The notes under the pieces: model-generated
What the model saw: only the letters and a program-made list of their open reading frames with translations
Database searches by the model: none
Told to the model about the DNA's origin: nothing
Source: Pseudomonadales bacterium
Lineage (GTDB): Bacteria; Pseudomonadota; Gammaproteobacteria; Pseudomonadales; Pseudohongiellaceae
Length of the DNA stretch: 64,000 bases
Reading direction: 5' to 3'
Assembly: GCA_022819645.1 (NCBI GenBank)
Contig: JAJEGU010000022.1
Coordinates: forward strand, 1-64,000
Shown: one piece after another, positions 1 to 64,000 of the stretch
Layout: each line of letters starts with the position of its first letter
Numbering within the stretch: the first letter of the stretch is position 1
Position numbers and translations under genes: made by a program

Positions 1-1776
1 GGCGGCGCCATCCCGGCGGCATGGGATTTCCCCCTGTCCGCGGTGCGGGTGCGCCCCGTTTCCGACGCCGCCGAGCGGGCCCGGTGGGACCGGGTCATGG
101 ACGCGGGGCACTACCTTGGGTTCCGGGGGATGTTCGGCCACGGTATCCGGCATGTGGCGACGGGGCCGGACGGGGAATGGCTCGCGCTTTTGGGCTGGTG
201 CGCCGGGGCCTTCAAGGTCAAGGCGCGGGACGCCTGGATCGGCTGGGCGCCGGAGCAGCAGTTCCGGCGGCTGCGCCTGATCGCGAACAACTGCCGTTTC
301 CTGGTGCTGCCCCGGGGCCGGGCGCCGAATCTGGCCTCGCGCGCGCTGGCGCTTTCCACGCGCCGCCTTTCCGCGGACATGGAGGCGCGGTTCGGCCATC
401 CGGTGCTGCTGGCGGAGACTTTTGTCGATCCGTCCCGGTTCCGGGGCACGTGCTACCGCGCCGCGGGTTGGGAGCGGGTTGGCCTGACGCGGGGTTACGC
501 CCGGTCCGGCGGCGGCTGGGTGGCGCACGGGGAACCGAAGACGGTATGGCTGCGGCCTTTGGCGCCGGACGCCCCTGGCCTGTTGGCCGGCCTGGCCGAG
601 CCCGCGCGCTGGGGTTGCGGCCGGGGACAGCCGGCGTTGCCGGAACCGGGCCGGCTGCGCAGCCTGTTCGATCATCTGCGCCAGGTGCCGGAGTTCCGTC
701 GCGCGCGCGGCGTGCGGCATTCGCTGGCGACCGTGCTGGCCATCGCGGCGGCGGCGAAGCTGGCGGGCGCCCAGGGGCCGACCGCCATCGCCGAGTTCGG
801 CGCCCGGCTGGACCAGCGGCAACTGGCGGCGGTGCGGGCCTTCCGCAGCCCGGGCACCGGTCGGCTCACGCCACCCTCGCGGGCCAGTATGCATCGCTTG
901 TTGTCGGGTATCGATCCGGGCGCCCTGGACCGGGCGGTGCGGGGATTCTCGGCCGCCCGCCGGCCCCCGCGGGGCGCTTTGGCCATCGACGGCAAGTCCG
1001 CCCCGCAAAACCGCCCGGGCGGGCCGGACGACGGGCGCATGCTGCTGGCCGCGATCACACACGGCACCGGCCTCATCGCCGGCCAGACCGCCTCGGACGG
1101 CGCGGGCGGGGAGATCGTCGGCGCCCGCCGCCTGATCCGGGAGTTGGACGTGCGCGGCCACGTGCTCACGCTGGACGCCCTGCACAGCTGCCCGAAAACC
1201 GCGCGGCTGATCCTCGACCGGGGCGCGGACTATGCGCTGCCCATCAAGGACAACCACCCAAGCGTACGCGAAGACCTCATCGCCTTCGACACCGCCTTCG
1301 ACGCCGCGCCCGCCGCCGAAACGCTCGACAAGGGACACGGGCGCCTGGAGCGGCGCAGTTGCGCGTTGCTGTCGCTGGAGCAGTACCCCGACGATCTGGC
1401 GGCCCTGCCGGGACGCCGCCAGGCGTTCCGCATCCGCCGCGCGCGCACCGTCCTGAAAACAGACGCCACCACCGTCGAAACCGCCTATGGTCTCACCTCG
1501 CTCGGCGCCGACCGCGCCGGCCCCGCGGAAGTGCTCACCCTGAACCGGGGCCACTGGGAAATCGAGAATCGGCTCCACTATGTCCGCGACTGGTCCTGGG
1601 ACGAGGACCGGTCCCGGGTGCGCAACGGCAAACTGCCGCGCAACCTGGCCTGCCTGTCCAACGCCGCCATCTCCATCATCCGCTTGCGCGGACGGTTCCA
1701 GCATCAACCCGAGGCCCAGCGGCATTACGCCGCCCGCCAGGGCGAAGCCTTGCGGGAAGTGGTCAGCGCCGCCTGA
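1..1776 (+). CDS. DUF4338 (DruA-like)-ISAs1 fusion transposase, 5' partial
   Basis: The reading frame is open from the first base. The first start inside the window is a GTG at 43, but DUF4338 proteins normally have more sequence before this point, so the gene probably begins upstream. Numbering from base 43, residues about 10-185 match DUF4338, the domain of the Druantia protein DruA (HYLGF, then a segment ending ETFVDPSRFRGTCYRAAGW). From about 210 the protein is an ISAs1/H-repeat transposase: LFDHLRQVPEFRRARGVRHS, then DDE candidates D316 (AIDGK), D378 (TLDALH) and E508 (HWEIEN). The transposase half looks complete and intact. A role in transposition is expected from the family; what the DUF4338 half adds is unknown. 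Confidence 0.8.
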   Translation, partial: GGAIPAAWDFPLSAVRVRPVSDAAERARWDRVMDAGHYLGFRGMFGHGIRHVATGPDGEWLALLGWCAGAFKVKARDAWIGWAPEQQFRRLRLIANNCRFLVLPRGRAPNLASRALALSTRRLSADMEARFGHPVLLAETFVDPSRFRGTCYRAAGWERVGLTRGYARSGGGWVAHGEPKTVWLRPLAPDAPGLLAGLAEPARWGCGRGQPALPEPGRLRSLFDHLRQVPEFRRARGVRHSLATVLAIAAAAKLAGAQGPTAIAEFGARLDQRQLAAVRAFRSPGTGRLTPPSRASMHRLLSGIDPGALDRAVRGFSAARRPPRGALAIDGKSAPQNRPGGPDDGRMLLAAITHGTGLIAGQTASDGAGGEIVGARRLIRELDVRGHVLTLDALHSCPKTARLILDRGADYALPIKDNHPSVREDLIAFDTAFDAAPAAETLDKGHGRLERRSCALLSLEQYPDDLAALPGRRQAFRIRRARTVLKTDATTVETAYGLTSLGADRAGPAEVLTLNRGHWEIENRLHYVRDWSWDEDRSRVRNGKLPRNLACLSNAAISIIRLRGRFQHQPEAQRHYAARQGEALREVVSAA

Positions 1777-1986
1777 TCCCACGCCCGCACGCCAATCCAG
1801 CCCAAACACCCCGCAACCACCGGGCCAGCATGCCCGAAAACCGACTCCGGCGTAACCAGACCCGCGCTGGGAACCATCCACAGATCCGATACCGCTCCGC
1901 CCATCGGAAATCGATCCGTAGTCCGAACGCAGTCCATCCAATCAGAAGCGAACGTCAACGACCTATGCGACTATAGGATGGCCCTG
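1..1986 (+). mobile_element. ISAs1-like insertion sequence, right part
   Basis: The element holds one transposase gene followed by about 210 noncoding bases. Its right end is placed at 1986 because the minus strand there reads CAGGGCCATCC, and ISAs1-family termini usually begin CAGGG. This is also the exact point at which the neighbouring toxin gene loses similarity to its family. The left end lies outside the window, so the terminal repeat pair and the target duplication (8-10 bp is usual for the family) cannot be checked. Its GC content (near 70% in the coding part) is above that of the rest of the window. Confidence 0.7.
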
Positions 1987-2200
1987 CAACAGAATAGATT
2001 CGAACCGGAGGATTGAATTCTGTGCGTTCCGGCGCCAATTCAGGCATTGACAGCAGACGTTCAAGGCTGTTTTTGATGGATGCCGTATAACGCGTCGCCT
2101 GAGCAGTCGACCAGTTTTCCGCACTGTAAAGCCAGATTTTCTCGAGATCGTCTTGAGTTGCCGGAGAAAGCCGAATGTCATTCAGATCAATTCGAGCCAT
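1955..2200 (-). pseudogene. ParE/RelE-type toxin, truncated by IS insertion
   Basis: Residues 1-71 read as a ParE-family toxin (ATQDDLEKIWLYSAENW near the start, then FNPPVRIYSV). Family members normally continue with a strand such as HLIVYR and a C-terminal segment of about 20 residues. Here the last 10 residues before the stop come from the end of the insertion sequence, with the junction at 1986/1987. The start is ATG at 2200, overlapping the 3' end of the antitoxin gene by 14 bases, as usual in parDE operons. The missing C-terminal part should lie beyond the left end of the element. The product is probably inactive because that part carries conserved residues in the family. Confidence 0.65.
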
Positions 2201-2432
2201 GGCGTTCCCGCATCCTGGCGTGAAACTCGTCAAAATCGAAAGGCTCGGGCTCACCGCTTGCGATGCCCTCATCAATTGCCTGCTGAAGCATCTTGCTTGC
2301 CTGTTCCCGTTCCTGGTCTCGACGAATCAAGTGGCGCACGTAGTCGCTGGCATTGCTGAAGCGTCCACTTGCGGTGCGGGTTTCCACCCATCGTTTCATC
2401 AAGTCAGGCAGTGATATATTCATCGTTGCCAT
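2187..2432 (-). CDS. ParD-like ribbon-helix-helix antitoxin
   Basis: This 81-residue protein begins MATMNISLPDLMKRWVE, the ribbon-helix-helix DNA-binding strand of ParD antitoxins, followed by SNASDYVRHLIRRDQ and an acidic, toxin-binding C-terminus (PEPFDFDEFHARMRERH). It represses its own promoter in the family and neutralises the ParE toxin encoded directly downstream. The start at 2432 is chosen because AGGGAG lies seven bases upstream (2439-2444) and a good promoter lies upstream of that. The gene is intact although its partner toxin has been cut by an insertion sequence. Confidence 0.85.
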   Translation of the reverse strand: MATMNISLPDLMKRWVETRTASGRFSNASDYVRHLIRRDQEREQASKMLQQAIDEGIASGEPEPFDFDEFHARMRERHGSN

Positions 2433-2457
2433 TTGGTACTCCCTTGAGTGGTTCCCA

Positions 2458-2487
2458 ATTATCGAAGTTTGGCAAAGTTTGTCAAAC
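2458..2487 (-). promoter_or_regulatory. parD promoter and operator
   Basis: On the minus strand TTGACA (2480-2485), a 16-base spacer and GATAAT (2458-2463) form a near-consensus sigma-70 promoter. Over the -35 lies a perfect palindrome GTTTG-T-CAAAC (2477-2487), and a near copy GTTTGGCAAA directly precedes it at 2467-2476, giving a 10-base direct repeat. Ribbon-helix-helix antitoxins typically bind such closely spaced repeats, so this is the likely autoregulatory operator. Confidence 0.6.
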
Positions 2488-2512
2488 AACATCGCATGCC
2501 ACTCCCTGGATT

Positions 2513-3238
2513 TCAATTCAGGCGGAATCCGCGGAGCCACTGGTATGTTTCCGTGGAACGCTGGTGCAAGCGCCGGTGCTTTTCGGACAGTTTCGCGGTT
2601 CCGGGACGATATTCCCGAAAGCCGGTGGATTGCGCCACGTCTCTGTACCAGTGCGGCGCCCAGACGCCATCGGAGTCCCGGTATCCGGGTGGCCAGGACA
2701 GCATGGAATCGGGCAGAAACTCGACTCCCAGCCAATCGCACAGGGCGGCGAGGGTCCGGCCCGGATCGCGCAACACATCCGCCGCATCGATCACTGCCGG
2801 CGGCTCGCCGGTGACGGCGGCGACCTCCCGGAACAGGCCGGCCTGTCTGGCCATGCCGATATCGTGCTCGTCCACCGAGGGCATCATTCTGAGGTAGGAA
2901 GCGATAACCTCGGCCGGGTCGCGAATCAGAAAACAATGTTTCAGTCCCGCGCACCAGGCCATGTCCGTGCCCTCGGGCATATGCTTGGTCATGTGCTTCT
3001 GGTACTGCAGCGGCGAGTCGGGCGATGGTCCGGTCAACTGCCTCACCACCGCGGCGCGGTCGGCGCTTTGCGAGGCAAGCACGGCATCCCGCGCCGGATG
3101 CGGCAACCCGGTCTCCTTGAGATAACAGGCGTAGAAAGGCTCATCGACCACATCGCAATCGGGCCGGTTTTCCCAGCTCCGCATCATTGCGGTGGAAATA
3201 TTGCGTGGTCCCGACCACATGGCGATGCGTATCGTCAT
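2513..3238 (-). CDS. Sulfotransferase-like protein
   Basis: The 241-residue protein starts MTIRIAMWSGPRNISTAMMR, which contains the 5'-phosphosulfate loop pattern (SGPRNIST) of PAPS-dependent sulfotransferases. The later segment CFLIRDPAEVIASYLRM matches the 3'-phosphate-binding RDP-x-x-x-xxSY region. Start at 3238 gives a four-base ATGA overlap with the stop of the upstream aminotransferase gene, so the two are co-transcribed and probably translationally coupled. No signal peptide is seen, so it should act in the cytoplasm. The substrate is not evident; pairing with a branched-chain-type aminotransferase suggests a small amino or keto acid pathway, but that is inference. Confidence 0.75.
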   Translation of the reverse strand: MTIRIAMWSGPRNISTAMMRSWENRPDCDVVDEPFYACYLKETGLPHPARDAVLASQSADRAAVVRQLTGPSPDSPLQYQKHMTKHMPEGTDMAWCAGLKHCFLIRDPAEVIASYLRMMPSVDEHDIGMARQAGLFREVAAVTGEPPAVIDAADVLRDPGRTLAALCDWLGVEFLPDSMLSWPPGYRDSDGVWAPHWYRDVAQSTGFREYRPGTAKLSEKHRRLHQRSTETYQWLRGFRLN

Positions 3239-4158
3239 GATCTGCCGCGGTCGCACTCTTCCGCGATCAAATCCCGGTACAGCTCCCGCAATCGCCTCAT
3301 GATCGGCCCCGGTTCGCCGTCGGCGATGGGGCGGCCGTCGATCTCGGCAACCGGAGCGAGTCCGGCAAACGTGCCGGTGACGAAGGCTTCATCGGCGCTG
3401 TAAGTCTGCATCACCGAGAAATTCCGCTCGAATACCGGCACGCCGTTCGCCTTGCAGAGATCGATGACATTGCGCCGGGTAATGCCGTCGAGGCAGTAGT
3501 CGCCGGTGGACGTCCACACCTCGCCATCCCGGACGATGAAGAAATGGGTGGAATTGCAGGTGGCCACGTGGCCGTGGGGGTCGAGCATCAATGCCTCGTC
3601 AAAACCCGCCTTGGCGGCCTGGATGCAGCCGAAGATGCAATTCAGTTTCGAGTGGCTGTTGATTCGTGGGTCCTGCACATCGGCGTAGCCCCGGCGCACA
3701 TACACCGTATAGAGCCGGATGCCGCGCTGGAACAGCGCCGGGTCCGGCGTCTTGTATTCCGGAATGATGACGATGGTGGGCGGGCCAATGGTCATGGCCG
3801 GGTCCTGGTATGGCGTGGCTTTTGTGCCCCGGCTCAGCATCAGGCGGATATGCACCCCGGATTCCATGCCATTGGCGTCCACGGTGTCGTACAGCCTTTG
3901 CCTGAGGTCGGCGGGCGGGATTCCCGGGTCGAGATCCAGCGCCTTTGCGCCTTCCCAAAGGCGCTTCAGGTGCTGGCCCAGAAAGGGAATCACGCCCCGG
4001 TGCAGGCGCAGGCCTTCCCAGATGCCGTCGCCGAGGATGAAACCGCTGTCGAAGACCGAAACCACGGCCTTGTCCCTGGGAAACAGTTCTCCATTGATGT
4101 TGATTTGAATATGCCGGTTGCGTTCATCCGGCGCGATGGCGTGGGTGCCGGTATTCAT
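3235..4158 (-). CDS. Class IV aminotransferase, branched-chain amino acid type
   Basis: This 307-residue PLP enzyme belongs to fold type IV (IlvE / D-amino acid aminotransferase / aminodeoxychorismate lyase). Visible features are SVFDSGFILGDGIWEGLR near the N-terminus, the likely PLP lysine in NSHSKLNCIFG, and the TCNSTHFFIV and GITRRNVIDL segments that hold the cofactor phosphate. I chose the ATG at 4158 (MNTGTHAIAP) because the residues upstream of it in the frame do not look like the family. It is first in a two-gene operon with the sulfotransferase. The sequence alone does not show whether it is a biosynthetic IlvE or a paralogue with another substrate. Confidence 0.8.
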   Translation of the reverse strand: MNTGTHAIAPDERNRHIQININGELFPRDKAVVSVFDSGFILGDGIWEGLRLHRGVIPFLGQHLKRLWEGAKALDLDPGIPPADLRQRLYDTVDANGMESGVHIRLMLSRGTKATPYQDPAMTIGPPTIVIIPEYKTPDPALFQRGIRLYTVYVRRGYADVQDPRINSHSKLNCIFGCIQAAKAGFDEALMLDPHGHVATCNSTHFFIVRDGEVWTSTGDYCLDGITRRNVIDLCKANGVPVFERNFSVMQTYSADEAFVTGTFAGLAPVAEIDGRPIADGEPGPIMRRLRELYRDLIAEECDRGRS

Positions 4159-4296
4159 CCGAAAGTCCCCCGAAATTCTGAAATCGCCGTGAATTCCCGC
4201 GGCGCAGCCTCCTGGGCGGCCCGGAATGATCGTACGACACCGATCAAAAGTCCATTTTGACAAGCAAACCTGAATTTGGCTGTGAGGGAGCGTGGC

Positions 4297-4343
4297 GGTA
4301 ACGGAAAGGGGCCCGGCGCGAGCCGGGAAAGTGTTCCGTTACC
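4297..4343. repeat. Nested inverted repeat in divergent aminotransferase/argG region
   Basis: GGTAACGGAA (4297-4306) pairs perfectly with TTCCGTTACC (4334-4343). Inside it CCCGGC (4312-4317) pairs with GCCGGG (4322-4327) around a GCGA loop. No run of T follows on either strand, so it does not look like an intrinsic terminator. The rest of the 302-base divergent region (4159-4460) holds the argG -10 candidate and nothing else recognisable. Confidence 0.5.
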
Positions 4344-4423
4344 GACAGAAAGCGATCGGAGCCTATTCTGGAAATAGCATACGGGGCATTGCTTCCATTT
4401 CGATAAGCGCCGCCGCGCTCTGC

Positions 4424-4429
4424 TAGAAT
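4424..4429 (+). promoter_or_regulatory. Candidate argG -10 box
   Basis: TAGAAT lies 31 bases before the argG start codon. No good -35 hexamer stands 16-18 bases upstream, so the promoter may be activator-dependent or lie elsewhere. Confidence 0.3.
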
Positions 4430-4460
4430 GCGCAGCCTCTGGATTGCGGGGTAGTTCTCC

Positions 4461-5672
4461 ATGTCGAAGATCAGCAAGGTGGTGCTTGCCTACTCGGGCG
4501 GGCTCGATACTTCGGTTATCGCCAAATGGCTGCAGCAAACCTACGATTGCGAAGTCGTCACTTTTACCGCCGACATCGGCCAGGGCGAGGAGGTCGAGCC
4601 GGCCCGGGCCAAGGCCGAGGCCATGGGCATCCGGGAAATCTTCATCGAGGACCTGCGCGAGGAATTCGTCGCCGAATACGTCAATCCCATGTTCCGGGCC
4701 AATGCCCTGTACGAGGGCGAATATCTCCTCGGCACTTCCATCGCCCGCCCCCTGATCGCCAAGCGTCTGGTGGAAATCGCCCGGGAAACCGGTGCCGACG
4801 CCATTTCCCACGGCGCCACGGGCAAGGGCAACGACCAGGTCCGCTTCGAACTCGGCGCCTACGCCCTGATCCCGGGCATCCGGATCATCGCGCCCTGGCG
4901 CGAATGGGACCTTAACTCCCGGGAGCGCCTGCTCGCCTATTGCGAGCGGCACGGCATCGCGGTGGAAATGAAGCGCGGCAAGGAATCGCCTTATTCCATG
5001 GACGCCAACCTGCTGCATGTCTCCTACGAGGGCGGTGTGCTCGAAGACCCCTGGGCGGCGCCGGACGAGTCCATGTGGATGCGAAGCGTTTCGCCCGAAG
5101 CTGCGCCGGATGAAGCCGCCGAGCTGGAACTCGAATATCGCAATGGCGACATCACCGCCATCAATGGCGCCGCCATGAGTCCGGCAAAAGTCCTGGAAAG
5201 CCTCAACGAGATTGCCGGCGCCCATGGCGTGGGTCGGGCGGATATCGTCGAAAACCGCTATGTAGGCATGAAATCCCGGGGCTGCTATGAAACCCCTGGC
5301 GGCACCGTCATGCTCAAGGCCCACCGCGCCATGGAATCGATCACCCTGGACCGGGAACTCGCCCACCTGAAAGACGAGTTGATGCCGCGCTACGCAAGCC
5401 TGGTCTACAACGGCTACTGGTTCTCCCCGGAACGGCGAGCCCTGCAGGCGTTGATCGATGATTCACAGCGCCATGTCAATGGGAAAGTAAGAGTAAGACT
5501 TTACAAGGGCAACGTCATTATCACCGGGCGCCAGTCCGACGATTCGCTGTTCGACGAAGACATCGCCACCTTTGAAGACGACGCCGGCGCCTACGATCAG
5601 GCCGACGCAGGAGGCTTCATCCGCCTCAACGCCCTGCGTCTGCGGATCGCGGCGGGCAAGGATCGAGCTTGA
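4461..5672 (+). CDS. argG: Argininosuccinate synthase
   Basis: The 403-residue protein joins citrulline and aspartate with ATP hydrolysis to AMP, the penultimate step of arginine synthesis. The N-terminal AYSGGLDTS (residues 9-17) is the PP-loop ATP site, and [14 protein letters not shown] and [17 protein letters not shown] are typical of the short bacterial/eukaryotic ArgG class. Length is normal. It reads as a single gene, with the aminotransferase pair divergent upstream and a low-GC island directly downstream. Confidence 0.97.
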
Positions 5673-5848
5673 TCTATTGCATTTTTTTTGAATTTGGATC
5701 AGTATAACAACTAGCACCTTCGAAGATCCATAGAATGTAAAGCCTATCTGATAGCATGGTTCGGAACTCTTGGTTATTGGATATGGTGGAAAATTCACTG
5801 CACCAAAGGCCGTTTCCAAGTAATCTGATTGAACATCACTGAATCCTC

Positions 5849-7549
5849 ATGATTAGAAAAATTCATACAGAGTACTTCAAGGGCTTCAAAAAGCAGGATT
5901 TTGAGCTTGGGTCGATATCACTCCTTGCAGGTCCCAACAACAGCGGGAAATCTACGCTATTACAAGCTGTTATGGTGTGGAATCTTGCTATGCAAAAGTG
6001 GTGCGAAAAAAAAGGTTCAGGCAGTGGATCTAAAGCCACTGATCGTCAAGGCGCTCCTATAACTCGACCTGAATTCAGTGTCCTGCCACTTCCCTCAATG
6101 GACCAGTTATGGAAAGATACGCATACTTCATTGCGTAAGGATGAAGTCGAAGGTAAGCCAGCCGGCAGTCCACGCCCGATGGTTATTTCACTTACTGGAG
6201 AAACTCAAACTGGAACTCATTGGCAGTTCGGATTCGAATTTCGTTACTCAGGCCCAGAACAGATACATGTTAAGCCTGTTGTCAGCGACCTTGAAAATTT
6301 AGAACTAGCACGGCAACAAGTCAACGTGATTTACACGCCGCCATTTTCAGGAATCGGAGTGAACGAAACGAGACATGATCGCCCCTTCCAGGATATGTTG
6401 GTCGGTCAAGGAAAAGGTGGTGATATATTGCGCAATCTCTTGCTTGAAGTCGCAGAAAAATCTGACGAGGAATGGAATGAGTTGGAAGAGATAGTGGCGA
6501 GTATTTTTCATTACAAACTGTTACGGCCGAAGTATCATGGAGTACCATACATAACCTGTCAGTACCTGAAAGGAATTCCCGAAGGAAGAGGAAACGGAGG
6601 ATTGACGCCATTAGATGTCTCAACTGCGGGTAGCGGATTTCATCAGGTTCTTCTGATTTTAGCTTTTTTGTTTGCTCGACCTTCAAGTTTAATCCTGCTT
6701 GATGAACCAGATGCGCATCTCCATATGATACTGCAAAAAGAGCTATATGATTTACTTCGATCTCTTTGTAACGCAAGGCGTAGTCAATTAGTTATCGCCA
6801 CGCATTCTGAAGTTTTAATTGAATCAACGAGTCCACACAGTATTCTCTCTTTTTATCGTGAACCGCATAGACTCAGTGAAAACACCGAACGTGACAGTCT
6901 CCGTGAGGCGCTAAAGCGGGTTACGACCTTCGATTTGTTAGCTGTCGAAGATGCTAAAAGAATCTTGTACGTTGAAGGTGTAACCGATTTTGAATTACTG
7001 AAAGCATGGGCGATGGTTCTTGAGCATCCCTTGTACGATTGGTTTAAGGGAGCGCCATTCTGGCAAAATAATCGTGGGCGCAATCCTAGAGAGGCACGTG
7101 CTCACTTTTTTGCTATGCGATCAGTTGCGGATAATTTGAAAGGATTGCTTCTGCTTGATGGAGACAATCGACGGCTTCCAGATCATGAAGTTGAAGGAGA
7201 TAATTTGACTATTTTACGTTGGGAACGATATGAGGCGGAAAGCTATTTGCTTCACCCAGACGCATTACAACGTTTTCTTGAAAGAGAGGTTGGCGGACTC
7301 ATGGCCGCTCAAGGTATGGATTATCTTCGACAACAGATGCCGCCAGCATTCTTTGAAAATCCTTTAGCAATAAGTCCTGTACTACAAGCAGAACCTGCAA
7401 GCAAGAAGTTGCTTCCAGAAGTACTGCAAAGAGCAGGAGCGAGCACGAGAAAAAGCGAATATTTCCTCATCGCAAAGCAGATGTTACCGAGTGAGTTACC
7501 TAATGAAATATCACAGAAACTGGATCAGATACATAAAAAATTATCTTGA
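5849..7549 (+). CDS. OLD-family ATPase with TOPRIM nuclease domain
   Basis: The 566-residue protein has an N-terminal ABC/SMC-like ATPase: Walker A GPNNSGKST at residues 28-36, signature-like STAGSGFHQ, and LILLDEPDAH with D285-E286. A C-terminal TOPRIM domain follows, with YVEGVTDFELL (E376) and LLLDGDNR (D437, D439). This is the domain order of overcoming-lysogenization-defect nucleases, which include phage-defence proteins such as GajA. No UvrD helicase or other partner lies next to it, so it resembles the stand-alone class 1 OLD proteins. The gene and its flanks are markedly AT-rich compared with argG and nth on either side and use different codons, a clear sign of acquisition by transfer. 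Confidence 0.85.
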   Translation: MIRKIHTEYFKGFKKQDFELGSISLLAGPNNSGKSTLLQAVMVWNLAMQKWCEKKGSGSGSKATDRQGAPITRPEFSVLPLPSMDQLWKDTHTSLRKDEVEGKPAGSPRPMVISLTGETQTGTHWQFGFEFRYSGPEQIHVKPVVSDLENLELARQQVNVIYTPPFSGIGVNETRHDRPFQDMLVGQGKGGDILRNLLLEVAEKSDEEWNELEEIVASIFHYKLLRPKYHGVPYITCQYLKGIPEGRGNGGLTPLDVSTAGSGFHQVLLILAFLFARPSSLILLDEPDAHLHMILQKELYDLLRSLCNARRSQLVIATHSEVLIESTSPHSILSFYREPHRLSENTERDSLREALKRVTTFDLLAVEDAKRILYVEGVTDFELLKAWAMVLEHPLYDWFKGAPFWQNNRGRNPREARAHFFAMRSVADNLKGLLLLDGDNRRLPDHEVEGDNLTILRWERYEAESYLLHPDALQRFLEREVGGLMAAQGMDYLRQQMPPAFFENPLAISPVLQAEPASKKLLPEVLQRAGASTRKSEYFLIAKQMLPSELPNEISQKLDQIHKKLS

Positions 7550-7708
7550 GTAATGGCCACGAATTCAATGAACATAATGAGATAAATGTTCTCAATAATG
7601 AGCAAAAAAACCCCATCATTCAAAAAATATCGTCAGCCTGTCCCGATAAATTTGTGAAGGCTTGGTTCGCCATTATGTGAAATTAAAAAACATTGCCTGC
7701 CAAATAAA

Positions 7709-8344
7709 TTAGTCCTGAATCTTGTCGGGATACTCGCAGAGGTCGGTGATGGCGCAGTCGCCGCAGCGGGGCTTGCGGGCCAGGCAGGTGTAGCGGCCAT
7801 GGAGGATCAGCCAGTGGTGGGCGTCGAGCAGGAACTCTTCGGGCACCCGGCGCAGCAATGCCTCCTCCACTTCCAATACATTGCGGCCCGGCGCGATGCC
7901 GGTGCGGTTGGAAACGCGGAAGATATGCGTGTCCACCGCCATGGCCACCTGCCGAAAAGCCGTATTGAGCACCACATTGGCGGTTTTCCGGCCGACTCCC
8001 GGCAGCGCCTGCAATGCTTCCCGGGTGGAGGGCACCCGGGAGCCGTGCTTTTCCACGAGTATGCGGCAGGTGGCGATGACGTTTTTTGCCTTGGTGTTGA
8101 ACAGGCCGATGGTGCGAATGTAATGCCTGAGCCCTTCCTCGCCGAGGGCGAGCATGGCTTCGGGCGTGTTCGCCACGGGATAGAGTTTTGCCGTTGCCGC
8201 ATTGACGCTGACATCGGTGGCCTGGGCGGACAGAATCACCGATACCAGCAGTTCAAAATGGGAGTCGTAGCGCAATTCGGTTCGCGGCGCCGGATTGGCC
8301 GCCTTGAGGCGCTCGAAGATTTCCCGGCTGGCGGCGGCTTTCAT
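7709..8344 (-). CDS. nth: Endonuclease III
   Basis: This 211-residue base-excision-repair glycosylase/AP lyase removes oxidised pyrimidines. It has the helix-hairpin-helix [13 protein letters not shown] with the catalytic lysine, the [11 protein letters not shown] segment with the catalytic aspartate, and the C-terminal 4Fe-4S ligands in [17 protein letters not shown] (C-x6-C-x2-C-x5-C). It overlaps the upstream ferredoxin gene by four bases. The 159 bases beyond its stop are AT-rich and belong to the neighbouring island; no convincing terminator hairpin was found there. Confidence 0.97.
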
Positions 8345-8754
8345 GTCTGCTTGCGGCGGGCCGCAACCCGCGCCACGGCGGCGGTGATTTCGCGCCGGGC
8401 GGCTTCCCGGGAAAATCCCCTCGCGCGGGCCCTGGGGTAGAGCCTGGGGTCGGGATTCGCCAGCCGGAACTCGTGATACTCCTCGCGCCGGCGGCGATGC
8501 CGCAGGAGTTCGTCATCGGGTTCGAGTGCCGCGGGCAGCGCGCGCATTTCAATGCAATCCACGGGGCAGGGCGCGACACAAAGCTCGCAGCCGGTGCATT
8601 CTTCGGCAACCACGGTGTGCATCATTCCCGGCGCGCCGATGATGGCGTCAACCGGGCATGCCGGCAGGCATCTGGCGCAGCCGATACATTCGGCTTCCCG
8701 AATGAAGGCTAGCGCCTGCTGCGGCTCAGGGTTGCCGGGAGAGGTACTGCTCAT
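8341..8754 (-). CDS. RnfB/RsxB-like 2x[4Fe-4S] ferredoxin, solitary
   Basis: The 137-residue protein carries two 4Fe-4S motifs, [16 protein letters not shown] and [16 protein letters not shown], in the spacing of the RnfB C-terminal half. The N-terminal membrane anchor and the extra cluster domain of full RnfB are absent, and no rnfA, C, D, G or E gene lies nearby. It is coupled to nth by an ATGA overlap and overlaps the end of the upstream protease gene by 29 bases. The same short protein next to nth is known in other gammaproteobacteria. It may supply electrons or clusters, possibly to Nth, but its partner is not shown. Confidence 0.75.
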
Positions 8755-10237
8755 TCGGCAAGCCGCTGGAATGGGCGGAGGGAATCCGGTAGCGCGCGAG
8801 AATCTGTTCCTCGGAGGCCAGCGCTTCCCCGTGATCGATCACCATCTGGTAGCCGTTGTCATTGTGAAAGACGACGAAAGGCTCGGTGTTTCCGCGCAAC
8901 ATGGCGACGAAATGGTCAAAGTCCCGGATGGGTTCGTCGTTGACGGTTTCCACCACCCAGTTGCGCCAGTCGTGGTAACCGAGATTGACATCGGCCGCCA
9001 TGACCTGCAGGGCCACCACGAGTTCCTGGCGCTCGGGGGAGGCCCATTCATTGCGGGCTTCGAGCAGGGAAATCGGCGCCGAGCGGCTCCAGTCGTTGCC
9101 CCAGCGCTTGATCAGGTTCATGTTCAGTGGCACGAACAGGACGCCGCCGTACAGGTAGTACTCGGGAATCTCGTCGAATTTCTCGCCATTGACGAGGCTG
9201 TAGTTTTCCCGCTCGCCGCCGGCCACAAGCATGGCTTCGTGTTCCTTGCCCTGGCGGGAATAGCGCAGGGGGATGGCGTCGCCCACATGGAACTGGTCCA
9301 TGGCGTACTTGTAGTTGGTGAGAATGTCGGAATCCAGCCGGATGCTGCCGTCGTCGGCAATGGCAAAGCCGTTGACCTCGGTAATGACGTCGTTGACTTC
9401 CAGAATGCCGGCGGCGGGGGAGTCATCAAAAACCTTGATGACGATCACGCCGCGCTGGTCTTCGCTCAGCCCCCGGGCGGATTTGGCCGCGGGGCTTTCC
9501 AGGGTCTGGGTGCGGAAGCCGAGATCGGGAAATCCATCGTGGACGTCATCCTCACTGTCCCTGAGTACATGGCGGATCACGCTGGGCGGGATGAAGTAGC
9601 CAAGATTTTCCGAGCGCCCGCCGGTATTGGCCTGCATGACGATGCCGACGATCTGCCGATTGACGATGACCGGCCCGCCGCTGTTGCCGGGATTGATGGC
9701 GGCGTCGAGCTGACCGGCGAGCAGGTAGCTGGAGGCGTGGGAGTAGATCTGGTGCTCCACCCGGGACAGCACGCCCTTGGTGATGCTCAGGCTCTGCCCA
9801 CCCATGGGATAGCCGAATACCGAAACCTCGTCCCGCAGATCGGGTAAATCACCGATGGTGAGCGGCTTGAGCCCGGCGTAAAAATCCTCGTCCTCCACTT
9901 CAATCAGGGCGAGATCCGCCTCGTGGGAGACAAACAGCACCCGGGCCTGGAAACGCTGGGGGTCGTTGTGTTTTTGCGCCTGCACGTAGCTGGCGTCGGC
10001 GATCACATGGGCATTGGTGAGAATGCGGTTGGCGTCGATCAGCACTCCGGAGCCGGAGGATTGCCGCGGATTGAGCAGGCGCCAGGGGACGAAGTAATCC
10101 GGCGCCGCCTGGGTGGTGTAGATCTTGATGACCGAGTCTTCAATTTCCTGGATGTCGCTGTCCTGGGCGCCGGCGCCGCCGGTTATCCCGATGGCCAGTA
10201 TGAGGCCGAAAAAAGTCTTGCCTGAAAAAATCCGCAT
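8726..10237 (-). CDS. Deg/HtrA-like secreted serine protease with PDZ domains
   Basis: The 503-residue protein starts at 10237 ([17 protein letters not shown]), giving a signal peptide that ends near GGAGA. The trypsin-like domain has its catalytic triad in LTNAHV (His), [11 protein letters not shown] (Asp) and INPGNSGGP (Ser). A PDZ domain follows ([20 protein letters not shown]), then a long C-terminal region with a second PDZ-like unit. This arrangement resembles the plant Deg9-type branch more than E. coli DegP. It should act in the periplasm on misfolded or specific substrates. Together with the ferredoxin and nth genes downstream it forms a possible operon. Confidence 0.82.
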
Positions 10238-10349
10238 GGCGCAGGGTTGCCGCAAGGGTAAGTGGGAAGTATCGTGCCAGCGGCCATTTGCTGTCAAATT
10301 CGAGAGGGGTTTTTTGGAGCTTCGATTGGGATGAGTGTTTTCTAGGCTC

Positions 10350-12407
10350 CTAGCTGACTCTCATACCAGGCTTGGCGCCCGAGTCGGGGGATAGCAGCCA
10401 GATTTCCTTGCCGCCGGGGCCGGCGGCGAGGATCATGCCTTCGGAGAGGCCGAATTTCATCTTGCGGGGCTTGAGGTTGGCGACCACGACCACGAGCCGG
10501 TTTTCCAGGTCGCCCGGGTGGTAGGCGCTGCGGATGCCGGCGAAAACCGTGCGCTCGACGGGATTGCCGGTTTTGTCGTGGCCGAGGTCGAGTTTCAGAC
10601 GCAGCAGCTTGTCCGCGCCTTCCACGAAATCGGCTTTCGCAACCCGGGCCGCGCGCAGGTCAACCCTGGCGAAAGCGTCGATGTCGATTTCCCCGGCGAA
10701 GGCTTCGGTGGGCGCTGCTGGCGCTTGTTGCCCGGTCTTGCCGCCTGCGTTTTGCCGGGTCTCCCATTCCTCGCGGGTTTCATCCACCATGGCCCGTACC
10801 TTGTCCGGCTCGACCCGGGTCAGCAGCGGGTGAAAGCGGTTGATGCGATGGTTCAGCAGCAACGTGTCGAGATCGTCCCAGGCGAGTGGGTCGATGGCGA
10901 GAAACTCCTCGGCCTTTGCCGCCAGGTCCGGCAGCACGGGTTTCAGATAGCCGGCGAGCAGGCGGAAAGCATTGATTCCCGTGGTGCAAATGGCCTGCAG
11001 CTCCGGGGCCCGCCGGTCGGTTCTGGCGATTTCCCAGGGTTTGCGCTCGTTAAGATACTGGTTGGCTTGGTCGGCGAAGGCCATGATCCGGCGGATGGCC
11101 TTGCCGTACTCCCGGGCCTCGTAGAATTCGGCGATCACGCCGGACGCTTGCCGGATTTCCCCGATCAGGGCTTCGTTGTCAACGGCGCCGGCGAGCCTGC
11201 CGTCGAAATTCTTGCCGATGAATCCGGCGCAGCGGCTGGCGATATTGACCAGCTTGCCCACCAGGTCGGTATTGACCCGCTGCACGAAATCTTCCAGGTT
11301 CAGGTCGAGATCGTCCACGCCGGGGCCAAGCTTGGCCGCGAGGTAGTAGCGCAGGTACTCGGGATTCAGGTGTTTCAGATAGGTGCCGGCGTTGATGAAG
11401 GTGCCCCGGGATTTGGACATCTTGGTGCCATCCACGGTGACGAAACCGTGGACAAAGACCGCATCGGGTTTCCTGTAGCCCGCGCTGTCCAGCATGGCCG
11501 GCCAGAAGAAAGTATGGAAATTGACGATGTCCTTGCCGATGAAGTGGTAGATTTCGCTGTCGCCGCCGGGCCGCCACCAGGCGTCGAATTCGAGCCCTTC
11601 GCGCTTGCAGTAGTCGAGAAAGCTCGCCATATAGCCGATGGGCGCATCGAGCCAGACGTAGAAGTACTTGCCCGGTTGGCCGGGAATCTCAAAACCGAAG
11701 TAGGGCGCGTCCCGGCTGATGTCCCAATCCTGAAGGCCTTCTCCCAGCCATTCGCCGAGCTTGTTGGCCACCGCTTGGTGAACCGCCCCGCCCTGGATCC
11801 ATTGCCGCAGCATTTCGCTGAAGACGGGCACGGTGAAGAAGAAATGCTCGGACTCCTTTTCCACCGGCGTGGCGCCGGACAGCGCGGATTTGGGATTGAT
11901 CAACTCCGCCGGGCTGTGGGTGGAGCCGCAGACCTCGCAGTTGTCGCCGTATTGCTCTTCGGCCTTGCAGCGCGGGCAGGCGCCGCTAATGTAGCGGTCG
12001 GCGAGGAACAGCTTCTTTGCGGGGTCGAACAGCTGGCGAATCTTGCGCCGGGCGATATGGCCGTTGCTTTCCAGCGCGAGATAGATCGATTCCGCGAGTT
12101 CGCGGTTTTCTTCGGAGTGGGTGCTGTGAAAATTGTCGAAACCGATGAGAAAACCGGCATAGTCGCGCTCGTGCTCGCGCTGGACCCGGCCGATCAACTC
12201 CTCGGCGCTAATCCCCTGGCTTTCGGCGCTGAGCATGATGGCGGTGCCGTGGGCGTCGTCGGCGCAGACGTAGATGCACTGGTGGCCGCGCATTTTCTGC
12301 AGGCGCACCCAGATATCGGTCTGGATCGCCTCCATGATGTGACCGAGATGGATGTCGCCATTGGCATAGGGCAGGGCGCTGGTAACTAGAATCTGGCGCT
12401 GGCTCAC
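10350..12407 (-). CDS. metG: Methionyl-tRNA synthetase
   Basis: The class I synthetase charges tRNA-Met. It has the HIGH-type motif in [19 protein letters not shown], the four-cysteine zinc insert ([18 protein letters not shown]), KMSKSRGTF, and a C-terminal tRNA-binding EMAP-like domain from about residue 570, as in the long dimeric form. I place the start at GTG 12407 because GAGGA stands seven bases upstream; a TTG at 12431 is open in frame but has no ribosome binding site. Rubredoxin lies 28 bases upstream on the same strand. Confidence 0.95.
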
Positions 12408-12435
12408 CGAAAAGTCCTCGATTCGGGACAACTCG

Positions 12436-12600
12436 CTAGAGTTCGATCATCTCGAAGTCGTGCTTGCCCGCGCCGCAGTCCGGGCAACACCAATCGTCGG
12501 GAACATCATCCCAGGCTGTGCCCGGCGCAATGCCTTCCTCCGGCAGCCCGTGCTCCTCTTCATAAACGAATCCGCAAATCTGGCATTCCCACTTTCTCAT
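12436..12600 (-). CDS. Rubredoxin
   Basis: This 54-residue gene starts at ATG 12600 and ends at TAG. It encodes two CxxC-type iron sites, CQICGFVY and CCPDCGAGK, with the conserved [10 protein letters not shown] segment between them, so it is a one-iron, four-cysteine electron carrier of standard size. An AGAAAG-type sequence stands just before the start. It lies directly upstream of metG. No alkane hydroxylase, rubredoxin reductase or rubrerythrin is next to it, so its partner is unknown. Confidence 0.9.
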
Positions 12601-12766
12601 GGGTCTTTCTCCCGCCGCGAAGCTTCACAAACCGCCCGGCATCATACCGGAACAGCCCCCCGAAATCACTCCGAAGGCAGGGATTTGCGACAGGCGGGGA
12701 TGCAGCACTGGCGTGAAGGTTTTATCATGCGGCAGCTGCGGGGCCTGCATGGCCTGGAGAACTTGC

Positions 12767-13336
12767 ATGACAATCAAATCCGACCGGTGGATCAGGAGGA
12801 TGGCTGCGGAGCGGGGAATGATCGAGCCTTTTGCGCCGGGTCAGGTGCGGGAGGCGGGGGGCGGTCGGGTGATTTCTTATGGCACTTCGAGTTATGGCTA
12901 TGACGTGCGCTGCGCCGATGAATTCAAGATATTCACCAATGTGCATACCACCGCGGTGGTGGACCCGAAGAACTTCGACGAGACGAGCTTTGTCAGCATC
13001 GAGGAGCCATCGTGCATCATCCCACCGAATTCCTTTGCCCTGGCCCGCACCGTGGAGTATTTCCGCATTCCCGCCAATGTGCTGACGGTATGCCTCGGCA
13101 AGTCCACCTATGCCCGCTGCGGCATCATCGTCAATGTCACGCCGCTTGAACCCGAATGGGAAGGCCACGTGACCCTTGAATTCTCCAACACCACTCCCCT
13201 GCCCGCCAAGATCTATGCTGGCGAAGGCGCAGCCCAGATGCTTTTTTTCGAAAGCGATGAGCGTTGCGAGACCACCTATCGGGAACGCGGCGGCAAGTAT
13301 CAGGGCCAGCGGGGCGTCACCCTGCCCAAGGCCTGA
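12767..13336 (+). CDS. dcd: dCTP deaminase
   Basis: The 189-residue enzyme converts dCTP to dUTP for thymidylate synthesis. It is nearly identical in pattern to Pseudomonas Dcd: [13 protein letters not shown] at the start, [34 protein letters not shown] (signature with the catalytic Glu) and the C-terminal [15 protein letters not shown] chose ATG 12767, preceded by GGAGA, rather than the much longer open frame upstream. It is divergent from rubredoxin-metG. Confidence 0.96.
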
Positions 13337-13364
13337 ACCGCGCCAGGAAACCGGCAACAAATAG

Positions 13365-13557
13365 GCAAAAAATTGACGCCATAACCAATAGCGTCAAGAA
13401 ACCGTCGCGTCGTGGTTCGCGATATGGCGACTTAAACAATCCCTAGCTAACTGATTTTTTTGGCTATTTTCTAACGAATAGCCGTCGTGGCCGATGTTGG
13501 AACGAATCTTGCTGAGACCTTCCTACCCGCATTGATTTTGCGGTGCGGCAGAAGGTC
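13365..13557 (-). ncRNA. Candidate minus-strand structured RNA with intrinsic terminator
   Basis: The 365-base gap between dcd and fliA contains no convincing gene, but on the minus strand it holds three hairpins in a row. They are GACCTTC/GAAGGTC (13516-13557) enclosing CCGC/GCGG, then GGCTATT/AATAGCC (13462-13483), then TTGACGC/GCGTCAA (13373-13397). The last is followed on the minus strand by six T residues, the layout of a rho-independent terminator. A 39-codon frame across 13484-13603 has no ribosome binding site. No promoter was identified with confidence, so this remains a candidate. Confidence 0.3.
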
Positions 13558-13701
13558 CGGCAAGCAATAGCAGGCAGCTAATCCATACATCGACAGGAAG
13601 TTGCAGAAGTTTAGCGGGAATTGCGGCCAAGGGATTCGAGGCGGAAATGGAGGCGGGCCGACGCCGGGACAACAGGACAGGAAACAGGAATCAAGGGAAT
13701 C

Positions 13702-14436
13702 ATGAGTTCGGCAATCGACTACCTGGCGGAGAGAGAGGAGAGCAGGGACTGGGCTCGCCAGACAGTGGAGAAGCACGCGCCACTGGTGAATCGTATTGCG
13801 CGGCATTTGCTGGCCCGGATGCCGGCCAATGTGCAGATTGACGATCTCGTGCAATCCGGCATGATCGGCCTGCTCGACGCGGCAAAAAAATACGATCACA
13901 ACAAGGGCGCCAGTTTCGAGACCTATGCCGGCATCCGCATTCAGGGCGCCATGCTCGATGAGGTGCGCAAGGGTGACTGGACGCCGCGCTCGGTGCATCG
14001 CAAGTCCCGCGATGTGGCAAAGGCCATCCAGAAGGTGGAAGCCCGCACCGGGCGCAATGCCAGCGATCAGGAAATTGCCGGCGAAATGAATATCGGCCTC
14101 AACGCCTATTTCAGTATCCTGCAGGATTCCAGCGGCACCCGCCTGTTCAGCTTCGACGAAATCAGTGAAAACGCCGACCCGGCACTGGAAATGGTGGACG
14201 GCGATCTGCCCGACCCGCTGGACAACATGCAGCACCGTTGTTTTCGCGAGGATCTGAGCAATGCCATCGACGATCTCCCCGACCGGGAGAAGCTGGTGCT
14301 GTCGCTGTATTACGATGAAGAACTCAACCTGAAGGAAATTGGCGAAATCATTGGCGTCAGTGAATCCCGGGTAAGCCAGATCCACAGCCAGGCCGCCCTG
14401 CGGCTGCGATCAAAACTGCTGGCCTGGCGTCAGTAG
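13702..14436 (+). CDS. fliA: RNA polymerase sigma factor FliA (sigma-28), orphan
   Basis: The 244-residue protein is a flagellar-type sigma factor: region 2 (VNRIARHLLARMP, DDLVQSGMIGLLDAA, GASFETYAGIRIQGAMLDE), region 3 (DWTPRSVHRKSRDV) and region 4 (DLPDREKLVLSLYYDEELN, KEIGEIIGVSESRVSQIHSQ). Length and motifs are intact. In pseudomonads fliA sits between flhF-fleN and a long chemotaxis block that ends near ccmA. Here dcd precedes it and the ccm operon follows at once, with no flagellar gene in the window. It may control the genes downstream, serve flagellar genes elsewhere, or be a remnant. Confidence 0.92.
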   Translation: MSSAIDYLAEREESRDWARQTVEKHAPLVNRIARHLLARMPANVQIDDLVQSGMIGLLDAAKKYDHNKGASFETYAGIRIQGAMLDEVRKGDWTPRSVHRKSRDVAKAIQKVEARTGRNASDQEIAGEMNIGLNAYFSILQDSSGTRLFSFDEISENADPALEMVDGDLPDPLDNMQHRCFREDLSNAIDDLPDREKLVLSLYYDEELNLKEIGEIIGVSESRVSQIHSQAALRLRSKLLAWRQ

Positions 14437-14450
14437 CCCGATACGGCCTC

Positions 14451-14510
14451 GGAGCCTGCGCCGTGGATGGGAGCGGATGTACAGCCGTGAATTGCCATGG
14501 CGCAGGCTCC
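14451..14510. repeat. Structured dispersed repeat, copy A (short)
   Basis: This 60-base copy begins GGAGCCTGCGCC and ends GGCGCAGGCTCC, a perfect terminal inverted repeat. Its interior (GAGCGGAT, CAGCCGTGAATT) matches only the right arm of the full-length copies. It starts 15 bases after the fliA stop codon. Confidence 0.85.
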
Positions 14511-14537
14511 TCACTCATGGTCCGTCGCCGGGTTCGT

Positions 14538-14543
14538 TATAAT
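14538..14543 (+). promoter_or_regulatory. ccm operon -10 box
   Basis: A perfect TATAAT stands 33 bases before the ccmA GTG start. The -35 region (TCATGG at 14515-14520 with a 17-base spacer) is poor and lies directly against repeat copy A, so the repeat forms the upstream border of the promoter. Confidence 0.5.
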
Positions 14544-14575
14544 CCGCCCGGATCCTTCCACCGGCATGGCAAGCA

Positions 14576-15220
14576 GTGAGCGTTGAAGCCCAGGACTCCC
14601 ACCCCATGCTTGAAGTCCGCGCACTGAACTGTGAGCGGAATGACCGGCTGCTGTTCCGCGATCTTGCCTTCATCCTCGAAGCCGGCCAGGTGCTGCAGGT
14701 CAAGGGGGGCAACGGCTCGGGCAAGACCACCCTGCTGCGAATCATCTGCGGCCTCAATGACAGTTACAGCGGCGAATTGTTCTGGCATGGCGCCCCGCTT
14801 GGGGAGCAGCGCGACGCGGTTTGCGCCGGACTGCTCTATATCGGCCACCGGGTGGCGGTGAATCGGGTGTTGACGCCGCTGGAAAACCTGCGCTGGAGCA
14901 GCCGCCTGCACCACCCGGCGGACGATGGGCGAATCCGCGAGGCTCTGGGGCAAATCGGCCTTGCCGGCTATGAGGACTCGCCCTGCCATTCGCTTTCGGC
15001 GGGGCAGTACCAGCGGGTTTCCCTGGCCCGGCTGCTCCTGCGCGGCGGCGGGCTGTGGGTGCTCGATGAACCCTTCACCACCCTGGACACCCACGGCGTG
15101 ACCCTGCTGGAGAATCTCGTGAGGCGACACGCCGAAAGCGGCGGCGCGGTGCTGATCACCACGCATCACAAACTCGTCCTGCCCGGCCTGCGCACCCTCA
15201 CCCTGGGAGTCGCCGAATGA
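14576..15220 (+). CDS. ccmA: Heme exporter ATP-binding protein CcmA
   Basis: The 214-residue ABC ATPase powers release of heme-loaded CcmE from the CcmCD complex in System I cytochrome c maturation. It shows Walker A GGNGSGKTTLL, signature LSAGQYQRVSLARL and Walker B LWVLDEPFTTLD. The GTG at 14576 gives the longest product; ATG 14606 (MLEVRALNCE) is a reasonable alternative. It overlaps ccmB by four bases. Confidence 0.95.
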   Translation: MSVEAQDSHPMLEVRALNCERNDRLLFRDLAFILEAGQVLQVKGGNGSGKTTLLRIICGLNDSYSGELFWHGAPLGEQRDAVCAGLLYIGHRVAVNRVLTPLENLRWSSRLHHPADDGRIREALGQIGLAGYEDSPCHSLSAGQYQRVSLARLLLRGGGLWVLDEPFTTLDTHGVTLLENLVRRHAESGGAVLITTHHKLVLPGLRTLTLGVAE

Positions 15221-15900
15221 GCCAGGCAAGCGCCGGCGCCGCATTTCTCGCCACCCTAAAGCGCGATCTGCTGATCAGCCTGAAGCGGCGCAACGATATT
15301 CTCAACCCTTTCATGTTTTTCATCATCGTGGTTTCGCTGTTTCCCATCGGCATCAGCCCGGAGAGCGCCATGCTGCGGCAGATCGCGGCGGGGGTGATCT
15401 GGATTGCCGTGCTGCTCGCCTCGATGCTGTCCATGGACAGCCTGTACCGCTCGGATTATGAAGACGGCACCCTGGAACAGCTTCTGCTCAGTTCAATGCC
15501 ATTGTATCTGCTGGTGTTCGCCAAGAACATCGCCCACTGGCTGGTGAGCGGGTTGCCGGTCATCGTGGTTTCGCCCCTGCTCGCCTACATGCTGGCCCTG
15601 CCGGCGGAAGGCTATCTGACCCTGGTGGCCTCGCTGCTGCTCGGCACGCCGGTGGTGGGCATGCTGGGCTCGATTGCGGTGGCGCTGACCGTGGGCCTCG
15701 GCAGCCGCGGCCTGATACTCGCCGTAATCACCGTGCCCATGAGCGTGCCGGTATTGATTTTCGGCACACTGGCGGTGCAGAACGCCCTTGCCGGCGGCTC
15801 GCCGCTGGGCTATCTCGCCCTGCTCGGCGCCATGCTGGCGCTCACCATCAGCCTTGCGCCGGTGGCGACGGCGGCGGCACTGAGAATTTCGGTGAATTGA
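15217..15900 (+). CDS. ccmB: Heme exporter permease CcmB
   Basis: The 227-residue protein has six hydrophobic segments, as expected for the membrane partner of CcmA. It starts LLISLKRRNDILNPFMFFII and contains the family pattern DSLYRSDYEDGTLEQLLLS. Its start overlaps the ccmA stop (ATGA), so the two are translationally coupled. After its stop the operon is interrupted by about 350 bases holding two repeat copies before ccmC. Confidence 0.95.
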   Translation: MSQASAGAAFLATLKRDLLISLKRRNDILNPFMFFIIVVSLFPIGISPESAMLRQIAAGVIWIAVLLASMLSMDSLYRSDYEDGTLEQLLLSSMPLYLLVFAKNIAHWLVSGLPVIVVSPLLAYMLALPAEGYLTLVASLLLGTPVVGMLGSIAVALTVGLGSRGLILAVITVPMSVPVLIFGTLAVQNALAGGSPLGYLALLGAMLALTISLAPVATAAALRISVN

Positions 15901-15909
15901 GCGTTCCCG

Positions 15910-15963
15910 GGAGCCTGCGCCGCAGGAATTTTCGCTTTCGCGAATTCCTGCGGCGCAGGCTCC
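15910..15963. repeat. Structured dispersed repeat, copy B (solo hairpin)
   Basis: This 54-base copy is almost entirely one palindrome: GGAGCCTGCGCCGCAGGAATT on the left matches the reverse complement on the right, with a short loop TTCGCTTTCGCG. It begins 10 bases after the ccmB stop. It could act as a strong transcript 3' hairpin, but no T run follows. Confidence 0.9.
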
Positions 15964-16060
15964 CAGGTCAGCCGCGGCGAAGTCGAAGATATCGGTAACA
16001 GATTGTAGCCCGCCACCGGCGTGGCGGTGGCTTCGGGTACAATGGCGGCGGGCGTGGCTG

Positions 16061-16221
16061 GGGGCCTGCGCCGCAGGAATTCGCGAAAGCGAAAATTCGC
16101 TATCGCCGCGCCCCTGGCTGGTCGATTGAGGCGAATATTGGTGAATATGCAACGAAATCGAGCGGCCAGGGGCGTGGATGAGAGCGGATTTGCAGCCGTG
16201 AATTCCTACGGCGCAGGCTCC
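16061..16221 (+). repeat. Structured dispersed repeat, copy C (full length)
   Basis: This 161-base copy runs from GGGGCCTGCGCCGCAGG to CCTACGGCGCAGGCTCC. From the outside in it contains the terminal inverted repeat, a small TTCGC-GAAA-GCGAA hairpin, an inner stem CGCCCCTGGC/GCCAGGGGCG extended by TCGATT/AATCGA, and an apical ATATT/AATAT pair. It fills the space between ccmB and ccmC, ending 31 bases before the ccmC start. Confidence 0.92.
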
Positions 16222-16252
16222 TAGGGCTGCGCCATTGATTCATGAGGTAGCT

Positions 16253-17008
16253 ATGGCTGGCAGATGGCAATGGTTTCACCGGCTTGGTTCGCCGAAGTGG
16301 TTTTATGAGAAAACCACCCGCTGGCTGCCCTGGCTGTGGGGCGCCATGGCGCTGTTTCTCACCGTGGGCCTGGTCTGGGCCTTGCTGTTTCTGCCCGAGG
16401 ATTACCAGCAGGGGCATACTTCCCGCATTCTCGTGGTGCATGTGGCGGTTGCCGGCGCTTCCCTGTCCTTTTTCCCGCTGATGGCGGTGGCCGGCGCCGT
16501 CACCCTGGTATGGCGCATGAAGCTGGCCGACATGGTGGCCAGGAATGCGGCGCCGCTCGGGGCCTGGTTTTCCTTCCTGACCCTGGCCACGGGTTCCATC
16601 TGGGGCAGCGTGAGCTGGGGCACCTGGTGGGAATGGACCGACAGCCGACTGGTGTCGATGCTGTTCCAGTTCTTCCTGCTGTTGGGGGTCATTTCCCTGC
16701 GCGCGGCCATCGAGAACACCGAAACCGCCGCCCGGGCCTGTGCCCTGCTGTCCATTGTGGGCTGCATCAATGTGGTGGTCATCAAGTATTCGGTGGACTG
16801 GTGGAATACCCTGCACCAGCCATCGAGCCCGATTTCCATGGAAGTGGGCAGCCCCAATGGCCCCGAGTTCTGGGTCGCCACGGTGGTGATGATCGTGGCG
16901 GTGTACCTGTTTCTGACGGTCAGCCTGATTCTGGCGACCCGTAATGAAATCCTCCAGCGGGAAAGCAAGGCCCGGTGGGTGCGGGAGCTTGCCCTGGAGG
17001 CGCGCTGA
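16253..17008 (+). CDS. ccmC: Heme exporter protein CcmC
   Basis: The 251-residue membrane protein loads heme onto CcmE. The heme-handling tryptophan-rich signature is present as WGTWWEWTDSRLVSML in a periplasmic loop, between conserved histidine-containing segments (RILVVHVAVAG and NTLHQPSS). Six membrane spans are visible. I chose ATG 16253, with GAGG five bases upstream, over the earlier ATG at 16235. The signature has Thr-Asp where the more usual form is WD, a small deviation. Confidence 0.93.
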   Translation: MAGRWQWFHRLGSPKWFYEKTTRWLPWLWGAMALFLTVGLVWALLFLPEDYQQGHTSRILVVHVAVAGASLSFFPLMAVAGAVTLVWRMKLADMVARNAAPLGAWFSFLTLATGSIWGSVSWGTWWEWTDSRLVSMLFQFFLLLGVISLRAAIENTETAARACALLSIVGCINVVVIKYSVDWWNTLHQPSSPISMEVGSPNGPEFWVATVVMIVAVYLFLTVSLILATRNEILQRESKARWVRELALEAR

Positions 17009-17054
17009 TGTGGAGGACATGTTCCTTGATCAGACGTAGTGGCCGCCCAGGGAT

Positions 17055-17086
17055 ATCCTGCGACTACGCTTCGCTTCGCGCAGGAT
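17055..17086. repeat. Short hairpin repeat, second family
   Basis: ATCCTGCG (17055-17062) and CGCAGGAT (17079-17086) flank a GAAGCGAAGC-rich loop on the minus strand. Related imperfect or partial copies occur at 23156, 31217 and 61361 in this window. It lies between ccmC and ccmD. Confidence 0.6.
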
Positions 17087-17132
17087 GACCGGGGAAGGAC
17101 GCGCGGGATGACGGAGCAACGATAGGACAGCC

Positions 17133-17378
17133 ATGCTTGATGGTATACAATTCAACAGCTTGGGCGAATTTCTGTCCATGGGAGGCTATGCCTTCAATGT
17201 GTGGTCTGTTTACGCCCTGTTTGCGATTTTCCTGATAGCGAATCTGGCCCTGCCTTTGCGCAAACGCCGCCGGATTTTGCGGGAACAGCAGCGCAGGCTC
17301 GCGGCTGGCGCGGGGCGGGAGGATGCTGGCGCCACGGACCGCGCCGGCTGGGAAGTGAGTCAGGAGTCTGCGCCGTAG
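17133..17378 (+). CDS. ccmD: Heme exporter protein CcmD
   Basis: The 81-residue protein has the CcmD pattern: a short N-terminus ending [15 protein letters not shown], one membrane span ([13 protein letters not shown]) and a basic cytoplasmic tail ([14 protein letters not shown]). It stabilises the CcmC-CcmE complex and is needed to release holo-CcmE. Its last five codons and stop codon (ESAP-stop) lie inside repeat copy D, so the C-terminal tail has been rewritten by the repeat. Confidence 0.9.
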
Positions 17379-17507
17379 GAATTCGCTATCGCCGCGCCCC
17401 CGGCCGGTCGATTGAGGCGAATATTGGTGAATATGCAACGAAATCGAGCGGCCGGGGGTGTGAACGGGAGCGGATTTGCAGCCGTGAATTCCTGCGGCGC
17501 AGGCTCT
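17363..17507 (+). repeat. Structured dispersed repeat, copy D
   Basis: This 145-base copy overlaps the 3' end of ccmD. It is like the full-length form but lacks 16 bases containing the TTCGC-GAAA-GCGAA hairpin. The inner stem reads CCCCCGGC / GCCGGGGG, changed on both sides compared with copy C, so pairing is kept. The right terminal repeat ends GCAGGCTCTT. Confidence 0.9.
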
Positions 17508-17533
17508 TGGGCCGCCCTGGCTGGAGAAGAGAA

Positions 17534-18004
17534 ATGATGAAGCCGCATCGGCGCAAAAGGCTCGGCATTATCCTGTTCATTGCCGCGGGCCTGAGCGTGG
17601 CTATCGGGCTGACCCTGTTCGCCCTGAGCCAGAACATCAACATGTTCTACTCCCCAACCGCGGTGGCCAATGGCGAAGTGGAAGCGGGCACAATGTTCCG
17701 CATCGGCGGCATGGTGAAGGACGGCTCGGTGGACCAGCGGCAGGACAGCCTCGCGGTGCGCTTCGTCACTACCGATTATGTCCATGATGTGCCCATTGAG
17801 TACGAGGGCATTCTTCCCGACCTGTTTCGCGAAGGGCAGGGCATCGTCGCCGAGGGGCGGCTTGATTCCGCTGGCGTCTTCCAGGCCAGCCGGGTGCTTG
17901 CCAAGCACGACGAAAACTACATGTCGCCCGAGGTCAGGGCCGCCATGGAACAGGCCGGCGCCAGCCCGGAGAATCATCCGTTCAGGGAATCCCCGGAGGA
18001 CTGA
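17534..18004 (+). CDS. ccmE: Cytochrome c maturation heme chaperone CcmE
   Basis: The 156-residue membrane-anchored periplasmic protein binds heme covalently and passes it to CcmF. The heme-binding histidine is H125 in [14 protein letters not shown]. An N-terminal anchor ([20 protein letters not shown]) precedes the OB-fold domain. ATG 17534 follows GAGAAGAGAA. It is separated from ccmD by repeat copy D and followed by ccmF without a gap. Confidence 0.96.
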
Positions 18005-20017
18005 ATGATCCCCGAGTTTGGCCAGTTCTCGCTGATTCTGGCTTTTTGCCTCAGTGTATTGCTCGGAACGCTGCCCCTTGCCGGGGCAGCCACGGGCAAT
18101 GGCCTGTGGATGGGCCTCGGCCGACCCCTGAGCGCCGGCCTTTTCGTTTTTCTCGGCATCTGTCTTTTCATCTTGGGCCACGCCTTCGTCACCGACGATT
18201 TTTCCGTTCGGGTCGTCGCCGCCCAGTCCAATTCCCTGTTGCCCATGCAATACAAGATGACTGCCCTGTGGGGCGGCCACGAGGGCTCCTTCCTGCTATG
18301 GACCTTCATGCTTTCCGGCTGGATTTTTGCCGTGAGCGTATTCAGCGGCAGCATGCCCCGGGAGTTCGTCGCCCGGGTGCTTGGCGTGCTTGGCCTGTTG
18401 TGCGCCAGCTACATCCTGTTCATGCTCGCAACCTCCAATCCCTTCGACCGCATGGCGCCGGTGCCTCCCGCCGATGGCGCGGACCTCAACACCGCCCTGC
18501 AGGACATCGGCTTCATCCTGCATCCGCCGACCCTGTACATGGGCTATGTGGGCTACTCGGTGGTTTTCGCCTTTGCCATCGCCGCCTTGCTCAGCGGTCG
18601 CCTCGACGCCGCCTGGGCGCGCTGGTCGCGGCCCTGGGCCAATGTTTCCTGGGCGATCCTCACCATCGGCATCGCCCTGGGAAGCTGGTGGGCCTACTAC
18701 GAACTCGGCTGGGGCGGGTGGTGGGCCTGGGATCCGGTGGAGAATCCGCCCCTGATCACCTGGCTGTTCGGCGCGGCGCTGATTCATTCCCTGGCGGTTA
18801 CCGAAAAGCGCCGGGTATTCAAGAGCTGGACGGTACTGCTGGCGATTCTGGCCTTTGCCGGCAGCCTGCTCGGCACCTTCATTACCCGCTCCGGCCTGCT
18901 GACTTCGGTGCACGCATTCGCCAGCGACCCTTCCCGGGGCGTGTTCATTCTCGGCATTCTCGGCATATCCGTTGGCGGCGCCCTGCTGCTCTACGCCATC
19001 CGCGCGCCGCTGATCAAGAGCGAATTTGGCTTTGGCTCGCTGTCCCGGGAAGTGTTCCTGCTGGCCAACAACATCATCCTGGTGGTGGCTGCCGCCTCGG
19101 TGTTTCTGGGTACGCTGTTTCCCATGTTTTATCAGGCGCTTACCGGCGACCTGATTTCCATTGGTCCGCCGTACTTCAATCTGATTTTCGTGCCCCTGAT
19201 GATCGTGCTCGTGATGCTGCTCGGCATCGGGCCCATCAGCCGCTGGAAAAAGACCTCGGGCGGTTACCTCAGGCGGCAACTCGGCAAGCTGGCGCTGGCG
19301 AGTCTCGCGCTTGGCGTGGCATTGCCCCTGATCGTGCTGCTTGAGATCTCACTGCCCGCCACCATCGCCGTGGCCCTGGCGCTGTGGATCGTCCTCACCA
19401 TCAGCCGGGACCTGCTGGTGAAAACCGCCAACAAGCCCGGCCGCTGGCAGGGATTGCGTTCGCTGACTTATGGCTATTACGGCATGCAGGGGGCGCATTT
19501 CGGCGTCGCTATCATGCTTGTGGGCGTGGCCCTGACGAGCTGGTTCAGCACGGAAACCAGCGTGTTGCTGCGACCGGGAGAAACCGTGGCCCTCGGCAGT
19601 TACGAGTTTCGTTTCGACGGCAGCGAGCGCATTGCCGGCCCCAATTACCAGGCCGACCGGGCCACGGTGCTCGTGACCCGGGACGGCGCCCCGGTAGCGG
19701 ATCTGTACCCGGAATTGCGCGTGTATCTCGCCAGCGGAACGCCTTCCACCGAAATGGCCATTGACGCGGGATTGATGCGGGACCTCTTCGTCACGCCGGG
19801 AGAGATACGCGACAACGGCGCCTGGACCATGACGGTGTACGTCAAGCCCTTTGTGCGCTGGATCTGGCTCGGCGCGATCATCATGTCCCTTGGCGCCACC
19901 CTGGCGGCGACAGACCGTCGCTATCGCAAGTTGGCCGGTCGGCGTCGGGAATCAGTTGTCGCCGACATTACAGGCGGGCAGGGCAGTCTGCAACCGGCGC
20001 CGGGAGTCAGCCCTTGA
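18005..20017 (+). CDS. ccmF: Cytochrome c heme lyase subunit CcmF
   Basis: The 670-residue polytopic protein joins heme from CcmE to apocytochrome CxxCH motifs. The WWD domain is seen as WGGWWAWDPVENPPLITWL, with further conserved periplasmic segments (GGHEGSFLLW, FILHPPTLYMGYVGYS, LLGTFITRSGLLTSVHAFA). About 15 membrane segments are visible and the length is normal. The start directly follows the ccmE stop, and its end overlaps ccmG by four bases. Confidence 0.96.
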   Translation: MIPEFGQFSLILAFCLSVLLGTLPLAGAATGNGLWMGLGRPLSAGLFVFLGICLFILGHAFVTDDFSVRVVAAQSNSLLPMQYKMTALWGGHEGSFLLWTFMLSGWIFAVSVFSGSMPREFVARVLGVLGLLCASYILFMLATSNPFDRMAPVPPADGADLNTALQDIGFILHPPTLYMGYVGYSVVFAFAIAALLSGRLDAAWARWSRPWANVSWAILTIGIALGSWWAYYELGWGGWWAWDPVENPPLITWLFGAALIHSLAVTEKRRVFKSWTVLLAILAFAGSLLGTFITRSGLLTSVHAFASDPSRGVFILGILGISVGGALLLYAIRAPLIKSEFGFGSLSREVFLLANNIILVVAAASVFLGTLFPMFYQALTGDLISIGPPYFNLIFVPLMIVLVMLLGIGPISRWKKTSGGYLRRQLGKLALASLALGVALPLIVLLEISLPATIAVALALWIVLTISRDLLVKTANKPGRWQGLRSLTYGYYGMQGAHFGVAIMLVGVALTSWFSTETSVLLRPGETVALGSYEFRFDGSERIAGPNYQADRATVLVTRDGAPVADLYPELRVYLASGTPSTEMAIDAGLMRDLFVTPGEIRDNGAWTMTVYVKPFVRWIWLGAIIMSLGATLAATDRRYRKLAGRRRESVVADITGGQGSLQPAPGVSP

Positions 20018-20565
20018 GCAAGTCAGTGCAGAAGCGGATTTTCTTTGTTCCGGTCGCGGCCTTTCTGCTGCTGGTGGTATTTCTCTGGCGGGGCCTGTAT
20101 CTCGACCCCACGGAACTGCCCTCGGTTCTCATCGACAAACCCATGCCGGAGTTTTCCATGACCACGGTGGAGAACCAGCCGGTGGGCAATGTCGACCTGC
20201 CGGAGCAGGTGTTCCTGCTCAATGTCTGGGGCAGTTATTGCCTGCCCTGCCTGGTGGAGCATCCCACCCTGATGCGGCTTTCGGAAGAAGGCGAATTCCC
20301 CGTGGTGGGGGTGAATTACAAGGACCGCCGGCAACTGGCGCTGGACTGGCTCGAACGCAATGGCAATCCCTTCGCCTACAGCATTCTCGATGAAGAAGGC
20401 CGTTTCGGCATTGATTTGGGCGTCTACGGCGCGCCGGAAACCTTTTTAGTGGACGGCGAGGGAGTGATTCGCTATCGCCATGTGGGGGTTCTCGATGAGT
20501 CGGTCTGGCGCGATGTCTTTGCGCCGGCCATCGATGAATTGCGCGATCCTGATCCCAGGCCCTGA
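20014..20565 (+). CDS. ccmG: Thiol:disulfide oxidoreductase CcmG/DsbE
   Basis: The 183-residue protein is a membrane-anchored periplasmic thioredoxin that keeps apocytochrome cysteines reduced for heme attachment. It has an N-terminal anchor (FFVPVAAFLLLVVFLW), the active site WGSYCLPC (C76, C79) and the cis-proline segment GVYGAPETFLVDGEG. Its start overlaps ccmF by ATGA or its equivalent. The SYCLPC sequence differs slightly from the more common SWCVPC. Confidence 0.94.
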   Translation: MSKSVQKRIFFVPVAAFLLLVVFLWRGLYLDPTELPSVLIDKPMPEFSMTTVENQPVGNVDLPEQVFLLNVWGSYCLPCLVEHPTLMRLSEEGEFPVVGVNYKDRRQLALDWLERNGNPFAYSILDEEGRFGIDLGVYGAPETFLVDGEGVIRYRHVGVLDESVWRDVFAPAIDELRDPDPRP

Positions 20566-20593
20566 GTGGCGCAGAGATTGCGCCCGGACTGAC

Positions 20594-21067
20594 ATGATTT
20601 TCCCGCGAATCCTGCTGCTGCCCGTCCTTCTGTTGCTTGTGGCGCCAGCGGGCCTTGCCCAGGTGGACGCCTTCGCCTTCGAGAACGACGAGCAACAGCA
20701 GCGATTCCGCCGCCTGTCCAACGAATTCCGCTGTCCCATGTGCCAGAACGCCAATCTCACCGGCTCCACAGGCGGCGTTGCCGAAGACCTGCGCCGGGAG
20801 ATCCACCGCATGATCCTGGCGGGCAGTACCGATACTGAAATCGAACAGTTCATGTTCGAACGCTACGGCGACTTCATCTTCTATCGTCCGCGCCTGCGGC
20901 CCGACACCATGCTGCTCTGGTTCGGGCCGGTGCTGTTTCTGCTGCTCGGGGGCTGGGTGGGCTGGCGCATTCTGCGGCAGGCGGGCAGCCGGGAGAAGAA
21001 AGCACTTGCGGCGGAGCTTGACGCCGGTAAACAGGAAAAGCTGCGACGGTTGCTCGATGATGAATGA
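20594..21067 (+). CDS. ccmH: Cytochrome c maturation protein CcmH (N-terminal type)
   Basis: The 157-residue protein has a signal peptide (LLLPVLLLLVAPAGLAQ), the redox motif FRCPMCQNANL (C47, C50) of the CcmH/CycL family, and one C-terminal membrane anchor (LLWFGPVLFLLLGGWVGW). It helps reduce or present apocytochrome c. The CcmI function is a separate gene here, as in pseudomonads, rather than fused as in E. coli CcmH. Confidence 0.94.
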   Translation: MIFPRILLLPVLLLLVAPAGLAQVDAFAFENDEQQQRFRRLSNEFRCPMCQNANLTGSTGGVAEDLRREIHRMILAGSTDTEIEQFMFERYGDFIFYRPRLRPDTMLLWFGPVLFLLLGGWVGWRILRQAGSREKKALAAELDAGKQEKLRRLLDDE

Positions 21068-22298
21068 GTTCGCCGGCGCGTTCTGGCTGGTCTGTCTGGC
21101 GCTTGTGGCATTGGCGGCAAGTTTCATCGCCATTCCCCTGTGGCGCGCCCGGCGTGACGAGTGGAATGGCGACGAAACCGCCCGCGCCCAGGCCAATATC
21201 GCCCTGTTCCGCGAGCGCAAGCAAGAACTGGAGACAGATTTTGCCGCCGGCGAGCTTGATCGGGAGCAGCTTGACGCCTTGCTGTTCGAATTGCAGGCAA
21301 GTCTGCTCACCGATGTAGGTGAGAAGGAAGCCACGCCAGGCGCCGCGACGAAAGCTTTTTCCTGGCGTACTCCGGCGTTCCTCGCGCCGTTGATACTGAT
21401 GGCGTTATTGCCGCTGGCGGCCTGGCTGATGTACCGGCAATGGGGCCAACTCGACGATGTGGAACTGATGGACCAGTTCCAGCGCAGCGTGGCGGCGAGC
21501 GGCGACCCGGAAGTGGCCGGGGAGCTTGTGCTCAGCCTCGGGCAGGCGGTGCAGGATGATCCGGAACGCCCCTGGGCCTGGTATTTCCTCGGTGAAAACC
21601 TGTCCACCCTGGGCATGTTCGATGTGGCCAATTCGGCCTTTCGCCAAGCCGCTGGACAAATGATCGAAGACGAGGAAAAGGCCCTGGCGCTTGGCCGGGT
21701 TGCGCTTACCGCCTATATCCTCGCGCAGTTCGAAATCACGCCCGAAGTGCGGGGCGTCATCGACGAGACCCTGGCGCTCAATCCCGATGAGCCCAATATT
21801 CTGCAATTGCTTGCCAGTGAGGCGGAGGAAAACGGCGATTACGACGCCGCCATTGGCTACTGGCGCCGTCTCTCCCAACTGAATCCCGATTCACAGTCGG
21901 CGCGGGAGAATATCGCCAACCTGCAAAGACTGCGCGATGGCGGGGATGCCGTCGGCCCAACCATTGAAGTCGCAGTGGCCATCGCCGAAGAGCTGCAGCT
22001 CGATTCCCGGCTGCGGGTGTTTGTCGCCGCCCGCAATGCGGAAGTTCAGGGTATGCCGCCGCTGGCGGTGGCCGACCTCACCGTGGCCGACTTGCCCGCC
22101 CGTATCCGCCTTGACGACAGCATGGCGGTGGGTCCTTTCAACCTGTCCTCCGCCAGCAGGGCCTTTGTCGGCGTGCTGGTATCACAATCCGGCTCGGCCA
22201 ATCGCGGCGCCGGCGATTATTTTGTCGAATCCGAACCCTTTCCGGTGGAAAATCCGCCGCCCCTGCTGGAACTGGTCGTGTCCGAGCTCGTTCCCTGA
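21057..22298 (+). CDS. ccmI: Cytochrome c-type biogenesis protein CcmI (CycH)
   Basis: The 413-residue protein has two N-terminal membrane spans with a cytoplasmic loop (RARRDEWNGDETARAQANIA, a typical CcmI leucine-zipper-like region), then periplasmic TPR repeats (RPWAWYFLGENLSTLGMFDV, DEPNILQLLASEAEENGDYD) and a C-terminal beta-rich domain. It acts as the apocytochrome c chaperone. The start overlaps the end of ccmH by 11 bases; ATG 21060 is equally possible. It is the last gene of the ccm operon. Confidence 0.9.
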   Translation: MMNEFAGAFWLVCLALVALAASFIAIPLWRARRDEWNGDETARAQANIALFRERKQELETDFAAGELDREQLDALLFELQASLLTDVGEKEATPGAATKAFSWRTPAFLAPLILMALLPLAAWLMYRQWGQLDDVELMDQFQRSVAASGDPEVAGELVLSLGQAVQDDPERPWAWYFLGENLSTLGMFDVANSAFRQAAGQMIEDEEKALALGRVALTAYILAQFEITPEVRGVIDETLALNPDEPNILQLLASEAEENGDYDAAIGYWRRLSQLNPDSQSARENIANLQRLRDGGDAVGPTIEVAVAIAEELQLDSRLRVFVAARNAEVQGMPPLAVADLTVADLPARIRLDDSMAVGPFNLSSASRAFVGVLVSQSGSANRGAGDYFVESEPFPVENPPPLLELVVSELVP

Positions 22299-22331
22299 GC
22301 CCGGTCGTCGCTGTCTGTCCGCCCTTGCCCA

Positions 22332-22949
22332 ATGGAACAGTTTCTCACCATAGCCATCGCCCATTTGCTGGCGGTCGCATCGCCGGGGCCGGATTTTGCC
22401 GTGGTGCTCAAGCAAAGCGTGAATGGCGGTACCCGGGCGGGAGTCTGGACCAGCGCCGGCGTGGGTTCCGGCATTTTTCTGCATGTCGCCTATTGCATGC
22501 TCGGGGTGGCCTTGCTGCTGGCCCGGGTGGACTGGCTGTTCGACCTGGTGAAGTGGATTGCCGCTGCCTATCTCGCCTGGCTCGGCGCCCAGGCGCTGCG
22601 CAGCGCCTGGCAGGCCGGCGCCACTACAGAGGCCGGCAATTCCGGCGCCGTGCTCGCTCCGGGGAGGGCATTTGCCACGGGCTTTCTCACCAATGGACTC
22701 AATCCAAAAGCCACCCTGTTCTTTCTGGCCTTGTGGACCGTGGTCATCAACCCGGAAACGCCGCTGCAGGTGCAGATGCTGTATGGCGTCTATCTGGCTC
22801 TGGCGACTTTCGCCTGGTTCGCCCTGCTTTCCCGGTTGCTTGGGCGGCAGGGCGTGCGGGGTTTTCTGCTTCGTTCCGGCCGCTGGTTCGAAACCGGCAT
22901 GGGCGTCGTGCTGCTACTGCTCGCGACCCAGATCGTCCTGACCGGCTGA
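22332..22949 (+). CDS. LysE/RhtB family exporter
   Basis: The 205-residue inner-membrane protein has the N-terminal family pattern AIAHLLAVASPGPDFAVVLK, a central NGLNPKATLFFLALW and about six hydrophobic helices. The family exports amino acids or derivatives such as homoserine, threonine or lysine; the substrate cannot be told here. It is 33 bases after ccmI on the same strand and might be read from the ccm transcript. Repeat copy E follows 10 bases after its stop. Confidence 0.88.
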   Translation: MEQFLTIAIAHLLAVASPGPDFAVVLKQSVNGGTRAGVWTSAGVGSGIFLHVAYCMLGVALLLARVDWLFDLVKWIAAAYLAWLGAQALRSAWQAGATTEAGNSGAVLAPGRAFATGFLTNGLNPKATLFFLALWTVVINPETPLQVQMLYGVYLALATFAWFALLSRLLGRQGVRGFLLRSGRWFETGMGVVLLLLATQIVLTG

Positions 22950-22959
22950 ACTGTCGCTT

Positions 22960-23120
22960 GGAGCCTGCGCCGTAGGAATTCGCGAAAGCGAAAATTCGCT
23001 ATCGCCGCGCCCCCGGCTGGTCGATTGAGGCGAATATTGGTGGATATTCAACGAAATCGAGCGGCCGGGGGCGCGGATGAGAGCGGATTTGCAGCCGTGA
23101 ATTCCTACGGCGCAGGCTCC
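22960..23120 (+). repeat. Structured dispersed repeat, copy E (full length)
   Basis: This 161-base copy has perfect terminal inverted repeats (GGAGCCTGCGCCGTAGGAATTC-type arms). Its inner stem reads CGCCCCCGGC / GCCGGGGGCG: the pair that is T-A in copy C is C-G here, a compensatory change. The 306-base gap 22950-23255 holds this copy, followed by a second-family hairpin repeat near 23156-23200, and nothing else recognisable. Confidence 0.93.
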
Positions 23121-23255
23121 TAGGCCCTTCTTCGCGCGACAAAGCTTCCCGCCCGGTCATTCTGCGCGGAGCGAAGCGCACAGTGAGGAGGCACGCGCAG
23201 AGTGCATAAACCGCTCACTTGTAGTAGCTTCTGTCGCCGATAACGGGATTCCGCC

Positions 23256-24327
23256 TTGAACGCCATCGACTGGATCGTCATTGTCGTGTATTTCAGCATT
23301 CTGCTGGGGTTGGTCGCTTCGGTTACCCGCCGGCGGCAAACCTCCGCCGATTACTTTCTGGCCGGGCGCGGTTTCCACGGTGCTGCTAACAGGCCTGTAC
23401 ACCGTGGCCGGCGGCCTGCGAGCCGTGCTGTACACCGATTCGGTCCAGGCCCTGGTGCTGATTCTCGGTTCCGCCGCGATCACCTGGTTCGGGCTCGGGC
23501 AGTTGGGCGGGTGGGGCGAACTGCGGAACTTCGCCGCCACCAGCGTCGCCGACTATGCCTTGTGGCGCCCCCTGTCGGACCCAGAATTTCCCTGGCTCGG
23601 CATTCTCATCGCCTCTCCCATTGTGGGCATCTGGTACTGGTGCACCGATCAGTACATCGTTCAGCGGACCCTGGCGGCGAAGAACCTCCAGGCGGCGCTG
23701 ATGAGTTCCCTGTCTTCCCTGTTCAATTCCACCGCCACGCTGTTCACTGTCGATATCTATGAAAAACTGCGTCCGGGCGCATCCGAACAACAGATCGTGA
23801 CCACCGGCCGGCTCGCCACCGGCGTGGTGATCGTGCTCGGCCTGCTCTGGATTCCCGTGATGCCGGCGATTTCCGAGGGAGGGCTGTACCAGTACCTGCA
23901 AAATGTGCAGAGCTATCTGGCGCCGCCGATCACGGCGGTGTTTCTGCTGGGTATCTTCAATTCCCGGGTCAACGCCCGGGGCGCGCTCTGGGGAATGGCC
24001 GCGGGATTCATCCTCGGCATGGCCAAACTCGGCTCCCAGGCAATCTTCGGCAGCGGCAAGAACGAGAGCCCGGCCCTGCTCGCGGCTATCGCCGATTTCA
24101 ATTTTCTCTATTTCTCCGGCGTGCTGTTCCTCATTTGCCTCGCCATCATGATCGGTGTGTCCCGGGCGGGCCCGCCACCCCCGCCGGAACAAATACGCGG
24201 CCTCACCCTGGCCAGCATCGACCGGCAAGCCGTCCGCCAAAGCTGGAACCGAACCGACATCATCGCCACCGTCACAGTCCTCGGCCTGGTAGCCGCCATC
24301 TACCTCTACTTCTCCTTCTGGATTTGA
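23256..24327 (+). pseudogene. Sodium:solute symporter, broken by two internal deletions
   Basis: The N-terminal piece (DWIVIVVYFSILLGLVASV, then SADYFLAGR) reads from TTG 23256. At about 23372 the frame shifts and similarity resumes far downstream in the SGLT-like fold (VLLTGLYTVAGGLRAVLYTD), so roughly 120 residues of the usual protein are missing. A second gap is visible at DQYIVQRTLAAKNLQ joined directly to AALMSSLSSLFNSTATLF, where about 80 residues with two or more helices are normally found. The C-terminal part to YLYFSFWI is otherwise well preserved. A functional transporter is very unlikely. Confidence 0.8.
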
Positions 24328-24394
24328 GAGGATTCATCCCTTTGTCGAAAGTGGCATCCGGAGTGCCCGACCATAAGGCTTGTACATTTCAGTG

Positions 24395-25570
24395 CTATGG
24401 TTGTCTTTCCGTAATCCTGATTCTTTCCTGCTCAACGACGAAGGATACGAAGCTGGGCAGCGCCGGCAACATTTTCGCTTGTCCTTTGGGTCTCCAGAGA
24501 AAATCTGATTCCACCATCTGGTTTACTATTTTTTCGCATTCCTGTCTGTCTCTTCCCTGATTCTCAAGGGCTTCTTGCACCATTTCCTCCAGCGCGGGCT
24601 GTCCAACCCATCCCTTCTGAAGCAGTTGTTTCGCGATGACCGTCAGGAGTTCCCTGTTTTCAGTCTTCCAGGCTGCGAACCTGCCAAGATAGACCTCTTC
24701 GCGTGAGGTTCTCATTTCGCCGCCCAGACAGTCTATGTCCGCCTCGGTCAACTCACTGCGACGTTGCTCACTGGCAAGTTTCCATAAACCACTGCCCCAC
24801 AGTTGGAGAAATTGCGGATAGCCCTGAGTGTCCCTGGCAATCTTCACCAGTGCGTTACTGCTGATTTTGATTCCAGCACGTTCAAGAGGTATGCGGATTG
24901 CATCTCCCGCACTCTGCTCGTCGAGCAGGTCCAGACTCATGACCTCGCCGCGTTCAAGAAATGAAACCTGAGCAATATCACCAAGTTCAGCGAGCTGCGG
25001 TTTGCCTGCCAGGACCACAATGGCTGGACCGCCCCGGCCCCGGATGGTGAGTACTTCATTCAGCAATTCACGGCATGCCGAAGGCGCCATCAGGTGCGCT
25101 TCGTCAATCAGGAGAATCAGCGGGCTCGATTTGCACTTGGCCACCAGGCCCTTGCGAACCTCGCTTCTGGAAATTTCACCCCGTTGCCATTTGGCCTGCA
25201 TCCCGCGCCAATCCAGGCCCCATTCACTCGGTTTCAGCGCCTCCCAAAGGGATTGACCCAATACGCCGATCAGTTCCCTGCGAGCGTCTTCGGCGCTCTT
25301 GAGGTCGGTGGCGGTCATGAGTTCCAACGTCACATGGAAATCCAGATTGGAAAGCGATTCTTCAATCGCTCTCAGCAAGCTCGTTTTTCCAGAACCTCTT
25401 GGACCATATATGACCACATCTCGAGAGACAATCTCGCTATTGGCGGTTGCTCCTACCTGTTCGAAAATCCGGTATCGCTCTTCTTTTCTGCCGGCGAGGT
25501 AAGGGGGCTGCCGCCCGTATCCGGGACTGAACGGGTTATAGAATAGCCCGGCAACTTTTCCGCGAGTCAT
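24395..25570 (-). CDS. AAA+ ATPase, orphan (ORC/TniB-like)
   Basis: The 391-residue protein has Walker A GPRGSGKTS (residues 56-64), Walker B LILLIDEAH (D156-E157), a sensor-like VVLAGKPQLAEL, and a C-terminal region resembling a winged-helix or lid domain (TVIAKQLLQKGWVGQPALEEM). The N-terminal YNPFSPGYGRQPPYLAGRKEE box is common in stand-alone AAA_16/ORC-type ATPases found in mobile or defence regions. GC content is lower than in neighbouring genes, and no partner gene is adjacent. The function is unknown. Confidence 0.72.
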   Translation of the reverse strand: MTRGKVAGLFYNPFSPGYGRQPPYLAGRKEERYRIFEQVGATANSEIVSRDVVIYGPRGSGKTSLLRAIEESLSNLDFHVTLELMTATDLKSAEDARRELIGVLGQSLWEALKPSEWGLDWRGMQAKWQRGEISRSEVRKGLVAKCKSSPLILLIDEAHLMAPSACRELLNEVLTIRGRGGPAIVVLAGKPQLAELGDIAQVSFLERGEVMSLDLLDEQSAGDAIRIPLERAGIKISSNALVKIARDTQGYPQFLQLWGSGLWKLASEQRRSELTEADIDCLGGEMRTSREEVYLGRFAAWKTENRELLTVIAKQLLQKGWVGQPALEEMVQEALENQGRDRQECEKIVNQMVESDFLWRPKGQAKMLPALPSFVSFVVEQERIRITERQP

Positions 25571-25579
25571 AACTTTTCC

Positions 25580-25592
25580 CTAGGAGCCTGCC
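25580..25592. repeat. Structured dispersed repeat, 13-base end fragment
   Basis: CTAGGAGCCTGCC is the terminal arm of the dispersed repeat, including the CTAGG flank also seen beside copies C and E. It lies 9 bases before the start of the AAA+ ATPase gene, overlapping its leader. It is short enough that chance cannot be excluded. Confidence 0.35.
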
Positions 25593-25685
25593 TTGATGGT
25601 GCAAGGGTCATCCACCGCCGGAAGCCAGAGTTCATGATAACCGCAATTCGATCGTGTTTTCGTGATCATTCGGCAAATTCCGTTA

Positions 25686-25714
25686 CTGACAGCGGTGGGG
25701 GAGGGTTGTACAAT
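25686..25714 (+). promoter_or_regulatory. Promoter of secreted-protein gene at 25759
   Basis: CTGACA (25686-25691), a 17-base spacer and TACAAT (25709-25714) fit a sigma-70 promoter, 44 bases before the start codon. Confidence 0.55.
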
Positions 25715-25758
25715 CCGGGGTTTGGATCACATTATCGAAGCTTAGCAGGTGAACCGAT

Positions 25759-26808
25759 ATGCCACAGATCAACAAGTTAGCAGCCTTTCCCCTCTCTTTG
25801 GCCCTGGCGGTTTCCGGTGGTTCGGCGCTGGCCCAGGAGGGCGCAAGGCCTGATCTGGAAGGAGTCTGGACCAATGCCTCGCGGACGCCGCTGTCTCGGC
25901 CCCAGGGGATCGACCGGCTCGTGGTCGGCGCCGAGGAGGCGGCCCGGATTGTCGAGCAGATGGCCATTGCCGGCATATCCGCCGAGAACATCGAGGCCGG
26001 CCCGGCAATCGACCCGGAAACCGGCGCGCCACCGGAAGGGGCCTACGATTTCGGCCTGCGGGGCTACAACCTGTTCTGGGTTGATCCCGGGTCCACCCTG
26101 GCCTATGTCAAGGGGGAGTACCGCACATCGCTGATTGTTGACCCGCCCAGCGGGCGCGTACCCAGGCTCGAAACTCCGCGGCTGGATTTCGAGCGCGCCA
26201 GTTACGGCGCCCGCTACCTGACCGGAGTTGGCGATGCCCGGGGCCCGGAGGCCATCCCCATTTCCGAGCGCTGTCTGATCGGTTTCGGCAATACCGCCGG
26301 TCCCGGCATGATGGGAACGCTGTACAACAGCAGCTACCAGTTCGTGCAGACCGACGACTATGTGGTCATTTCGGTGGAAATGGCCCACGACGCCCGCATC
26401 GTTCCCCTGTTCGATTCCCCCGGGGAAGCGAGGGCCAGTCTGCGGCCTGCGTCGCATCAGCCCTGGTTCGGCGATTCCCGCGGCTGGTATGAGGACGGCG
26501 CGCTCGTGGTGGAGACCGTCAATATCAACGAGCTGCAGTTGTCCGAAAGTTCGGTGCCCATCACTCGGGACGGGCGCATCATCGAGCGCTTCGAGCGCTA
26601 TTCCGATACCGAGATCGTCTACACCTTCACCGTGGAGGACGAGAATCTCTACAGCCAGCCCTGGACCGCCGAGTTGAGCTATCACGCCATGGACGGAAAC
26701 CTTTACGAGTACGCCTGCCACGAGGGTAATTACTCCATGGCTGGCATTCTCGCCGGCGCCCGCATCCAGGAAGTCGAAACCGAACTCGGCACCGGTTCGG
26801 AAGAGTAG
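25759..26808 (+). CDS. Secreted protein of unknown function (paralogue of 31377-32336)
   Basis: The 349-residue protein has a signal peptide ending ALAQ/EGARPDLEGVWTNASR. It shares a framework with the protein at 31377: a PDLxGxW start, an RTSLIxxPxxGRxP segment, an xISERCLIGF segment with one cysteine, and a C-terminal block YEYACHEGNYSMAGILAG. The two conserved cysteines could form a disulfide in the periplasm. I do not recognise an assigned function; similar proteins are known to me only as hypothetical. It has its own promoter, and moaA follows 21 bases after its stop. Confidence 0.8.
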   Translation: MPQINKLAAFPLSLALAVSGGSALAQEGARPDLEGVWTNASRTPLSRPQGIDRLVVGAEEAARIVEQMAIAGISAENIEAGPAIDPETGAPPEGAYDFGLRGYNLFWVDPGSTLAYVKGEYRTSLIVDPPSGRVPRLETPRLDFERASYGARYLTGVGDARGPEAIPISERCLIGFGNTAGPGMMGTLYNSSYQFVQTDDYVVISVEMAHDARIVPLFDSPGEARASLRPASHQPWFGDSRGWYEDGALVVETVNINELQLSESSVPITRDGRIIERFERYSDTEIVYTFTVEDENLYSQPWTAELSYHAMDGNLYEYACHEGNYSMAGILAGARIQEVETELGTGSEE

Positions 26809-26829
26809 CAGCGACCGGACGCGAACCCC

Positions 26830-27840
26830 ATGGCCGGGCCAGTGGCAAAGACGCGGGAGTTGATCGACAGGTTCGGTCGGCGGGTGGACTATATCCGCCT
26901 GTCGGTCACCGACCGTTGCGATTTCCGCTGCGTCTATTGCATGACCGAGGAAATGCAGTTCGTCCCGCGCCATCAGGTGCTGACCCTGGAAGAGCTGTAT
27001 GCCGTCGCCCGGGCGTTCACCGAACTCGGCGTTCGGCGCATCCGCCTCACCGGCGGCGAGCCCCTGGTGCGCTCCAATGTCATGCATCTCATCGAGCGCC
27101 TCGGCAAGCTGCCGGGGCTCGATGAACTGCTGCTCACCACCAATGGCAATCAGCTTGTAAAGTACGCCGGGCCCTTGCGGGCCGCGGGGGTGAACCGCAT
27201 CAATATCAGCCTCGACAGTCTTGACGCCGGGCGCTTCCGCCGCATTTCCCGGGTGGGCAGACTCGAACGGGTGCTTGCCGGAATCGCCGCCGCCGTGAAT
27301 GCGGGCTTTGACCGCCTGCGACTCAACTCGGTGATCATGCGGGGCTATAACGAGGACGAAGTGTTGCCGCTGGTGGAATACGCCCTTGCGCGCGACATCG
27401 ATATCGCCTTTATCGAGGAAATGCCGCTCGGCGAAGCCTCGGATCATGCCCGGGAAGACACTACCTGCAGCAACGCCTGGGTGCGGGAGCAGATCGAAAG
27501 CCGCTATCCGCTGCTCGACAGCGCGGTCAAGACCGCCGGGCCTTCGCGCTATGCCCAGGTCATCGGCAGAAAATCCCGTATCGGATTCATCTCTCCGGTG
27601 ACCCACAATTTCTGCGCCGATTGCAACCGGGTGCGAGTGACCGTGGAAGGCCGCCTGCTGCTCTGCCTCGGCAATGAGCACTCCATGGACCTGCGGGCGA
27701 TCCTGCGTGACTCCGGCAAGAGTCACGAAGACCTCAAGGATGTCATGGTTGCCGCCATGGAACTCAAGCCCGAGCGCCATTATTTCTATGAGAAGGACCA
27801 TGCCCAGCCGGTGCGGCTGATGAACATGACCGGCGGATAG
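26830..27840 (+). CDS. moaA: GTP 3',8-cyclase MoaA
   Basis: The 336-residue radical SAM enzyme catalyses the first step of molybdenum cofactor synthesis. The SAM cluster ligands are CDFRCVYC (C30, C34, C37); the second cluster is in HNFCADCNRVR with the downstream cysteine in LLLCLG; LTGGEPLVR binds SAM. The protein ends in Gly-Gly, the C-terminal tail that enters the MoaA active site. It is followed 5 bases later by moaB. Confidence 0.96.
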   Translation: MAGPVAKTRELIDRFGRRVDYIRLSVTDRCDFRCVYCMTEEMQFVPRHQVLTLEELYAVARAFTELGVRRIRLTGGEPLVRSNVMHLIERLGKLPGLDELLLTTNGNQLVKYAGPLRAAGVNRINISLDSLDAGRFRRISRVGRLERVLAGIAAAVNAGFDRLRLNSVIMRGYNEDEVLPLVEYALARDIDIAFIEEMPLGEASDHAREDTTCSNAWVREQIESRYPLLDSAVKTAGPSRYAQVIGRKSRIGFISPVTHNFCADCNRVRVTVEGRLLLCLGNEHSMDLRAILRDSGKSHEDLKDVMVAAMELKPERHYFYEKDHAQPVRLMNMTGG

Positions 27841-27845
27841 GATTG

Positions 27846-28349
27846 ATGGCGGCGCAAACTCCACTGAATATCGCCGTGGTGACGGTTTCCGACACCCGCA
27901 ACCGGGAGACCGACACTTCCGGCGCCTTCCTTGCCGACCGGCTCGTGGAAGAGGGGCACCGCCTGCATTCGCGCCATATCGTCAGGGACGATGTCTACCA
28001 GTTGCGCGCCCTGATCTCGAATCTCGTTGCCGACCCGAAAGCCCAGGCCATTCTCACCACCGGCGGTACCGGATTCACTGTCCGGGACAATACCCGCAAG
28101 GCCATCACGCCACTGTTCGACGTGGAAATCGAAGGATTCGGCGAATTGTTCAGGCAAATTTCATTTACCGAAATCGGTACTTCCACCGTGCAGTCCCGGG
28201 CTTTCGGCGGCCTGGCCAACAGCACGGCGATATTCTGCCTGCCGGGCTCCACCGGCGCCTGCCGCACCGGCTGGGACCACATTATCCGCGAACAACTCGA
28301 CAGCGGCCACAAGCCCTGCAATTTCGCAGAAAGAATCCGGAAGCCCTGA
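27846..28349 (+). CDS. moaB: Molybdenum cofactor biosynthesis protein MoaB
   Basis: The 167-residue protein belongs to the MogA/MoaB family that adenylylates molybdopterin. It has NIAVVTVSDTR at the start, ILTTGGTGFTVRDNT in the middle and STAIFCLPGSTGACRTGWD near the end. ATG 27846 is chosen over the TTG three bases earlier. It is coupled to moaA; no other moa or moe gene is in the window. Confidence 0.93.
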   Translation: MAAQTPLNIAVVTVSDTRNRETDTSGAFLADRLVEEGHRLHSRHIVRDDVYQLRALISNLVADPKAQAILTTGGTGFTVRDNTRKAITPLFDVEIEGFGELFRQISFTEIGTSTVQSRAFGGLANSTAIFCLPGSTGACRTGWDHIIREQLDSGHKPCNFAERIRKP

Positions 28350-28355
28350 TTTGGC

Positions 28356-28385
28356 AAAAAAATGCCGGGCCGCGATTGGCCCGGC
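28356..28385 (-). terminator. Intrinsic terminator on the minus strand
   Basis: GCCGGGCC (28364-28371) and GGCCCGGC (28378-28385) form a perfect 8-bp stem around GCGATT. On the minus strand it is followed by one A and seven T residues, so it ends a transcript coming from the xthA side. It starts seven bases after the moaB stop and faces moaB. Confidence 0.7.
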
Positions 28386-28431
28386 AAACGGACAAAAGGA
28401 AGGACTTGAGGAAAGCCCTTCCAGAGGAGAA

Positions 28432-28545
28432 TCAGACCGCAGCAAGAGCGATCGGCGCCGGAAAGGCCAGGGCGGCCGCGACCTGCGCCGAACTGACTAC
28501 GGCAGACTCCAGAACTGGCAGGAGCTGGCGAGCCACATAGGGCAT
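28432..28545 (-). CDS. Small hydrophobic peptide (37 residues), candidate
   Basis: On the minus strand an ATG at 28545 has GGGAG with a seven-base spacing and opens a 37-codon frame starting MPYVARQLLPVLESAVVSS and ending in a hydrophobic, alanine-rich stretch. The intrinsic terminator at 28356-28385 lies 47 bases after its stop. An in-frame ATG at 28620 would give 62 residues but lacks a ribosome binding site. No family is recognised; the ribosome binding site plus terminator are the only support. Confidence 0.4.
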   Translation of the reverse strand: MPYVARQLLPVLESAVVSSAQVAAALAFPAPIALAAV

Positions 28546-28610
28546 TCCTGTTCTCCCGTATCGGTCCCCCAAACTGAGAATGCTGGATGCTTCCTCAAAA
28601 CGTTCCGAAT

Positions 28611-28658
28611 GGTAACACATATTTGGAAAAGGTAACACTGTTTCAGCTTTTGGTAACA
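28611..28658. promoter_or_regulatory. Three GGTAACA direct repeats upstream of xthA
   Basis: GGTAACA occurs at 28611, 28631 and 28652, spaced 20 and 21 bases (two helical turns), in a short AT-rich patch just before the xthA start at 28675. The phasing suggests a binding array for a regulator acting on xthA, on the minus-strand unit, or both. Confidence 0.45.
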
Positions 28659-28674
28659 TTTTTTCGGAGCAGCC

Positions 28675-29487
28675 ATGCGAATCACGACTTTCAACTGCAA
28701 CGGCGTCCGCGCCGCCGAGCGCAAGGGCTTTTTCGGCTGGCTTGCGCGGCAGGATGTGGACCTCGTCTGCCTGCAGGAAACCAAGGCCCAGGAATCGCAA
28801 CTGATTGCGCTGGAAGACAAGACCGGCGAGCCGATCTTTCATCCCGCCGGCTTCCATTGCCATTATTTCGACGCGGAAAAGAAAGGCTATTCCGGCACCG
28901 CGATTTTCAGCCGCCGGAAACCGCTGGCGGTGCGGCGGGGTTTTGGCTTTGCCATGGCCGACAGCGAAGGGCGCTACCTCCAGGCCGACTTTGCCGGCCT
29001 CAGCGTCATTTCGCTGTATCTGCCATCAGGCTCCGCCGGCGAGGAGCGGCAGCAGCGCAAGTTCGCCTTCATGGACGCTTTCATGGACCATTTGCGGGAG
29101 TTGCGAAGCCACGACCGGGAATACATCATTTGTGGCGACTGGAATATCTGCCACCGGGAGATCGATCTGAAAAACTGGCGCTCGAACCAGAAAAACTCCG
29201 GCTTTCTGCCGGAAGAGCGCGCCTGGCTCGATGAGCTCTACGATGAGGTGGGCTATGCCGACGCCTTCCGCCTGGTGAACCAGAACGCGGAGCAATACAC
29301 CTGGTGGTCCCAGCGCGGCGCCGCCAGGGCGAAGAATGTGGGTTGGCGGCTGGACTTGCAGGTCATCACCCCGGGTCTTGCGCAAAGCGTGCAATCCGCC
29401 GAAATTGTTGACGGCATCGCCAATCCGGGAGAAAATTTTTCCGATCACGCGCCCCTGACCCTGGGATACGACCTGGAGATGGACTGA
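28675..29487 (+). CDS. xthA: Exodeoxyribonuclease III
   Basis: The 270-residue protein is an AP endonuclease and 3'-exonuclease of the exonuclease III family. Motifs are ITTFNCNGVRAAERKG, LVCLQETKAQE (metal-binding Glu), GDWNICHREIDLKN, and the C-terminal NFSDHAPLTLGYDL with the catalytic His. ATG 28675 follows CGGAGCAGCC. It is preceded by the GGTAACA array. Confidence 0.94.
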   Translation: MRITTFNCNGVRAAERKGFFGWLARQDVDLVCLQETKAQESQLIALEDKTGEPIFHPAGFHCHYFDAEKKGYSGTAIFSRRKPLAVRRGFGFAMADSEGRYLQADFAGLSVISLYLPSGSAGEERQQRKFAFMDAFMDHLRELRSHDREYIICGDWNICHREIDLKNWRSNQKNSGFLPEERAWLDELYDEVGYADAFRLVNQNAEQYTWWSQRGAARAKNVGWRLDLQVITPGLAQSVQSAEIVDGIANPGENFSDHAPLTLGYDLEMD

Positions 29488-29492
29488 AAGCC

Positions 29493-30110
29493 ATGCGGAA
29501 CAGACCGAGAGTTATTCTTGTTGGCCTGTTGCTCGCCGGGGCCGCCGGATTCAGCGCGGCGGCTTCCGCCCAGGGGCTGTTTGCGCTAATCGATACCAGC
29601 AAGGGAGTGATGCGGGTCGAACTGAATCATCGCGCGGCGCCCAGCACCGTGGCCAATTTTGTCAATCTCGCCCTGCGCGGTTTTTATGATGGCCTCAGTT
29701 TCCACCGCGTCGAGCGCAATTTCATGGCCCAGGGCGGCGACCCGCTCGGCACCGGCATGGGCGGGCCGGGCTACCGTTTCACCGGCGAGCTGATTCTGAA
29801 GCACAACCAGCCAGGGATACTCTCCATGGCCAATTCCGGCCCGGGAACCGACGGCAGCCAGTTTTTCCTCACCCATGTGGCCACGCCGCATCTGGACGGC
29901 CTCCATTCGGTTTTCGGCAGGGTGGTGGAAGGGCTGACTGTGGTGCGGCAGATTGCCCGCAGGGACCTGATCAACTCGATAATCATCGAGGGCGACCCGG
30001 CGCCGGTCTTTCGCCGCAGGCAGCAGCAGCTTGCGGAATGGAACGCGATTCTCGACCGGGAGTTTCCGAACCTGAAGCCGGCGCCGGAATTCCAGGAGCC
30101 CGCGCCGTAG
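29493..30110 (+). CDS. Periplasmic cyclophilin-type peptidyl-prolyl isomerase
   Basis: The 205-residue protein has a signal peptide (VGLLLAGAAGFSAAASAQ) and a complete cyclophilin domain: FYDGLSFHRVERNFMAQGGD (catalytic Arg), GTDGSQFFLTHVATPHLDG and HSVFGRVVEG. It speeds proline isomerisation during folding in the periplasm. It starts five bases after xthA. The final codons (EPAP-stop) are supplied by repeat copy F, so the natural C-terminus has been replaced or extended. Confidence 0.92.
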   Translation: MRNRPRVILVGLLLAGAAGFSAAASAQGLFALIDTSKGVMRVELNHRAAPSTVANFVNLALRGFYDGLSFHRVERNFMAQGGDPLGTGMGGPGYRFTGELILKHNQPGILSMANSGPGTDGSQFFLTHVATPHLDGLHSVFGRVVEGLTVVRQIARRDLINSIIIEGDPAPVFRRRQQQLAEWNAILDREFPNLKPAPEFQEPAP

Positions 30111-30203
30111 GAATTCACGGCTGCAAATCCGCGCTCATCCACGCTTCAATCGATCAGTCAGGGGCGAATTTTCGCTTTCGCGAATTCCTGTCGCGCAGGC
30201 TCC
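30095..30203 (-). repeat. Structured dispersed repeat, copy F (inverted, internally deleted)
   Basis: This 109-base copy is in the opposite orientation to C, D and E. It keeps both terminal arms, the CACGGCTGCAAATCCGC segment and the GAAA hairpin, but has lost most of the inner stem. It overlaps the last codons of the cyclophilin gene and lies between that gene and the convergent yciB. Confidence 0.85.
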
Positions 30204-30228
30204 TTGCTGCCGCCGGTTCCGGTTCGAG

Positions 30229-30837
30229 TTATTCGGATTCGCCGCCGGCGGCCGCCTCGGCCTGTTCCGGCGCTTCCATATGCTTTGCCAGAAAAGGCAT
30301 CTGGCCGAAAATGAAGACTGCGGTAATGATCAGATTGCCAAAGACCTTGAACTGGATCCACGCCGCTTCGCTGAGGCCGAAAGCCACCGCGAGATTGATT
30401 ACCCCAAGCAATACGAAATACATGATCCAGACATTGTTGAGCTTGAGCCACAACTCCCGCGGCATGTTTACCGCATGGCCGAGCATGTGCTGCAGCGCCG
30501 GCCTGGCGCCGATATAGCGCGAGCCCAGGAAAATCGCCGCGAAAATCCAGTTGACCAGCGGCGCCTTCCACTTGAGGAAATTCACGTCGCGCAGGAGAAA
30601 CGTGGGAATGCAGAACACCACCACGGCGGCCAGGGTGATCCATTCGAACTTGTCGAGGCGTTTGTAGGCCAGAAACAGCCCGCCGTAGACCAGTACCGAA
30701 GTCAGCAACAGCACTTCGGCGGCGCTGTAGATGCCGCCCACGCTGTGCTCGAAGCCGGCGATGCTCACCGGCCTTTCACCCATGGCCCAGACAAGAAAGA
30801 AGGCCAGCAGGGGAAGGTAGCTTGCAATTTGTTTCAT
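30229..30837 (-). CDS. yciB: Inner membrane protein YciB (septation protein A family)
   Basis: The 202-residue protein has five or six hydrophobic helices and the family pattern: LPLLAFFLVW near the start, KWKAPLVNWIFAAIFLGS, and WLKLNNVWIMYFVLLGVINL. YciB proteins affect cell envelope synthesis and septation. It is in line with the small membrane protein gene upstream (21 bases apart), likely one transcript. Confidence 0.9.
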   Translation of the reverse strand: MKQIASYLPLLAFFLVWAMGERPVSIAGFEHSVGGIYSAAEVLLLTSVLVYGGLFLAYKRLDKFEWITLAAVVVFCIPTFLLRDVNFLKWKAPLVNWIFAAIFLGSRYIGARPALQHMLGHAVNMPRELWLKLNNVWIMYFVLLGVINLAVAFGLSEAAWIQFKVFGNLIITAVFIFGQMPFLAKHMEAPEQAEAAAGGESE

Positions 30838-30857
30838 GGTACTTGTTGTTTCCTGGC

Positions 30858-31073
30858 TCAGGAATCCGGACTCTTGCTCCGGGGCGCCTGGGGCGGCGGC
30901 AGGCGGCTGAGTATATCGCGAATATTGCCATCAACGCGCGTCATGAATTCACGAAACTGCTCCCGGTCGCTGTTCACATTGGCGTACCACTTCACCAGAT
31001 GGATCGCAAAGCCGATGCCTGCAACCCACAACACAGCCTGCCCGCTATTGATCAAGGCAGTAATCGCGTCCAT
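30858..31073 (-). CDS. Small single-span membrane protein
   Basis: This 71-residue protein starts at ATG 31073 after GAGAGGGGT. It has one hydrophobic segment (AVLWVAGIGFAIHLVKWY) and a polar tail with FREFMTRVDGNIRDILSRLPPP, possibly an amphipathic helix. I do not recognise a named family. Its position directly upstream of yciB suggests co-expression. A longer frame upstream lacks a good ribosome binding site. Confidence 0.6.
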   Translation of the reverse strand: MDAITALINSGQAVLWVAGIGFAIHLVKWYANVNSDREQFREFMTRVDGNIRDILSRLPPPQAPRSKSPDS

Positions 31074-31216
31074 ACCCCTCTCCCTGTAACCATGGAAAAC
31101 CGCGCCACCATCGCGACGCAATTTTCCCACCAACTTCACTTGCCATGAGCGCCAGTCTAAACCTGCATCCAACCTGCTGTCAACAAGCATGGCATGACCC
31201 CGCGCCGGGTTCTCCC

Positions 31217-31238
31217 GTCATTCTTCGCGCAGAATGAC
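31217..31238. repeat. Short hairpin repeat, second family
   Basis: GTCATTCT and AGAATGAC form an 8-bp perfect stem around TCGCGC. It is related in sequence to the hairpins at 17055 and 23156. The 303-base region 31074-31376 holds this hairpin and the promoter of the next gene. Confidence 0.6.
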
Positions 31239-31282
31239 AGGAAAGCTGGAGCGACAAAATGAAAATTTCCAGTTCAATGTAT

Positions 31283-31311
31283 TTGTATCCACAATGCCCG
31301 ATGTGTACAGT
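31283..31311 (+). promoter_or_regulatory. Candidate promoter of secreted-protein gene at 31377
   Basis: TTGTAT (31283-31288), 17 bases and TACAGT (31306-31311) give a moderate sigma-70 promoter 65 bases before the start. Its -10 sits in GTGTACA, resembling the TGTACA at the -10 of the paralogue's promoter. Confidence 0.35.
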
Positions 31312-31376
31312 ATCCACAGGACATCCGCGGGATGCTCCGCGGAGGGCCGATGATTCCAAATTCCTGGAGGCATGCC

Positions 31377-32336
31377 ATGTTCCGCCGTTCGCACCGCCCC
31401 GGCTTCCTGCTGTTCATTCCACTATTAGTCGCCGCCACGCCCCCGACGCTGGCTCAGGGCGATCTCCCCCGGCTTGCCGATGGTACGCCCGACCTGCAAG
31501 GCACCTGGGATTTTCGCACCATCACGCCGCTGCAGCGGCCACTGGAATTCGGTGACCGGGAAGTGCTCACGGAGGATGAAGCCGCCGCCTTTGAAGCCGC
31601 CCGGCAGGAACAGCTCGACCGGGACAATTTCACCGACACCAGCACCACCGGCGACTATAACCAGTTCTGGTACGACCGGGGCAGCGAAATTCTCGATTCC
31701 AACCGGACTTCGCTGATCACGTACCCAGCCGACGGGCGCATCCCGGAACTCACCGAACAGGCCGAGCAGCGCAACGCCGCCCGGCGCGAAGCCGCCGCGC
31801 GCAATGCGGGAATCGAAGCGCGGCCCCTGTCGGAACGCTGCATCATGGGTTTCAACTCCGGCCCGCCCATGCTGCCCAGCGCCTACAACAACAATGTGCA
31901 GATCATCCAGGCCGGAGATCATTTCGTCATCCACAATGAAATGGTCCACAACGCCCGCATCGTCAAGATGGGCGCCGGCGAGTATCGCGAAACGCCCCGG
32001 GACTGGGAAGGCGACTCCATCGGCCGTTGGGACGGCGACACCCTGGTGGTGGAAACCCGATATTTCGCCAGGGCGACGTCTTTTGGCAATTCCAGCGCCA
32101 ATATGGAACTGACCGAGAAGTTCTGGCTCATCGACTCCGACACCCTGGGCTACGAATTCACCATCAGCGACCCGACCACCTGGACCGACTCCTGGACCGT
32201 CATGTTCCCCATGCGCCGGGCCGCCGGGCCGATCTACGAATACGCCTGCCACGAAGGCAACTACAGCATGGCTGGCATCATGGCCGGCTGGCGCACCCAG
32301 GAAGTCATCACGGAATTCGAACAGGCGGACCCCTGA
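31377..32336 (+). CDS. Secreted protein of unknown function (paralogue of 25759-26808)
   Basis: The 319-residue protein has a signal peptide (FLLFIPLLVAATPPTLAQ) and matches the protein at 25759 in layout: DGTPDLQGTWDFRT, NRTSLITYPADGRIPELTEQ, LSERCIMGFNSGPPMLPSAY, WDGDTLVVETRYF and the terminal block YEYACHEGNYSMAGIMAGWR. It is shorter in the N-terminal third. Both conserved cysteines are kept. The function is unknown. ATG 31377 follows TGGAGGCATGCC. Confidence 0.8.
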   Translation: MFRRSHRPGFLLFIPLLVAATPPTLAQGDLPRLADGTPDLQGTWDFRTITPLQRPLEFGDREVLTEDEAAAFEAARQEQLDRDNFTDTSTTGDYNQFWYDRGSEILDSNRTSLITYPADGRIPELTEQAEQRNAARREAAARNAGIEARPLSERCIMGFNSGPPMLPSAYNNNVQIIQAGDHFVIHNEMVHNARIVKMGAGEYRETPRDWEGDSIGRWDGDTLVVETRYFARATSFGNSSANMELTEKFWLIDSDTLGYEFTISDPTTWTDSWTVMFPMRRAAGPIYEYACHEGNYSMAGIMAGWRTQEVITEFEQADP

Positions 32337-32381
32337 GCCCGACTCCACGTCCGGAGGTTTTCTCCGCCGTTTCCGGGTCGC

Positions 32382-32410
32382 TTGCCTTGTGCTGGCGTTC
32401 CGTGTACATT
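32382..32410 (+). promoter_or_regulatory. nuo operon promoter
   Basis: TTGCCT (32382-32387), a 17-base spacer and TACATT (32405-32410) lie 63 bases upstream of nuoA and after the previous stop codon. This is the only good promoter candidate before the 14.6-kb nuo run. Confidence 0.55.
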
Positions 32411-32473
32411 CCCCGACCAATTTTTGGCGTCGCCAAATCTGAATTTTTTGAGACCTGCCACCCACTCCATACC

Positions 32474-32902
32474 ATGAGCGATCTGGCGCCTTTTTTCATA
32501 TATGCCGCCGCCGTGCTGGCGATTGTCGGCGTCATGCTCGGCCTGTCTTTTGTTCTTGGCCAGAGCGCGGCCGGAAAATACACCGGAACGCCTTTTGAGT
32601 CTGGCATCGTTTCCGTGGGTTCGGCCCAGTTCCGCAGCTCCGTGCATTTCTATCTGCCGGCGATCCTGTTCATCATCTTCGATCTCGAAGTGGTGTTCCT
32701 TTTCGCCTGGGCCGTGGGAGTGCGGGAAACCGGCTGGGTGGGTTTTGTCGAGATCACGGTATTTATCGGGATTCTGCTTGCGGCGCTGTTCTATCTCTGG
32801 CGCGTGGGCGCGCTGGACTGGCGCACGGATATCCAGCGACGCGGACTGCGTGAGTTGCGCGGCAGCGGCGGCGTGGTGAACCGCAAGGAGTTCGAGCTTT
32901 GA
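32474..32902 (+). CDS. nuoA: NADH-quinone oxidoreductase subunit A
   Basis: The 142-residue membrane subunit of complex I has three helices and the family segments [20 protein letters not shown] and [18 protein letters not shown], with the conserved FDLEVVF acid pair at the quinone-channel hinge. ATG 32474 starts [12 protein letters not shown]. It is the first gene of the complete operon and overlaps nuoB. Confidence 0.95.
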
Positions 32903-33540
32903 GCTGGCAGTTGCAGAAAGTCGAAGAGGCGGCCTCGGGCCAGCCCGGCGGGTCCAGTATCGACGAATTCCTGCGCCGCAATGTGGTCATGGCCAATCTG
33001 GAGGACATGGTCGCCTGGGGCCGCAAGAATTCCATCTGGCCATTCAATTTCGGCCTTTCCTGCTGTTATGTGGAAATGGCCACCGCGTTCACCGCCCGCC
33101 ACGACCTTGCCCGCTTCGGCGCCGAAGTCATCCGCGGCACGCCGCGCCAAGCGGACCTGATCGTCATTGCCGGTACGGTGTTTCGCAAGATGGCGCCGGT
33201 GGTGCGCCTGCTTCATGACCAGATGCTCGAACCCAAATGGGTGATCAGCATGGGCTCCTGCGCCAATTCCGGGGGAATGTACGATATTTATTCGGTGGTG
33301 CAGGGGGTGGACAAGTTCCTGCCCGTGGATGTGTATGTTTCCGGTTGTCCGCCGCGCCCGGAGGCCCTGCTGCAGGGGCTGATCCTGTTGCAGGAACAGG
33401 TGGGCAGGCAACGTCGTCCCCTGAGTTGGGTCATCAACGACCAGGGCGTCATCCAGAAGAAGCCGAGAACCGTGCAGCGCGAGTTCCGTCAGGCCGAGCG
33501 TATCGCGGCCACGGAACTGCGCTCGCCGGATCGCGTCTGA
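32899..33540 (+). CDS. nuoB: NADH-quinone oxidoreductase subunit B
   Basis: The 213-residue peripheral-arm subunit holds the terminal cluster N2. Its ligands lie in [22 protein letters not shown] and [11 protein letters not shown]. The start is a TTG overlapping the nuoA stop, supported by AAGGAG eight bases upstream; an unusual start but the only sensible one. The C-terminal tail of about 40 residues is somewhat longer than the core fold. Confidence 0.94.
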
Positions 33541-33565
33541 AACGGCTCGGGGAAACTGCATCCAC

Positions 33566-35344
33566 ATGTCAGTCGCAGTCGCCGCCAGTCCGAAGCAAGA
33601 CCTCGCCAGCCGTATTCCACCCGGGTTGCAGGCAAAATTCGCCGGTCGCATCGTTGCGGAACAGTTTACTTGCGACGGCATCCCGACGGTCTGGGTTGAC
33701 CGGGCCGATGTGGTGGAGTTTCTGCGCGAACTGCGCGATGGCGAAAGACCCCGCTTCGAGATGCTGTTCGACCTGACCGCAATCGACGAGCGCCTGCGAA
33801 CCCGCCGGGAAGGGCAGCCAGCCAGCGAATTCACCGTGGTCTACCACCTGATGTCCTTTTCCGGCAACTGCGATTTTCGCGTCAAGGTGGCTTTGTTCGA
33901 CGCGGACCTCAACGTACCCACGGCAACCGGCCTGTGGCCCGCGGCCAACTGGTACGAACGGGAAGCCTGGGACATGTTCGGTATCGGCTTCTCCGGCCAT
34001 CCCAACCTGTTCCGGCTGATCCTGCCGCCCACCTGGGAAGGACATCCCCTGCGCAAGGAACATCCCGCCCGGGCCACGGAAATGGATCCGTATTCCCTGG
34101 ATAACGATCAGGCCGCCTACGAGCAGGGCGCGCTGCTGTTCAATCCCGAGCAATGGGGCATGCGGCGCAAGTCGGAAAACTCCGAGTTCATGTTCCTCAA
34201 TCTGGGCCCCAATCATCCCAGCGTACACGGCGCTTTCCGCATCGCCCTGCAACTCGATGGCGAGATTCTTGTCGATGCCGTGCCCGACATCGGCTACCAC
34301 CACCGCGGCGCGGAGAAAATGGCGGAACGCCAGTCCTGGCATACCTTTATTCCCTACACCGACCGCATCGACTATCTCGGCGGGGTGATGAACAACCTGC
34401 CCTATGTCATGGCGGTGGAGAAAATGGCGGGCATCGAGGCGCCCGAGCGGGCGAAGGTGATCCGCATCATGCTCGCCGAGATGTTTCGGCTCTGCAGTCA
34501 CCTGCTGTTCTACGGCACCTTCGCCCAGGACGTGGGCCAGCTTTCGCCGATCTTCTACATGTTCGTGGAGCGCGAGCGCATCTTCAATATCATTGAATCG
34601 ATCTGCGGCGCGCGGATGCATCCGGGCTGGTTCCGCATTGGCGGCGTGGCCCAGGACCTGCCCGAAGGCTGGGACATGAGAGTGCGCGAACTGCTGGAAT
34701 TCATGCCGCCGCGCATAGACGAATATGACGCCATGGTGCTCAACAATGGCGTGCTCAAGCGCCGCACCCAGGGCATCGGCGCCTATGATACCCGGGAAGC
34801 CTTTGACTGGGGCGTCACCGGCGCCGGCCTCCGGGCCACCGGCCTGGAATGGGACTTCCGCAAGCAGCGCCCCTACGCCGGTTACGACAATTTCGAGTTC
34901 GACGTGCCCATCGCCGTCAACGGCGATTGCTACGACCGCTGCGCGGTGCGGGTGGAGGAAATGCGGCAAAGCCTGAGGATAATCAAGCAATGTCTTGACA
35001 ATATGCCGGGCGGCCCATACAAGTCCGAACATCCCCTGACCACGCCGCCGCGCAGGAAAGAGACCCTGCGCGATATCGAAACCCTGATCAACCATTTTCT
35101 CAGCGTGAGCTGGGGGCCCGTTGTGCCGCCGGACGAGGCCACCGTGGCCATCGAGGCGACCAAGGGCATCAACAGTTACTACCTGGTAAGCGACGGTAGC
35201 GGCGGTTCCTATCGCACCCGCATCCGCACTCCGTCCTTCGCCCACTTGCAGATGATTCCCCATATCAGCAACGGTTTCATGGTGGCGGACCTGATCGCGA
35301 TCATCGCCAGCATCGATTTTGTCATGGCCGATGTGGACAGGTAA
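33566..35344 (+). CDS. nuoCD: NADH-quinone oxidoreductase subunit C/D fusion
   Basis: The 592-residue protein joins NuoC (to about residue 190, with [20 protein letters not shown]) to NuoD (from about 205, [20 protein letters not shown]). NuoD carries the quinone-site HPS-x-HG loop, [12 protein letters not shown] and the DIGYHHRG segment. The fusion is typical of gammaproteobacteria such as E. coli and Pseudomonas. Length matches those fusions. Confidence 0.96.
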
Positions 35345-35353
35345 GGGGCAAGC

Positions 35354-35881
35354 GTGAATACAGAGGAAAATCAGCTTATCGCCTCCACCACCGTAGCGGC
35401 GGACTATCTGCGAGAGACGGAAATCGCCGAAATCGAACACGAGCGGACGTTGTATCCGGACGCCCGGGCCGTGGGACTGGAAGCGCTCAAGATTGTGCAA
35501 AAGCACCGGGGCTGGGTTTCCGACGAATCCCTGCGGGCGGTGGCGGAATACCTGCGATTGCCCATCGCCGAACTCGAAGGGGTGGCGACCTTTTTCAATC
35601 TGATCTATCGCCGGCCCGTGGGCAGGAACGTCATTCTGTATTGCAACAGCGTCAGTTGCTGGATCATGGGCTGCGAACAGGTGAAGGACAAAATCGCCGG
35701 CGAACTGGGTATCGATTTTGGCGAAACCACCACGGACGGAAATTTCACCCTGATCCCCGTACCCTGTCTCGGCGACTGCGACCGGGCGCCGGTGATGATG
35801 GTGGGTCCCGATCAGCACCGCAATCTCGACCGGGCCGACCTCGGCGCGATTTTCGCCCAATACCGGAAAGGGAAGGAATAA
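35354..35881 (+). CDS. nuoE: NADH-quinone oxidoreductase subunit E
   Basis: The 175-residue thioredoxin-fold subunit holds the 2Fe-2S cluster N1a. Cluster cysteines are in YCNSVSCWIMGC and CLGDCDRAPVMMV. A GTG start at 35354 follows AAGGGGCAAGC. It partners NuoF in the NADH dehydrogenase module, and nuoF begins one base after its stop. Confidence 0.94.
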   Translation: MNTEENQLIASTTVAADYLRETEIAEIEHERTLYPDARAVGLEALKIVQKHRGWVSDESLRAVAEYLRLPIAELEGVATFFNLIYRRPVGRNVILYCNSVSCWIMGCEQVKDKIAGELGIDFGETTTDGNFTLIPVPCLGDCDRAPVMMVGPDQHRNLDRADLGAIFAQYRKGKE

Positions 35882-35882
35882 G

Positions 35883-37163
35883 GTGGTCAGTAATCCACTC
35901 ACCCGGAACATCGACCTGTCGCGGCCGCCTTTCGACCTCGCCGCCTATGAGGCCGTGGACGGCTATCGCGGCCTGCGCGAAATCGCTCGTGGGCTCGAGC
36001 CTTCGGACGTGCTCGACAAGGTCAAGGATTCGGGCCTCAAGGGTCGTGGCGGCGCCGGCTTCCCCACCGGGCTGAAATGGAGTTTCGTTCCCATGGGCGA
36101 CGATGCGCCGAAACAGAAATATTTCGTGGTCAATGCGGACGAAATGGAGCCGGGAACTTTCAAGGATCGCCTGCTCATGGAAGGTGACCCGCACCTGCTC
36201 ATCGACGGCATGATCATCGCCTCCTACGCCATCCAGGCGAATACCGCCTATATCTTCCTGCGGGGCGAATACACCGAATCCGAACGCATCCTGCGCAAGG
36301 CCCTGGCGGAAGCCCGTGAGCGCGGCTATCTCGGAAACAACATTCTCGACACCGGCTTCGATCTCGAAATCATTCTCCACACCAGCGCCGGCCGCTATAT
36401 CTGCGGCGAGGAAACCGCCCTGCTCAATGCCCTGGAAGGCAAGCGCGCCAATCCCCGGGCCAAGCCGCCCTTTCCCCAGGTCAGCGGGCTGTGGGGCAAG
36501 CCCACCATCGTCAACAATGTGGAAACCGTGTGCAATTTGCCGGGGATCATGGCCTGGGGCATCGACTGGTACCGCGGTCTGACAAAGGGCAATGACCACG
36601 GCACCAAGCTGTTCGGCGTCAGCGGCAAGGTGCGCAGCCCGGGCTGCTGGGAGTTGCCCCTGGGCACGCCGATCCGGGAACTGATGGAAGTCTATGCCGG
36701 CGGCATGCGCGACGGTCTCGAACTCAAGGGCTTTCTGCCAGGCGGCGGCTCCACGGATTTCATGTTGCCCGAGCATCTCGACCTCAATCTGGACTACGAC
36801 GACATCGCCGGCGCGGGCAGCAGACTCGCCACCGGCACCATGATCGTGCTCGATAGCCAGACCTGCCCGGTGGGAATGATCGGCAATCTGATGACCTTTT
36901 TCTCCCACGAATCCTGCGGCTACTGCACACCCTGCCGCGACGGCCTGCCATGGGTCAATGAAATTTTCCGGGCGTTCGAGGCGGGGAAGGGCAGCCACCG
37001 GGATCTGGCGATTCTGGAGGAACATGTGGATTACCTGGGCCCGGGCAAGACCTTCTGCGCCCTGGCCCCCGGCGCCACCGCGCCCCTGGGCAGCGGCCTG
37101 CGCTATTTTCGCGAGGATTTTGAACGCCATATCAGCGAGCAACGCTGTCCGTACAAGCAATGA
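35883..37163 (+). CDS. nuoF: NADH-quinone oxidoreductase subunit F
   Basis: The 426-residue subunit binds NADH, FMN and cluster N3. It shows KGRGGAGFPTGLKWSF (NADH/FMN glycine-rich loop), YICGEETALLNALEG, and the cluster ligands ESCGYCTPCRDG with a later cysteine in KTFCALAPGA. It starts at GTG 35883 and its stop overlaps the nuoG start (ATGA). Confidence 0.95.
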   Translation: MVSNPLTRNIDLSRPPFDLAAYEAVDGYRGLREIARGLEPSDVLDKVKDSGLKGRGGAGFPTGLKWSFVPMGDDAPKQKYFVVNADEMEPGTFKDRLLMEGDPHLLIDGMIIASYAIQANTAYIFLRGEYTESERILRKALAEARERGYLGNNILDTGFDLEIILHTSAGRYICGEETALLNALEGKRANPRAKPPFPQVSGLWGKPTIVNNVETVCNLPGIMAWGIDWYRGLTKGNDHGTKLFGVSGKVRSPGCWELPLGTPIRELMEVYAGGMRDGLELKGFLPGGGSTDFMLPEHLDLNLDYDDIAGAGSRLATGTMIVLDSQTCPVGMIGNLMTFFSHESCGYCTPCRDGLPWVNEIFRAFEAGKGSHRDLAILEEHVDYLGPGKTFCALAPGATAPLGSGLRYFREDFERHISEQRCPYKQ

Positions 37164-39913
37164 CGACAATGACAGAAAAGACGAAAGTTGAAATCATCAT
37201 CGACGACGTTGCCTACCAGGTGAACGCCGACAGCAACCTGTTGCAGGAATGCCTGTCCCTGGGACTGGACCTGCCGTATTTCTGCTGGCACCCCTGCATG
37301 GGTTCCGTGGGTGCCTGCCGCCAGTGCGCGGTGAAACAGTATCGCAACGAAGAAGACCAGGACGGCCTGCTCACCATGGCCTGCATGACGCCGGTCCAGC
37401 CCGGCGCGAGAATTTCCATTGCCGACCCGCAGGCCGTGGATTTTCGCGCGGGAGTCATCGAAAGCCTGATGATCAGCCATCCACACGATTGTCCGGTCTG
37501 CGAGGAGGGCGGCGAATGTCATCTGCAGGACATGACATTGATGTCGGGCCACAATTACCGCCGCTATGACAAGAAGAAAGTCACCCACCGCAACCAGTAT
37601 CTCGGCCCCTTCATCAATCACGAGATGAACCGTTGCATCACCTGCTACCGCTGTGTGCGCTTCTATTCCGAATACGCCGGCGGGGTCGATCTCGCGGCCC
37701 AGGCGGCGCACCACCACACCTATTTCGGCCGCCACGAGGAAGGCGCCCTGGAAAGCGAATTCAGCGGTAATCTCGTGGAAGTCTGCCCCACGGGCGTCTT
37801 TACGGATAAGATTTTCAGCGAGCGCTACAGCCGAAAATGGGACTTGCAGACCGCGCCTTCGATCTGCACCGGCTGCGGCGTGGGCTGCAATACCGCACCC
37901 GGCGAGCGCTATGGCGAACTGCGCAGGATTGTCAATCGCTACCACAGCGAATTGAACGGCTACTTCATCTGTGACCGGGGACGGTTCGGCACGGGCTACG
38001 TGAACCATGCCGAGCGCCTGCAACAGCCGCAAGATGCCGAAGGCAAGACGCTTGACGCCGAAACGGCGGCGGCGCGGCTGCGGGAAATCGCCGGCAAGGC
38101 CATTGCCATCGGCTCGCCCCGGGCGGGCAATGAGGCCAATCACGCCCTGCGCAAACTCGTGGGCGAGGCGAATTTTCATGGGGGATTTTCCGCCGCGGAG
38201 CAGGCCTGCATGGATGAAATCGTCGCATTCGCCGGGGATCCGGCCTTTCACAACCCTTCGATCCGGGAAATCGAACAGGCCGACGCCGTACTCGTACTCG
38301 GTGAGGATGTGACCAATACCGCTCCGAGGATCGCCCTGGCCCTGCGCCAGTCGGTTCGCAACCGGGCCTATGAACTGGCGGATTCGGCGAGAATTCCCCA
38401 CTGGCAGGATGCCGCCGTGCGTGAAATCGCCCAGCACGAGCGCAGCCCCCTGTACCTGTTCGCCACCGGCGCCACCCGGCTTGACGACGTGGCGGAAGCA
38501 AGCGTCATCGATACGCCTTCCGGTCTGGCGCGGCAAGCCTTCGCCCTGGCCCACCGGATTCATGCCGATGCGCCGGCGGCGAGTGGCGATGGCGGGGGGA
38601 ATGCGGCGCAGCTTGACCAGATCGCCGAACAACTGGCCGCGGCGAAAAGGCCATTGATCGTTGCCGGCGCGGGCAACGGCCAGGTCGAGTTGATCCGGGC
38701 CGCGGGCAATATCGCCCGGGCGCTGCACAAGCGTCGCGGCAATGGCGAACGGAAGCCGCTGGACCTGTGCCTGCTCACCGGGGAAGTCAACAGCATGGGG
38801 TTGCATCTGCTCATCAGGCCGGAAAACAGCCTCGAAGCCGCGCTGGAAAAACTCGCCAGTGGCGAGGCGGAAAACCTCATCGTGCTGGAAAACGATCTCT
38901 ACCGCCGCGCCCCCCATGCCCGGGTGGACGCCGCCCTGAACACCGCCAGAACCACGGTGGCGCTGGATCTGCTGCCCAATCGCACCACCGCCAAGGCCGA
39001 CCTCGTCCTGCCGGTTACCGCCTTCTCCGAACAGCAGGCGACATATGTGAATTATGAGGGCAGGGCGCAACTCGCCTGGCAGGTGCACCGCAATCACAGC
39101 GCGGCGCGACCGGCATGGCAATGGACCGGGGAATTCGCCCATTTCCGCGAAGCCCTGCATGACTGCGCCGTCAGCGCGCCCGCCATGGCGAGGCTGGTGG
39201 AAGTGTTACCGGATACCTCCCATTTGCCCGGCGGCGGCAAGCTGCCGCGGCAGCCGGAACGCTACAGCGGCAGAACCGCCATGAAGGCCAATCTGAATGT
39301 GCACGAGCCAAAACAGGCCCAGGACCCGGATTCGGCGCTGGCCTTTTCCATGGAAGGCGTTCCCGCGCGGCGCGACGCGACCCTGCTTGCCTCGCCCTGG
39401 GCGCCCCAGTGGAATTCCAATCAGAGCATCAGCAAGTTTCAGGATGAGATCAATGGGCCGCTTCGCCAGGGCCATGGCGGCGCCTTGCTGCTTGAGCGTG
39501 GAGCGGGCGGCGGATTCCATCCGGTACCCGAAGCGGACGAGGCCACCGGAATTGAACTGACGCCGGCGCGGCAGATATTCGGCAGCGAGGAACTCAGTGC
39601 CCGCAGCGAAGCGATTCGCAAGCGCATGAGCGACGCCTATGTGGCGATTTCCCCCGGGATTGCCGCCGGGCATGGCCTTACCCACGGCGCCGCCGTGAGC
39701 GTGCGGGGAGAAGACGCCAGCATCACCGTGCTCGCCTGTGTCCGCGGCAGCATGCCGTCCGGCGTCGCCGCCCTGCATGCCAGCGACCGGGAAATCGACT
39801 TTCACGGGCTTGGCGCCCGGGTCAGTCTGGCGCCGGCCGCCGGGGACGCTGCCGTGGCGCTTGACCGCGGCCTCGGCGAATTGATCGTCTCCGACCTGGC
39901 GCAGGGGAGCTAG
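37160..39913 (+). CDS. nuoG: NADH-quinone oxidoreductase subunit G
   Basis: The 917-residue iron-sulfur subunit begins with a 2Fe-2S ferredoxin domain (YFCWHPCMGSVGACRQC), then the His-ligated cluster (SHPHDCPVCEEGGECHLQD), two 4Fe-4S ligand sets (RCITCYRCVRF; EVCPTGVFTDK), and a further CTGCGVGCNT motif that binds the extra cluster N7 known in E. coli. The rest is a molybdopterin-oxidoreductase-like fold without cofactor. Length is close to that of E. coli NuoG. Confidence 0.95.
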   Translation: MTTMTEKTKVEIIIDDVAYQVNADSNLLQECLSLGLDLPYFCWHPCMGSVGACRQCAVKQYRNEEDQDGLLTMACMTPVQPGARISIADPQAVDFRAGVIESLMISHPHDCPVCEEGGECHLQDMTLMSGHNYRRYDKKKVTHRNQYLGPFINHEMNRCITCYRCVRFYSEYAGGVDLAAQAAHHHTYFGRHEEGALESEFSGNLVEVCPTGVFTDKIFSERYSRKWDLQTAPSICTGCGVGCNTAPGERYGELRRIVNRYHSELNGYFICDRGRFGTGYVNHAERLQQPQDAEGKTLDAETAAARLREIAGKAIAIGSPRAGNEANHALRKLVGEANFHGGFSAAEQACMDEIVAFAGDPAFHNPSIREIEQADAVLVLGEDVTNTAPRIALALRQSVRNRAYELADSARIPHWQDAAVREIAQHERSPLYLFATGATRLDDVAEASVIDTPSGLARQAFALAHRIHADAPAASGDGGGNAAQLDQIAEQLAAAKRPLIVAGAGNGQVELIRAAGNIARALHKRRGNGERKPLDLCLLTGEVNSMGLHLLIRPENSLEAALEKLASGEAENLIVLENDLYRRAPHARVDAALNTARTTVALDLLPNRTTAKADLVLPVTAFSEQQATYVNYEGRAQLAWQVHRNHSAARPAWQWTGEFAHFREALHDCAVSAPAMARLVEVLPDTSHLPGGGKLPRQPERYSGRTAMKANLNVHEPKQAQDPDSALAFSMEGVPARRDATLLASPWAPQWNSNQSISKFQDEINGPLRQGHGGALLLERGAGGGFHPVPEADEATGIELTPARQIFGSEELSARSEAIRKRMSDAYVAISPGIAAGHGLTHGAAVSVRGEDASITVLACVRGSMPSGVAALHASDREIDFHGLGARVSLAPAAGDAAVALDRGLGELIVSDLAQGS

Positions 39914-39916
39914 GGC

Positions 39917-40876
39917 ATGTTCACTTTCGCAGTGGGGTCCGGCCTCAGTATCGCCAGCATTCTGCTGGCGGTGATCGTGCTTGCCGCCATGCTGATCTGG
40001 GTCGAAAGGCGCCTGCTCGGCTTCTGGCAGGAACGGCTCGGTCCCAATCGGGTGGGCTGGTTCGGTATCTTCCAGGTGGTGGCGGACATGATCAAGATAT
40101 TCACCAAGGAAGACTGGGTGCCGCCATTCGCCGACCGGCTCAGTTTCGTGCTCGCCCCGGCCATCATCATGGTGGTGGTGCTGATGAGTTTTGCGGTGAT
40201 TCCCTTCACGCCGGAAATCGGCGTCATCGATTCCAATATCGGTGTGCTGTTCGTGCTCGCCATGGCTTCCCTCGGCGCCTACAGCGTCATGCTTGGGGGG
40301 CTTTCCTCGAACAACAAGTACGCCCTGCTCGGCAGCCTGCGGGCGGCGGCCCAGATGGTGAGCTACGAAGTCTTCATGGGCATTTCCCTGCTGGGCGTCA
40401 TCGTACTCGCCGGCAGTTTCAACCTGCGGGAGATCGTGGAATCCCAGGCCGACGGCTGGTACATCATCCCCCAGTGCATCGGTTTCCTGATTTTCCTGAT
40501 CGCCGGCGTGGCGGAAAGCCACCGGCTGCCCTTTGATATTCCCGAAGCGGAGCAGGAAATCTGCGCCGGCTATCACACCGAGTATTCTGGCATGAAATTC
40601 GGCATGTTCTTCGTCGGCGAGTACCTCGGCCTCGTGCTGATTTCCTCGCTGATCACGGTGTTGTTTTTCGGCGGTTGGCTCGGGCCTTCGTTTTTGCCGC
40701 CGATTGTCTGGTTTGCCCTCAAGGCGGGATTTTTCATCGCCTTTTTCATTCTCATGCGCGCCGCGCTGCCGCGGCCACGCTATGACCAGCTCATGAGCTA
40801 TGGCTGGCTGTTCCTCTTGCCATTGTCGCTGCTCAATCTGCTGATTACCGGCGTGGTGGTGCTGAATACCCTGTAG
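39917..40876 (+). CDS. nuoH: NADH-quinone oxidoreductase subunit H
   Basis: The 319-residue membrane subunit forms the quinone chamber with NuoB and NuoD. Conserved parts are [20 protein letters not shown], the cytoplasmic loop [20 protein letters not shown], and [14 protein letters not shown]. About eight helices are visible. It starts three bases after nuoG. Confidence 0.95.
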
Positions 40877-40885
40877 GAGGAGACG

Positions 40886-40936
40886 ATGCGCAAGCAGCCG
40901 GAAAAACATTGCGGGAGACCGATATGTTCAGCCTGA
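40886..40936 (+). CDS. 16-residue leader peptide before nuoI, candidate
   Basis: An ATG at 40886 has a strong AGGAGG-type ribosome binding site just before it (starting within the nuoH stop) and opens a 16-codon frame ([16 protein letters not shown]) that ends inside the first codons of nuoI in another frame. It may only reflect the ribosome binding site being displaced from nuoI, or it may couple nuoI translation to nuoH. No family. Confidence 0.25.
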
Positions 40937-41463
40937 TCCGGGACACTCTGCTCAGTCAGGCGGTGACCCTGTGGCGCGTGTTCCGCAAGCTGTTCGTCAA
41001 GGCGGACACGGTGCAGTATCCCGACGAGCAGCCCTACATGTTTCCCCGCTGGCGCGGCCGCATCATTCTCAGCCGGGACCCGGACGGCGAAGAGCGCTGC
41101 GTGGCCTGCAATCTTTGCGCCGTCGCCTGCCCGGTGGATTGCATCGCCCTGCAGAAAACCGAAACCGAAGACGGCCGCTGGTATCCGGAGTTTTTCCGCA
41201 TCAATTTCTCCCGCTGCATCATGTGCGGTTTCTGCGAGGAAGCCTGTCCCACCAATGCCATTCAATTGACGCCGGATTTCGAAATGGCGGAATACGTGCG
41301 TCAGGACATGGTCTGGGAAAAGGAGGATCTGCTCATCGACGGCACCGGCAAGTACCACGATTACAACTTCTACCGGGTTGCCGGCAAGCAGGTCGCCGGC
41401 AAGGACAAGGGAGAGGCGCTCAATGAAGCCGAGCCGGTGGACGTGCGGAGCCTGCTGCCATGA
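40924..41463 (+). CDS. nuoI: NADH-quinone oxidoreductase subunit I
   Basis: The 179-residue subunit carries two 4Fe-4S clusters (N6a and N6b) in [16 protein letters not shown] and [19 protein letters not shown] 40924 follows GGGAG with good spacing; a TTG at 40909 is open in frame as well. It overlaps nuoJ by four bases. Confidence 0.94.
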
Positions 41464-41960
41464 TGCTGCTGTTCTATCTTGCCGCCGCGGTGGCGGTGAT
41501 CGCCACCATCGGCGTGATCGTCCAGAGCAATATCGTCCATGGGCTGCTGTACCTGATCCTGTCGCTGCTGGCGGTGGCGGTGATTTTCTATGTGCTCGGG
41601 GCGCCGCTGGCGGCCATGCTCGAAGCCATTGTCTACGCCGGGGCGATCATGGTGTTGTTCCTGTTCGTGATCATGATGCTCAATCTCGGCCAGAACACCC
41701 GGGATCAGGAGCGGCAGTGGCTGCGGGCCGGCGGCTGGCTGCTGCCGGCGCTTCTCGCCGCGGTACTGCTGGGCCAGTTGCTCTATGTCATGAGCGGCGT
41801 GGAAGGCCTGTCGGCGGTGGAGCAGGTGGGGGTGCTGGCGGTGGGCTCGCGGCTGTTCGGGCCCTATGTGCTGGCGGTGGAACTCGCTTCCATCCTGCTG
41901 CTGGCGGGGCTGGTGTCGGCCTATCACCTGGCCCGGCAGATCCGCTCGGGAGACGAATGA
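41460..41960 (+). CDS. nuoJ: NADH-quinone oxidoreductase subunit J
   Basis: The 166-residue membrane subunit has five helices, with the conserved [18 protein letters not shown] helix that contains the pi-bulge in known structures. Its start overlaps nuoI and its stop overlaps nuoK, both by four bases. Confidence 0.94.
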
Positions 41961-42268
41961 TGGGAAGCATACCCATTGCCCATGGCCTGATCCTGGCGGG
42001 AATCCTGTTCAGCCTGGGTCTCATCGGCGTGCTGACCCGGCGCAATATCGTGTTTGTGCTGATGTCGCTGGAAATCATGCTCAACGCCTGCGGGCTGGCC
42101 TTCATCGTCGCCGGCTCGCGCTGGGGCCATCCCGACGGGCAGATCATGTTCATTCTGATTCTGACCCTGGCCGCGGCGGAAGTGGCGGTGGGCCTGAGCC
42201 TGATCATCCAGTTGTACCGGCGTTACCAGACCGTGGACATCAATGTACTCAGTGAATTGAAGGGATAG
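41957..42268 (+). CDS. nuoK: NADH-quinone oxidoreductase subunit K
   Basis: The 103-residue membrane subunit has three helices with the two conserved glutamates of the proton path in [15 protein letters not shown] and [15 protein letters not shown]. Two ATG codons in tandem (41957, 41960) could serve as start; the first overlaps the nuoJ stop. Confidence 0.94.
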
Positions 42269-42272
42269 GGAA

Positions 42273-44117
42273 GTGCTTGACCTGATCTGGCTGCTGCCGA
42301 CTTTTCCGCTGCTGGGATTCCTGATCCTGGCGCTGAGTGAAGGCCGCCTCAACAAGAACATCGCCGGCTGGGTTGGCGCCGGCAGCGTGGGTCTGTCCTT
42401 CGCGGTGGCCGCCCTGGCGGCGATGGCCTTTCTTCAATCCGGGCTGGAAAGCCATACCGTGCCATTGTGGACCTGGATGTCCGTGGCCGGTTTTGACCCG
42501 GGCTGGAATCTCTACCTCGACGGCCTGTCGCTGGTGATGATGCTGGTGATTACCGGCGTTGGCTTTCTGATCCATGTCTATTCCACCGGCTACATGGCCG
42601 ACGACCCGGATTTCGCGCGCTTTTTCTGTTACATGAACCTGTTCGTCTTCGCCATGCTCCTGCTGGTGCTGGGGGACAATCTGCTGCTGCTTTATCTGGG
42701 CTGGGAAGGCGTTGGCCTTTGCAGTTACCTGCTGATCGGCTTCTGGTACGACAATCCCGAAAACGGTTATGCCGCCCGCAAGGCTTTCGTGGTTACCCGG
42801 GTGGGCGATACCGCCATGGCCATCGGCCTGTTTCTGCTGTTCGCCCAGCTTGGCACCCTGAATATCCAGGAACTGCTCCACGCCGCCGAGCTGGAATGGG
42901 CCACGGGTTCGACCCTGCCGGCGATTACCGCCCTGCTGCTGCTTGGCGGGGCCGTGGGCAAGTCCGCCCAGTTGCCCCTGCAGACCTGGCTGCCAGACGC
43001 CATGGCGGGACCGACTCCCATCAGCGCCCTGATCCACGCCGCCACCATGGTTACCGCCGGGGTCTATCTCATCGCCCGTACCCATGTGCTATTCGAGCTT
43101 GCGCCCGATGTGCAGATGCTGGTGGCCTGGGTGGGCCTGATTACCCTGCTCATGGCGGGCTTCACCGCCATGACCCAGAGCGACATCAAGCGCATTCTGG
43201 CTTTCTCCACGGTCTCCCAGATCGGCTACATGTTTCTCGGCCTCGGCGTGGGCGCCTGGTCCGGAGCAATTTTCCATCTGATGACCCATGCCTTCTTCAA
43301 GGCGCTGCTGTTCCTCGGCGCCGGCGCGGTCATTCTCAGCCTGCACCACGAACAGGACATTTTCCGCATGGGAGGCAAGCGCAGGCAGTTGCCGATGGGA
43401 TTTTTCTGCTTTCTCATCGGCGGGCTGGCCCTGACGGCCTTTCCCTACACTTCGGGCTATTTCAGCAAGGATGAAATCCTGCTGGCGGCGCTGGAGGTGG
43501 AAGGTCCCGGTTTCTGGCTCTGGCTGGGCGGCGTGGTGGGCGCATTCTTCACCGGCATCTATACTTTCCGTCTGTTCTTCGTGGTGTTCTTCGGGCAGAG
43601 CAAGGACCATCACGACGCCACGGAAGTCAAGGGAATGAATATCGTCCTGCCGCTGGGCATCCTGATGGTCCTGTCCCTGCTGGGCGGCTGGATTCCGCTG
43701 CCTCTCGATGCGGTGTTCGGCCATCACGCCGGGGAGCACCACGTCAGCGCGCTGCTGCACGGGGTCATGATTGCCGTGCCTCTGGTCGGCATCGCCATCA
43801 GCTACCTGATTTACGGAACCGGGGCCTTGCCGGCGGAGCGGATCATGGCACTGCCCGGGGCGAAAGCCCTGCATCGCTTCTGGCGCAGCGGCTGGGGCAT
43901 GGACCGCCTGTACGATGCGCTGTTCGTCCATCCCTTCCTGTGGCTTGCCCGGATCAATGCAAAAGATGTGATCGACGCCTTCTACCATGGTCTGGCCTCC
44001 CTGAGCCGGGCGGGGCATATGCTGATCGTCCGCAGCCAGACGGGCTATCTGCGCTGGTACGCCCTGTCGATGGCCGCGGGACTGGTGCTGCTGGTGGCGG
44101 TGGGAGTGCTGCTGTGA
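42273..44117 (+). CDS. nuoL: NADH-quinone oxidoreductase subunit L
   Basis: The 614-residue antiporter-like subunit is the distal proton pump of complex I and carries the long lateral helix at its C-terminus. Conserved pieces include YLGWEGVGLCSYLLIGFWY, LQTWLPDAMAGPTPISALIH (with key Lys and His residues nearby) and AFSTVSQIGYMFLGLG. It starts at GTG 42273. Confidence 0.95.
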   Translation: MLDLIWLLPTFPLLGFLILALSEGRLNKNIAGWVGAGSVGLSFAVAALAAMAFLQSGLESHTVPLWTWMSVAGFDPGWNLYLDGLSLVMMLVITGVGFLIHVYSTGYMADDPDFARFFCYMNLFVFAMLLLVLGDNLLLLYLGWEGVGLCSYLLIGFWYDNPENGYAARKAFVVTRVGDTAMAIGLFLLFAQLGTLNIQELLHAAELEWATGSTLPAITALLLLGGAVGKSAQLPLQTWLPDAMAGPTPISALIHAATMVTAGVYLIARTHVLFELAPDVQMLVAWVGLITLLMAGFTAMTQSDIKRILAFSTVSQIGYMFLGLGVGAWSGAIFHLMTHAFFKALLFLGAGAVILSLHHEQDIFRMGGKRRQLPMGFFCFLIGGLALTAFPYTSGYFSKDEILLAALEVEGPGFWLWLGGVVGAFFTGIYTFRLFFVVFFGQSKDHHDATEVKGMNIVLPLGILMVLSLLGGWIPLPLDAVFGHHAGEHHVSALLHGVMIAVPLVGIAISYLIYGTGALPAERIMALPGAKALHRFWRSGWGMDRLYDALFVHPFLWLARINAKDVIDAFYHGLASLSRAGHMLIVRSQTGYLRWYALSMAAGLVLLVAVGVLL

Positions 44118-45613
44118 TCCTGCCCCTGCTCATCGGCCTGCTGTTCCTCGGCGGCTTGCTCGCCTGGTTCAGCGAGCGCATCAACCCCGTCTGGCCGCGC
44201 TGGGTGGCGCTGGGGGCGCTCGGCCTGGAACTGCTGCTGATGCTGGGCCTGCTGGGGGCTTCGCCGGAAAACGGCTGGCTGGCGGAATACAACCGGGCCT
44301 GGCTGCCGCGCTTCGGCATCTCCCTGCATTTCGCCGCCGACGGCCTGTCGCTGCTCCTGCTCCTGCTTACCGCCTTTCTCGGCGTCATCGCGGTGGGTTC
44401 GGCCTGGAACGAGATAACCGAGCGCGTGGGTTTCTTTTATTTCAACCTGCTCTGGACCCTGGCCGGCGTGGTGGGAATTTTCACCGCCCTGGACCTGTTC
44501 CTGTTCTTCTTTTTCTGGGAAGTCATGCTGATCCCGATGTATTTCATCATCGCGATCTGGGGGCATGAGAACAAGTTCTACGCCGCCAAGAAGTTCTTCA
44601 TCTTCACCCAGGTGAGCGGCCTGCTGATGCTGGTGGCCATTGCCGTGCTGGCCTGGTTCCACTACCTGCAACTCGGCTTTTTCAGTTTCGACTATTTCGA
44701 CCTGCTCAACGTGCGCATGAACCGCGGCATGGAAATGTGGGTCATGCTCGGATTCTTTATCGGCTTCGCCACCAAGCTGCCCAGCGCGCCCTTTCACAAC
44801 TGGCTGCCCGACGCCCACAGCCAGGCGCCGAGCGCCGGCAGCATCATTCTCGCCGGCGTTCTGCTCAAGACCGGCGCCTATGGCCTGATCCGCTTTGCCG
44901 TGCCGCTGTTCCCCAATGCCGCGGCGGAGTTCGCCCCGGTGGCCATGACCCTGGCCGCCATCAGTATTCTGTATTGCGCCAAGGTGGCTTTCGCCCAGGC
45001 GGACCTGAAACGGTTGATCGCCTACACCAGCGTCAGCCACATGGGCTTTGTCACCCTGGGGGTGTACGCCTGGAATGAGCTTGCCCTGCAGGGGGCGGTC
45101 ATGACCATGCTCGCCCACGGATTGAGTTCCGCGGCCCTGTTCATGCTCGCCGGCGGTTTGCAGCACCGGATCCATACCCGCAACATGCACGAGATGGGCG
45201 GCTTCTGGGGCCGCGTGCCGCGCATGTCGGCGGTGGCGATGTTCTTTTCCATTGCCGCCCTGGGCATGCCCGGGCTGGGCAACTTCATCGGCGAATTCCT
45301 GTCCCTGCTGGGCGCTTTCCAGGCCAATCCGCTGCTGACGATCGTTTCGGCCTTTGGCCTGATTTTCGCCTCGGTGTATTCGCTGTGGGTAATGCAGAAA
45401 GTGTTTCAGGGCAAATATGCCGGCGATGCCTTCGACGGCGGCGGCTTGCGCGACCTGGACAACCGCGAAATGGCCTTCTATGCCGCCATGATGCTGGGCC
45501 TGCTGTGGATGGGGGTGTATCCCCAGTCTTTCCTCGATCTTTCGGCGCCGACTTTGCAGGCCCTGCTTGACGGAGAGTTGGGGCAGTCCCTGACGGGAGT
45601 GGCGCGGCCATGA
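44114..45613 (+). CDS. nuoM: NADH-quinone oxidoreductase subunit M
   Basis: The 499-residue antiporter-like subunit has FFFFWEVMLIPMYFIIAIWG with the conserved glutamate, KLPSAPFHNWLPDAHSQAPS and LIAYTSVSHMGFVTLG. I chose the GTG at 44114, which overlaps the nuoL stop (GTGA); the longer open frame upstream is inside nuoL. Confidence 0.95.
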   Translation: MILPLLIGLLFLGGLLAWFSERINPVWPRWVALGALGLELLLMLGLLGASPENGWLAEYNRAWLPRFGISLHFAADGLSLLLLLLTAFLGVIAVGSAWNEITERVGFFYFNLLWTLAGVVGIFTALDLFLFFFFWEVMLIPMYFIIAIWGHENKFYAAKKFFIFTQVSGLLMLVAIAVLAWFHYLQLGFFSFDYFDLLNVRMNRGMEMWVMLGFFIGFATKLPSAPFHNWLPDAHSQAPSAGSIILAGVLLKTGAYGLIRFAVPLFPNAAAEFAPVAMTLAAISILYCAKVAFAQADLKRLIAYTSVSHMGFVTLGVYAWNELALQGAVMTMLAHGLSSAALFMLAGGLQHRIHTRNMHEMGGFWGRVPRMSAVAMFFSIAALGMPGLGNFIGEFLSLLGAFQANPLLTIVSAFGLIFASVYSLWVMQKVFQGKYAGDAFDGGGLRDLDNREMAFYAAMMLGLLWMGVYPQSFLDLSAPTLQALLDGELGQSLTGVARP

Positions 45614-47085
45614 ATCTGGTCAGCATGGACTTCGCCGGCTACACCATGGGCGCGCGGGACCTGATACCGCTGCTGCCCCTGATTATTCTCACCGCGGCGT
45701 CGGTCTGGGTCATGCTGGCCATTGGCGTAAAGCGCAATTACGCCGTTGCGCTGGGTTCCACGGTGAACGGCCTGTTGCTTGCCCTGTTGATGGCCCATGG
45801 CCTGATGCTGGAGCCCGAATTTGCGGCGATGCCACTGCTGGGCATGGACAGCTATGCCCAGTTCTTTACCGTGCTGATTTGCGCAACGGCCATCGGCGTG
45901 TGCCTCCTGGGACACAATTACTGGTCCGGGTTCGACGACCAGCGGGAAGAGTTTCTGCTGCTGTTGCTGCTGGCGACGCTGGGCGCCGTGGTGCTGGCCG
46001 GCGCCAACCATTTTGCGAGTTTGCTGCTGGGACTGGAAATCCTCAGCATGTCGCTGTACGGCATGCTCGCCTATCCCTTGCAGAGCCGACAGCACAAGGG
46101 CCATGCGCTGGAAGCCACCATCAAGTACCTGATTCTGTCGGCGGTATCCACCGCCATGATCCTGTTCGGCGTCGCCCTGGTCTTCGCCGAGACCGGCAGC
46201 CTCGCATTCACCGGCCTGGAATTGCTGCCCGCCGGCCCCGGCATCGCCTTTTCCACCGTGGCGCTGCTGCTGATTTCCGCCGGCATCGCCTTCAAGCTTT
46301 CGCTGTTCCCTTTTCATATCTGGACCCCGGATGTCTATGAAGGCGCACCGGCGCCGGCCACCGCCTTTCTGGCCACCATAGGCAAGCTCGCGGTGTTTAT
46401 CGTACTGCTGCGCATCATGGTGGAAACCCGGGCCCTGGGCATGGCGCCGGTGGTCATCGTGTTCTCCCTGCTTGCCCTGCTGTCCATCATCGCCGGCAAT
46501 CTGCTTGCGCTGTTGCAGGATAATCTCAAGCGGATACTTGCCTACTCCTCCATCGCCCACATGGGCTATCTGCTGATCGCAGTCATTGCCAGTTTCTACA
46601 GCGACGGACCCATCGGCATTGAAGCGGTGAGTTTCTACCTGCTGGCCTATGTCGTCATGACCCTGGGGGCTTTTGGCGTGGTGGCGCTGGTTTCCAGCCA
46701 TGCCGGGGAAAGGGATGGCATCGCCGACTATCAGGGCCTGTTCTGGCGTCGGCCCTGGCTGGCCGCCTCCTTCACCGGCATGTTGCTGTCACTGGCGGGG
46801 ATTCCCCTAACCGCGGGTTTTATCGGCAAGTTCTACCTCATTCTGGCAGGCGTCGAATCCGGGCTCTGGCTGCTGCTTGGCGCGCTGGTGGTCGGCAGCG
46901 GCATCGGGCTCTACTATTACCTGCGAATCGTCTACCGCATGTTGCTGCCGCAGCCCGAAAACGCCCCTGTTCTGGAGCGGGGCAGTGCGGGATTCGCCGT
47001 GGTGCTGGCGCTTTTCGCCCTGCTGATCCTGTTCGGCGTGTACCCCGCATCCCTGATGAGCCTGATCGAAGCCATCGCCCTTTGA
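45610..47085 (+). CDS. nuoN: NADH-quinone oxidoreductase subunit N
   Basis: The 491-residue antiporter-like subunit has LLLGLEILSMSLYGMLAY, FKLSLFPFHIWTPDVYEGAP and ILAYSSIAHMGYLLIAVI. It overlaps nuoM by four bases and closes the operon. The hairpin TCGCCTG/CAGGCGA at 47104-47128 comes shortly after its stop. Confidence 0.95.
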   Translation: MNLVSMDFAGYTMGARDLIPLLPLIILTAASVWVMLAIGVKRNYAVALGSTVNGLLLALLMAHGLMLEPEFAAMPLLGMDSYAQFFTVLICATAIGVCLLGHNYWSGFDDQREEFLLLLLLATLGAVVLAGANHFASLLLGLEILSMSLYGMLAYPLQSRQHKGHALEATIKYLILSAVSTAMILFGVALVFAETGSLAFTGLELLPAGPGIAFSTVALLLISAGIAFKLSLFPFHIWTPDVYEGAPAPATAFLATIGKLAVFIVLLRIMVETRALGMAPVVIVFSLLALLSIIAGNLLALLQDNLKRILAYSSIAHMGYLLIAVIASFYSDGPIGIEAVSFYLLAYVVMTLGAFGVVALVSSHAGERDGIADYQGLFWRRPWLAASFTGMLLSLAGIPLTAGFIGKFYLILAGVESGLWLLLGALVVGSGIGLYYYLRIVYRMLLPQPENAPVLERGSAGFAVVLALFALLILFGVYPASLMSLIEAIAL

Positions 47086-47103
47086 GAGGAACCCGCTTCA
47101 GAT

Positions 47104-47128
47104 TCGCCTGCTATTAATTTCCAGGCGA
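47104..47128 (+). terminator. Weak hairpin after nuoN
   Basis: TCGCCTG (47104-47110) pairs with CAGGCGA (47122-47128) around an 11-base loop, followed by only TTTG. It may be a weak terminator for nuo, leaving read-through into the peptidase gene possible. Confidence 0.3.
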
Positions 47129-47177
47129 TTTGATAAGATTCGGGGTTGTTTTGCATTTTCTCCCGCGGAGCCTGTTC

Positions 47178-50174
47178 ATGACTGATTTGTTTTTCGGATT
47201 GCGCTATTTCATCGCCTGCCCGGGAATGTTGTTGCTTGTTGCCTGTGGCGAGCCCGGAGCCGGGCCTGACGGCGGGGTTGGCGGAGATGCGGTCGCAATG
47301 AAAGGCGCCCAGCTTGCGGAAGCCGGGGCGGGGCTGGGGTATACCCGCGTCAATGAACCCAATCCGCTCGACCAGATGGATACCCATATCTACCGGCTCG
47401 ACAATGGCCTGCTGGTCTATCTCACCGAAAATCACGAAGAGCCCCGGTTCTACGCGGAAATCGCCGTGCGGGCGGGCAGCAAGCACGACCCGGCCGACGC
47501 CACCGGGCTGGCCCATTATCTCGAGCATCTGCTGTTCAAGGGCAACCGCAATCTCGGCAGTCTCGATTACGAGGCCGAGGCGCCGTATCTCGACCGCATC
47601 GTCGAATTGTACGAGGCGCATTTCGCCAGCGAAGACCCTGCCGAGCGCGCCGCGATTTACGCCGAAATCAACGCCACCGCCCAGCAGGCGGCGCAGTATG
47701 CGGTGCCCAATGAGATCGACAAGCTCTACAACAGCATGGGCGCCAGCGGCCTGAACGCCCATACTTCCAACGAGGAAACCGTGTATCGGGTGGGACTGCC
47801 TTCCAATCGCCTGCGGCAATGGGCGGAAATCGAATCGGACCGTTTCGTCAATCCGGTTTTCCGCCTGTTTCATACTGAACTCGAAACCGTTTACGAGGAG
47901 AAGAACCGCTCCCTGGACAATCGTGGTTTCATCATCTACCAGGCGCTGAATGACCTGCTGTTTCCCGAACATCCCTACGGCCAGCAGCCCACCATCGGTA
48001 CCGTGGACCATCTCAAGAATCCGTCCCTGGTCTATATCCAGAACTACTTTGACACCTGGTATGTCCCCAACAACATGGCGGTGTTCGTCAGCGGCGATAT
48101 CGACATTCCCGAAACGATTGCCCTGATCGCCGGGAAATTCGGCCATTGGCAGCCGAGGGAATTGCCGCGGATCGGCCCCTGGAACGATCCGCCCGTGGAA
48201 GGCGTGCGCAGGGCCACGGTGCAATACCCCGGCGAGGAACAGGTGCAGATCGCCTTTCCCACGGCGCCCTATGCCCATCCCGATATGGAAGCCCTTATCC
48301 TGCTCGACATGATTCTCGACAATCGCACCGCCGGGCTGATCAATCTCAATCTCAACCAGCAGCAGCGGGTGGCCCGGGCCGGCTCCTCGCCCGCTTTCCT
48401 TGTGGACGCCGGCTACCAGTTGCTCTACGGCGTGCCCAAGCAGGATCAGACGCTCGCCGAAGTCGAGCGGTTGCTGCTCGAGCAGATTGAAATCATCAAG
48501 GATGGGGAGTTCGAGGACTGGATCATTCCCGCCATCATCAATGACTTCGCCAGGAATGAAAAGGCCGGGCTGGAATCCAATACCGCCCGGGTGGCGCGCA
48601 TGCGCGATGCCTTTATTCGCGGCGTGGACTGGGATTACCGCGTCGCCGAGCTTGAGCGCATGGGCGAGTTGACCCGGGACGATGTGGTCGCCGTGGCCAA
48701 CCGCTATTTTGCCGGCGATTACGTGGCGGTGGAGCAGGTCAACGGCCAGCATGAAGTGCCGCTGGTGGAAAAACCCGTGATCGACCCGGTGGAAATCGAT
48801 CCCACCCGGCAGTCGGCGTTCGCCGCCCGGGTGCTCGCCATGGACCATGATTCCATCGAGCCGGTTTTTGTCGAGGCCGACCGGGACTACCGCATCCTCG
48901 ACCTCGCCGGGGGCGTGCAACTGTATTACGCCCCCAATCCGCTCAATGACCTGTTCACCCTGTCCATCAATGTGGAGGCCGGTTCGGAGGAAATGGGCAA
49001 ACTGAGCCTGTCCGCCGCTCTGATGGACGTGGCCGGCAGCGCTTCCCTGAGCAATGAGGATTTGCAGAAACAGTGGTACCGCATGGGCTCGGAGTTCGGC
49101 TTCCGGGTGGCGGAGAATGCATCGAGTTTCAACCTCTCGGGTCTCGACGACCAATTCGAGGACAGCCTCGCCCTGATGCTGGAACTCGTGCGGGAACCGG
49201 TATCGGACGAAAACACTTTGGAGCAATTGAAAGGCATCATCCTCAAGGCCAGGGAGGACCAGAAGCAGTCGCCGCCGGCCATCGCCCGGGCGCTGTATCT
49301 GTACAACCGTTACGGCGAGGAATCGCCAATGCTCGAATCGCTGACCAGCGAGGAGATCATGCAGTCCGGACTTGAGGAATTGCTCGGCTTGCCGGCGAGC
49401 CTGCTGGGATACGAACAGACCATCGCCTACACCGGTTCGCTGCCGCTGGAAGATGTGGCGGCCATCCTGCGTCGCCACCTGCCCAACGACGGCGAACTCC
49501 AGGCGCCGCCTGAGTATCGCTTCCGTCAGGCGCGGGACATTGGGGAAACCGAACTTTACGTGGTCGATCAGCAAACCGCCCAGGCCCAGGTGCGGATCGA
49601 ATTCGCAGACGGCGTGTATGACGAGGGCGACAGCATGCTGTCTTCGTTATATACCAGCTATTTCGGCAGCGGCATGTCCAGCGTGGTTTTCCAGGAACTG
49701 CGGGAAGCCCGGGCGCTGGCCTATTCGGCATCGGCGCGCTATGCCCAGGGCGGGCGGCGCAATGACCAGAACCTGATGCTTGGCGCCATCGGCACCCAGA
49801 CCGACAAGACCGCCGAGGCCCTCACCGCCTTTATCGACCTCATCGACAATATGCCGGTCTCCACCGAACGATTCGAGGAAACCGTCAATGCGTCCCTCAA
49901 CCGCTACCGCACTTCCAAGCTCAGTTTTCGGGAAGTGCTGCCGGCGGTGCGGGGATGGGAGCGGCTTGGCCTTGAAGGCGACCCGCGGCGCCGGCGCTAT
50001 GCCGAATTGCAGCAGGCGAGCATGGACGATCTCGTGGAATTCCAGCGGCAGCACGTCAAGGACCGGGCCAAGCTGATTTCCATCGTCGGCGACCTGTCGG
50101 TGATCGATCTGGCGGAACTCGAACCCTTCGGTCGGGTCCAACAGGTCCAGGTGGATGAATTGTTCGCGGACTGA
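47178..50174 (+). CDS. M16 (insulinase/pitrilysin) family peptidase, lipoprotein
   Basis: The 998-residue protein has a lipoprotein signal (LLLVACGEPG, Cys23) and then two M16 halves in one chain. The first half carries the zinc-binding inverted motif HYLEH (H113, E116, H117) and the downstream glutamate in VYEEKNRSL. The second half (from about residue 560) lacks HxxEH, as is normal. It should sit in the outer membrane or periplasm and degrade peptides. It starts 92 bases after nuoN and stands 39 bases before the ABC transporter genes, so it may head that operon. Confidence 0.9.
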   Translation: MTDLFFGLRYFIACPGMLLLVACGEPGAGPDGGVGGDAVAMKGAQLAEAGAGLGYTRVNEPNPLDQMDTHIYRLDNGLLVYLTENHEEPRFYAEIAVRAGSKHDPADATGLAHYLEHLLFKGNRNLGSLDYEAEAPYLDRIVELYEAHFASEDPAERAAIYAEINATAQQAAQYAVPNEIDKLYNSMGASGLNAHTSNEETVYRVGLPSNRLRQWAEIESDRFVNPVFRLFHTELETVYEEKNRSLDNRGFIIYQALNDLLFPEHPYGQQPTIGTVDHLKNPSLVYIQNYFDTWYVPNNMAVFVSGDIDIPETIALIAGKFGHWQPRELPRIGPWNDPPVEGVRRATVQYPGEEQVQIAFPTAPYAHPDMEALILLDMILDNRTAGLINLNLNQQQRVARAGSSPAFLVDAGYQLLYGVPKQDQTLAEVERLLLEQIEIIKDGEFEDWIIPAIINDFARNEKAGLESNTARVARMRDAFIRGVDWDYRVAELERMGELTRDDVVAVANRYFAGDYVAVEQVNGQHEVPLVEKPVIDPVEIDPTRQSAFAARVLAMDHDSIEPVFVEADRDYRILDLAGGVQLYYAPNPLNDLFTLSINVEAGSEEMGKLSLSAALMDVAGSASLSNEDLQKQWYRMGSEFGFRVAENASSFNLSGLDDQFEDSLALMLELVREPVSDENTLEQLKGIILKAREDQKQSPPAIARALYLYNRYGEESPMLESLTSEEIMQSGLEELLGLPASLLGYEQTIAYTGSLPLEDVAAILRRHLPNDGELQAPPEYRFRQARDIGETELYVVDQQTAQAQVRIEFADGVYDEGDSMLSSLYTSYFGSGMSSVVFQELREARALAYSASARYAQGGRRNDQNLMLGAIGTQTDKTAEALTAFIDLIDNMPVSTERFEETVNASLNRYRTSKLSFREVLPAVRGWERLGLEGDPRRRRYAELQQASMDDLVEFQRQHVKDRAKLISIVGDLSVIDLAELEPFGRVQQVQVDELFAD

Positions 50175-50213
50175 CAGGGAATCGGGTGCGACGCTTCGCG
50201 CCAAGCCCGGCTT

Positions 50214-51134
50214 ATGAATGAAACCGGTTCTGTACTGCGGGTAAGCGGACTGCGCAAAAGCTATGGCGATGTGCCGGTACTGCATGGCGTGGACCTGGAA
50301 TTGTCCGCCGCCGCCGTGCTCGGTCTCGTGGGGCTTAATGGCTCGGGCAAGACCACCACCATCGAGTGCATTCTCGGCCTGCAGCATTTTCAGCAGGGTG
50401 AAGTTTCGGTGCTGGGCTTTGCTCCCGACGCCCTGTTTCGCCTGCGGGGCGAGGTCGTGGCGATTTTCGACAGCCCCAGCGTACCTCCCCATCTGACCGT
50501 GCGCCAGTGTCTCGAACACGCCCGCCGGCTGTGTGCGCGACCGTTGCGAAGCTGCGCCGAAGTCGAGCGGATGCTTGGGGTGGAAGCCTACAGCCGCTAC
50601 CGCATCCGCCAGCTCTCCCTCGGCAATAGGCGGCGGGTGTCGATTGCCCAGGCCCTGCTCGGCGAACCCCGGTTGATTCTCCTCGATGAACCTTTCAATG
50701 GGCTCGACGCCGGCGGCGTGGACCAGGTACTCGCCCTGATCGCGGACCTGAATCGCGCCAGCGGCACGAGCTTTTTGCTTTCGAGCCACCAGTTGCCCTA
50801 TCTGGAACAGGTCTGCAGTCATATTGCGATTCTTCATGACGGCAGGATTGCCGCGAGTGGCGAACTGGCGGGCCTGCTGGCGGACGCCGGCTCCCGGGTG
50901 GTCCTGGAAAGCAGCGACCCCGCCGCTGCCGGAAAACTGCTGGCGGATGACGGACGGATCGAGATTCTCGAGGTCGCCCCGGACGGCCGTCTGAGCCTGC
51001 GGCTTGGGGACTGGCGCAGCGATGAGCTTGCCGCGCATCTGGTGCGTCACGGCGTGCCCGTTTGCGAACTGATCAGGCAACGCGCTTCTCTCGATGGCCT
51101 GTTTCGGGAACTGACGGCGGGGGAGGCGGCATGA
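50214..51134 (+). CDS. ABC transporter ATP-binding protein
   Basis: The 306-residue protein has Walker A GLNGSGKTTT, signature LSLGNRRRVSIAQAL, Walker B LILLDEPFNGLD and the H-loop SSHQ. About 80 extra residues follow the ATPase fold, as in CcmA/NatA-type ATPases of ABC-2 exporters. It overlaps the permease gene by four bases. It drives whatever the membrane protein downstream exports. Confidence 0.92.
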   Translation: MNETGSVLRVSGLRKSYGDVPVLHGVDLELSAAAVLGLVGLNGSGKTTTIECILGLQHFQQGEVSVLGFAPDALFRLRGEVVAIFDSPSVPPHLTVRQCLEHARRLCARPLRSCAEVERMLGVEAYSRYRIRQLSLGNRRRVSIAQALLGEPRLILLDEPFNGLDAGGVDQVLALIADLNRASGTSFLLSSHQLPYLEQVCSHIAILHDGRIAASGELAGLLADAGSRVVLESSDPAAAGKLLADDGRIEILEVAPDGRLSLRLGDWRSDELAAHLVRHGVPVCELIRQRASLDGLFRELTAGEAA

Positions 51135-51988
51135 GCAATCTGCTGGCGGCCCTGCGCCTCGAACTGTTCCTCGCCCGCTATTCGCTGGCGGCGAAAATTA
51201 CCGTGCTGGCGCCGGCGCTGGTTTGCCTGGCTCGCTATGTGCTGGTCTGGCTCAATCAGGCGGGGGAACAGGCCCGGGCGGGCCTGATCGGCGTCGACGA
51301 CTTCGCCCTGGCCCAGTCTCGGAACGCATACGGGCATTTCGTCGATGGCGTCAACACCGGGCTGATGATTCTGGCGCTGTTGCTGGTGGCGGTGGCCGCC
51401 CATGATTTCAGCGGCGAACGCGACAATGGCTCGATTCGCCATGTGCTGATCCGCCGCGCCGGCCGCGCCAGCATCGTGCTGGCGAAATTGCTGCGGTTGC
51501 ATCTGCTCGGATTGCTGGCGCTGGCCTTGCTGGGGCTCGCAGCCTGGGCGGGCGCGGCGTTATTCTGGGATTTCGGACCGGTGGTCGAGGATGGATTCGA
51601 GTTGATCGGCGAGGATGAAATTCTCTATGAAATTCATCTGGGCCTGCTGATGGCGGTGATCCCCCTGCCCGCCGTGATCGCCTTCGGCATGCTGGTTTCG
51701 GTTGCGGCCCAGTCGGCGACCCAGGCGGTAACGCTTGCCCTGGGCGCGACCCTGGCCATGGATATCTTCAAGGCGCTGCTCGGCGAGCGCGCCTGGTATC
51801 TGTACGCGACTTTTCATCCATCGCTGCTGGATCAATCGTATTTGCGCGAAGTGGCGAGGCTGGTGCGGGGATTTTCCGATGTGCTCGTGGCCGACCGCTT
51901 TTTTGTGTTCAATACCTGGGCGCCCGCCATTGCGGCCCTGATGCTGGCCGCGGCCGCGGTGCTGCTGGCCCTGCGACGCAGGTTGTAG
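51131..51988 (+). CDS. ABC-2 type transporter permease
   Basis: The 285-residue protein has about six membrane spans, with the family feature DFSGERDNGSIRHVLIRRAGR after the second span, as in NosY-like and NatB-like permeases. ATG 51131 overlaps the ATPase stop. It forms the exporter with the preceding ATPase. The substrate is unknown; the three exported proteins encoded directly downstream are the obvious candidates for partners rather than cargo, since they carry their own Sec signals. Confidence 0.85.
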   Translation: MSNLLAALRLELFLARYSLAAKITVLAPALVCLARYVLVWLNQAGEQARAGLIGVDDFALAQSRNAYGHFVDGVNTGLMILALLLVAVAAHDFSGERDNGSIRHVLIRRAGRASIVLAKLLRLHLLGLLALALLGLAAWAGAALFWDFGPVVEDGFELIGEDEILYEIHLGLLMAVIPLPAVIAFGMLVSVAAQSATQAVTLALGATLAMDIFKALLGERAWYLYATFHPSLLDQSYLREVARLVRGFSDVLVADRFFVFNTWAPAIAALMLAAAAVLLALRRRL

Positions 51989-51992
51989 GCCG

Positions 51993-52934
51993 ATGTTGCG
52001 ACTGTCATCCCTTGCCCTGTGCGGCCTGATGGCTTGCTGTGCGGTATATGAACCGGCGCGGCTGGCGCCCGCCATCAATCTTTCGCCGGAACAGCTCAGC
52101 CTGGGGCGGGGCAATGTCGGTTTGCTGGTGGATTTCGGCCTTGGGCTGGCGCTGAACGAAAGCGATTCCCTGGCCGCGGTGGAGATTCTGCCCGGGGTTC
52201 GGGTGGTGGAAGTCGCCGCCAATGGTCCGGCGGATGCGGCGGGAATCCAGGTGGGTGACGTGATTCTCGCCATCGACGAAATGGAAACCAACAGCCCGGA
52301 CGCTGTGCTTGCCATCCAGCGGACGAACTATCGCCAGGCACCCTATGCATTTACCTTGCGGCGCGATACCGCCGTGCTTTCGGCCAGCGTGACGGGCCGG
52401 GAAATCGCCTTGAATGCCGGCCCGGCAGAGTTGTACCGGATCGATCCCGTGGCCACCCGGGCGGGTTATCGCAGTGGCGTGATCGAAGTAACTGGCCAGG
52501 CCCCAAGAGGCGGAGCGCGGGTGATGGCGCTGTTTCCCGGCAGCCCCTTGCCGGCGGCCGGCATCGGCGAGGGAGACTGGATACTTGCCCTGGACGGCGC
52601 GGGTTTCGGCTCGGCCCAGGAACTCGTCAACCGGCTCAACCGGGAGCATGCACTCGGCGGCGAAGTGCTGTTCGATGTCTGGGACGGCAGCAGTTTGCGG
52701 CGGGCGGAAGTCGAATTGTGGGACCCGGGCCGGCGCCTCAGCGAAATGTCTCTCGGCCCGGTGCTGCAATACCGGTCGAGCCTGGACCCGGATTCCGCCA
52801 GCCTCGATGTGCTGGATTTCTGGCTGTTTTCGGTGTACTCCTATGCCCGCAACGAAGGTGAGCGCTCCCATTCCATCCTCGGCCTGATCCATTTCAGTAC
52901 TGGTTATGGCGAGTTGATCGAAGAGATCCAATGA
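51993..52934 (+). CDS. Double PDZ-domain lipoprotein
   Basis: The 313-residue protein has a lipoprotein-like signal (LCGLMACCAVYEP) and two PDZ-type units: VRVVEVAANGPADAAGIQVGD with VILAIDE at residues about 70-95, and ARVMALFPGSPLPAAGIGEGD with WILALDG at about 175-205. No protease domain is present. It begins four bases after the permease gene and overlaps the next gene by four bases. It probably acts as an envelope adaptor binding C-termini of other proteins; this is inference from the domains. Confidence 0.75.
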   Translation: MLRLSSLALCGLMACCAVYEPARLAPAINLSPEQLSLGRGNVGLLVDFGLGLALNESDSLAAVEILPGVRVVEVAANGPADAAGIQVGDVILAIDEMETNSPDAVLAIQRTNYRQAPYAFTLRRDTAVLSASVTGREIALNAGPAELYRIDPVATRAGYRSGVIEVTGQAPRGGARVMALFPGSPLPAAGIGEGDWILALDGAGFGSAQELVNRLNREHALGGEVLFDVWDGSSLRRAEVELWDPGRRLSEMSLGPVLQYRSSLDPDSASLDVLDFWLFSVYSYARNEGERSHSILGLIHFSTGYGELIEEIQ

Positions 52935-54475
52935 AGACTTTTTCCCTGCAATTCGTTCTGCTGCTGGCGACTATGGCTACGGCTACTGGCGCCGCCGCCC
53001 AGAACTACACCGCATTTGACTTGCAGCGCGGCGACAACTGGGATGATCTGGTTACCGAGGACGTCAACGGCGATGGCCGCGCCGACCTGTTGTTCGCGGA
53101 ATACCGCCCCGGTGTGGGCCGGGAACTGCTGATCCACTATCAACAGGCCGATGGCGGCTTTGCCGCGGAACCCGTCCGGGTGGAAATCAAGAGCGAAATC
53201 ATCGCCATCGGTTTTGCCGACCTGCGCTCCGGGCCGGGCAAGGAGTTGCTGCTGTTTGCCGGAGACGGGGTGTACAGCCTCGCCAGCGGCACGCCGGGCT
53301 ATGCCGGCAATATTCGCCAGCTATTCGCCTGGGAGTTGATCGCCGCCTTGCCGGACAGGGAAAACGTGCAGTTCGTGCGCGACATCGCCGACATCGACGG
53401 CGATGGCCACGTCGACCTGCTCGTGCCGGGAGCTGAAGGCTACGGTTATTTTCGCGGGCTCGGCGATGAGCGCTTTGTACTGGCGGCGATGATTGCAACC
53501 GAAAATCCCGAAGTGCCGCGGTTGGTTCGCGAGAATTTTGAAACCGACCTGGACGTCCGGGCAAGCATCGACGCGGAGCAGGGCATAGTGATCGAATTCC
53601 GCGCGGAAACGCCCACGGCTTTTGGCGACTTCATCGAGCAATGGGATGGCAAGACCGGGCGGGCGCTGTTCGAAGCCCAAAGCTGGATGCCCGGCGCCTT
53701 GTTCGCTGAATTCGATGGCGACGGACTGCCCGACCTGGTCTATGTGAACCAGGGAATCGACGGCCTGGGTCGGCTCAACGTGCATTTCCAGCAAGCCGGC
53801 AACTTCGCCGAAAAACCCGACTGGTCCGGCCCACTCGAAGCCAGGGGCGACTGGCGGCTGGCCCATCTCGACGGCGATGAACAAATCGATCTCATCCAGG
53901 TGGTCGAGCAGGGCGATGATCGGGACATCAGGCTGTATCCGAACCAGGGCGGCGAATTCGATCTGGACAGCCCGGCCCAGGTACTGCGCTTCGGCGGATA
54001 CGATCTGGGGCTGGAAGTGGTCCGGATTCATGGCGAGCCCGTGCTGGCGGCGACCTGGTACGCTGTGCCCGCCATGGAGGCGATCCGCAATACCGGCGTG
54101 CAGCGGGTGAGCCTGCTCTATCGCGGCGCCGAAGGAGCCGATGCGGCGGACGGCCAGTTATTCAACCGCCGTCCCGCCATGCGCCTGGAGGAGACTTTTT
54201 CGGTGGACAATGTGCGGGGGCTGGCCGAGCCCATTCAGTTCGGCCATGACCTCGACGGCGATGGCCGCTCCGACGCGCTCTACGTAACCGGGCGGGGCAC
54301 GCTGGCGGCGCGGCGAATCAATGGGGATTTGCAGATTGAAAGCGAGGATTTCTGGGAATATGTCGCGCCGCGTTCGGTATTCCAGATTGCCGTGGAGCGC
54401 CTGAACGCCGATGAACTGCCCGATTTCGTGCTCCGGCATGGGACATCCACCACGGTGCTGGTGTCGAGCCCATGA
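52931..54475 (+). CDS. Secreted FG-GAP/VCBS repeat protein 1
   Basis: The 514-residue protein has a signal peptide ending ATGAAAQ and five calcium-binding FG-GAP-type motifs beginning near residues 44 (DVNGDGRAD), 154 (DIDGDGHVD), 262 (FDGDGLPD), 314 (LDGDEQID) and 442 (LDGDGRSD). This predicts a beta-propeller exposed in the periplasm or on the surface. No adhesin, enzyme or anchor domain is recognised. It is coupled to the genes before and after by ATGA overlaps. Confidence 0.8.
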   Translation: MKTFSLQFVLLLATMATATGAAAQNYTAFDLQRGDNWDDLVTEDVNGDGRADLLFAEYRPGVGRELLIHYQQADGGFAAEPVRVEIKSEIIAIGFADLRSGPGKELLLFAGDGVYSLASGTPGYAGNIRQLFAWELIAALPDRENVQFVRDIADIDGDGHVDLLVPGAEGYGYFRGLGDERFVLAAMIATENPEVPRLVRENFETDLDVRASIDAEQGIVIEFRAETPTAFGDFIEQWDGKTGRALFEAQSWMPGALFAEFDGDGLPDLVYVNQGIDGLGRLNVHFQQAGNFAEKPDWSGPLEARGDWRLAHLDGDEQIDLIQVVEQGDDRDIRLYPNQGGEFDLDSPAQVLRFGGYDLGLEVVRIHGEPVLAATWYAVPAMEAIRNTGVQRVSLLYRGAEGADAADGQLFNRRPAMRLEETFSVDNVRGLAEPIQFGHDLDGDGRSDALYVTGRGTLAARRINGDLQIESEDFWEYVAPRSVFQIAVERLNADELPDFVLRHGTSTTVLVSSP

Positions 54476-56130
54476 AACGCTGCCTGATTGTCGTGCTGGC
54501 CTGCCTGCCTTGCCTGGCGGGCGCTGATGACTGGGGATTCCGCTCCCAGCCCCTGAGCCTGCCCGCCGAAACCGGAAATCTGGTGCTCGCCGACCTTGAC
54601 GGCGACGCCAGACAGGAAATCATTGCGGTCATCGACGAGGAACTGCGGATTTACCCGCAGGGCGAGCAGGGCTTTGATTTCGACCAGGGCTTTATCAGCC
54701 TGGGCTTCGATGCGCGCTCGGTTGGCTGGGATATTGCCCGGGGCTTCGATTCCGGAGAGACGGCGACGCTCCTCGCCCTGCTCGATGGCAACCGGGTTCT
54801 CGCCTGGCGCCTGCGGGACGGCGCCCTGAGCGAATCGGAAACCCTGCTCAGCGGCGTGAACGGCTTTCTCAGCCCCGGGCTCAACCGCCTGCATTTCGCC
54901 CGGGACATCAATGCCGATGGCCTGATGGACCTGGTAACCCCGGCCCCTGGCGCATTGCATATCCATTTGCGCGAGGCAGAAGGCGCTTTCCGACCGCCGC
55001 TGCCGGTGCAGTCGGATACCCGCCTGCGAACCAATCTCAATTCCCGCAGTCTATTCTGGCGCACGGGTCAGGCGGTGACGATTCCCTCCCTCAGCCTGCG
55101 CGACCTCAACGCCGACCGGCATCCGGACCTGATTTCGGAAACCGATGAATTGCTCGCGGTCTTCCTCGCCGACCCGGAAGCGCCGGGTTACTTCCCGCTC
55201 GCGCCAAGCTACAGTATCGACCTTGCGGAAATCGAGGAGCGTCTCGGCGGATTTGACGTGGACAATCTCGATTTCTCCAACCTCACCGGCATTCTCGCCC
55301 TGACCCACGAGGAGTTGCTGGAAGACGTGGACGGCGACGGCATTGACGATCTGCTGCTACGGGAGGGCGGCAAGATTTCCCTGTTCGCGGGAACCGCCAC
55401 CGGCATGGAGCTGGCGACCCCCCGGCAGGTGCTGCGCTCCGGGGGCAATGTGCTCGGCAGTTTTCTCCACGACGAAGACGGCGACGGTCTCAAGGACCTG
55501 TGGCTCTGGCGGGTGGAATCGATTTCCCTCGGCGATATCTTCCTCTGGCTGGTGCTGTCCAGCGATATTGCCGTGGAAGCGCTGATCTATCCCAACGACG
55601 GCGAACGATTCGCCCGTCGCCCGAGCCGCAGAATCACCGTGTCGCTGCAAATCCCCTCCCTTGTGGGACTGGCCGGCAACTACAGCGAACTGACCGAAGC
55701 CGCCGAGACGACCCGCAGCGCCGACCTGGTTTCATCGGTCACGGCCCGGCTCGACAATGAAGCCGACCCGCTGGACTTGCTGGTCCTGATGGACCGGCAG
55801 TTGCAGGTGTTCTACAACAGCATCGAACCGGAACCCGAACAGCGGGAGTTTCTCGGCTCGCTGGACTACAGCCGCGAACGCGACGACTACCGCATCGACC
55901 TGCGGGCGATGATCAACGACATCAGCATCGGCGAGAACCGGCATCTGCGGGAAGTGGCGGGCCGCGAGCCGGATATCCGCCTTGACGCCGGCCCCGTGGC
56001 GGAGGCCGGCGAAGTGCTCAGCGCCCATCTCAACGACGACGGCATCCACGACATTTTCCTCCTGTCTCGCAATGAAATTGGGAACATAGAGGGTTTGCTG
56101 CTACTCTCGGGTGGCGCGGGCTCCGACTGA
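54472..56130 (+). CDS. Secreted FG-GAP/VCBS repeat protein 2
   Basis: The 552-residue protein has a signal peptide (LIVVLACLPCLAGA) and six FG-GAP-type motifs near residues 41 (DLDGDARQE), 145 (DINADGLMD), 211 (DLNADRHPD), 285 (DVDGDGIDD), 334 (DEDGDGLKD) and 520 (LNDDGIHD). It appears to be a distant relative of the preceding protein, probably arising by duplication. Two of the motifs have lost canonical glycine or aspartate positions. It ends the core ABC/PDZ/FG-GAP block. Confidence 0.8.
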   Translation: MKRCLIVVLACLPCLAGADDWGFRSQPLSLPAETGNLVLADLDGDARQEIIAVIDEELRIYPQGEQGFDFDQGFISLGFDARSVGWDIARGFDSGETATLLALLDGNRVLAWRLRDGALSESETLLSGVNGFLSPGLNRLHFARDINADGLMDLVTPAPGALHIHLREAEGAFRPPLPVQSDTRLRTNLNSRSLFWRTGQAVTIPSLSLRDLNADRHPDLISETDELLAVFLADPEAPGYFPLAPSYSIDLAEIEERLGGFDVDNLDFSNLTGILALTHEELLEDVDGDGIDDLLLREGGKISLFAGTATGMELATPRQVLRSGGNVLGSFLHDEDGDGLKDLWLWRVESISLGDIFLWLVLSSDIAVEALIYPNDGERFARRPSRRITVSLQIPSLVGLAGNYSELTEAAETTRSADLVSSVTARLDNEADPLDLLVLMDRQLQVFYNSIEPEPEQREFLGSLDYSRERDDYRIDLRAMINDISIGENRHLREVAGREPDIRLDAGPVAEAGEVLSAHLNDDGIHDIFLLSRNEIGNIEGLLLLSGGAGSD

Positions 56131-56163
56131 GCCCGGAGTTCATCCCGGAGTAACGGCAATTCC

Positions 56164-56658
56164 GTGAAAAAAGCCGTCTGGATTACTTTTTTTACCGCCC
56201 TGATTCTTGTCAATGCGCTTGCCGAGGCGGCGTACTATTTCGGTGGCGTGCAAATCGCCATGTTCTACCGCCTGACCATGGTGCTCGGCATTACCATCGC
56301 CGCCACGGTATTCGCCGGAACCGCCCTGCTGGTAGGCAAGATGAGCGGCGAGCGCCCGGTATCCGACCGCTTCAGCCCCCGGGAAGTGCTTTCCTGCCTG
56401 AACCAGCGCAGGACCCGGGCCACCGATGTGGCGGTAGCCGGCCTGCTGGGAATCCCTCCGCAAAACCTCGAGCGCATTCTCGGCGCGAAACGCCCCGCGG
56501 CGTCCTGGGTCGTCGCAGCGGCCACCCAACGTCCGGCGGGTTACAGCCAGGGTGAAATCCATCCTGAGTTGTTCCTGAACGAACAGGTGATCCAGACCCC
56601 GGAAGATCTCAGGCAATTCATTTATGATTGCCGCAGGACAAGAGGGGCCCAGCCTTGA
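56164..56658 (+). CDS. Membrane protein of unknown function
   Basis: The 164-residue protein starts at GTG 56164 and has two hydrophobic helices (VWITFFTALILVNALAEAAY; TMVLGITIAATVFAGTALLV) followed by a soluble domain of about 95 residues containing TDVAVAGLLGIPPQNLERIL. I recognise no family. Its stop overlaps the start of the TAXI gene (TTGA), which ties it to the transporter, perhaps as an accessory subunit. Confidence 0.65.
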   Translation: MKKAVWITFFTALILVNALAEAAYYFGGVQIAMFYRLTMVLGITIAATVFAGTALLVGKMSGERPVSDRFSPREVLSCLNQRRTRATDVAVAGLLGIPPQNLERILGAKRPAASWVVAAATQRPAGYSQGEIHPELFLNEQVIQTPEDLRQFIYDCRRTRGAQP

Positions 56659-57710
56659 TCGGACGCGCAGTTCTCATCACCGTATTGGCGGCGGCTTTGA
56701 CCGGCTGCAGCGACGAGCTGAGCCGGGCGCGGCCCTATGTGCTCACCACCGCCACCACCGGCGGCGTGTTTTATCCCGTGGGAGTCGCCATCGCCACCAT
56801 CGCCCACGCCGAATTGTCCGAGTCCGAAAACATTTCCCTGACCGCCATCAGCTCCGCCGGCTCCATGGAGAATCTCAAGCTGTTGCGGGACAACCAGGCC
56901 CAGTTCGCGATTCTGCAGGGGCCTTTCGGCGCCTGGTCCTGGGCCGGGGAAGGGCCGGTACGGGAGCCCCAGACCCATATCCGCTCGGTGAGCGCGCTGT
57001 GGAAGAACGTCGAGCATTTCGTATTGCTGAGCGAACTCGCGACCTCCGGCGACATCATGGACCTGAACAATCTCGACGGGGAACGCTATGTGCTTGGCGC
57101 GCGCAATTCCGGCGCCGAGCAGACCGGGCGCTTCATTCTGGAAACCCTGGGCGTGGACTACGAGAACAGGTTCACCCTGGGCTACATGGGCTACGGCCCC
57201 ACCGTGGGCGCCATCCAGGACGGCAATATCGTCGGCATGAACATTCCCGCCGGCGCGCCGGTAAGTTCCATTACCCGGGCCTACGCCATCATGGGCGAGC
57301 GCATGCGGATTTTGAACTGGTCCCAGCAGGCCCTGGACCAGATCAATGCGCGTTATCCCCTGTGGGACTGGTACGATTTTCCGCCGCTGACCTATCCCAA
57401 TCAGACCGAGCCCGTGCGCACGGTGGCCTCGCCCAATGTGCTGGTGACCCGGGTCGATATTCCCGAAGCGGCGGTGTACCACATCACCCGGGTAATCTGG
57501 GAAAACCTCGCCACCCTGCAGGAAATCCACGGCGCCACCCGCGACATGAGGCCCGAAATCGCCATCGCCGGCCTTGGCGCCCCGCTGCACGCCGGTGCCC
57601 TGCGCTACTACCGGGAGGTGGGCCTGGAAATTCCGGAGCGGTTGCTGCTGGAAGAATCCTCGGCCATGGCGGCGCCCGGTCCCGGCAAGGAGCCTGACGC
57701 CAACCCATGA
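56655..57710 (+). CDS. TAXI-family TRAP transporter solute-binding lipoprotein
   Basis: The 351-residue protein has a lipoprotein signal (TVLAAALTGCSDEL) and the TAXI pattern TATTGGVFYPVGVAIATIAH, AISSAGSMENLKLLRDNQAQ and RNSGAEQTGRFILE. It captures a small organic acid for the permease encoded next. I prefer the TTG at 56655, preceded by GAGGGG and overlapping the upstream stop; a TTG at 56628 would add nine residues. Known TAXI ligands include glutamate and 2-oxoglutarate-type acids, but the ligand here cannot be told. Confidence 0.88.
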   Translation: MIGRAVLITVLAAALTGCSDELSRARPYVLTTATTGGVFYPVGVAIATIAHAELSESENISLTAISSAGSMENLKLLRDNQAQFAILQGPFGAWSWAGEGPVREPQTHIRSVSALWKNVEHFVLLSELATSGDIMDLNNLDGERYVLGARNSGAEQTGRFILETLGVDYENRFTLGYMGYGPTVGAIQDGNIVGMNIPAGAPVSSITRAYAIMGERMRILNWSQQALDQINARYPLWDWYDFPPLTYPNQTEPVRTVASPNVLVTRVDIPEAAVYHITRVIWENLATLQEIHGATRDMRPEIAIAGLGAPLHAGALRYYREVGLEIPERLLLEESSAMAAPGPGKEPDANP

Positions 57711-59710
57711 ATTCCACTCCACTGCGCTGGGCCGCCTTCGCTTTCGCCCTGTTCCATATCTATTGCAATGTGTTCGCAAGCATTTCCGAACTGTGGCTGT
57801 CGGCGATTCATTTTGGCGGTTTTGTCGCCATCTGCGCCCTGCTCGGCAATGAAGATCCGGGGCTGACGCGGCGCTCGCCGGCTTATTGGACCAATATCGG
57901 CCTGGCGCTGCTTGCGGTGTTCGTAGCTGCTTATCTCATCCTGTTCGAGAACGCGCTATACGCCCGGGAGACTGAATTCATCCTTGGCGATTTTGTGTTC
58001 GCATTGATCGCCATCGCCCTGGCCATCGAGTTTACCCGCCGCACCACGGGCTGGTTCATGCCGGTCCTGATCGCTGTCAGCCTTTCCTACATCCTCTTTC
58101 TCGGGCGCTACATCGGCGGGGTATTCGCCTTTCCCGGTCTCAACCTGGAAACCGTGCTCTATCGCAGCTATTTCACCAGCGAAGGCATGTTCGGGCTGAC
58201 CGCGCAAATTTCTTCCACCTTCGTATTCATGTTCATCATCTTCGGCTCCTTCTTGCTCAAGTCCGGCGCCGGGGATTTCATCGTGCGGCTGGCCCAGTGC
58301 CTGGCGGGGCGTTTTACCGGCGGGGCGGGGCTTGTGGCGGTGGTGGGTTCCGGGCTGATGGGCTCGGTGTCGGGTTCGGCGGTGGCGAATACGGTTTCCA
58401 CCGGAGTCATCACGATTCCCATGATGCGCAAGTCGGGTTTTCAGCCGCGCTTTGCCGCAGGGGTCGAGGCGGCTTCTTCCACCGGCGGCGCGCTGATGCC
58501 GCCGGTGATGGGGGCTGGCGCCTTTGTGTTGGCCAGCTATACCCAGATTCCCTATCTCACCGTGATTGGCGCCTCCATGCTGCCCGCGGTGCTGTATTTT
58601 CTGACCGTATCTTTCTTTATCCGCATCGAGGCGAAACGGCTGGGGCTCGCGCCGCAGCTTGCCGCCGACGCCGAAAAAGTTTCCACGGTGCTGCGGGAAG
58701 GCTGGCATTTCATCATTCCCATCGTCACCTTGGTGGCTTTTCTGGTCAGCGGGCGCACCCCCACGACTTCGGCCGCTTTCGCCATCCTCAGCGTAATTGC
58801 GGCCTCGTGGATTTCGCCGCGCCCCATGGGACTCAATGACATCTTCGACGCCGTGGCCAATGGCGTGAAAACCATGGTTTCCACGGCCCTGCTGCTGGTG
58901 GCGGTGGGCATCATCATCAATGTGGTCACCACCACGGGGGTCGGCAACGCCTTTTCGCTGATGATCGCCGATTGGGCCGGCGGCTCGCTGCTGATCACCC
59001 TGTTGCTGGTGGCCCTGGCCTCCCTGGTGCTCGGCATGGGACTGCCGGTGACCGCTTCGTACATCGTGCTTGCCACGCTTTCGGCGCCGCTGATCTTCGA
59101 CCTGATCAGCCAGTCGCAACTGCTGGAAGCCCTGCGGGCCGCCGATCCGCCTTCCAACGTGGCCGCCACCATCGGCCTGTTCGGCGGCGACGCGGCGCTC
59201 GCCCTGCAACAGATGCCATTGGAAATGAAGCAATTGGTCCGCGCCGAAATGCTGCCGGCGGAACTCCTCATGGGCATGCTGCTCAGTGCCCATCTGATCA
59301 TATTCTGGCTATCCCAGGACAGTAATGTCACGCCACCGGTATGTCTGGTATCCTTCGCCGCCGCGGGCATTGCCGGCACCCGGCCCATCGCCACGGGGTT
59401 CACGAGCTGGAAAATCGCCAAGGGGCTGTATCTGATACCCGTGCTGTTCGCCTATTCGCCGCTGATTTCCGGAAGCTGGGCCGAGCGGCTGGAAGTATTC
59501 CTCTGGGCCTGCCCGGGACTGTATGCCCTGGCGGGACTATTGCAATGGCACCTGGAGAAGCCCATCAATGCCATCATCGCCGTATTGCTCGCGCTCAGCG
59601 CGGCCCTGCTGATGTGGATGCCGCTGCCGATCTATTTTCATGCCGCCGGCGCCGCCCTGCTCGCCGGCGTCATCATCTGGCAACATCAGTTCGCCAAAAC
59701 GACCCACTGA
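57707..59710 (+). CDS. TRAP transporter fused permease (4TM/12TM)
   Basis: The 667-residue membrane protein fuses the small (DctQ-like) and large (DctM-like) TRAP permease parts, the form that goes with TAXI receptors. The large part shows GSGLMGSVSGSAVANTVSTG and SSTGGALMPPVMGAGAFVLA, and GMGLPVTASYIVLATL. It overlaps the receptor gene by four bases. Uptake is driven by an ion gradient in the family. Confidence 0.92.
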   Translation: MNSTPLRWAAFAFALFHIYCNVFASISELWLSAIHFGGFVAICALLGNEDPGLTRRSPAYWTNIGLALLAVFVAAYLILFENALYARETEFILGDFVFALIAIALAIEFTRRTTGWFMPVLIAVSLSYILFLGRYIGGVFAFPGLNLETVLYRSYFTSEGMFGLTAQISSTFVFMFIIFGSFLLKSGAGDFIVRLAQCLAGRFTGGAGLVAVVGSGLMGSVSGSAVANTVSTGVITIPMMRKSGFQPRFAAGVEAASSTGGALMPPVMGAGAFVLASYTQIPYLTVIGASMLPAVLYFLTVSFFIRIEAKRLGLAPQLAADAEKVSTVLREGWHFIIPIVTLVAFLVSGRTPTTSAAFAILSVIAASWISPRPMGLNDIFDAVANGVKTMVSTALLLVAVGIIINVVTTTGVGNAFSLMIADWAGGSLLITLLLVALASLVLGMGLPVTASYIVLATLSAPLIFDLISQSQLLEALRAADPPSNVAATIGLFGGDAALALQQMPLEMKQLVRAEMLPAELLMGMLLSAHLIIFWLSQDSNVTPPVCLVSFAAAGIAGTRPIATGFTSWKIAKGLYLIPVLFAYSPLISGSWAERLEVFLWACPGLYALAGLLQWHLEKPINAIIAVLLALSAALLMWMPLPIYFHAAGAALLAGVIIWQHQFAKTTH

Positions 59711-59719
59711 GGAGTAACC

Positions 59720-60730
59720 ATGACTTCCCGCACCGCAAAACAGATTCACCTGATTGAACGACCCGCCGGCATGCCGGGCCACGAACACTTCCAGCTTGTG
59801 GAAGCGGACCTGCCCGAACCGGGCGAGGGCGAGGCCCTGGTGGAAAACCGCTATATGTCGGTTGATCCCTACATGCGCGGTCGCATGCGCGCCGACGCCG
59901 TGTACGCCGCACCGTTTCAACTCAATGCGCCCATGTACGGCGGGGCCGTGGGCGAAGTGGTGGAATCCAGGGACCCGAGCCTGAAGCCGGGGGATATCGT
60001 CCTCAATTTCGCCGCCTGGCAGGACCGGTTCGTGGCCAGGGCTTCCCACCTGCAGCGAATCGAACCCTTCGACCGCGAACGCATCTCGCTCTATCTCGGC
60101 GCCCTGGGCATGCCGGGAATGACGGCCTACGTGGGCCTGCGCAAGTTCGGCGAGCCGAAGGAGGGCGAGACGGTGTTCGTCTCCGCGGCATCCGGAGCGG
60201 TGGGCGCCAATGTCTGCCAGATCGCCAAACAGCAGGGCTGCCGGGTGGTAGGCAGCGTCGGCAGCGACGCCAAGGCCGAGTGGCTCAGGGACGAATGCGG
60301 CGTGGACGCCACCATCAACTACCGCAACTGCGGCAGCCTGACCCGGGCGCTGAGCGCCGCTGCCCCCGATGGTGTCGACGTCTACTTCGAAAACGTCGGC
60401 GGCGACCATCTCCAGGCCGCCATCAATGTCATGAACCCGTTCGGCCGTGTCGTCGCCTGCGGCATGATTTCCGGCTACAACAATTCCGAACCCGTCCCCG
60501 GCCCCAACAACCTCATGTACATCGTCGGCAAGAAACTGCGTATCCAGGGCTTCATCATCTCCGACCACGAAGACATGCGCCCGGACTTCGAAAAAGACAT
60601 GAGCCAATGGATCATTGACGGCAAGATCCGCACCCGGGAAACCGTCTACGAAGGCGTGGAAAACGCCGTAGACGCCTTCCTCGCCCTGTTCTCAGGTGAA
60701 AATTTCGGCAAAATGGTGGTGCGGTTCTGA
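59720..60730 (+). CDS. NADP-dependent oxidoreductase (MDR family, CurA/leukotriene B4 dehydrogenase-like)
   Basis: The 336-residue enzyme has the short zinc-free medium-chain reductase fold: RYMSVDPYMRGRM near the start, LGMPGMTAYVGLRKFGEPKE, the cofactor loop AASGAVGANVCQIAKQQGC, and YFENVGGDHLQAAINVM. It should reduce activated C=C bonds of alkenals or enones using NADPH. It starts nine bases after the TRAP permease gene, so it may share that transcript and act on the imported compound. Confidence 0.9.
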   Translation: MTSRTAKQIHLIERPAGMPGHEHFQLVEADLPEPGEGEALVENRYMSVDPYMRGRMRADAVYAAPFQLNAPMYGGAVGEVVESRDPSLKPGDIVLNFAAWQDRFVARASHLQRIEPFDRERISLYLGALGMPGMTAYVGLRKFGEPKEGETVFVSAASGAVGANVCQIAKQQGCRVVGSVGSDAKAEWLRDECGVDATINYRNCGSLTRALSAAAPDGVDVYFENVGGDHLQAAINVMNPFGRVVACGMISGYNNSEPVPGPNNLMYIVGKKLRIQGFIISDHEDMRPDFEKDMSQWIIDGKIRTRETVYEGVENAVDAFLALFSGENFGKMVVRF

Positions 60731-60827
60731 ATGTGGACAGACACAAATTGAAGCGGCGGAATACCGCGCCCCACTCGGGGAGGGATCCGGAAGCAATACG
60801 ATAGAATGACTCGCAATCACGGGTCCG

Positions 60828-60848
60828 GGAGCCTGCGGCGCAGGCTCC
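60828..60848. repeat. Structured dispersed repeat, copy G (arms only)
   Basis: A 21-base perfect palindrome made of the two terminal arms of the repeat joined with no interior. It lies 97 bases after the oxidoreductase stop and 47 bases before vsr. Confidence 0.75.
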
Positions 60849-60895
60849 TGGTTCCTGGGACCGCGAAAAACAAAAAACAAGCAACGGCTGGACAC

Positions 60896-61327
60896 ATGGC
60901 CGATACAATATCAAGGGAGCGGCGCAGCGAACTGATGGGCCGCGTCCGCTCCAGGAACAGCAAAATCGAATTGCTCGTCCGCAGCCTTGTGCACAGGATG
61001 GGTTACAGATTCCGCTTGCACAGGAAGGAATTGCCAGGGAAACCGGACCTGGTGTTTTCCAGCCGGAGAAAGGTGATTTTCGTCCACGGCTGTTTCTGGC
61101 ATTGGCATCCAGACCCGGACTGCAAGCACGCCCGCATGCCCAAGTCCCGAAAGGATTTCTGGCGACCCAAGCTGGAGGGGAACCGCCGCCGGGATTTTCA
61201 AAACAGGAAAAACCTGAACGAACTCGGCTGGGAGGTGCTGGAAATCTGGGAATGCGAGATTGGGGACGTGGAATACATCAAGTCCAGAATCAGGGACTTC
61301 CTGGAACCAGTCCGTGGGGGTGGCTGA
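60896..61327 (+). CDS. vsr: Very short patch repair endonuclease Vsr
   Basis: The 143-residue endonuclease nicks T:G mismatches produced by deamination of 5-methylcytosine. It has SRERRSELMGRVRSRNSKIE, HRKELPGKPDLVFSSRRKVI (active-site Asp) and FVHGCFWHWHPD with the zinc/catalytic histidines. Vsr normally accompanies a cytosine-5 methyltransferase (dcm type); none is in the window. ATG 60896 gives the family start. A type I restriction-like gene follows after a 660-base gap. Confidence 0.92.
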   Translation: MADTISRERRSELMGRVRSRNSKIELLVRSLVHRMGYRFRLHRKELPGKPDLVFSSRRKVIFVHGCFWHWHPDPDCKHARMPKSRKDFWRPKLEGNRRRDFQNRKNLNELGWEVLEIWECEIGDVEYIKSRIRDFLEPVRGGG

Positions 61328-61989
61328 ATACTCCATCTTTGGTCAATCCACCCTCTCCCCGGTCATCCTGCGCACAATCGTAGTATCTCATTCCAATCCC
61401 CTGATAAGAGTCCCGAGGAGGCATGTCAGGCTGTCGCTGTGCGGGCGGCGGGAAGAGCGGGGTAAACAAAGACCCATCCAAGAATGAGGAGTTGAGCGCG
61501 ATGTTGTCTCGCTCACGGCGTCTGGGGTGATTCGGGCTGCCGCTGCCAAGGATAAGTTCATGCTGGCTGTGGTGTCTGGTGTCGAGGGTGCCGGTGCATG
61601 CCCGACCGTTCGCTTGGTCCACGATCCGTTGAAACAACTTGAAGCCGGGGCGGAAGACGGAAAGATCAATCTCATGGGTGTACGACGTTTACAGAACCGC
61701 GGCGTACATCAATTTGACAACGATGCAATTCAGGGGAAAGAGGAGACTTCGGACGAAACTCCCGAATAAGTGGTTGTCAAGACGTTGCCGGACTCAGCGG
61801 TTGGGTGCTGCACAGGCTGGCAACTCGCCGTGTGGCGTACAGCTCATGCTCTGCATGAATGCGCGTAATCAGCACAATCATATTGCGGCAATTACGCGTC
61901 CTGTCTTACACTCGCCGCATGAAATGCATCGCAATTCTGTCGTTCCTGATTGCTTTTTCCCGCGCCATCCGCATCGCTTGAGTGGCCGG
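61328..61989. other. Noncoding gap between vsr and hsdR-like gene
   Basis: No supported gene was found in these 662 bases; short open frames on both strands lack ribosome binding sites and family resemblance. Two marks are visible: a partial second-family hairpin repeat at 61361-61372 (GTCATCCTGCGC) and an inverted repeat CGCGTAAT (61862-61869) / ATTACGCG (61891-61898) about 90 bases before the next gene, which may be an operator. Confidence 0.5.
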
Positions 61990-64000
61990 ATGTCGCATGA
62001 TCCAAACCAGACCCCCGAGCAAATTGCCCGCGATCAGATCGACGACCGATTGCGCGCGGCCGGCTGGCAGGTGCAAGACAAGCGGGCTCTGGACTTCTCC
62101 GCGGGCCCGGGTATAGCCGTACGCGAGTACCAGACAGATATTGGCCCGGCCGACTATGTCCTGTTTGCCGACAGGAGCGCGGTAGGCGTGATCGAGGCCA
62201 AGCCCGAAGACTGGGGAGACAGACTCACCACGGTCGAAGAGCAGACCGAAGGCTACGCCAAGGCCAGGCTCAAGTGGGTCGCCAATTCACAACCCTTGCC
62301 TTTTCTCTATGAGAGCACCGGAACGCTAACCCGGTTCACCAACGGACGCGACCCCAATCCGCGTTCCCGCGAAATTTTTTCATTCCATCGTCCGGAAACG
62401 CTCCGTTCCTGGATGCAAGCGCCGGCCTCCTTCCGTTCGGGAATCGCCGCGCTGCCGCCGCTCGACACAGACGGACTGCGCGACTGCCAGGTCAAGGCCA
62501 TCACCCGACTCGAATCGTCCTTGCAACTGGACAAGCCCCGCGCCCTGATCCAAATGGCGACCGGCTCCGGCAAGACTTTTACCGCGATCACCGAGGTTTA
62601 CCGCCTGCTGAAACACGCCGACGCGAGGCGGGTACTGTTCCTCGTCGACACGCGTAACCTCGGCGAACAGGCCGAGCAGGAGTTCATGGCTTTCCTCCCA
62701 AACGACGACAACCGCAAGTTCACCGAGTTGTACAACGTACAGCGTCTCACCTCGCCCGGCATCGCCGGCGACAGCCAGGTCGTCATTTCCACCATTCAAC
62801 GCATGTACGCGACGCTCAAGGGCGAGGAACTCGACCCGGGCGCCGAAGAGGAGCATCCCGCCGAGCGGCAATGGCGCCCCAAACAGCCGCTTCCGGTGGT
62901 CTACAGCGCCGCGCTGCCGCCGGAGTTTTTCGACGTCGTGATCATCGACGAATGCCACCGCTCGATTTACAACCTGTGGCGCCAGGTAATCGAATACTTC
63001 GACGCTTTCCTCATCGGACTCACCGCGACGCCCGATAACCGCACCTATGGCTTCTTCCAGAAAAACGTCGTCAGCGAATACACCCACGAAGACGCCGTGG
63101 CGGACAAGGTAAACGTCGGCAACGAGGTCTACCTGATCGAGACCAAAATCTCGCAAAGCGGCGAAACGCTGCGGCCCGAGCAGCTTGTGGAAAAGCGTGA
63201 ACGGCAAACCCGCGCGCGACGATGGGAAGTGCAGGAGGAGCCCGAGGAATACAGCGCTTCCGCGCTCGACCGCTCAGTGGTCAACCCGGACCAGATTCAC
63301 ACCGTCATACGCGCTTTCCGCGACAACTGGCGACGAATATTTCCGGGCCGCGAGGAACTTCCCAAGACGCTGGTTTTCGCCAAGACCGACAGCCACGCCG
63401 ACGACATTATTCAGACGGTTCGGCGGGAGTTCGGCGAGGGCAACGATTTCTGCCGCAAGATCACCAACGCCGCCAGGAATCCCAAGTCGTCCCTCTCGGC
63501 TTTCCGCAATGACTACTACCCCCGAATTGCAGTCACCGTCGACATGATCGCCACCGGCACCGACGTAAAACCGCTCGAATGCCTGCTGTTCATGCGGGAC
63601 GTCAGGTCCAGCAACTATTTCGAACAGATGAAGGGCCGCGGCACCCGCGTTCTCGAAGCCGATGAACTCAAAAAGGTCACGCCTTCCGCCCCGGCCAAGA
63701 CGCATTACGTGATTGTTGACGCGGTGGGCGTGACGAAGTCGCTCAAGACAGCGAGCCGACCGCTGGACTCCAAACCTTCGGTCCCTTTCAAGGATCTCGC
63801 CACGAGCCTGATGATGGGCGATCGTTCCGAAACAACCGTAAGCTCGCTCGCGGCGCGCCTTTCCCGCATCGACCACACACTCGGAGAAGAAGAACAGTCC
63901 AGAATCGCCGACGCCGCGGGCAAGCCGCTGGGCGCGGTCGTGCGCGAGTTGTTCGACGCGATCGACCCCGACCGGGTCGAGGCCGACGCCAGGGCCGCGG
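61990..64000 (+). CDS. Type I restriction enzyme R subunit (EcoEI HsdR-like), 3' partial
   Basis: A frame starting at ATG 61990 (MSHDPNQTPEQIARDQIDD) stays open to the window edge, about 670 residues. The N-terminal nuclease domain shows DIGPADYVLFADRS and VIEAKPEDW (PD-ExK type). The SF2 translocase follows: Walker A QMATGSGKTFTAI, DEAD-box DECHRSIY, motif III GLTATP, and VTVDMIATGTDVKPL with QMKGRGTRV (motifs V-VI). This matches HsdR of the EcoEI group, which cuts unmodified DNA together with HsdM and HsdS; those genes would lie to the right. Confidence 0.9.
   Translation, partial: MSHDPNQTPEQIARDQIDDRLRAAGWQVQDKRALDFSAGPGIAVREYQTDIGPADYVLFADRSAVGVIEAKPEDWGDRLTTVEEQTEGYAKARLKWVANSQPLPFLYESTGTLTRFTNGRDPNPRSREIFSFHRPETLRSWMQAPASFRSGIAALPPLDTDGLRDCQVKAITRLESSLQLDKPRALIQMATGSGKTFTAITEVYRLLKHADARRVLFLVDTRNLGEQAEQEFMAFLPNDDNRKFTELYNVQRLTSPGIAGDSQVVISTIQRMYATLKGEELDPGAEEEHPAERQWRPKQPLPVVYSAALPPEFFDVVIIDECHRSIYNLWRQVIEYFDAFLIGLTATPDNRTYGFFQKNVVSEYTHEDAVADKVNVGNEVYLIETKISQSGETLRPEQLVEKRERQTRARRWEVQEEPEEYSASALDRSVVNPDQIHTVIRAFRDNWRRIFPGREELPKTLVFAKTDSHADDIIQTVRREFGEGNDFCRKITNAARNPKSSLSAFRNDYYPRIAVTVDMIATGTDVKPLECLLFMRDVRSSNYFEQMKGRGTRVLEADELKKVTPSAPAKTHYVIVDAVGVTKSLKTASRPLDSKPSVPFKDLATSLMMGDRSETTVSSLAARLSRIDHTLGEEEQSRIADAAGKPLGAVVRELFDAIDPDRVEADARAA

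Follow-up and report, generated by a model that had tools for sequence, protein, structure and literature searches.

What kind of element are the short repeats with inverted ends that recur in this DNA, what moves them, and does their hairpin do anything of its own? Bacterial MITEs are usually seen as passive deletion remnants in which the hairpin is a by-product of the inverted ends. An earlier note on the stretch analyzed here (64,000 nucleotides of a Pseudomonadales genome; the window) proposed a mobile, MITE-like family whose copies form a decay series. This proposal is supported, and the repeats can be firmly identified as copies of a non-autonomous transposon (MITE). A partner of the IS1182 family is well supported, and a role of the + strand as RNA is likely. 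The explanation as a whole, an IS1182-moved MITE whose conserved hairpin works as RNA, is probably correct.

The repeat family and its distribution

All seven copies described in the earlier note are present, six of them (14451, 15910, 16061, 17363, 22960, and 30095) also recovered by a covariance model with best E values per copy of 1e-39 to 5e-5, and the one at 60828 by direct reading. The full length of 161 bp holds for two copies, and derived forms extend from 145 bp down to 21-bp arms. An eighth remnant, absent from the earlier list, can be added.

4186..4212, + strand: remnant consisting of a single arm
14451..14510, + strand: internally deleted copy of 60 bp with two ends retained (sequence, covariance model)
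15910..15963, − strand: internally deleted copy of 54 bp with two arms (sequence, covariance model)
16061..16221, + strand: full 161-bp element in the intergenic gap of two genes (sequence, covariance model)
17363..17507, + strand: 145-bp copy without a portion of the left subterminal stretch (sequence, covariance model)
22960..23120, + strand: full 161-bp element, used as the query, with flanks CTT and TAG (sequence)
23025..23056, + strand: near-invariant hairpin tip of the preceding copy, TTGAGGCGAATA-N8-TATTCAACGAAA, which recurs in other lineages
30095..30203, − strand: internally deleted copy of 109 bp (sequence, covariance model)
60828..60848, no strand assigned: arms-only remnant of 21 bp (read directly)

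The strand call for the 54-bp copy is a near tie (48.6 bits for − versus 47.8 for +). The genes on either side of 16061..16221 presumably correspond to ccmB and ccmC, which they resemble. The site orthologous to the 22960 copy in a congener (G018) is empty and 2 nt shorter (86% identity). The upstream ORF (29493-30110) takes its TAG stop from an arm of the 30095 copy, whose ortholog in L121 carries another internal deletion.

No Rfam family matches the window at gathering scores; the seven sub-threshold matches are all to microRNA-hairpin models, the top one with 57.8 bits versus 197 required. The end sequence GGAGCCTGCGCCG has no match in the literature searched, a body of text outside which most subscription papers lie. 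To this extent the family is unnamed, as the earlier note had it, but MITEs of the IS1182 type have already been published, namely MITEPye1 (PMC11578231) and the ISMac2 MITEs (PMC3852290).

Further copies exist throughout the genome of the window (G000; 3.10 Mb in 85 contigs, 97.7% complete, with the window on contig 1). A profile search of 2.23 Mb yields 142 matches, 80 of which cover both ends, and scaling up gives an estimate of ∼200 copies per genome. BLAST returns at least 83 matches on both strands (40 scored among 250 first-look candidates), so the family is no product of chance. Among 38 genomes searched, 25 of them congeneric (the window's own is counted in both figures), matches are found solely in G000, G018, and G022, placing the element in 2 of the 24 other congeners.

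Other gammaproteobacterial MAGs also carry it. A 20-base end pattern occurs in at least 94 stretches of GTDB contigs; the matches listed include the MAGs Pseudomonadales jk18x, Gammaproteobacteria CAR3 and jk18x22, and Candidatus Rariloculus, together with one Latescibacterota contig and chance coding matches. End-to-end copies with diverged stems are also seen in the MAGs CAR3_bin_2, CAR3_bin_15, CAR3_bin_20, and Rariloculus. Pattern matches in two species of Aromatoleum, in Hyphomicrobium, and in an Acidobacteria MAG were rejected as chance, the second arm being missing within 60 bases on either side. Viral contigs give no match in pattern scans, plasmids none when queried with the window element or its core, and phages and E. 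coli none when queried with related elements only.

Folding, strand, and the hairpin tip

The consensus is predicted to fold into a single full-length hairpin, more stable on the + strand (-125 kcal/mol) than on the other (-110). A GAAA-capped hairpin described earlier is present in the left arm as sequence (GCGAAAGC) but does not form in this predicted fold. The reported paired changes of the inner stem, in contrast, are real in the window copies: pair 55/108 is T-A in 16061 and C-G in 17363 and 22960, and G.T wobbles are also present. Three window copies alone would prove little about covariation. Across 41 copies, 98.1% of cells are paired versus 96.9% after shuffling, 12 pairs show two-sided changes versus 4.1 ± 1.1 (0 of 500 shuffles as high), and cells with two-sided changes number 40 versus 10.3, although neither these cells nor the variant cells below are independent events, as the copies share descent. 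When partners are slid by 1-3 columns as a control, at most 3 two-sided pairs are obtained.

The frequency of a variant separates those that disrupt the fold from those that preserve it. In the inner stem of the G000 copies, variants confined to a single copy break pairing in 34 of 44 cases, whereas 21 of the 28 present in at least two copies preserve it (Fisher p = 2e-5). The outer arms behave similarly, with 14 of 18 private variants breaking pairing and 14 of 19 shared variants keeping it (p = 0.003). Because private variants break pairing and shared ones keep it, selection acts on multiplying copies and not visibly after insertion, and we infer that copies failing to fold leave few descendants. 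The earlier suggestion that folding is selected during spread is borne out by these counts.

One-sided transitions either preserve a wobble (G.T on the + strand) or lose it (A.C). Shared variants in G000 favor G.T over A.C by 23:8 (13:5 inner, 10:3 outer; p = 0.011) and private ones do not (6:11); both sums exclude the middle stretch (positions 23-41), where the ratios are 3:1 shared and 2:2 private. The shared ratio weakens in larger sets, to 25:18 in 133 congeneric copies (p = 0.36) and 29:20 in all 150 (p = 0.25). Copy-weighted inner-stem shared cells stay strong, at 79:13 in the own genome and 193:32 over the 150, counts that include related copies. Counted by pair, the bias is 15:5 inner (p = 0.04) and 11:2 outer (p = 0.02) in G000, and 18:4 inner (p = 0.004) and 10:4 outer (p = 0.18) in the 150 copies. 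The wobble bias is thus suggestive, holds in part, and extends beyond the inner stem.

Orientation relative to genes is also biased. The + strand of the element is co-directional with flanking same-direction genes in 36 copies and opposed in 14 (p = 0.0026; 20:7 in the own genome, 16:7 in the others), from the 50 of 150 copies that are informative when genes are predicted by a simple codon score; an earlier count in the own genome gave 22:10. Together, the wobble and orientation biases point to a function of the + strand in single-stranded form, RNA being the simplest case.

Distant relatives share the tip of the hairpin. Searching the whole element against 369 genomes of the class, its own included, with at most 2 candidates scored per genome, gives short matches in 14 others, almost all confined to positions 59-105. 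An exact search for the tip, TTGAGGCGAATA-N5-10-TATTCAACGAAA, succeeds in 8 of the 369 (23 times in the own genome, 41 in G352, 27 in G242, and 1-2 in five others), and the reversed pattern used as a control is found 0 times among the matches listed. Four of the loci reached, L354 and L355 from one genus, L356 from another, and L358 from a plasmid of Pseudomonas sp. MPC6, have other ends (e.g. GGAGGCTGTCSGR...) and other stems. Their lengths, between the ends assigned here, are 161, 160, 162, and 161 bp, and a left flank of CTA and a right flank of TA each occur in 3 of the 4.

A covariance model of the window's group (R1) aligns with each of the four over its full length (E 5e-12 to 3e-8), and over 14 sources gives no other match below E 0.06. 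A candidate in G282 (L357) was rejected by the model, and L361 in G242 is a truncated element with a weak model match. In 7 of 8 representatives the + strand is more stable by 15-29 kcal/mol; L356 has no strand difference. The tip consensus of the eight is TTGAGG(C/A)GAATA...TATT(C/T)(A/G)ACGA, with ATATG instead of ATATT in many copies of the window's own genus. It comprises a purine-rich internal loop, GAGGC/AACGA, below a GAATAT/ATATTC stem-loop, and tandem G.A pairs could form in the loop.

An ordinary IS1182 MITE would account for part of these data with no RNA function at all, its hairpin being kept since transposition, or template-switch correction of palindromes, favors paired arms in DNA. 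Such correction is established to yield two-sided changes without selection, the outer arms covary as well as the inner stem, and the shared-variant strand bias is weak outside the own genome. However, this reading predicts neither the co-directional insertion bias, nor the greater + strand stability of 7 of the 8 representatives, nor a near-invariant tip on unrelated stems. We consider it possible but on balance unlikely. Under the preferred reading of an element whose hairpin works as RNA, the + strand would act as a folded RNA upon co-transcription with neighboring genes. A first guess for a partner bound at the tip would be a host RNA-binding protein or an RNase through which operons can tolerate or exploit the hairpin.

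Probable transposase partner, target site, and integration

The element contains no transposase gene, only 161 bp of structured sequence. Evidence for a partner comes from arms that lie apart: screening for orphan arms in pairs spaced 0.4-5 kb gives 7 candidates. One, L140:3800-5366 from CAR3_bin_20, is a 1567-bp insertion sequence (IS) flanked by CTA and TAG, with ends identical to those of the element over 19 of 19 nt. Its 440-amino acid open frame is an IS1182-family transposase (NCBIfam NF033551, 348 bits with a cut-off of 270) with Pfam domains DDE_Tnp_1 and DUF772. An intact IS1182 and element copies occur together in CAR3_bin_20. The remaining six candidates look, from their ends, like decayed-copy pairs.

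Closer to the window, the evidence is fragmentary. JAJDVS, which over three aligned loci is 91-96% identical to the genome of the window, contains a broken IS1182 gene (L152; 73% identity over 190 amino acids) whose end shares 16 nt with the element and adjoins a copy with only TA between. Transposase fragments of 76-80% identity are found in G022, G018, and JAJDVS; the G018 fragment lies at the end of a contig. The window's own genome, whose contigs break at repeats, has no IS1182 transposase match. Its DDE_Tnp_1 genes were considered as movers, and of the 12 matches the 7 examined include none flanked by a matching end pair. In L225, a short element remnant (18319-18384) lies beside a DDE_Tnp_1 gene.

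Plasmid-borne IS1182 relatives have CTAG-flanked ends near the element's own, reading CTAGGAG(T/C)CTGCGCGG(C/T)AG, or GGAG(T/C)CTGCGCGG(C/T)AG without the first CTA. They include those of Halomonas sp. KO116 and ISKpn6 of Klebsiella, annotated as IS1182, and an unannotated one of Marinobacter (59% amino acid identity). Unlike the element they are autonomous, with transposases 52-60% identical to that of L140. A stricter end search finds the Halomonas ends again but not those of two ISKpn6 stretches. Taken together, the partner data make it most likely that an IS1182-family DDE transposase moves the MITE in trans through the ∼19-bp inverted ends, GGAGCCTGCGCCGNAGGAA.

The usual junctions read CTA/GGAGCC...GGCTCC/TAG, and among 128 distinct insertions with exact ends (positions 1 and 161 matched, so that copies with damaged ends are excluded) C is found at -3 in 120 and G at +3 in 120. 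The most frequent flanking dinucleotide is TA (78 left, 76 right). Element base 1 remains G in all 8 cases with a +3 base other than G, and base 161 remains C in 9 of the 10 with a -3 base other than C; this persistence suggests that the outer G and C are part of the element itself. The last base of an upstream stop codon is the element start in 7 of 32 copies between same-direction genes, as expected of insertion at C-TA-G, where TA and the G that opens the element restore TAG.

TA favored within CTAG would also suit an IS630/Tc1-mariner MITE, like RUP or Correia. IS630 is itself reported to prefer TA in CTAG, according to the title of a 1991 paper by Tenzen and Ohtsubo that PMC2170065 cites. 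DDE_3 (PF13358) genes are above cut-off in 2 of the 8 other MAGs reached by element or arms, G040 (CAR3_bin_20, the source of L140) and G041 (CAR3_bin_15), with matches under cut-off in G044. DDE_3 has no match, however, in G000, G018, or G022, and the IS with identical ends is an IS1182, which makes the IS630 reading very improbable. For ISY100 of the IS630 family, 34 of 39 products show insertion at TA and a normal duplication (PMC2170065). The earlier comparison with REP/BIME elements, which would make the repeats REPINs moved by a RAYT (Y1) transposase, is more improbable still: each arm does have GGAG followed by a short hairpin, as REPs do, but Y1_Tnp (PF01797) has no match in the element-bearing G000, G018, and G022 although present in 26 of the 38 genomes searched, and the ends belong to an IS1182-family IS.

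How the putative IS1182 partner would integrate the element can be read from empty sites. The two flanking dinucleotides agree in 70 of the 128 insertions, versus 51.6 ± 3.9 expected under independence, and differ in 58, where plain target duplication predicts otherwise. Clean, colinear empty sites (at least 90% identity, with no element copy in the span of the other genome) number 10; nine are from 22 loci with joined-flank alignments and the tenth (L004) is from a separate comparison. The other 13 loci were left out for identity below 90%, messy gaps, or a second element copy within the compared span; one of these 13, L136, has a left-side alignment of just 34 nt, and that to another copy. 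The net gain is the element plus 2 nt in eight, plus 3 in one, and plus 4 in one; insertion favors C-TA-G, with a typical gain of element plus 2 nt.

The eight net-2 sites divide evenly between equal flanks (TA, TA, TC, TA) and unequal flanks (TA/CA, TA/TG, CA/TA, CA/CG). In all 4 unequal sites one flank is the empty-site dinucleotide and the other differs. Mutation after insertion is unlikely as the sole source, given that 4 of 8 sites differ and one flank always equals the empty dinucleotide, and recombination between copies fails to explain unequal flanks at colinear empty sites. It may be instead that a donor dinucleotide is occasionally carried along at integration. Tandem copies in L135 are spaced by two bases.

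Comparison with known elements and implications

Published elements of the IS1182 type carry 4-bp repeats (including those in PMC11578231 and PMC3852290), whereas here 8 of 10 clean sites gain 2 nt. MITEPye1 of Paracoccus yeei is similarly short, transposase-free, and intergenic, with IS1182-like terminal repeats and a long predicted RNA stem-loop, but it has 4-bp direct repeats and 1-3 chromosomal copies, in contrast to the often unequal flanks and estimated ∼200 copies here; the portion of that report consulted does not mention a conserved tip or covariation (PMC11578231). The ISMac2 MITEs of Methanosarcina acetivorans, compared by description only, have an IS1182 partner, lengths of 160 and 169 bp, and inverted repeats of 26 and 25 bp (as the table columns read), but an archaeal host and direct repeats of 4 and 0 (PMC3852290). 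IS1272, of the same transposase family, replaces target inverted repeats without duplication (PMC5678879), whereas the element described here inserts, mostly with a net 2 nt.

Elements with other partners show partial likeness. ERIC, RUP, and Correia/NEMIS, compared by description only, are 100-200 bp with terminal TA and transcripts folding into long hairpins, but in other organisms and with other partners (IS630-Spn1 for RUP), and for ERIC and NEMIS an effect of the RNA on neighboring mRNAs has been reported or proposed (PMC2229807). MITEPsy1 of Pseudomonas syringae, perhaps of IS5 type, is a MITE that also prefers CTAG, but is 100 nt long with ends GGAAGGTC... and a 4-nt duplication (PMC3189936). 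The intergenic repeat R6 of Pseudomonas fluorescens (177 bp) resembles the element in size and hairpin, by description only, and R6-type repeats are possibly related to the Pseudomonas plasmid element (PMC2718517).

The integration pattern is a variant one, and the conserved folded core is more than a remnant. The element interior, one long conserved hairpin that ends in a near-invariant tip, does not resemble a deletion remnant of the L140 IS. A broader proposal, put forward tentatively and with more doubt than confidence, is that mobile structured RNAs of ∼161 nt occur across Gammaproteobacteria, with the folded core and tip conserved on changing IS1182-type ends and the tip RNA recognized by a host or transposon factor. 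If so, RNA folding would select which DNA copies spread, the tip would be needed for the success of the element, and the differing dinucleotides at the two flanks would reflect a further unusual step, at integration, that brings in donor bases.

What sets these elements apart is a hairpin core kept across families with diverged ends and stems, at near-fixed length and with a near-invariant unpaired tip. The long-standing question of whether MITE hairpins act as RNA thereby becomes testable. Comparing private with shared variants can tell whether selection acts during spread or after insertion, and this comparison may be applied to other MITEs.

Variation among copies and their flanks

Comparison of a locus in the window's own genome (L013) with one in the element-bearing congener G018 (L031) reveals the same left flank of the element and different right flanks, which suggests that copies have rearranged with each other. 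Four copies at the Candidatus Rariloculus loci L114, L116 and L154 carry a 30-nt additional stretch, AATCGCCGTCTTCGGCGAGGCGTTTCGCCC, at one position in the left arm.

Neighboring repeats and a transposase-like ORF

Three further features of the window lie in the following positions:
43-1776: ORF that matches DDE_Tnp_1 across 967-1629, with a score of 41.6 bits
23157-23190 and near 17060-17090: CATTCTGCGCGGAGCGAAGCGCA-like repeat
53060-55356: coding motif of 33 nt that recurs, with a translation resembling D-x-N/D-G-D-G-x-x-D-L

A search near the ORF for an element-like pair of ends found none. The CATTCTGCGCGGAGCGAAGCGCA-like repeat recurs in the flanking DNA of several loci and appears to be unrelated to the 161-bp element. 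A palindrome like GGGAAGCTCTGATTAAGTCAGAGCTTCCC, possibly a second repeat family, adjoins the element at several loci (flanks of L043, L047, L112 and L118). The stretch with the coding motif contains seven of the eight copies of repeat family D2, and the motif resembles FG-GAP/VCBS or calcium-binding type repeats.

Copies among putative cytochrome c maturation genes

Three element copies at 15900-17534 lie between genes of an apparent cytochrome c maturation operon (ccmB, ccmC and ccmE, named from context). Given this placement, these copies may be co-transcribed with the ccm-like genes.
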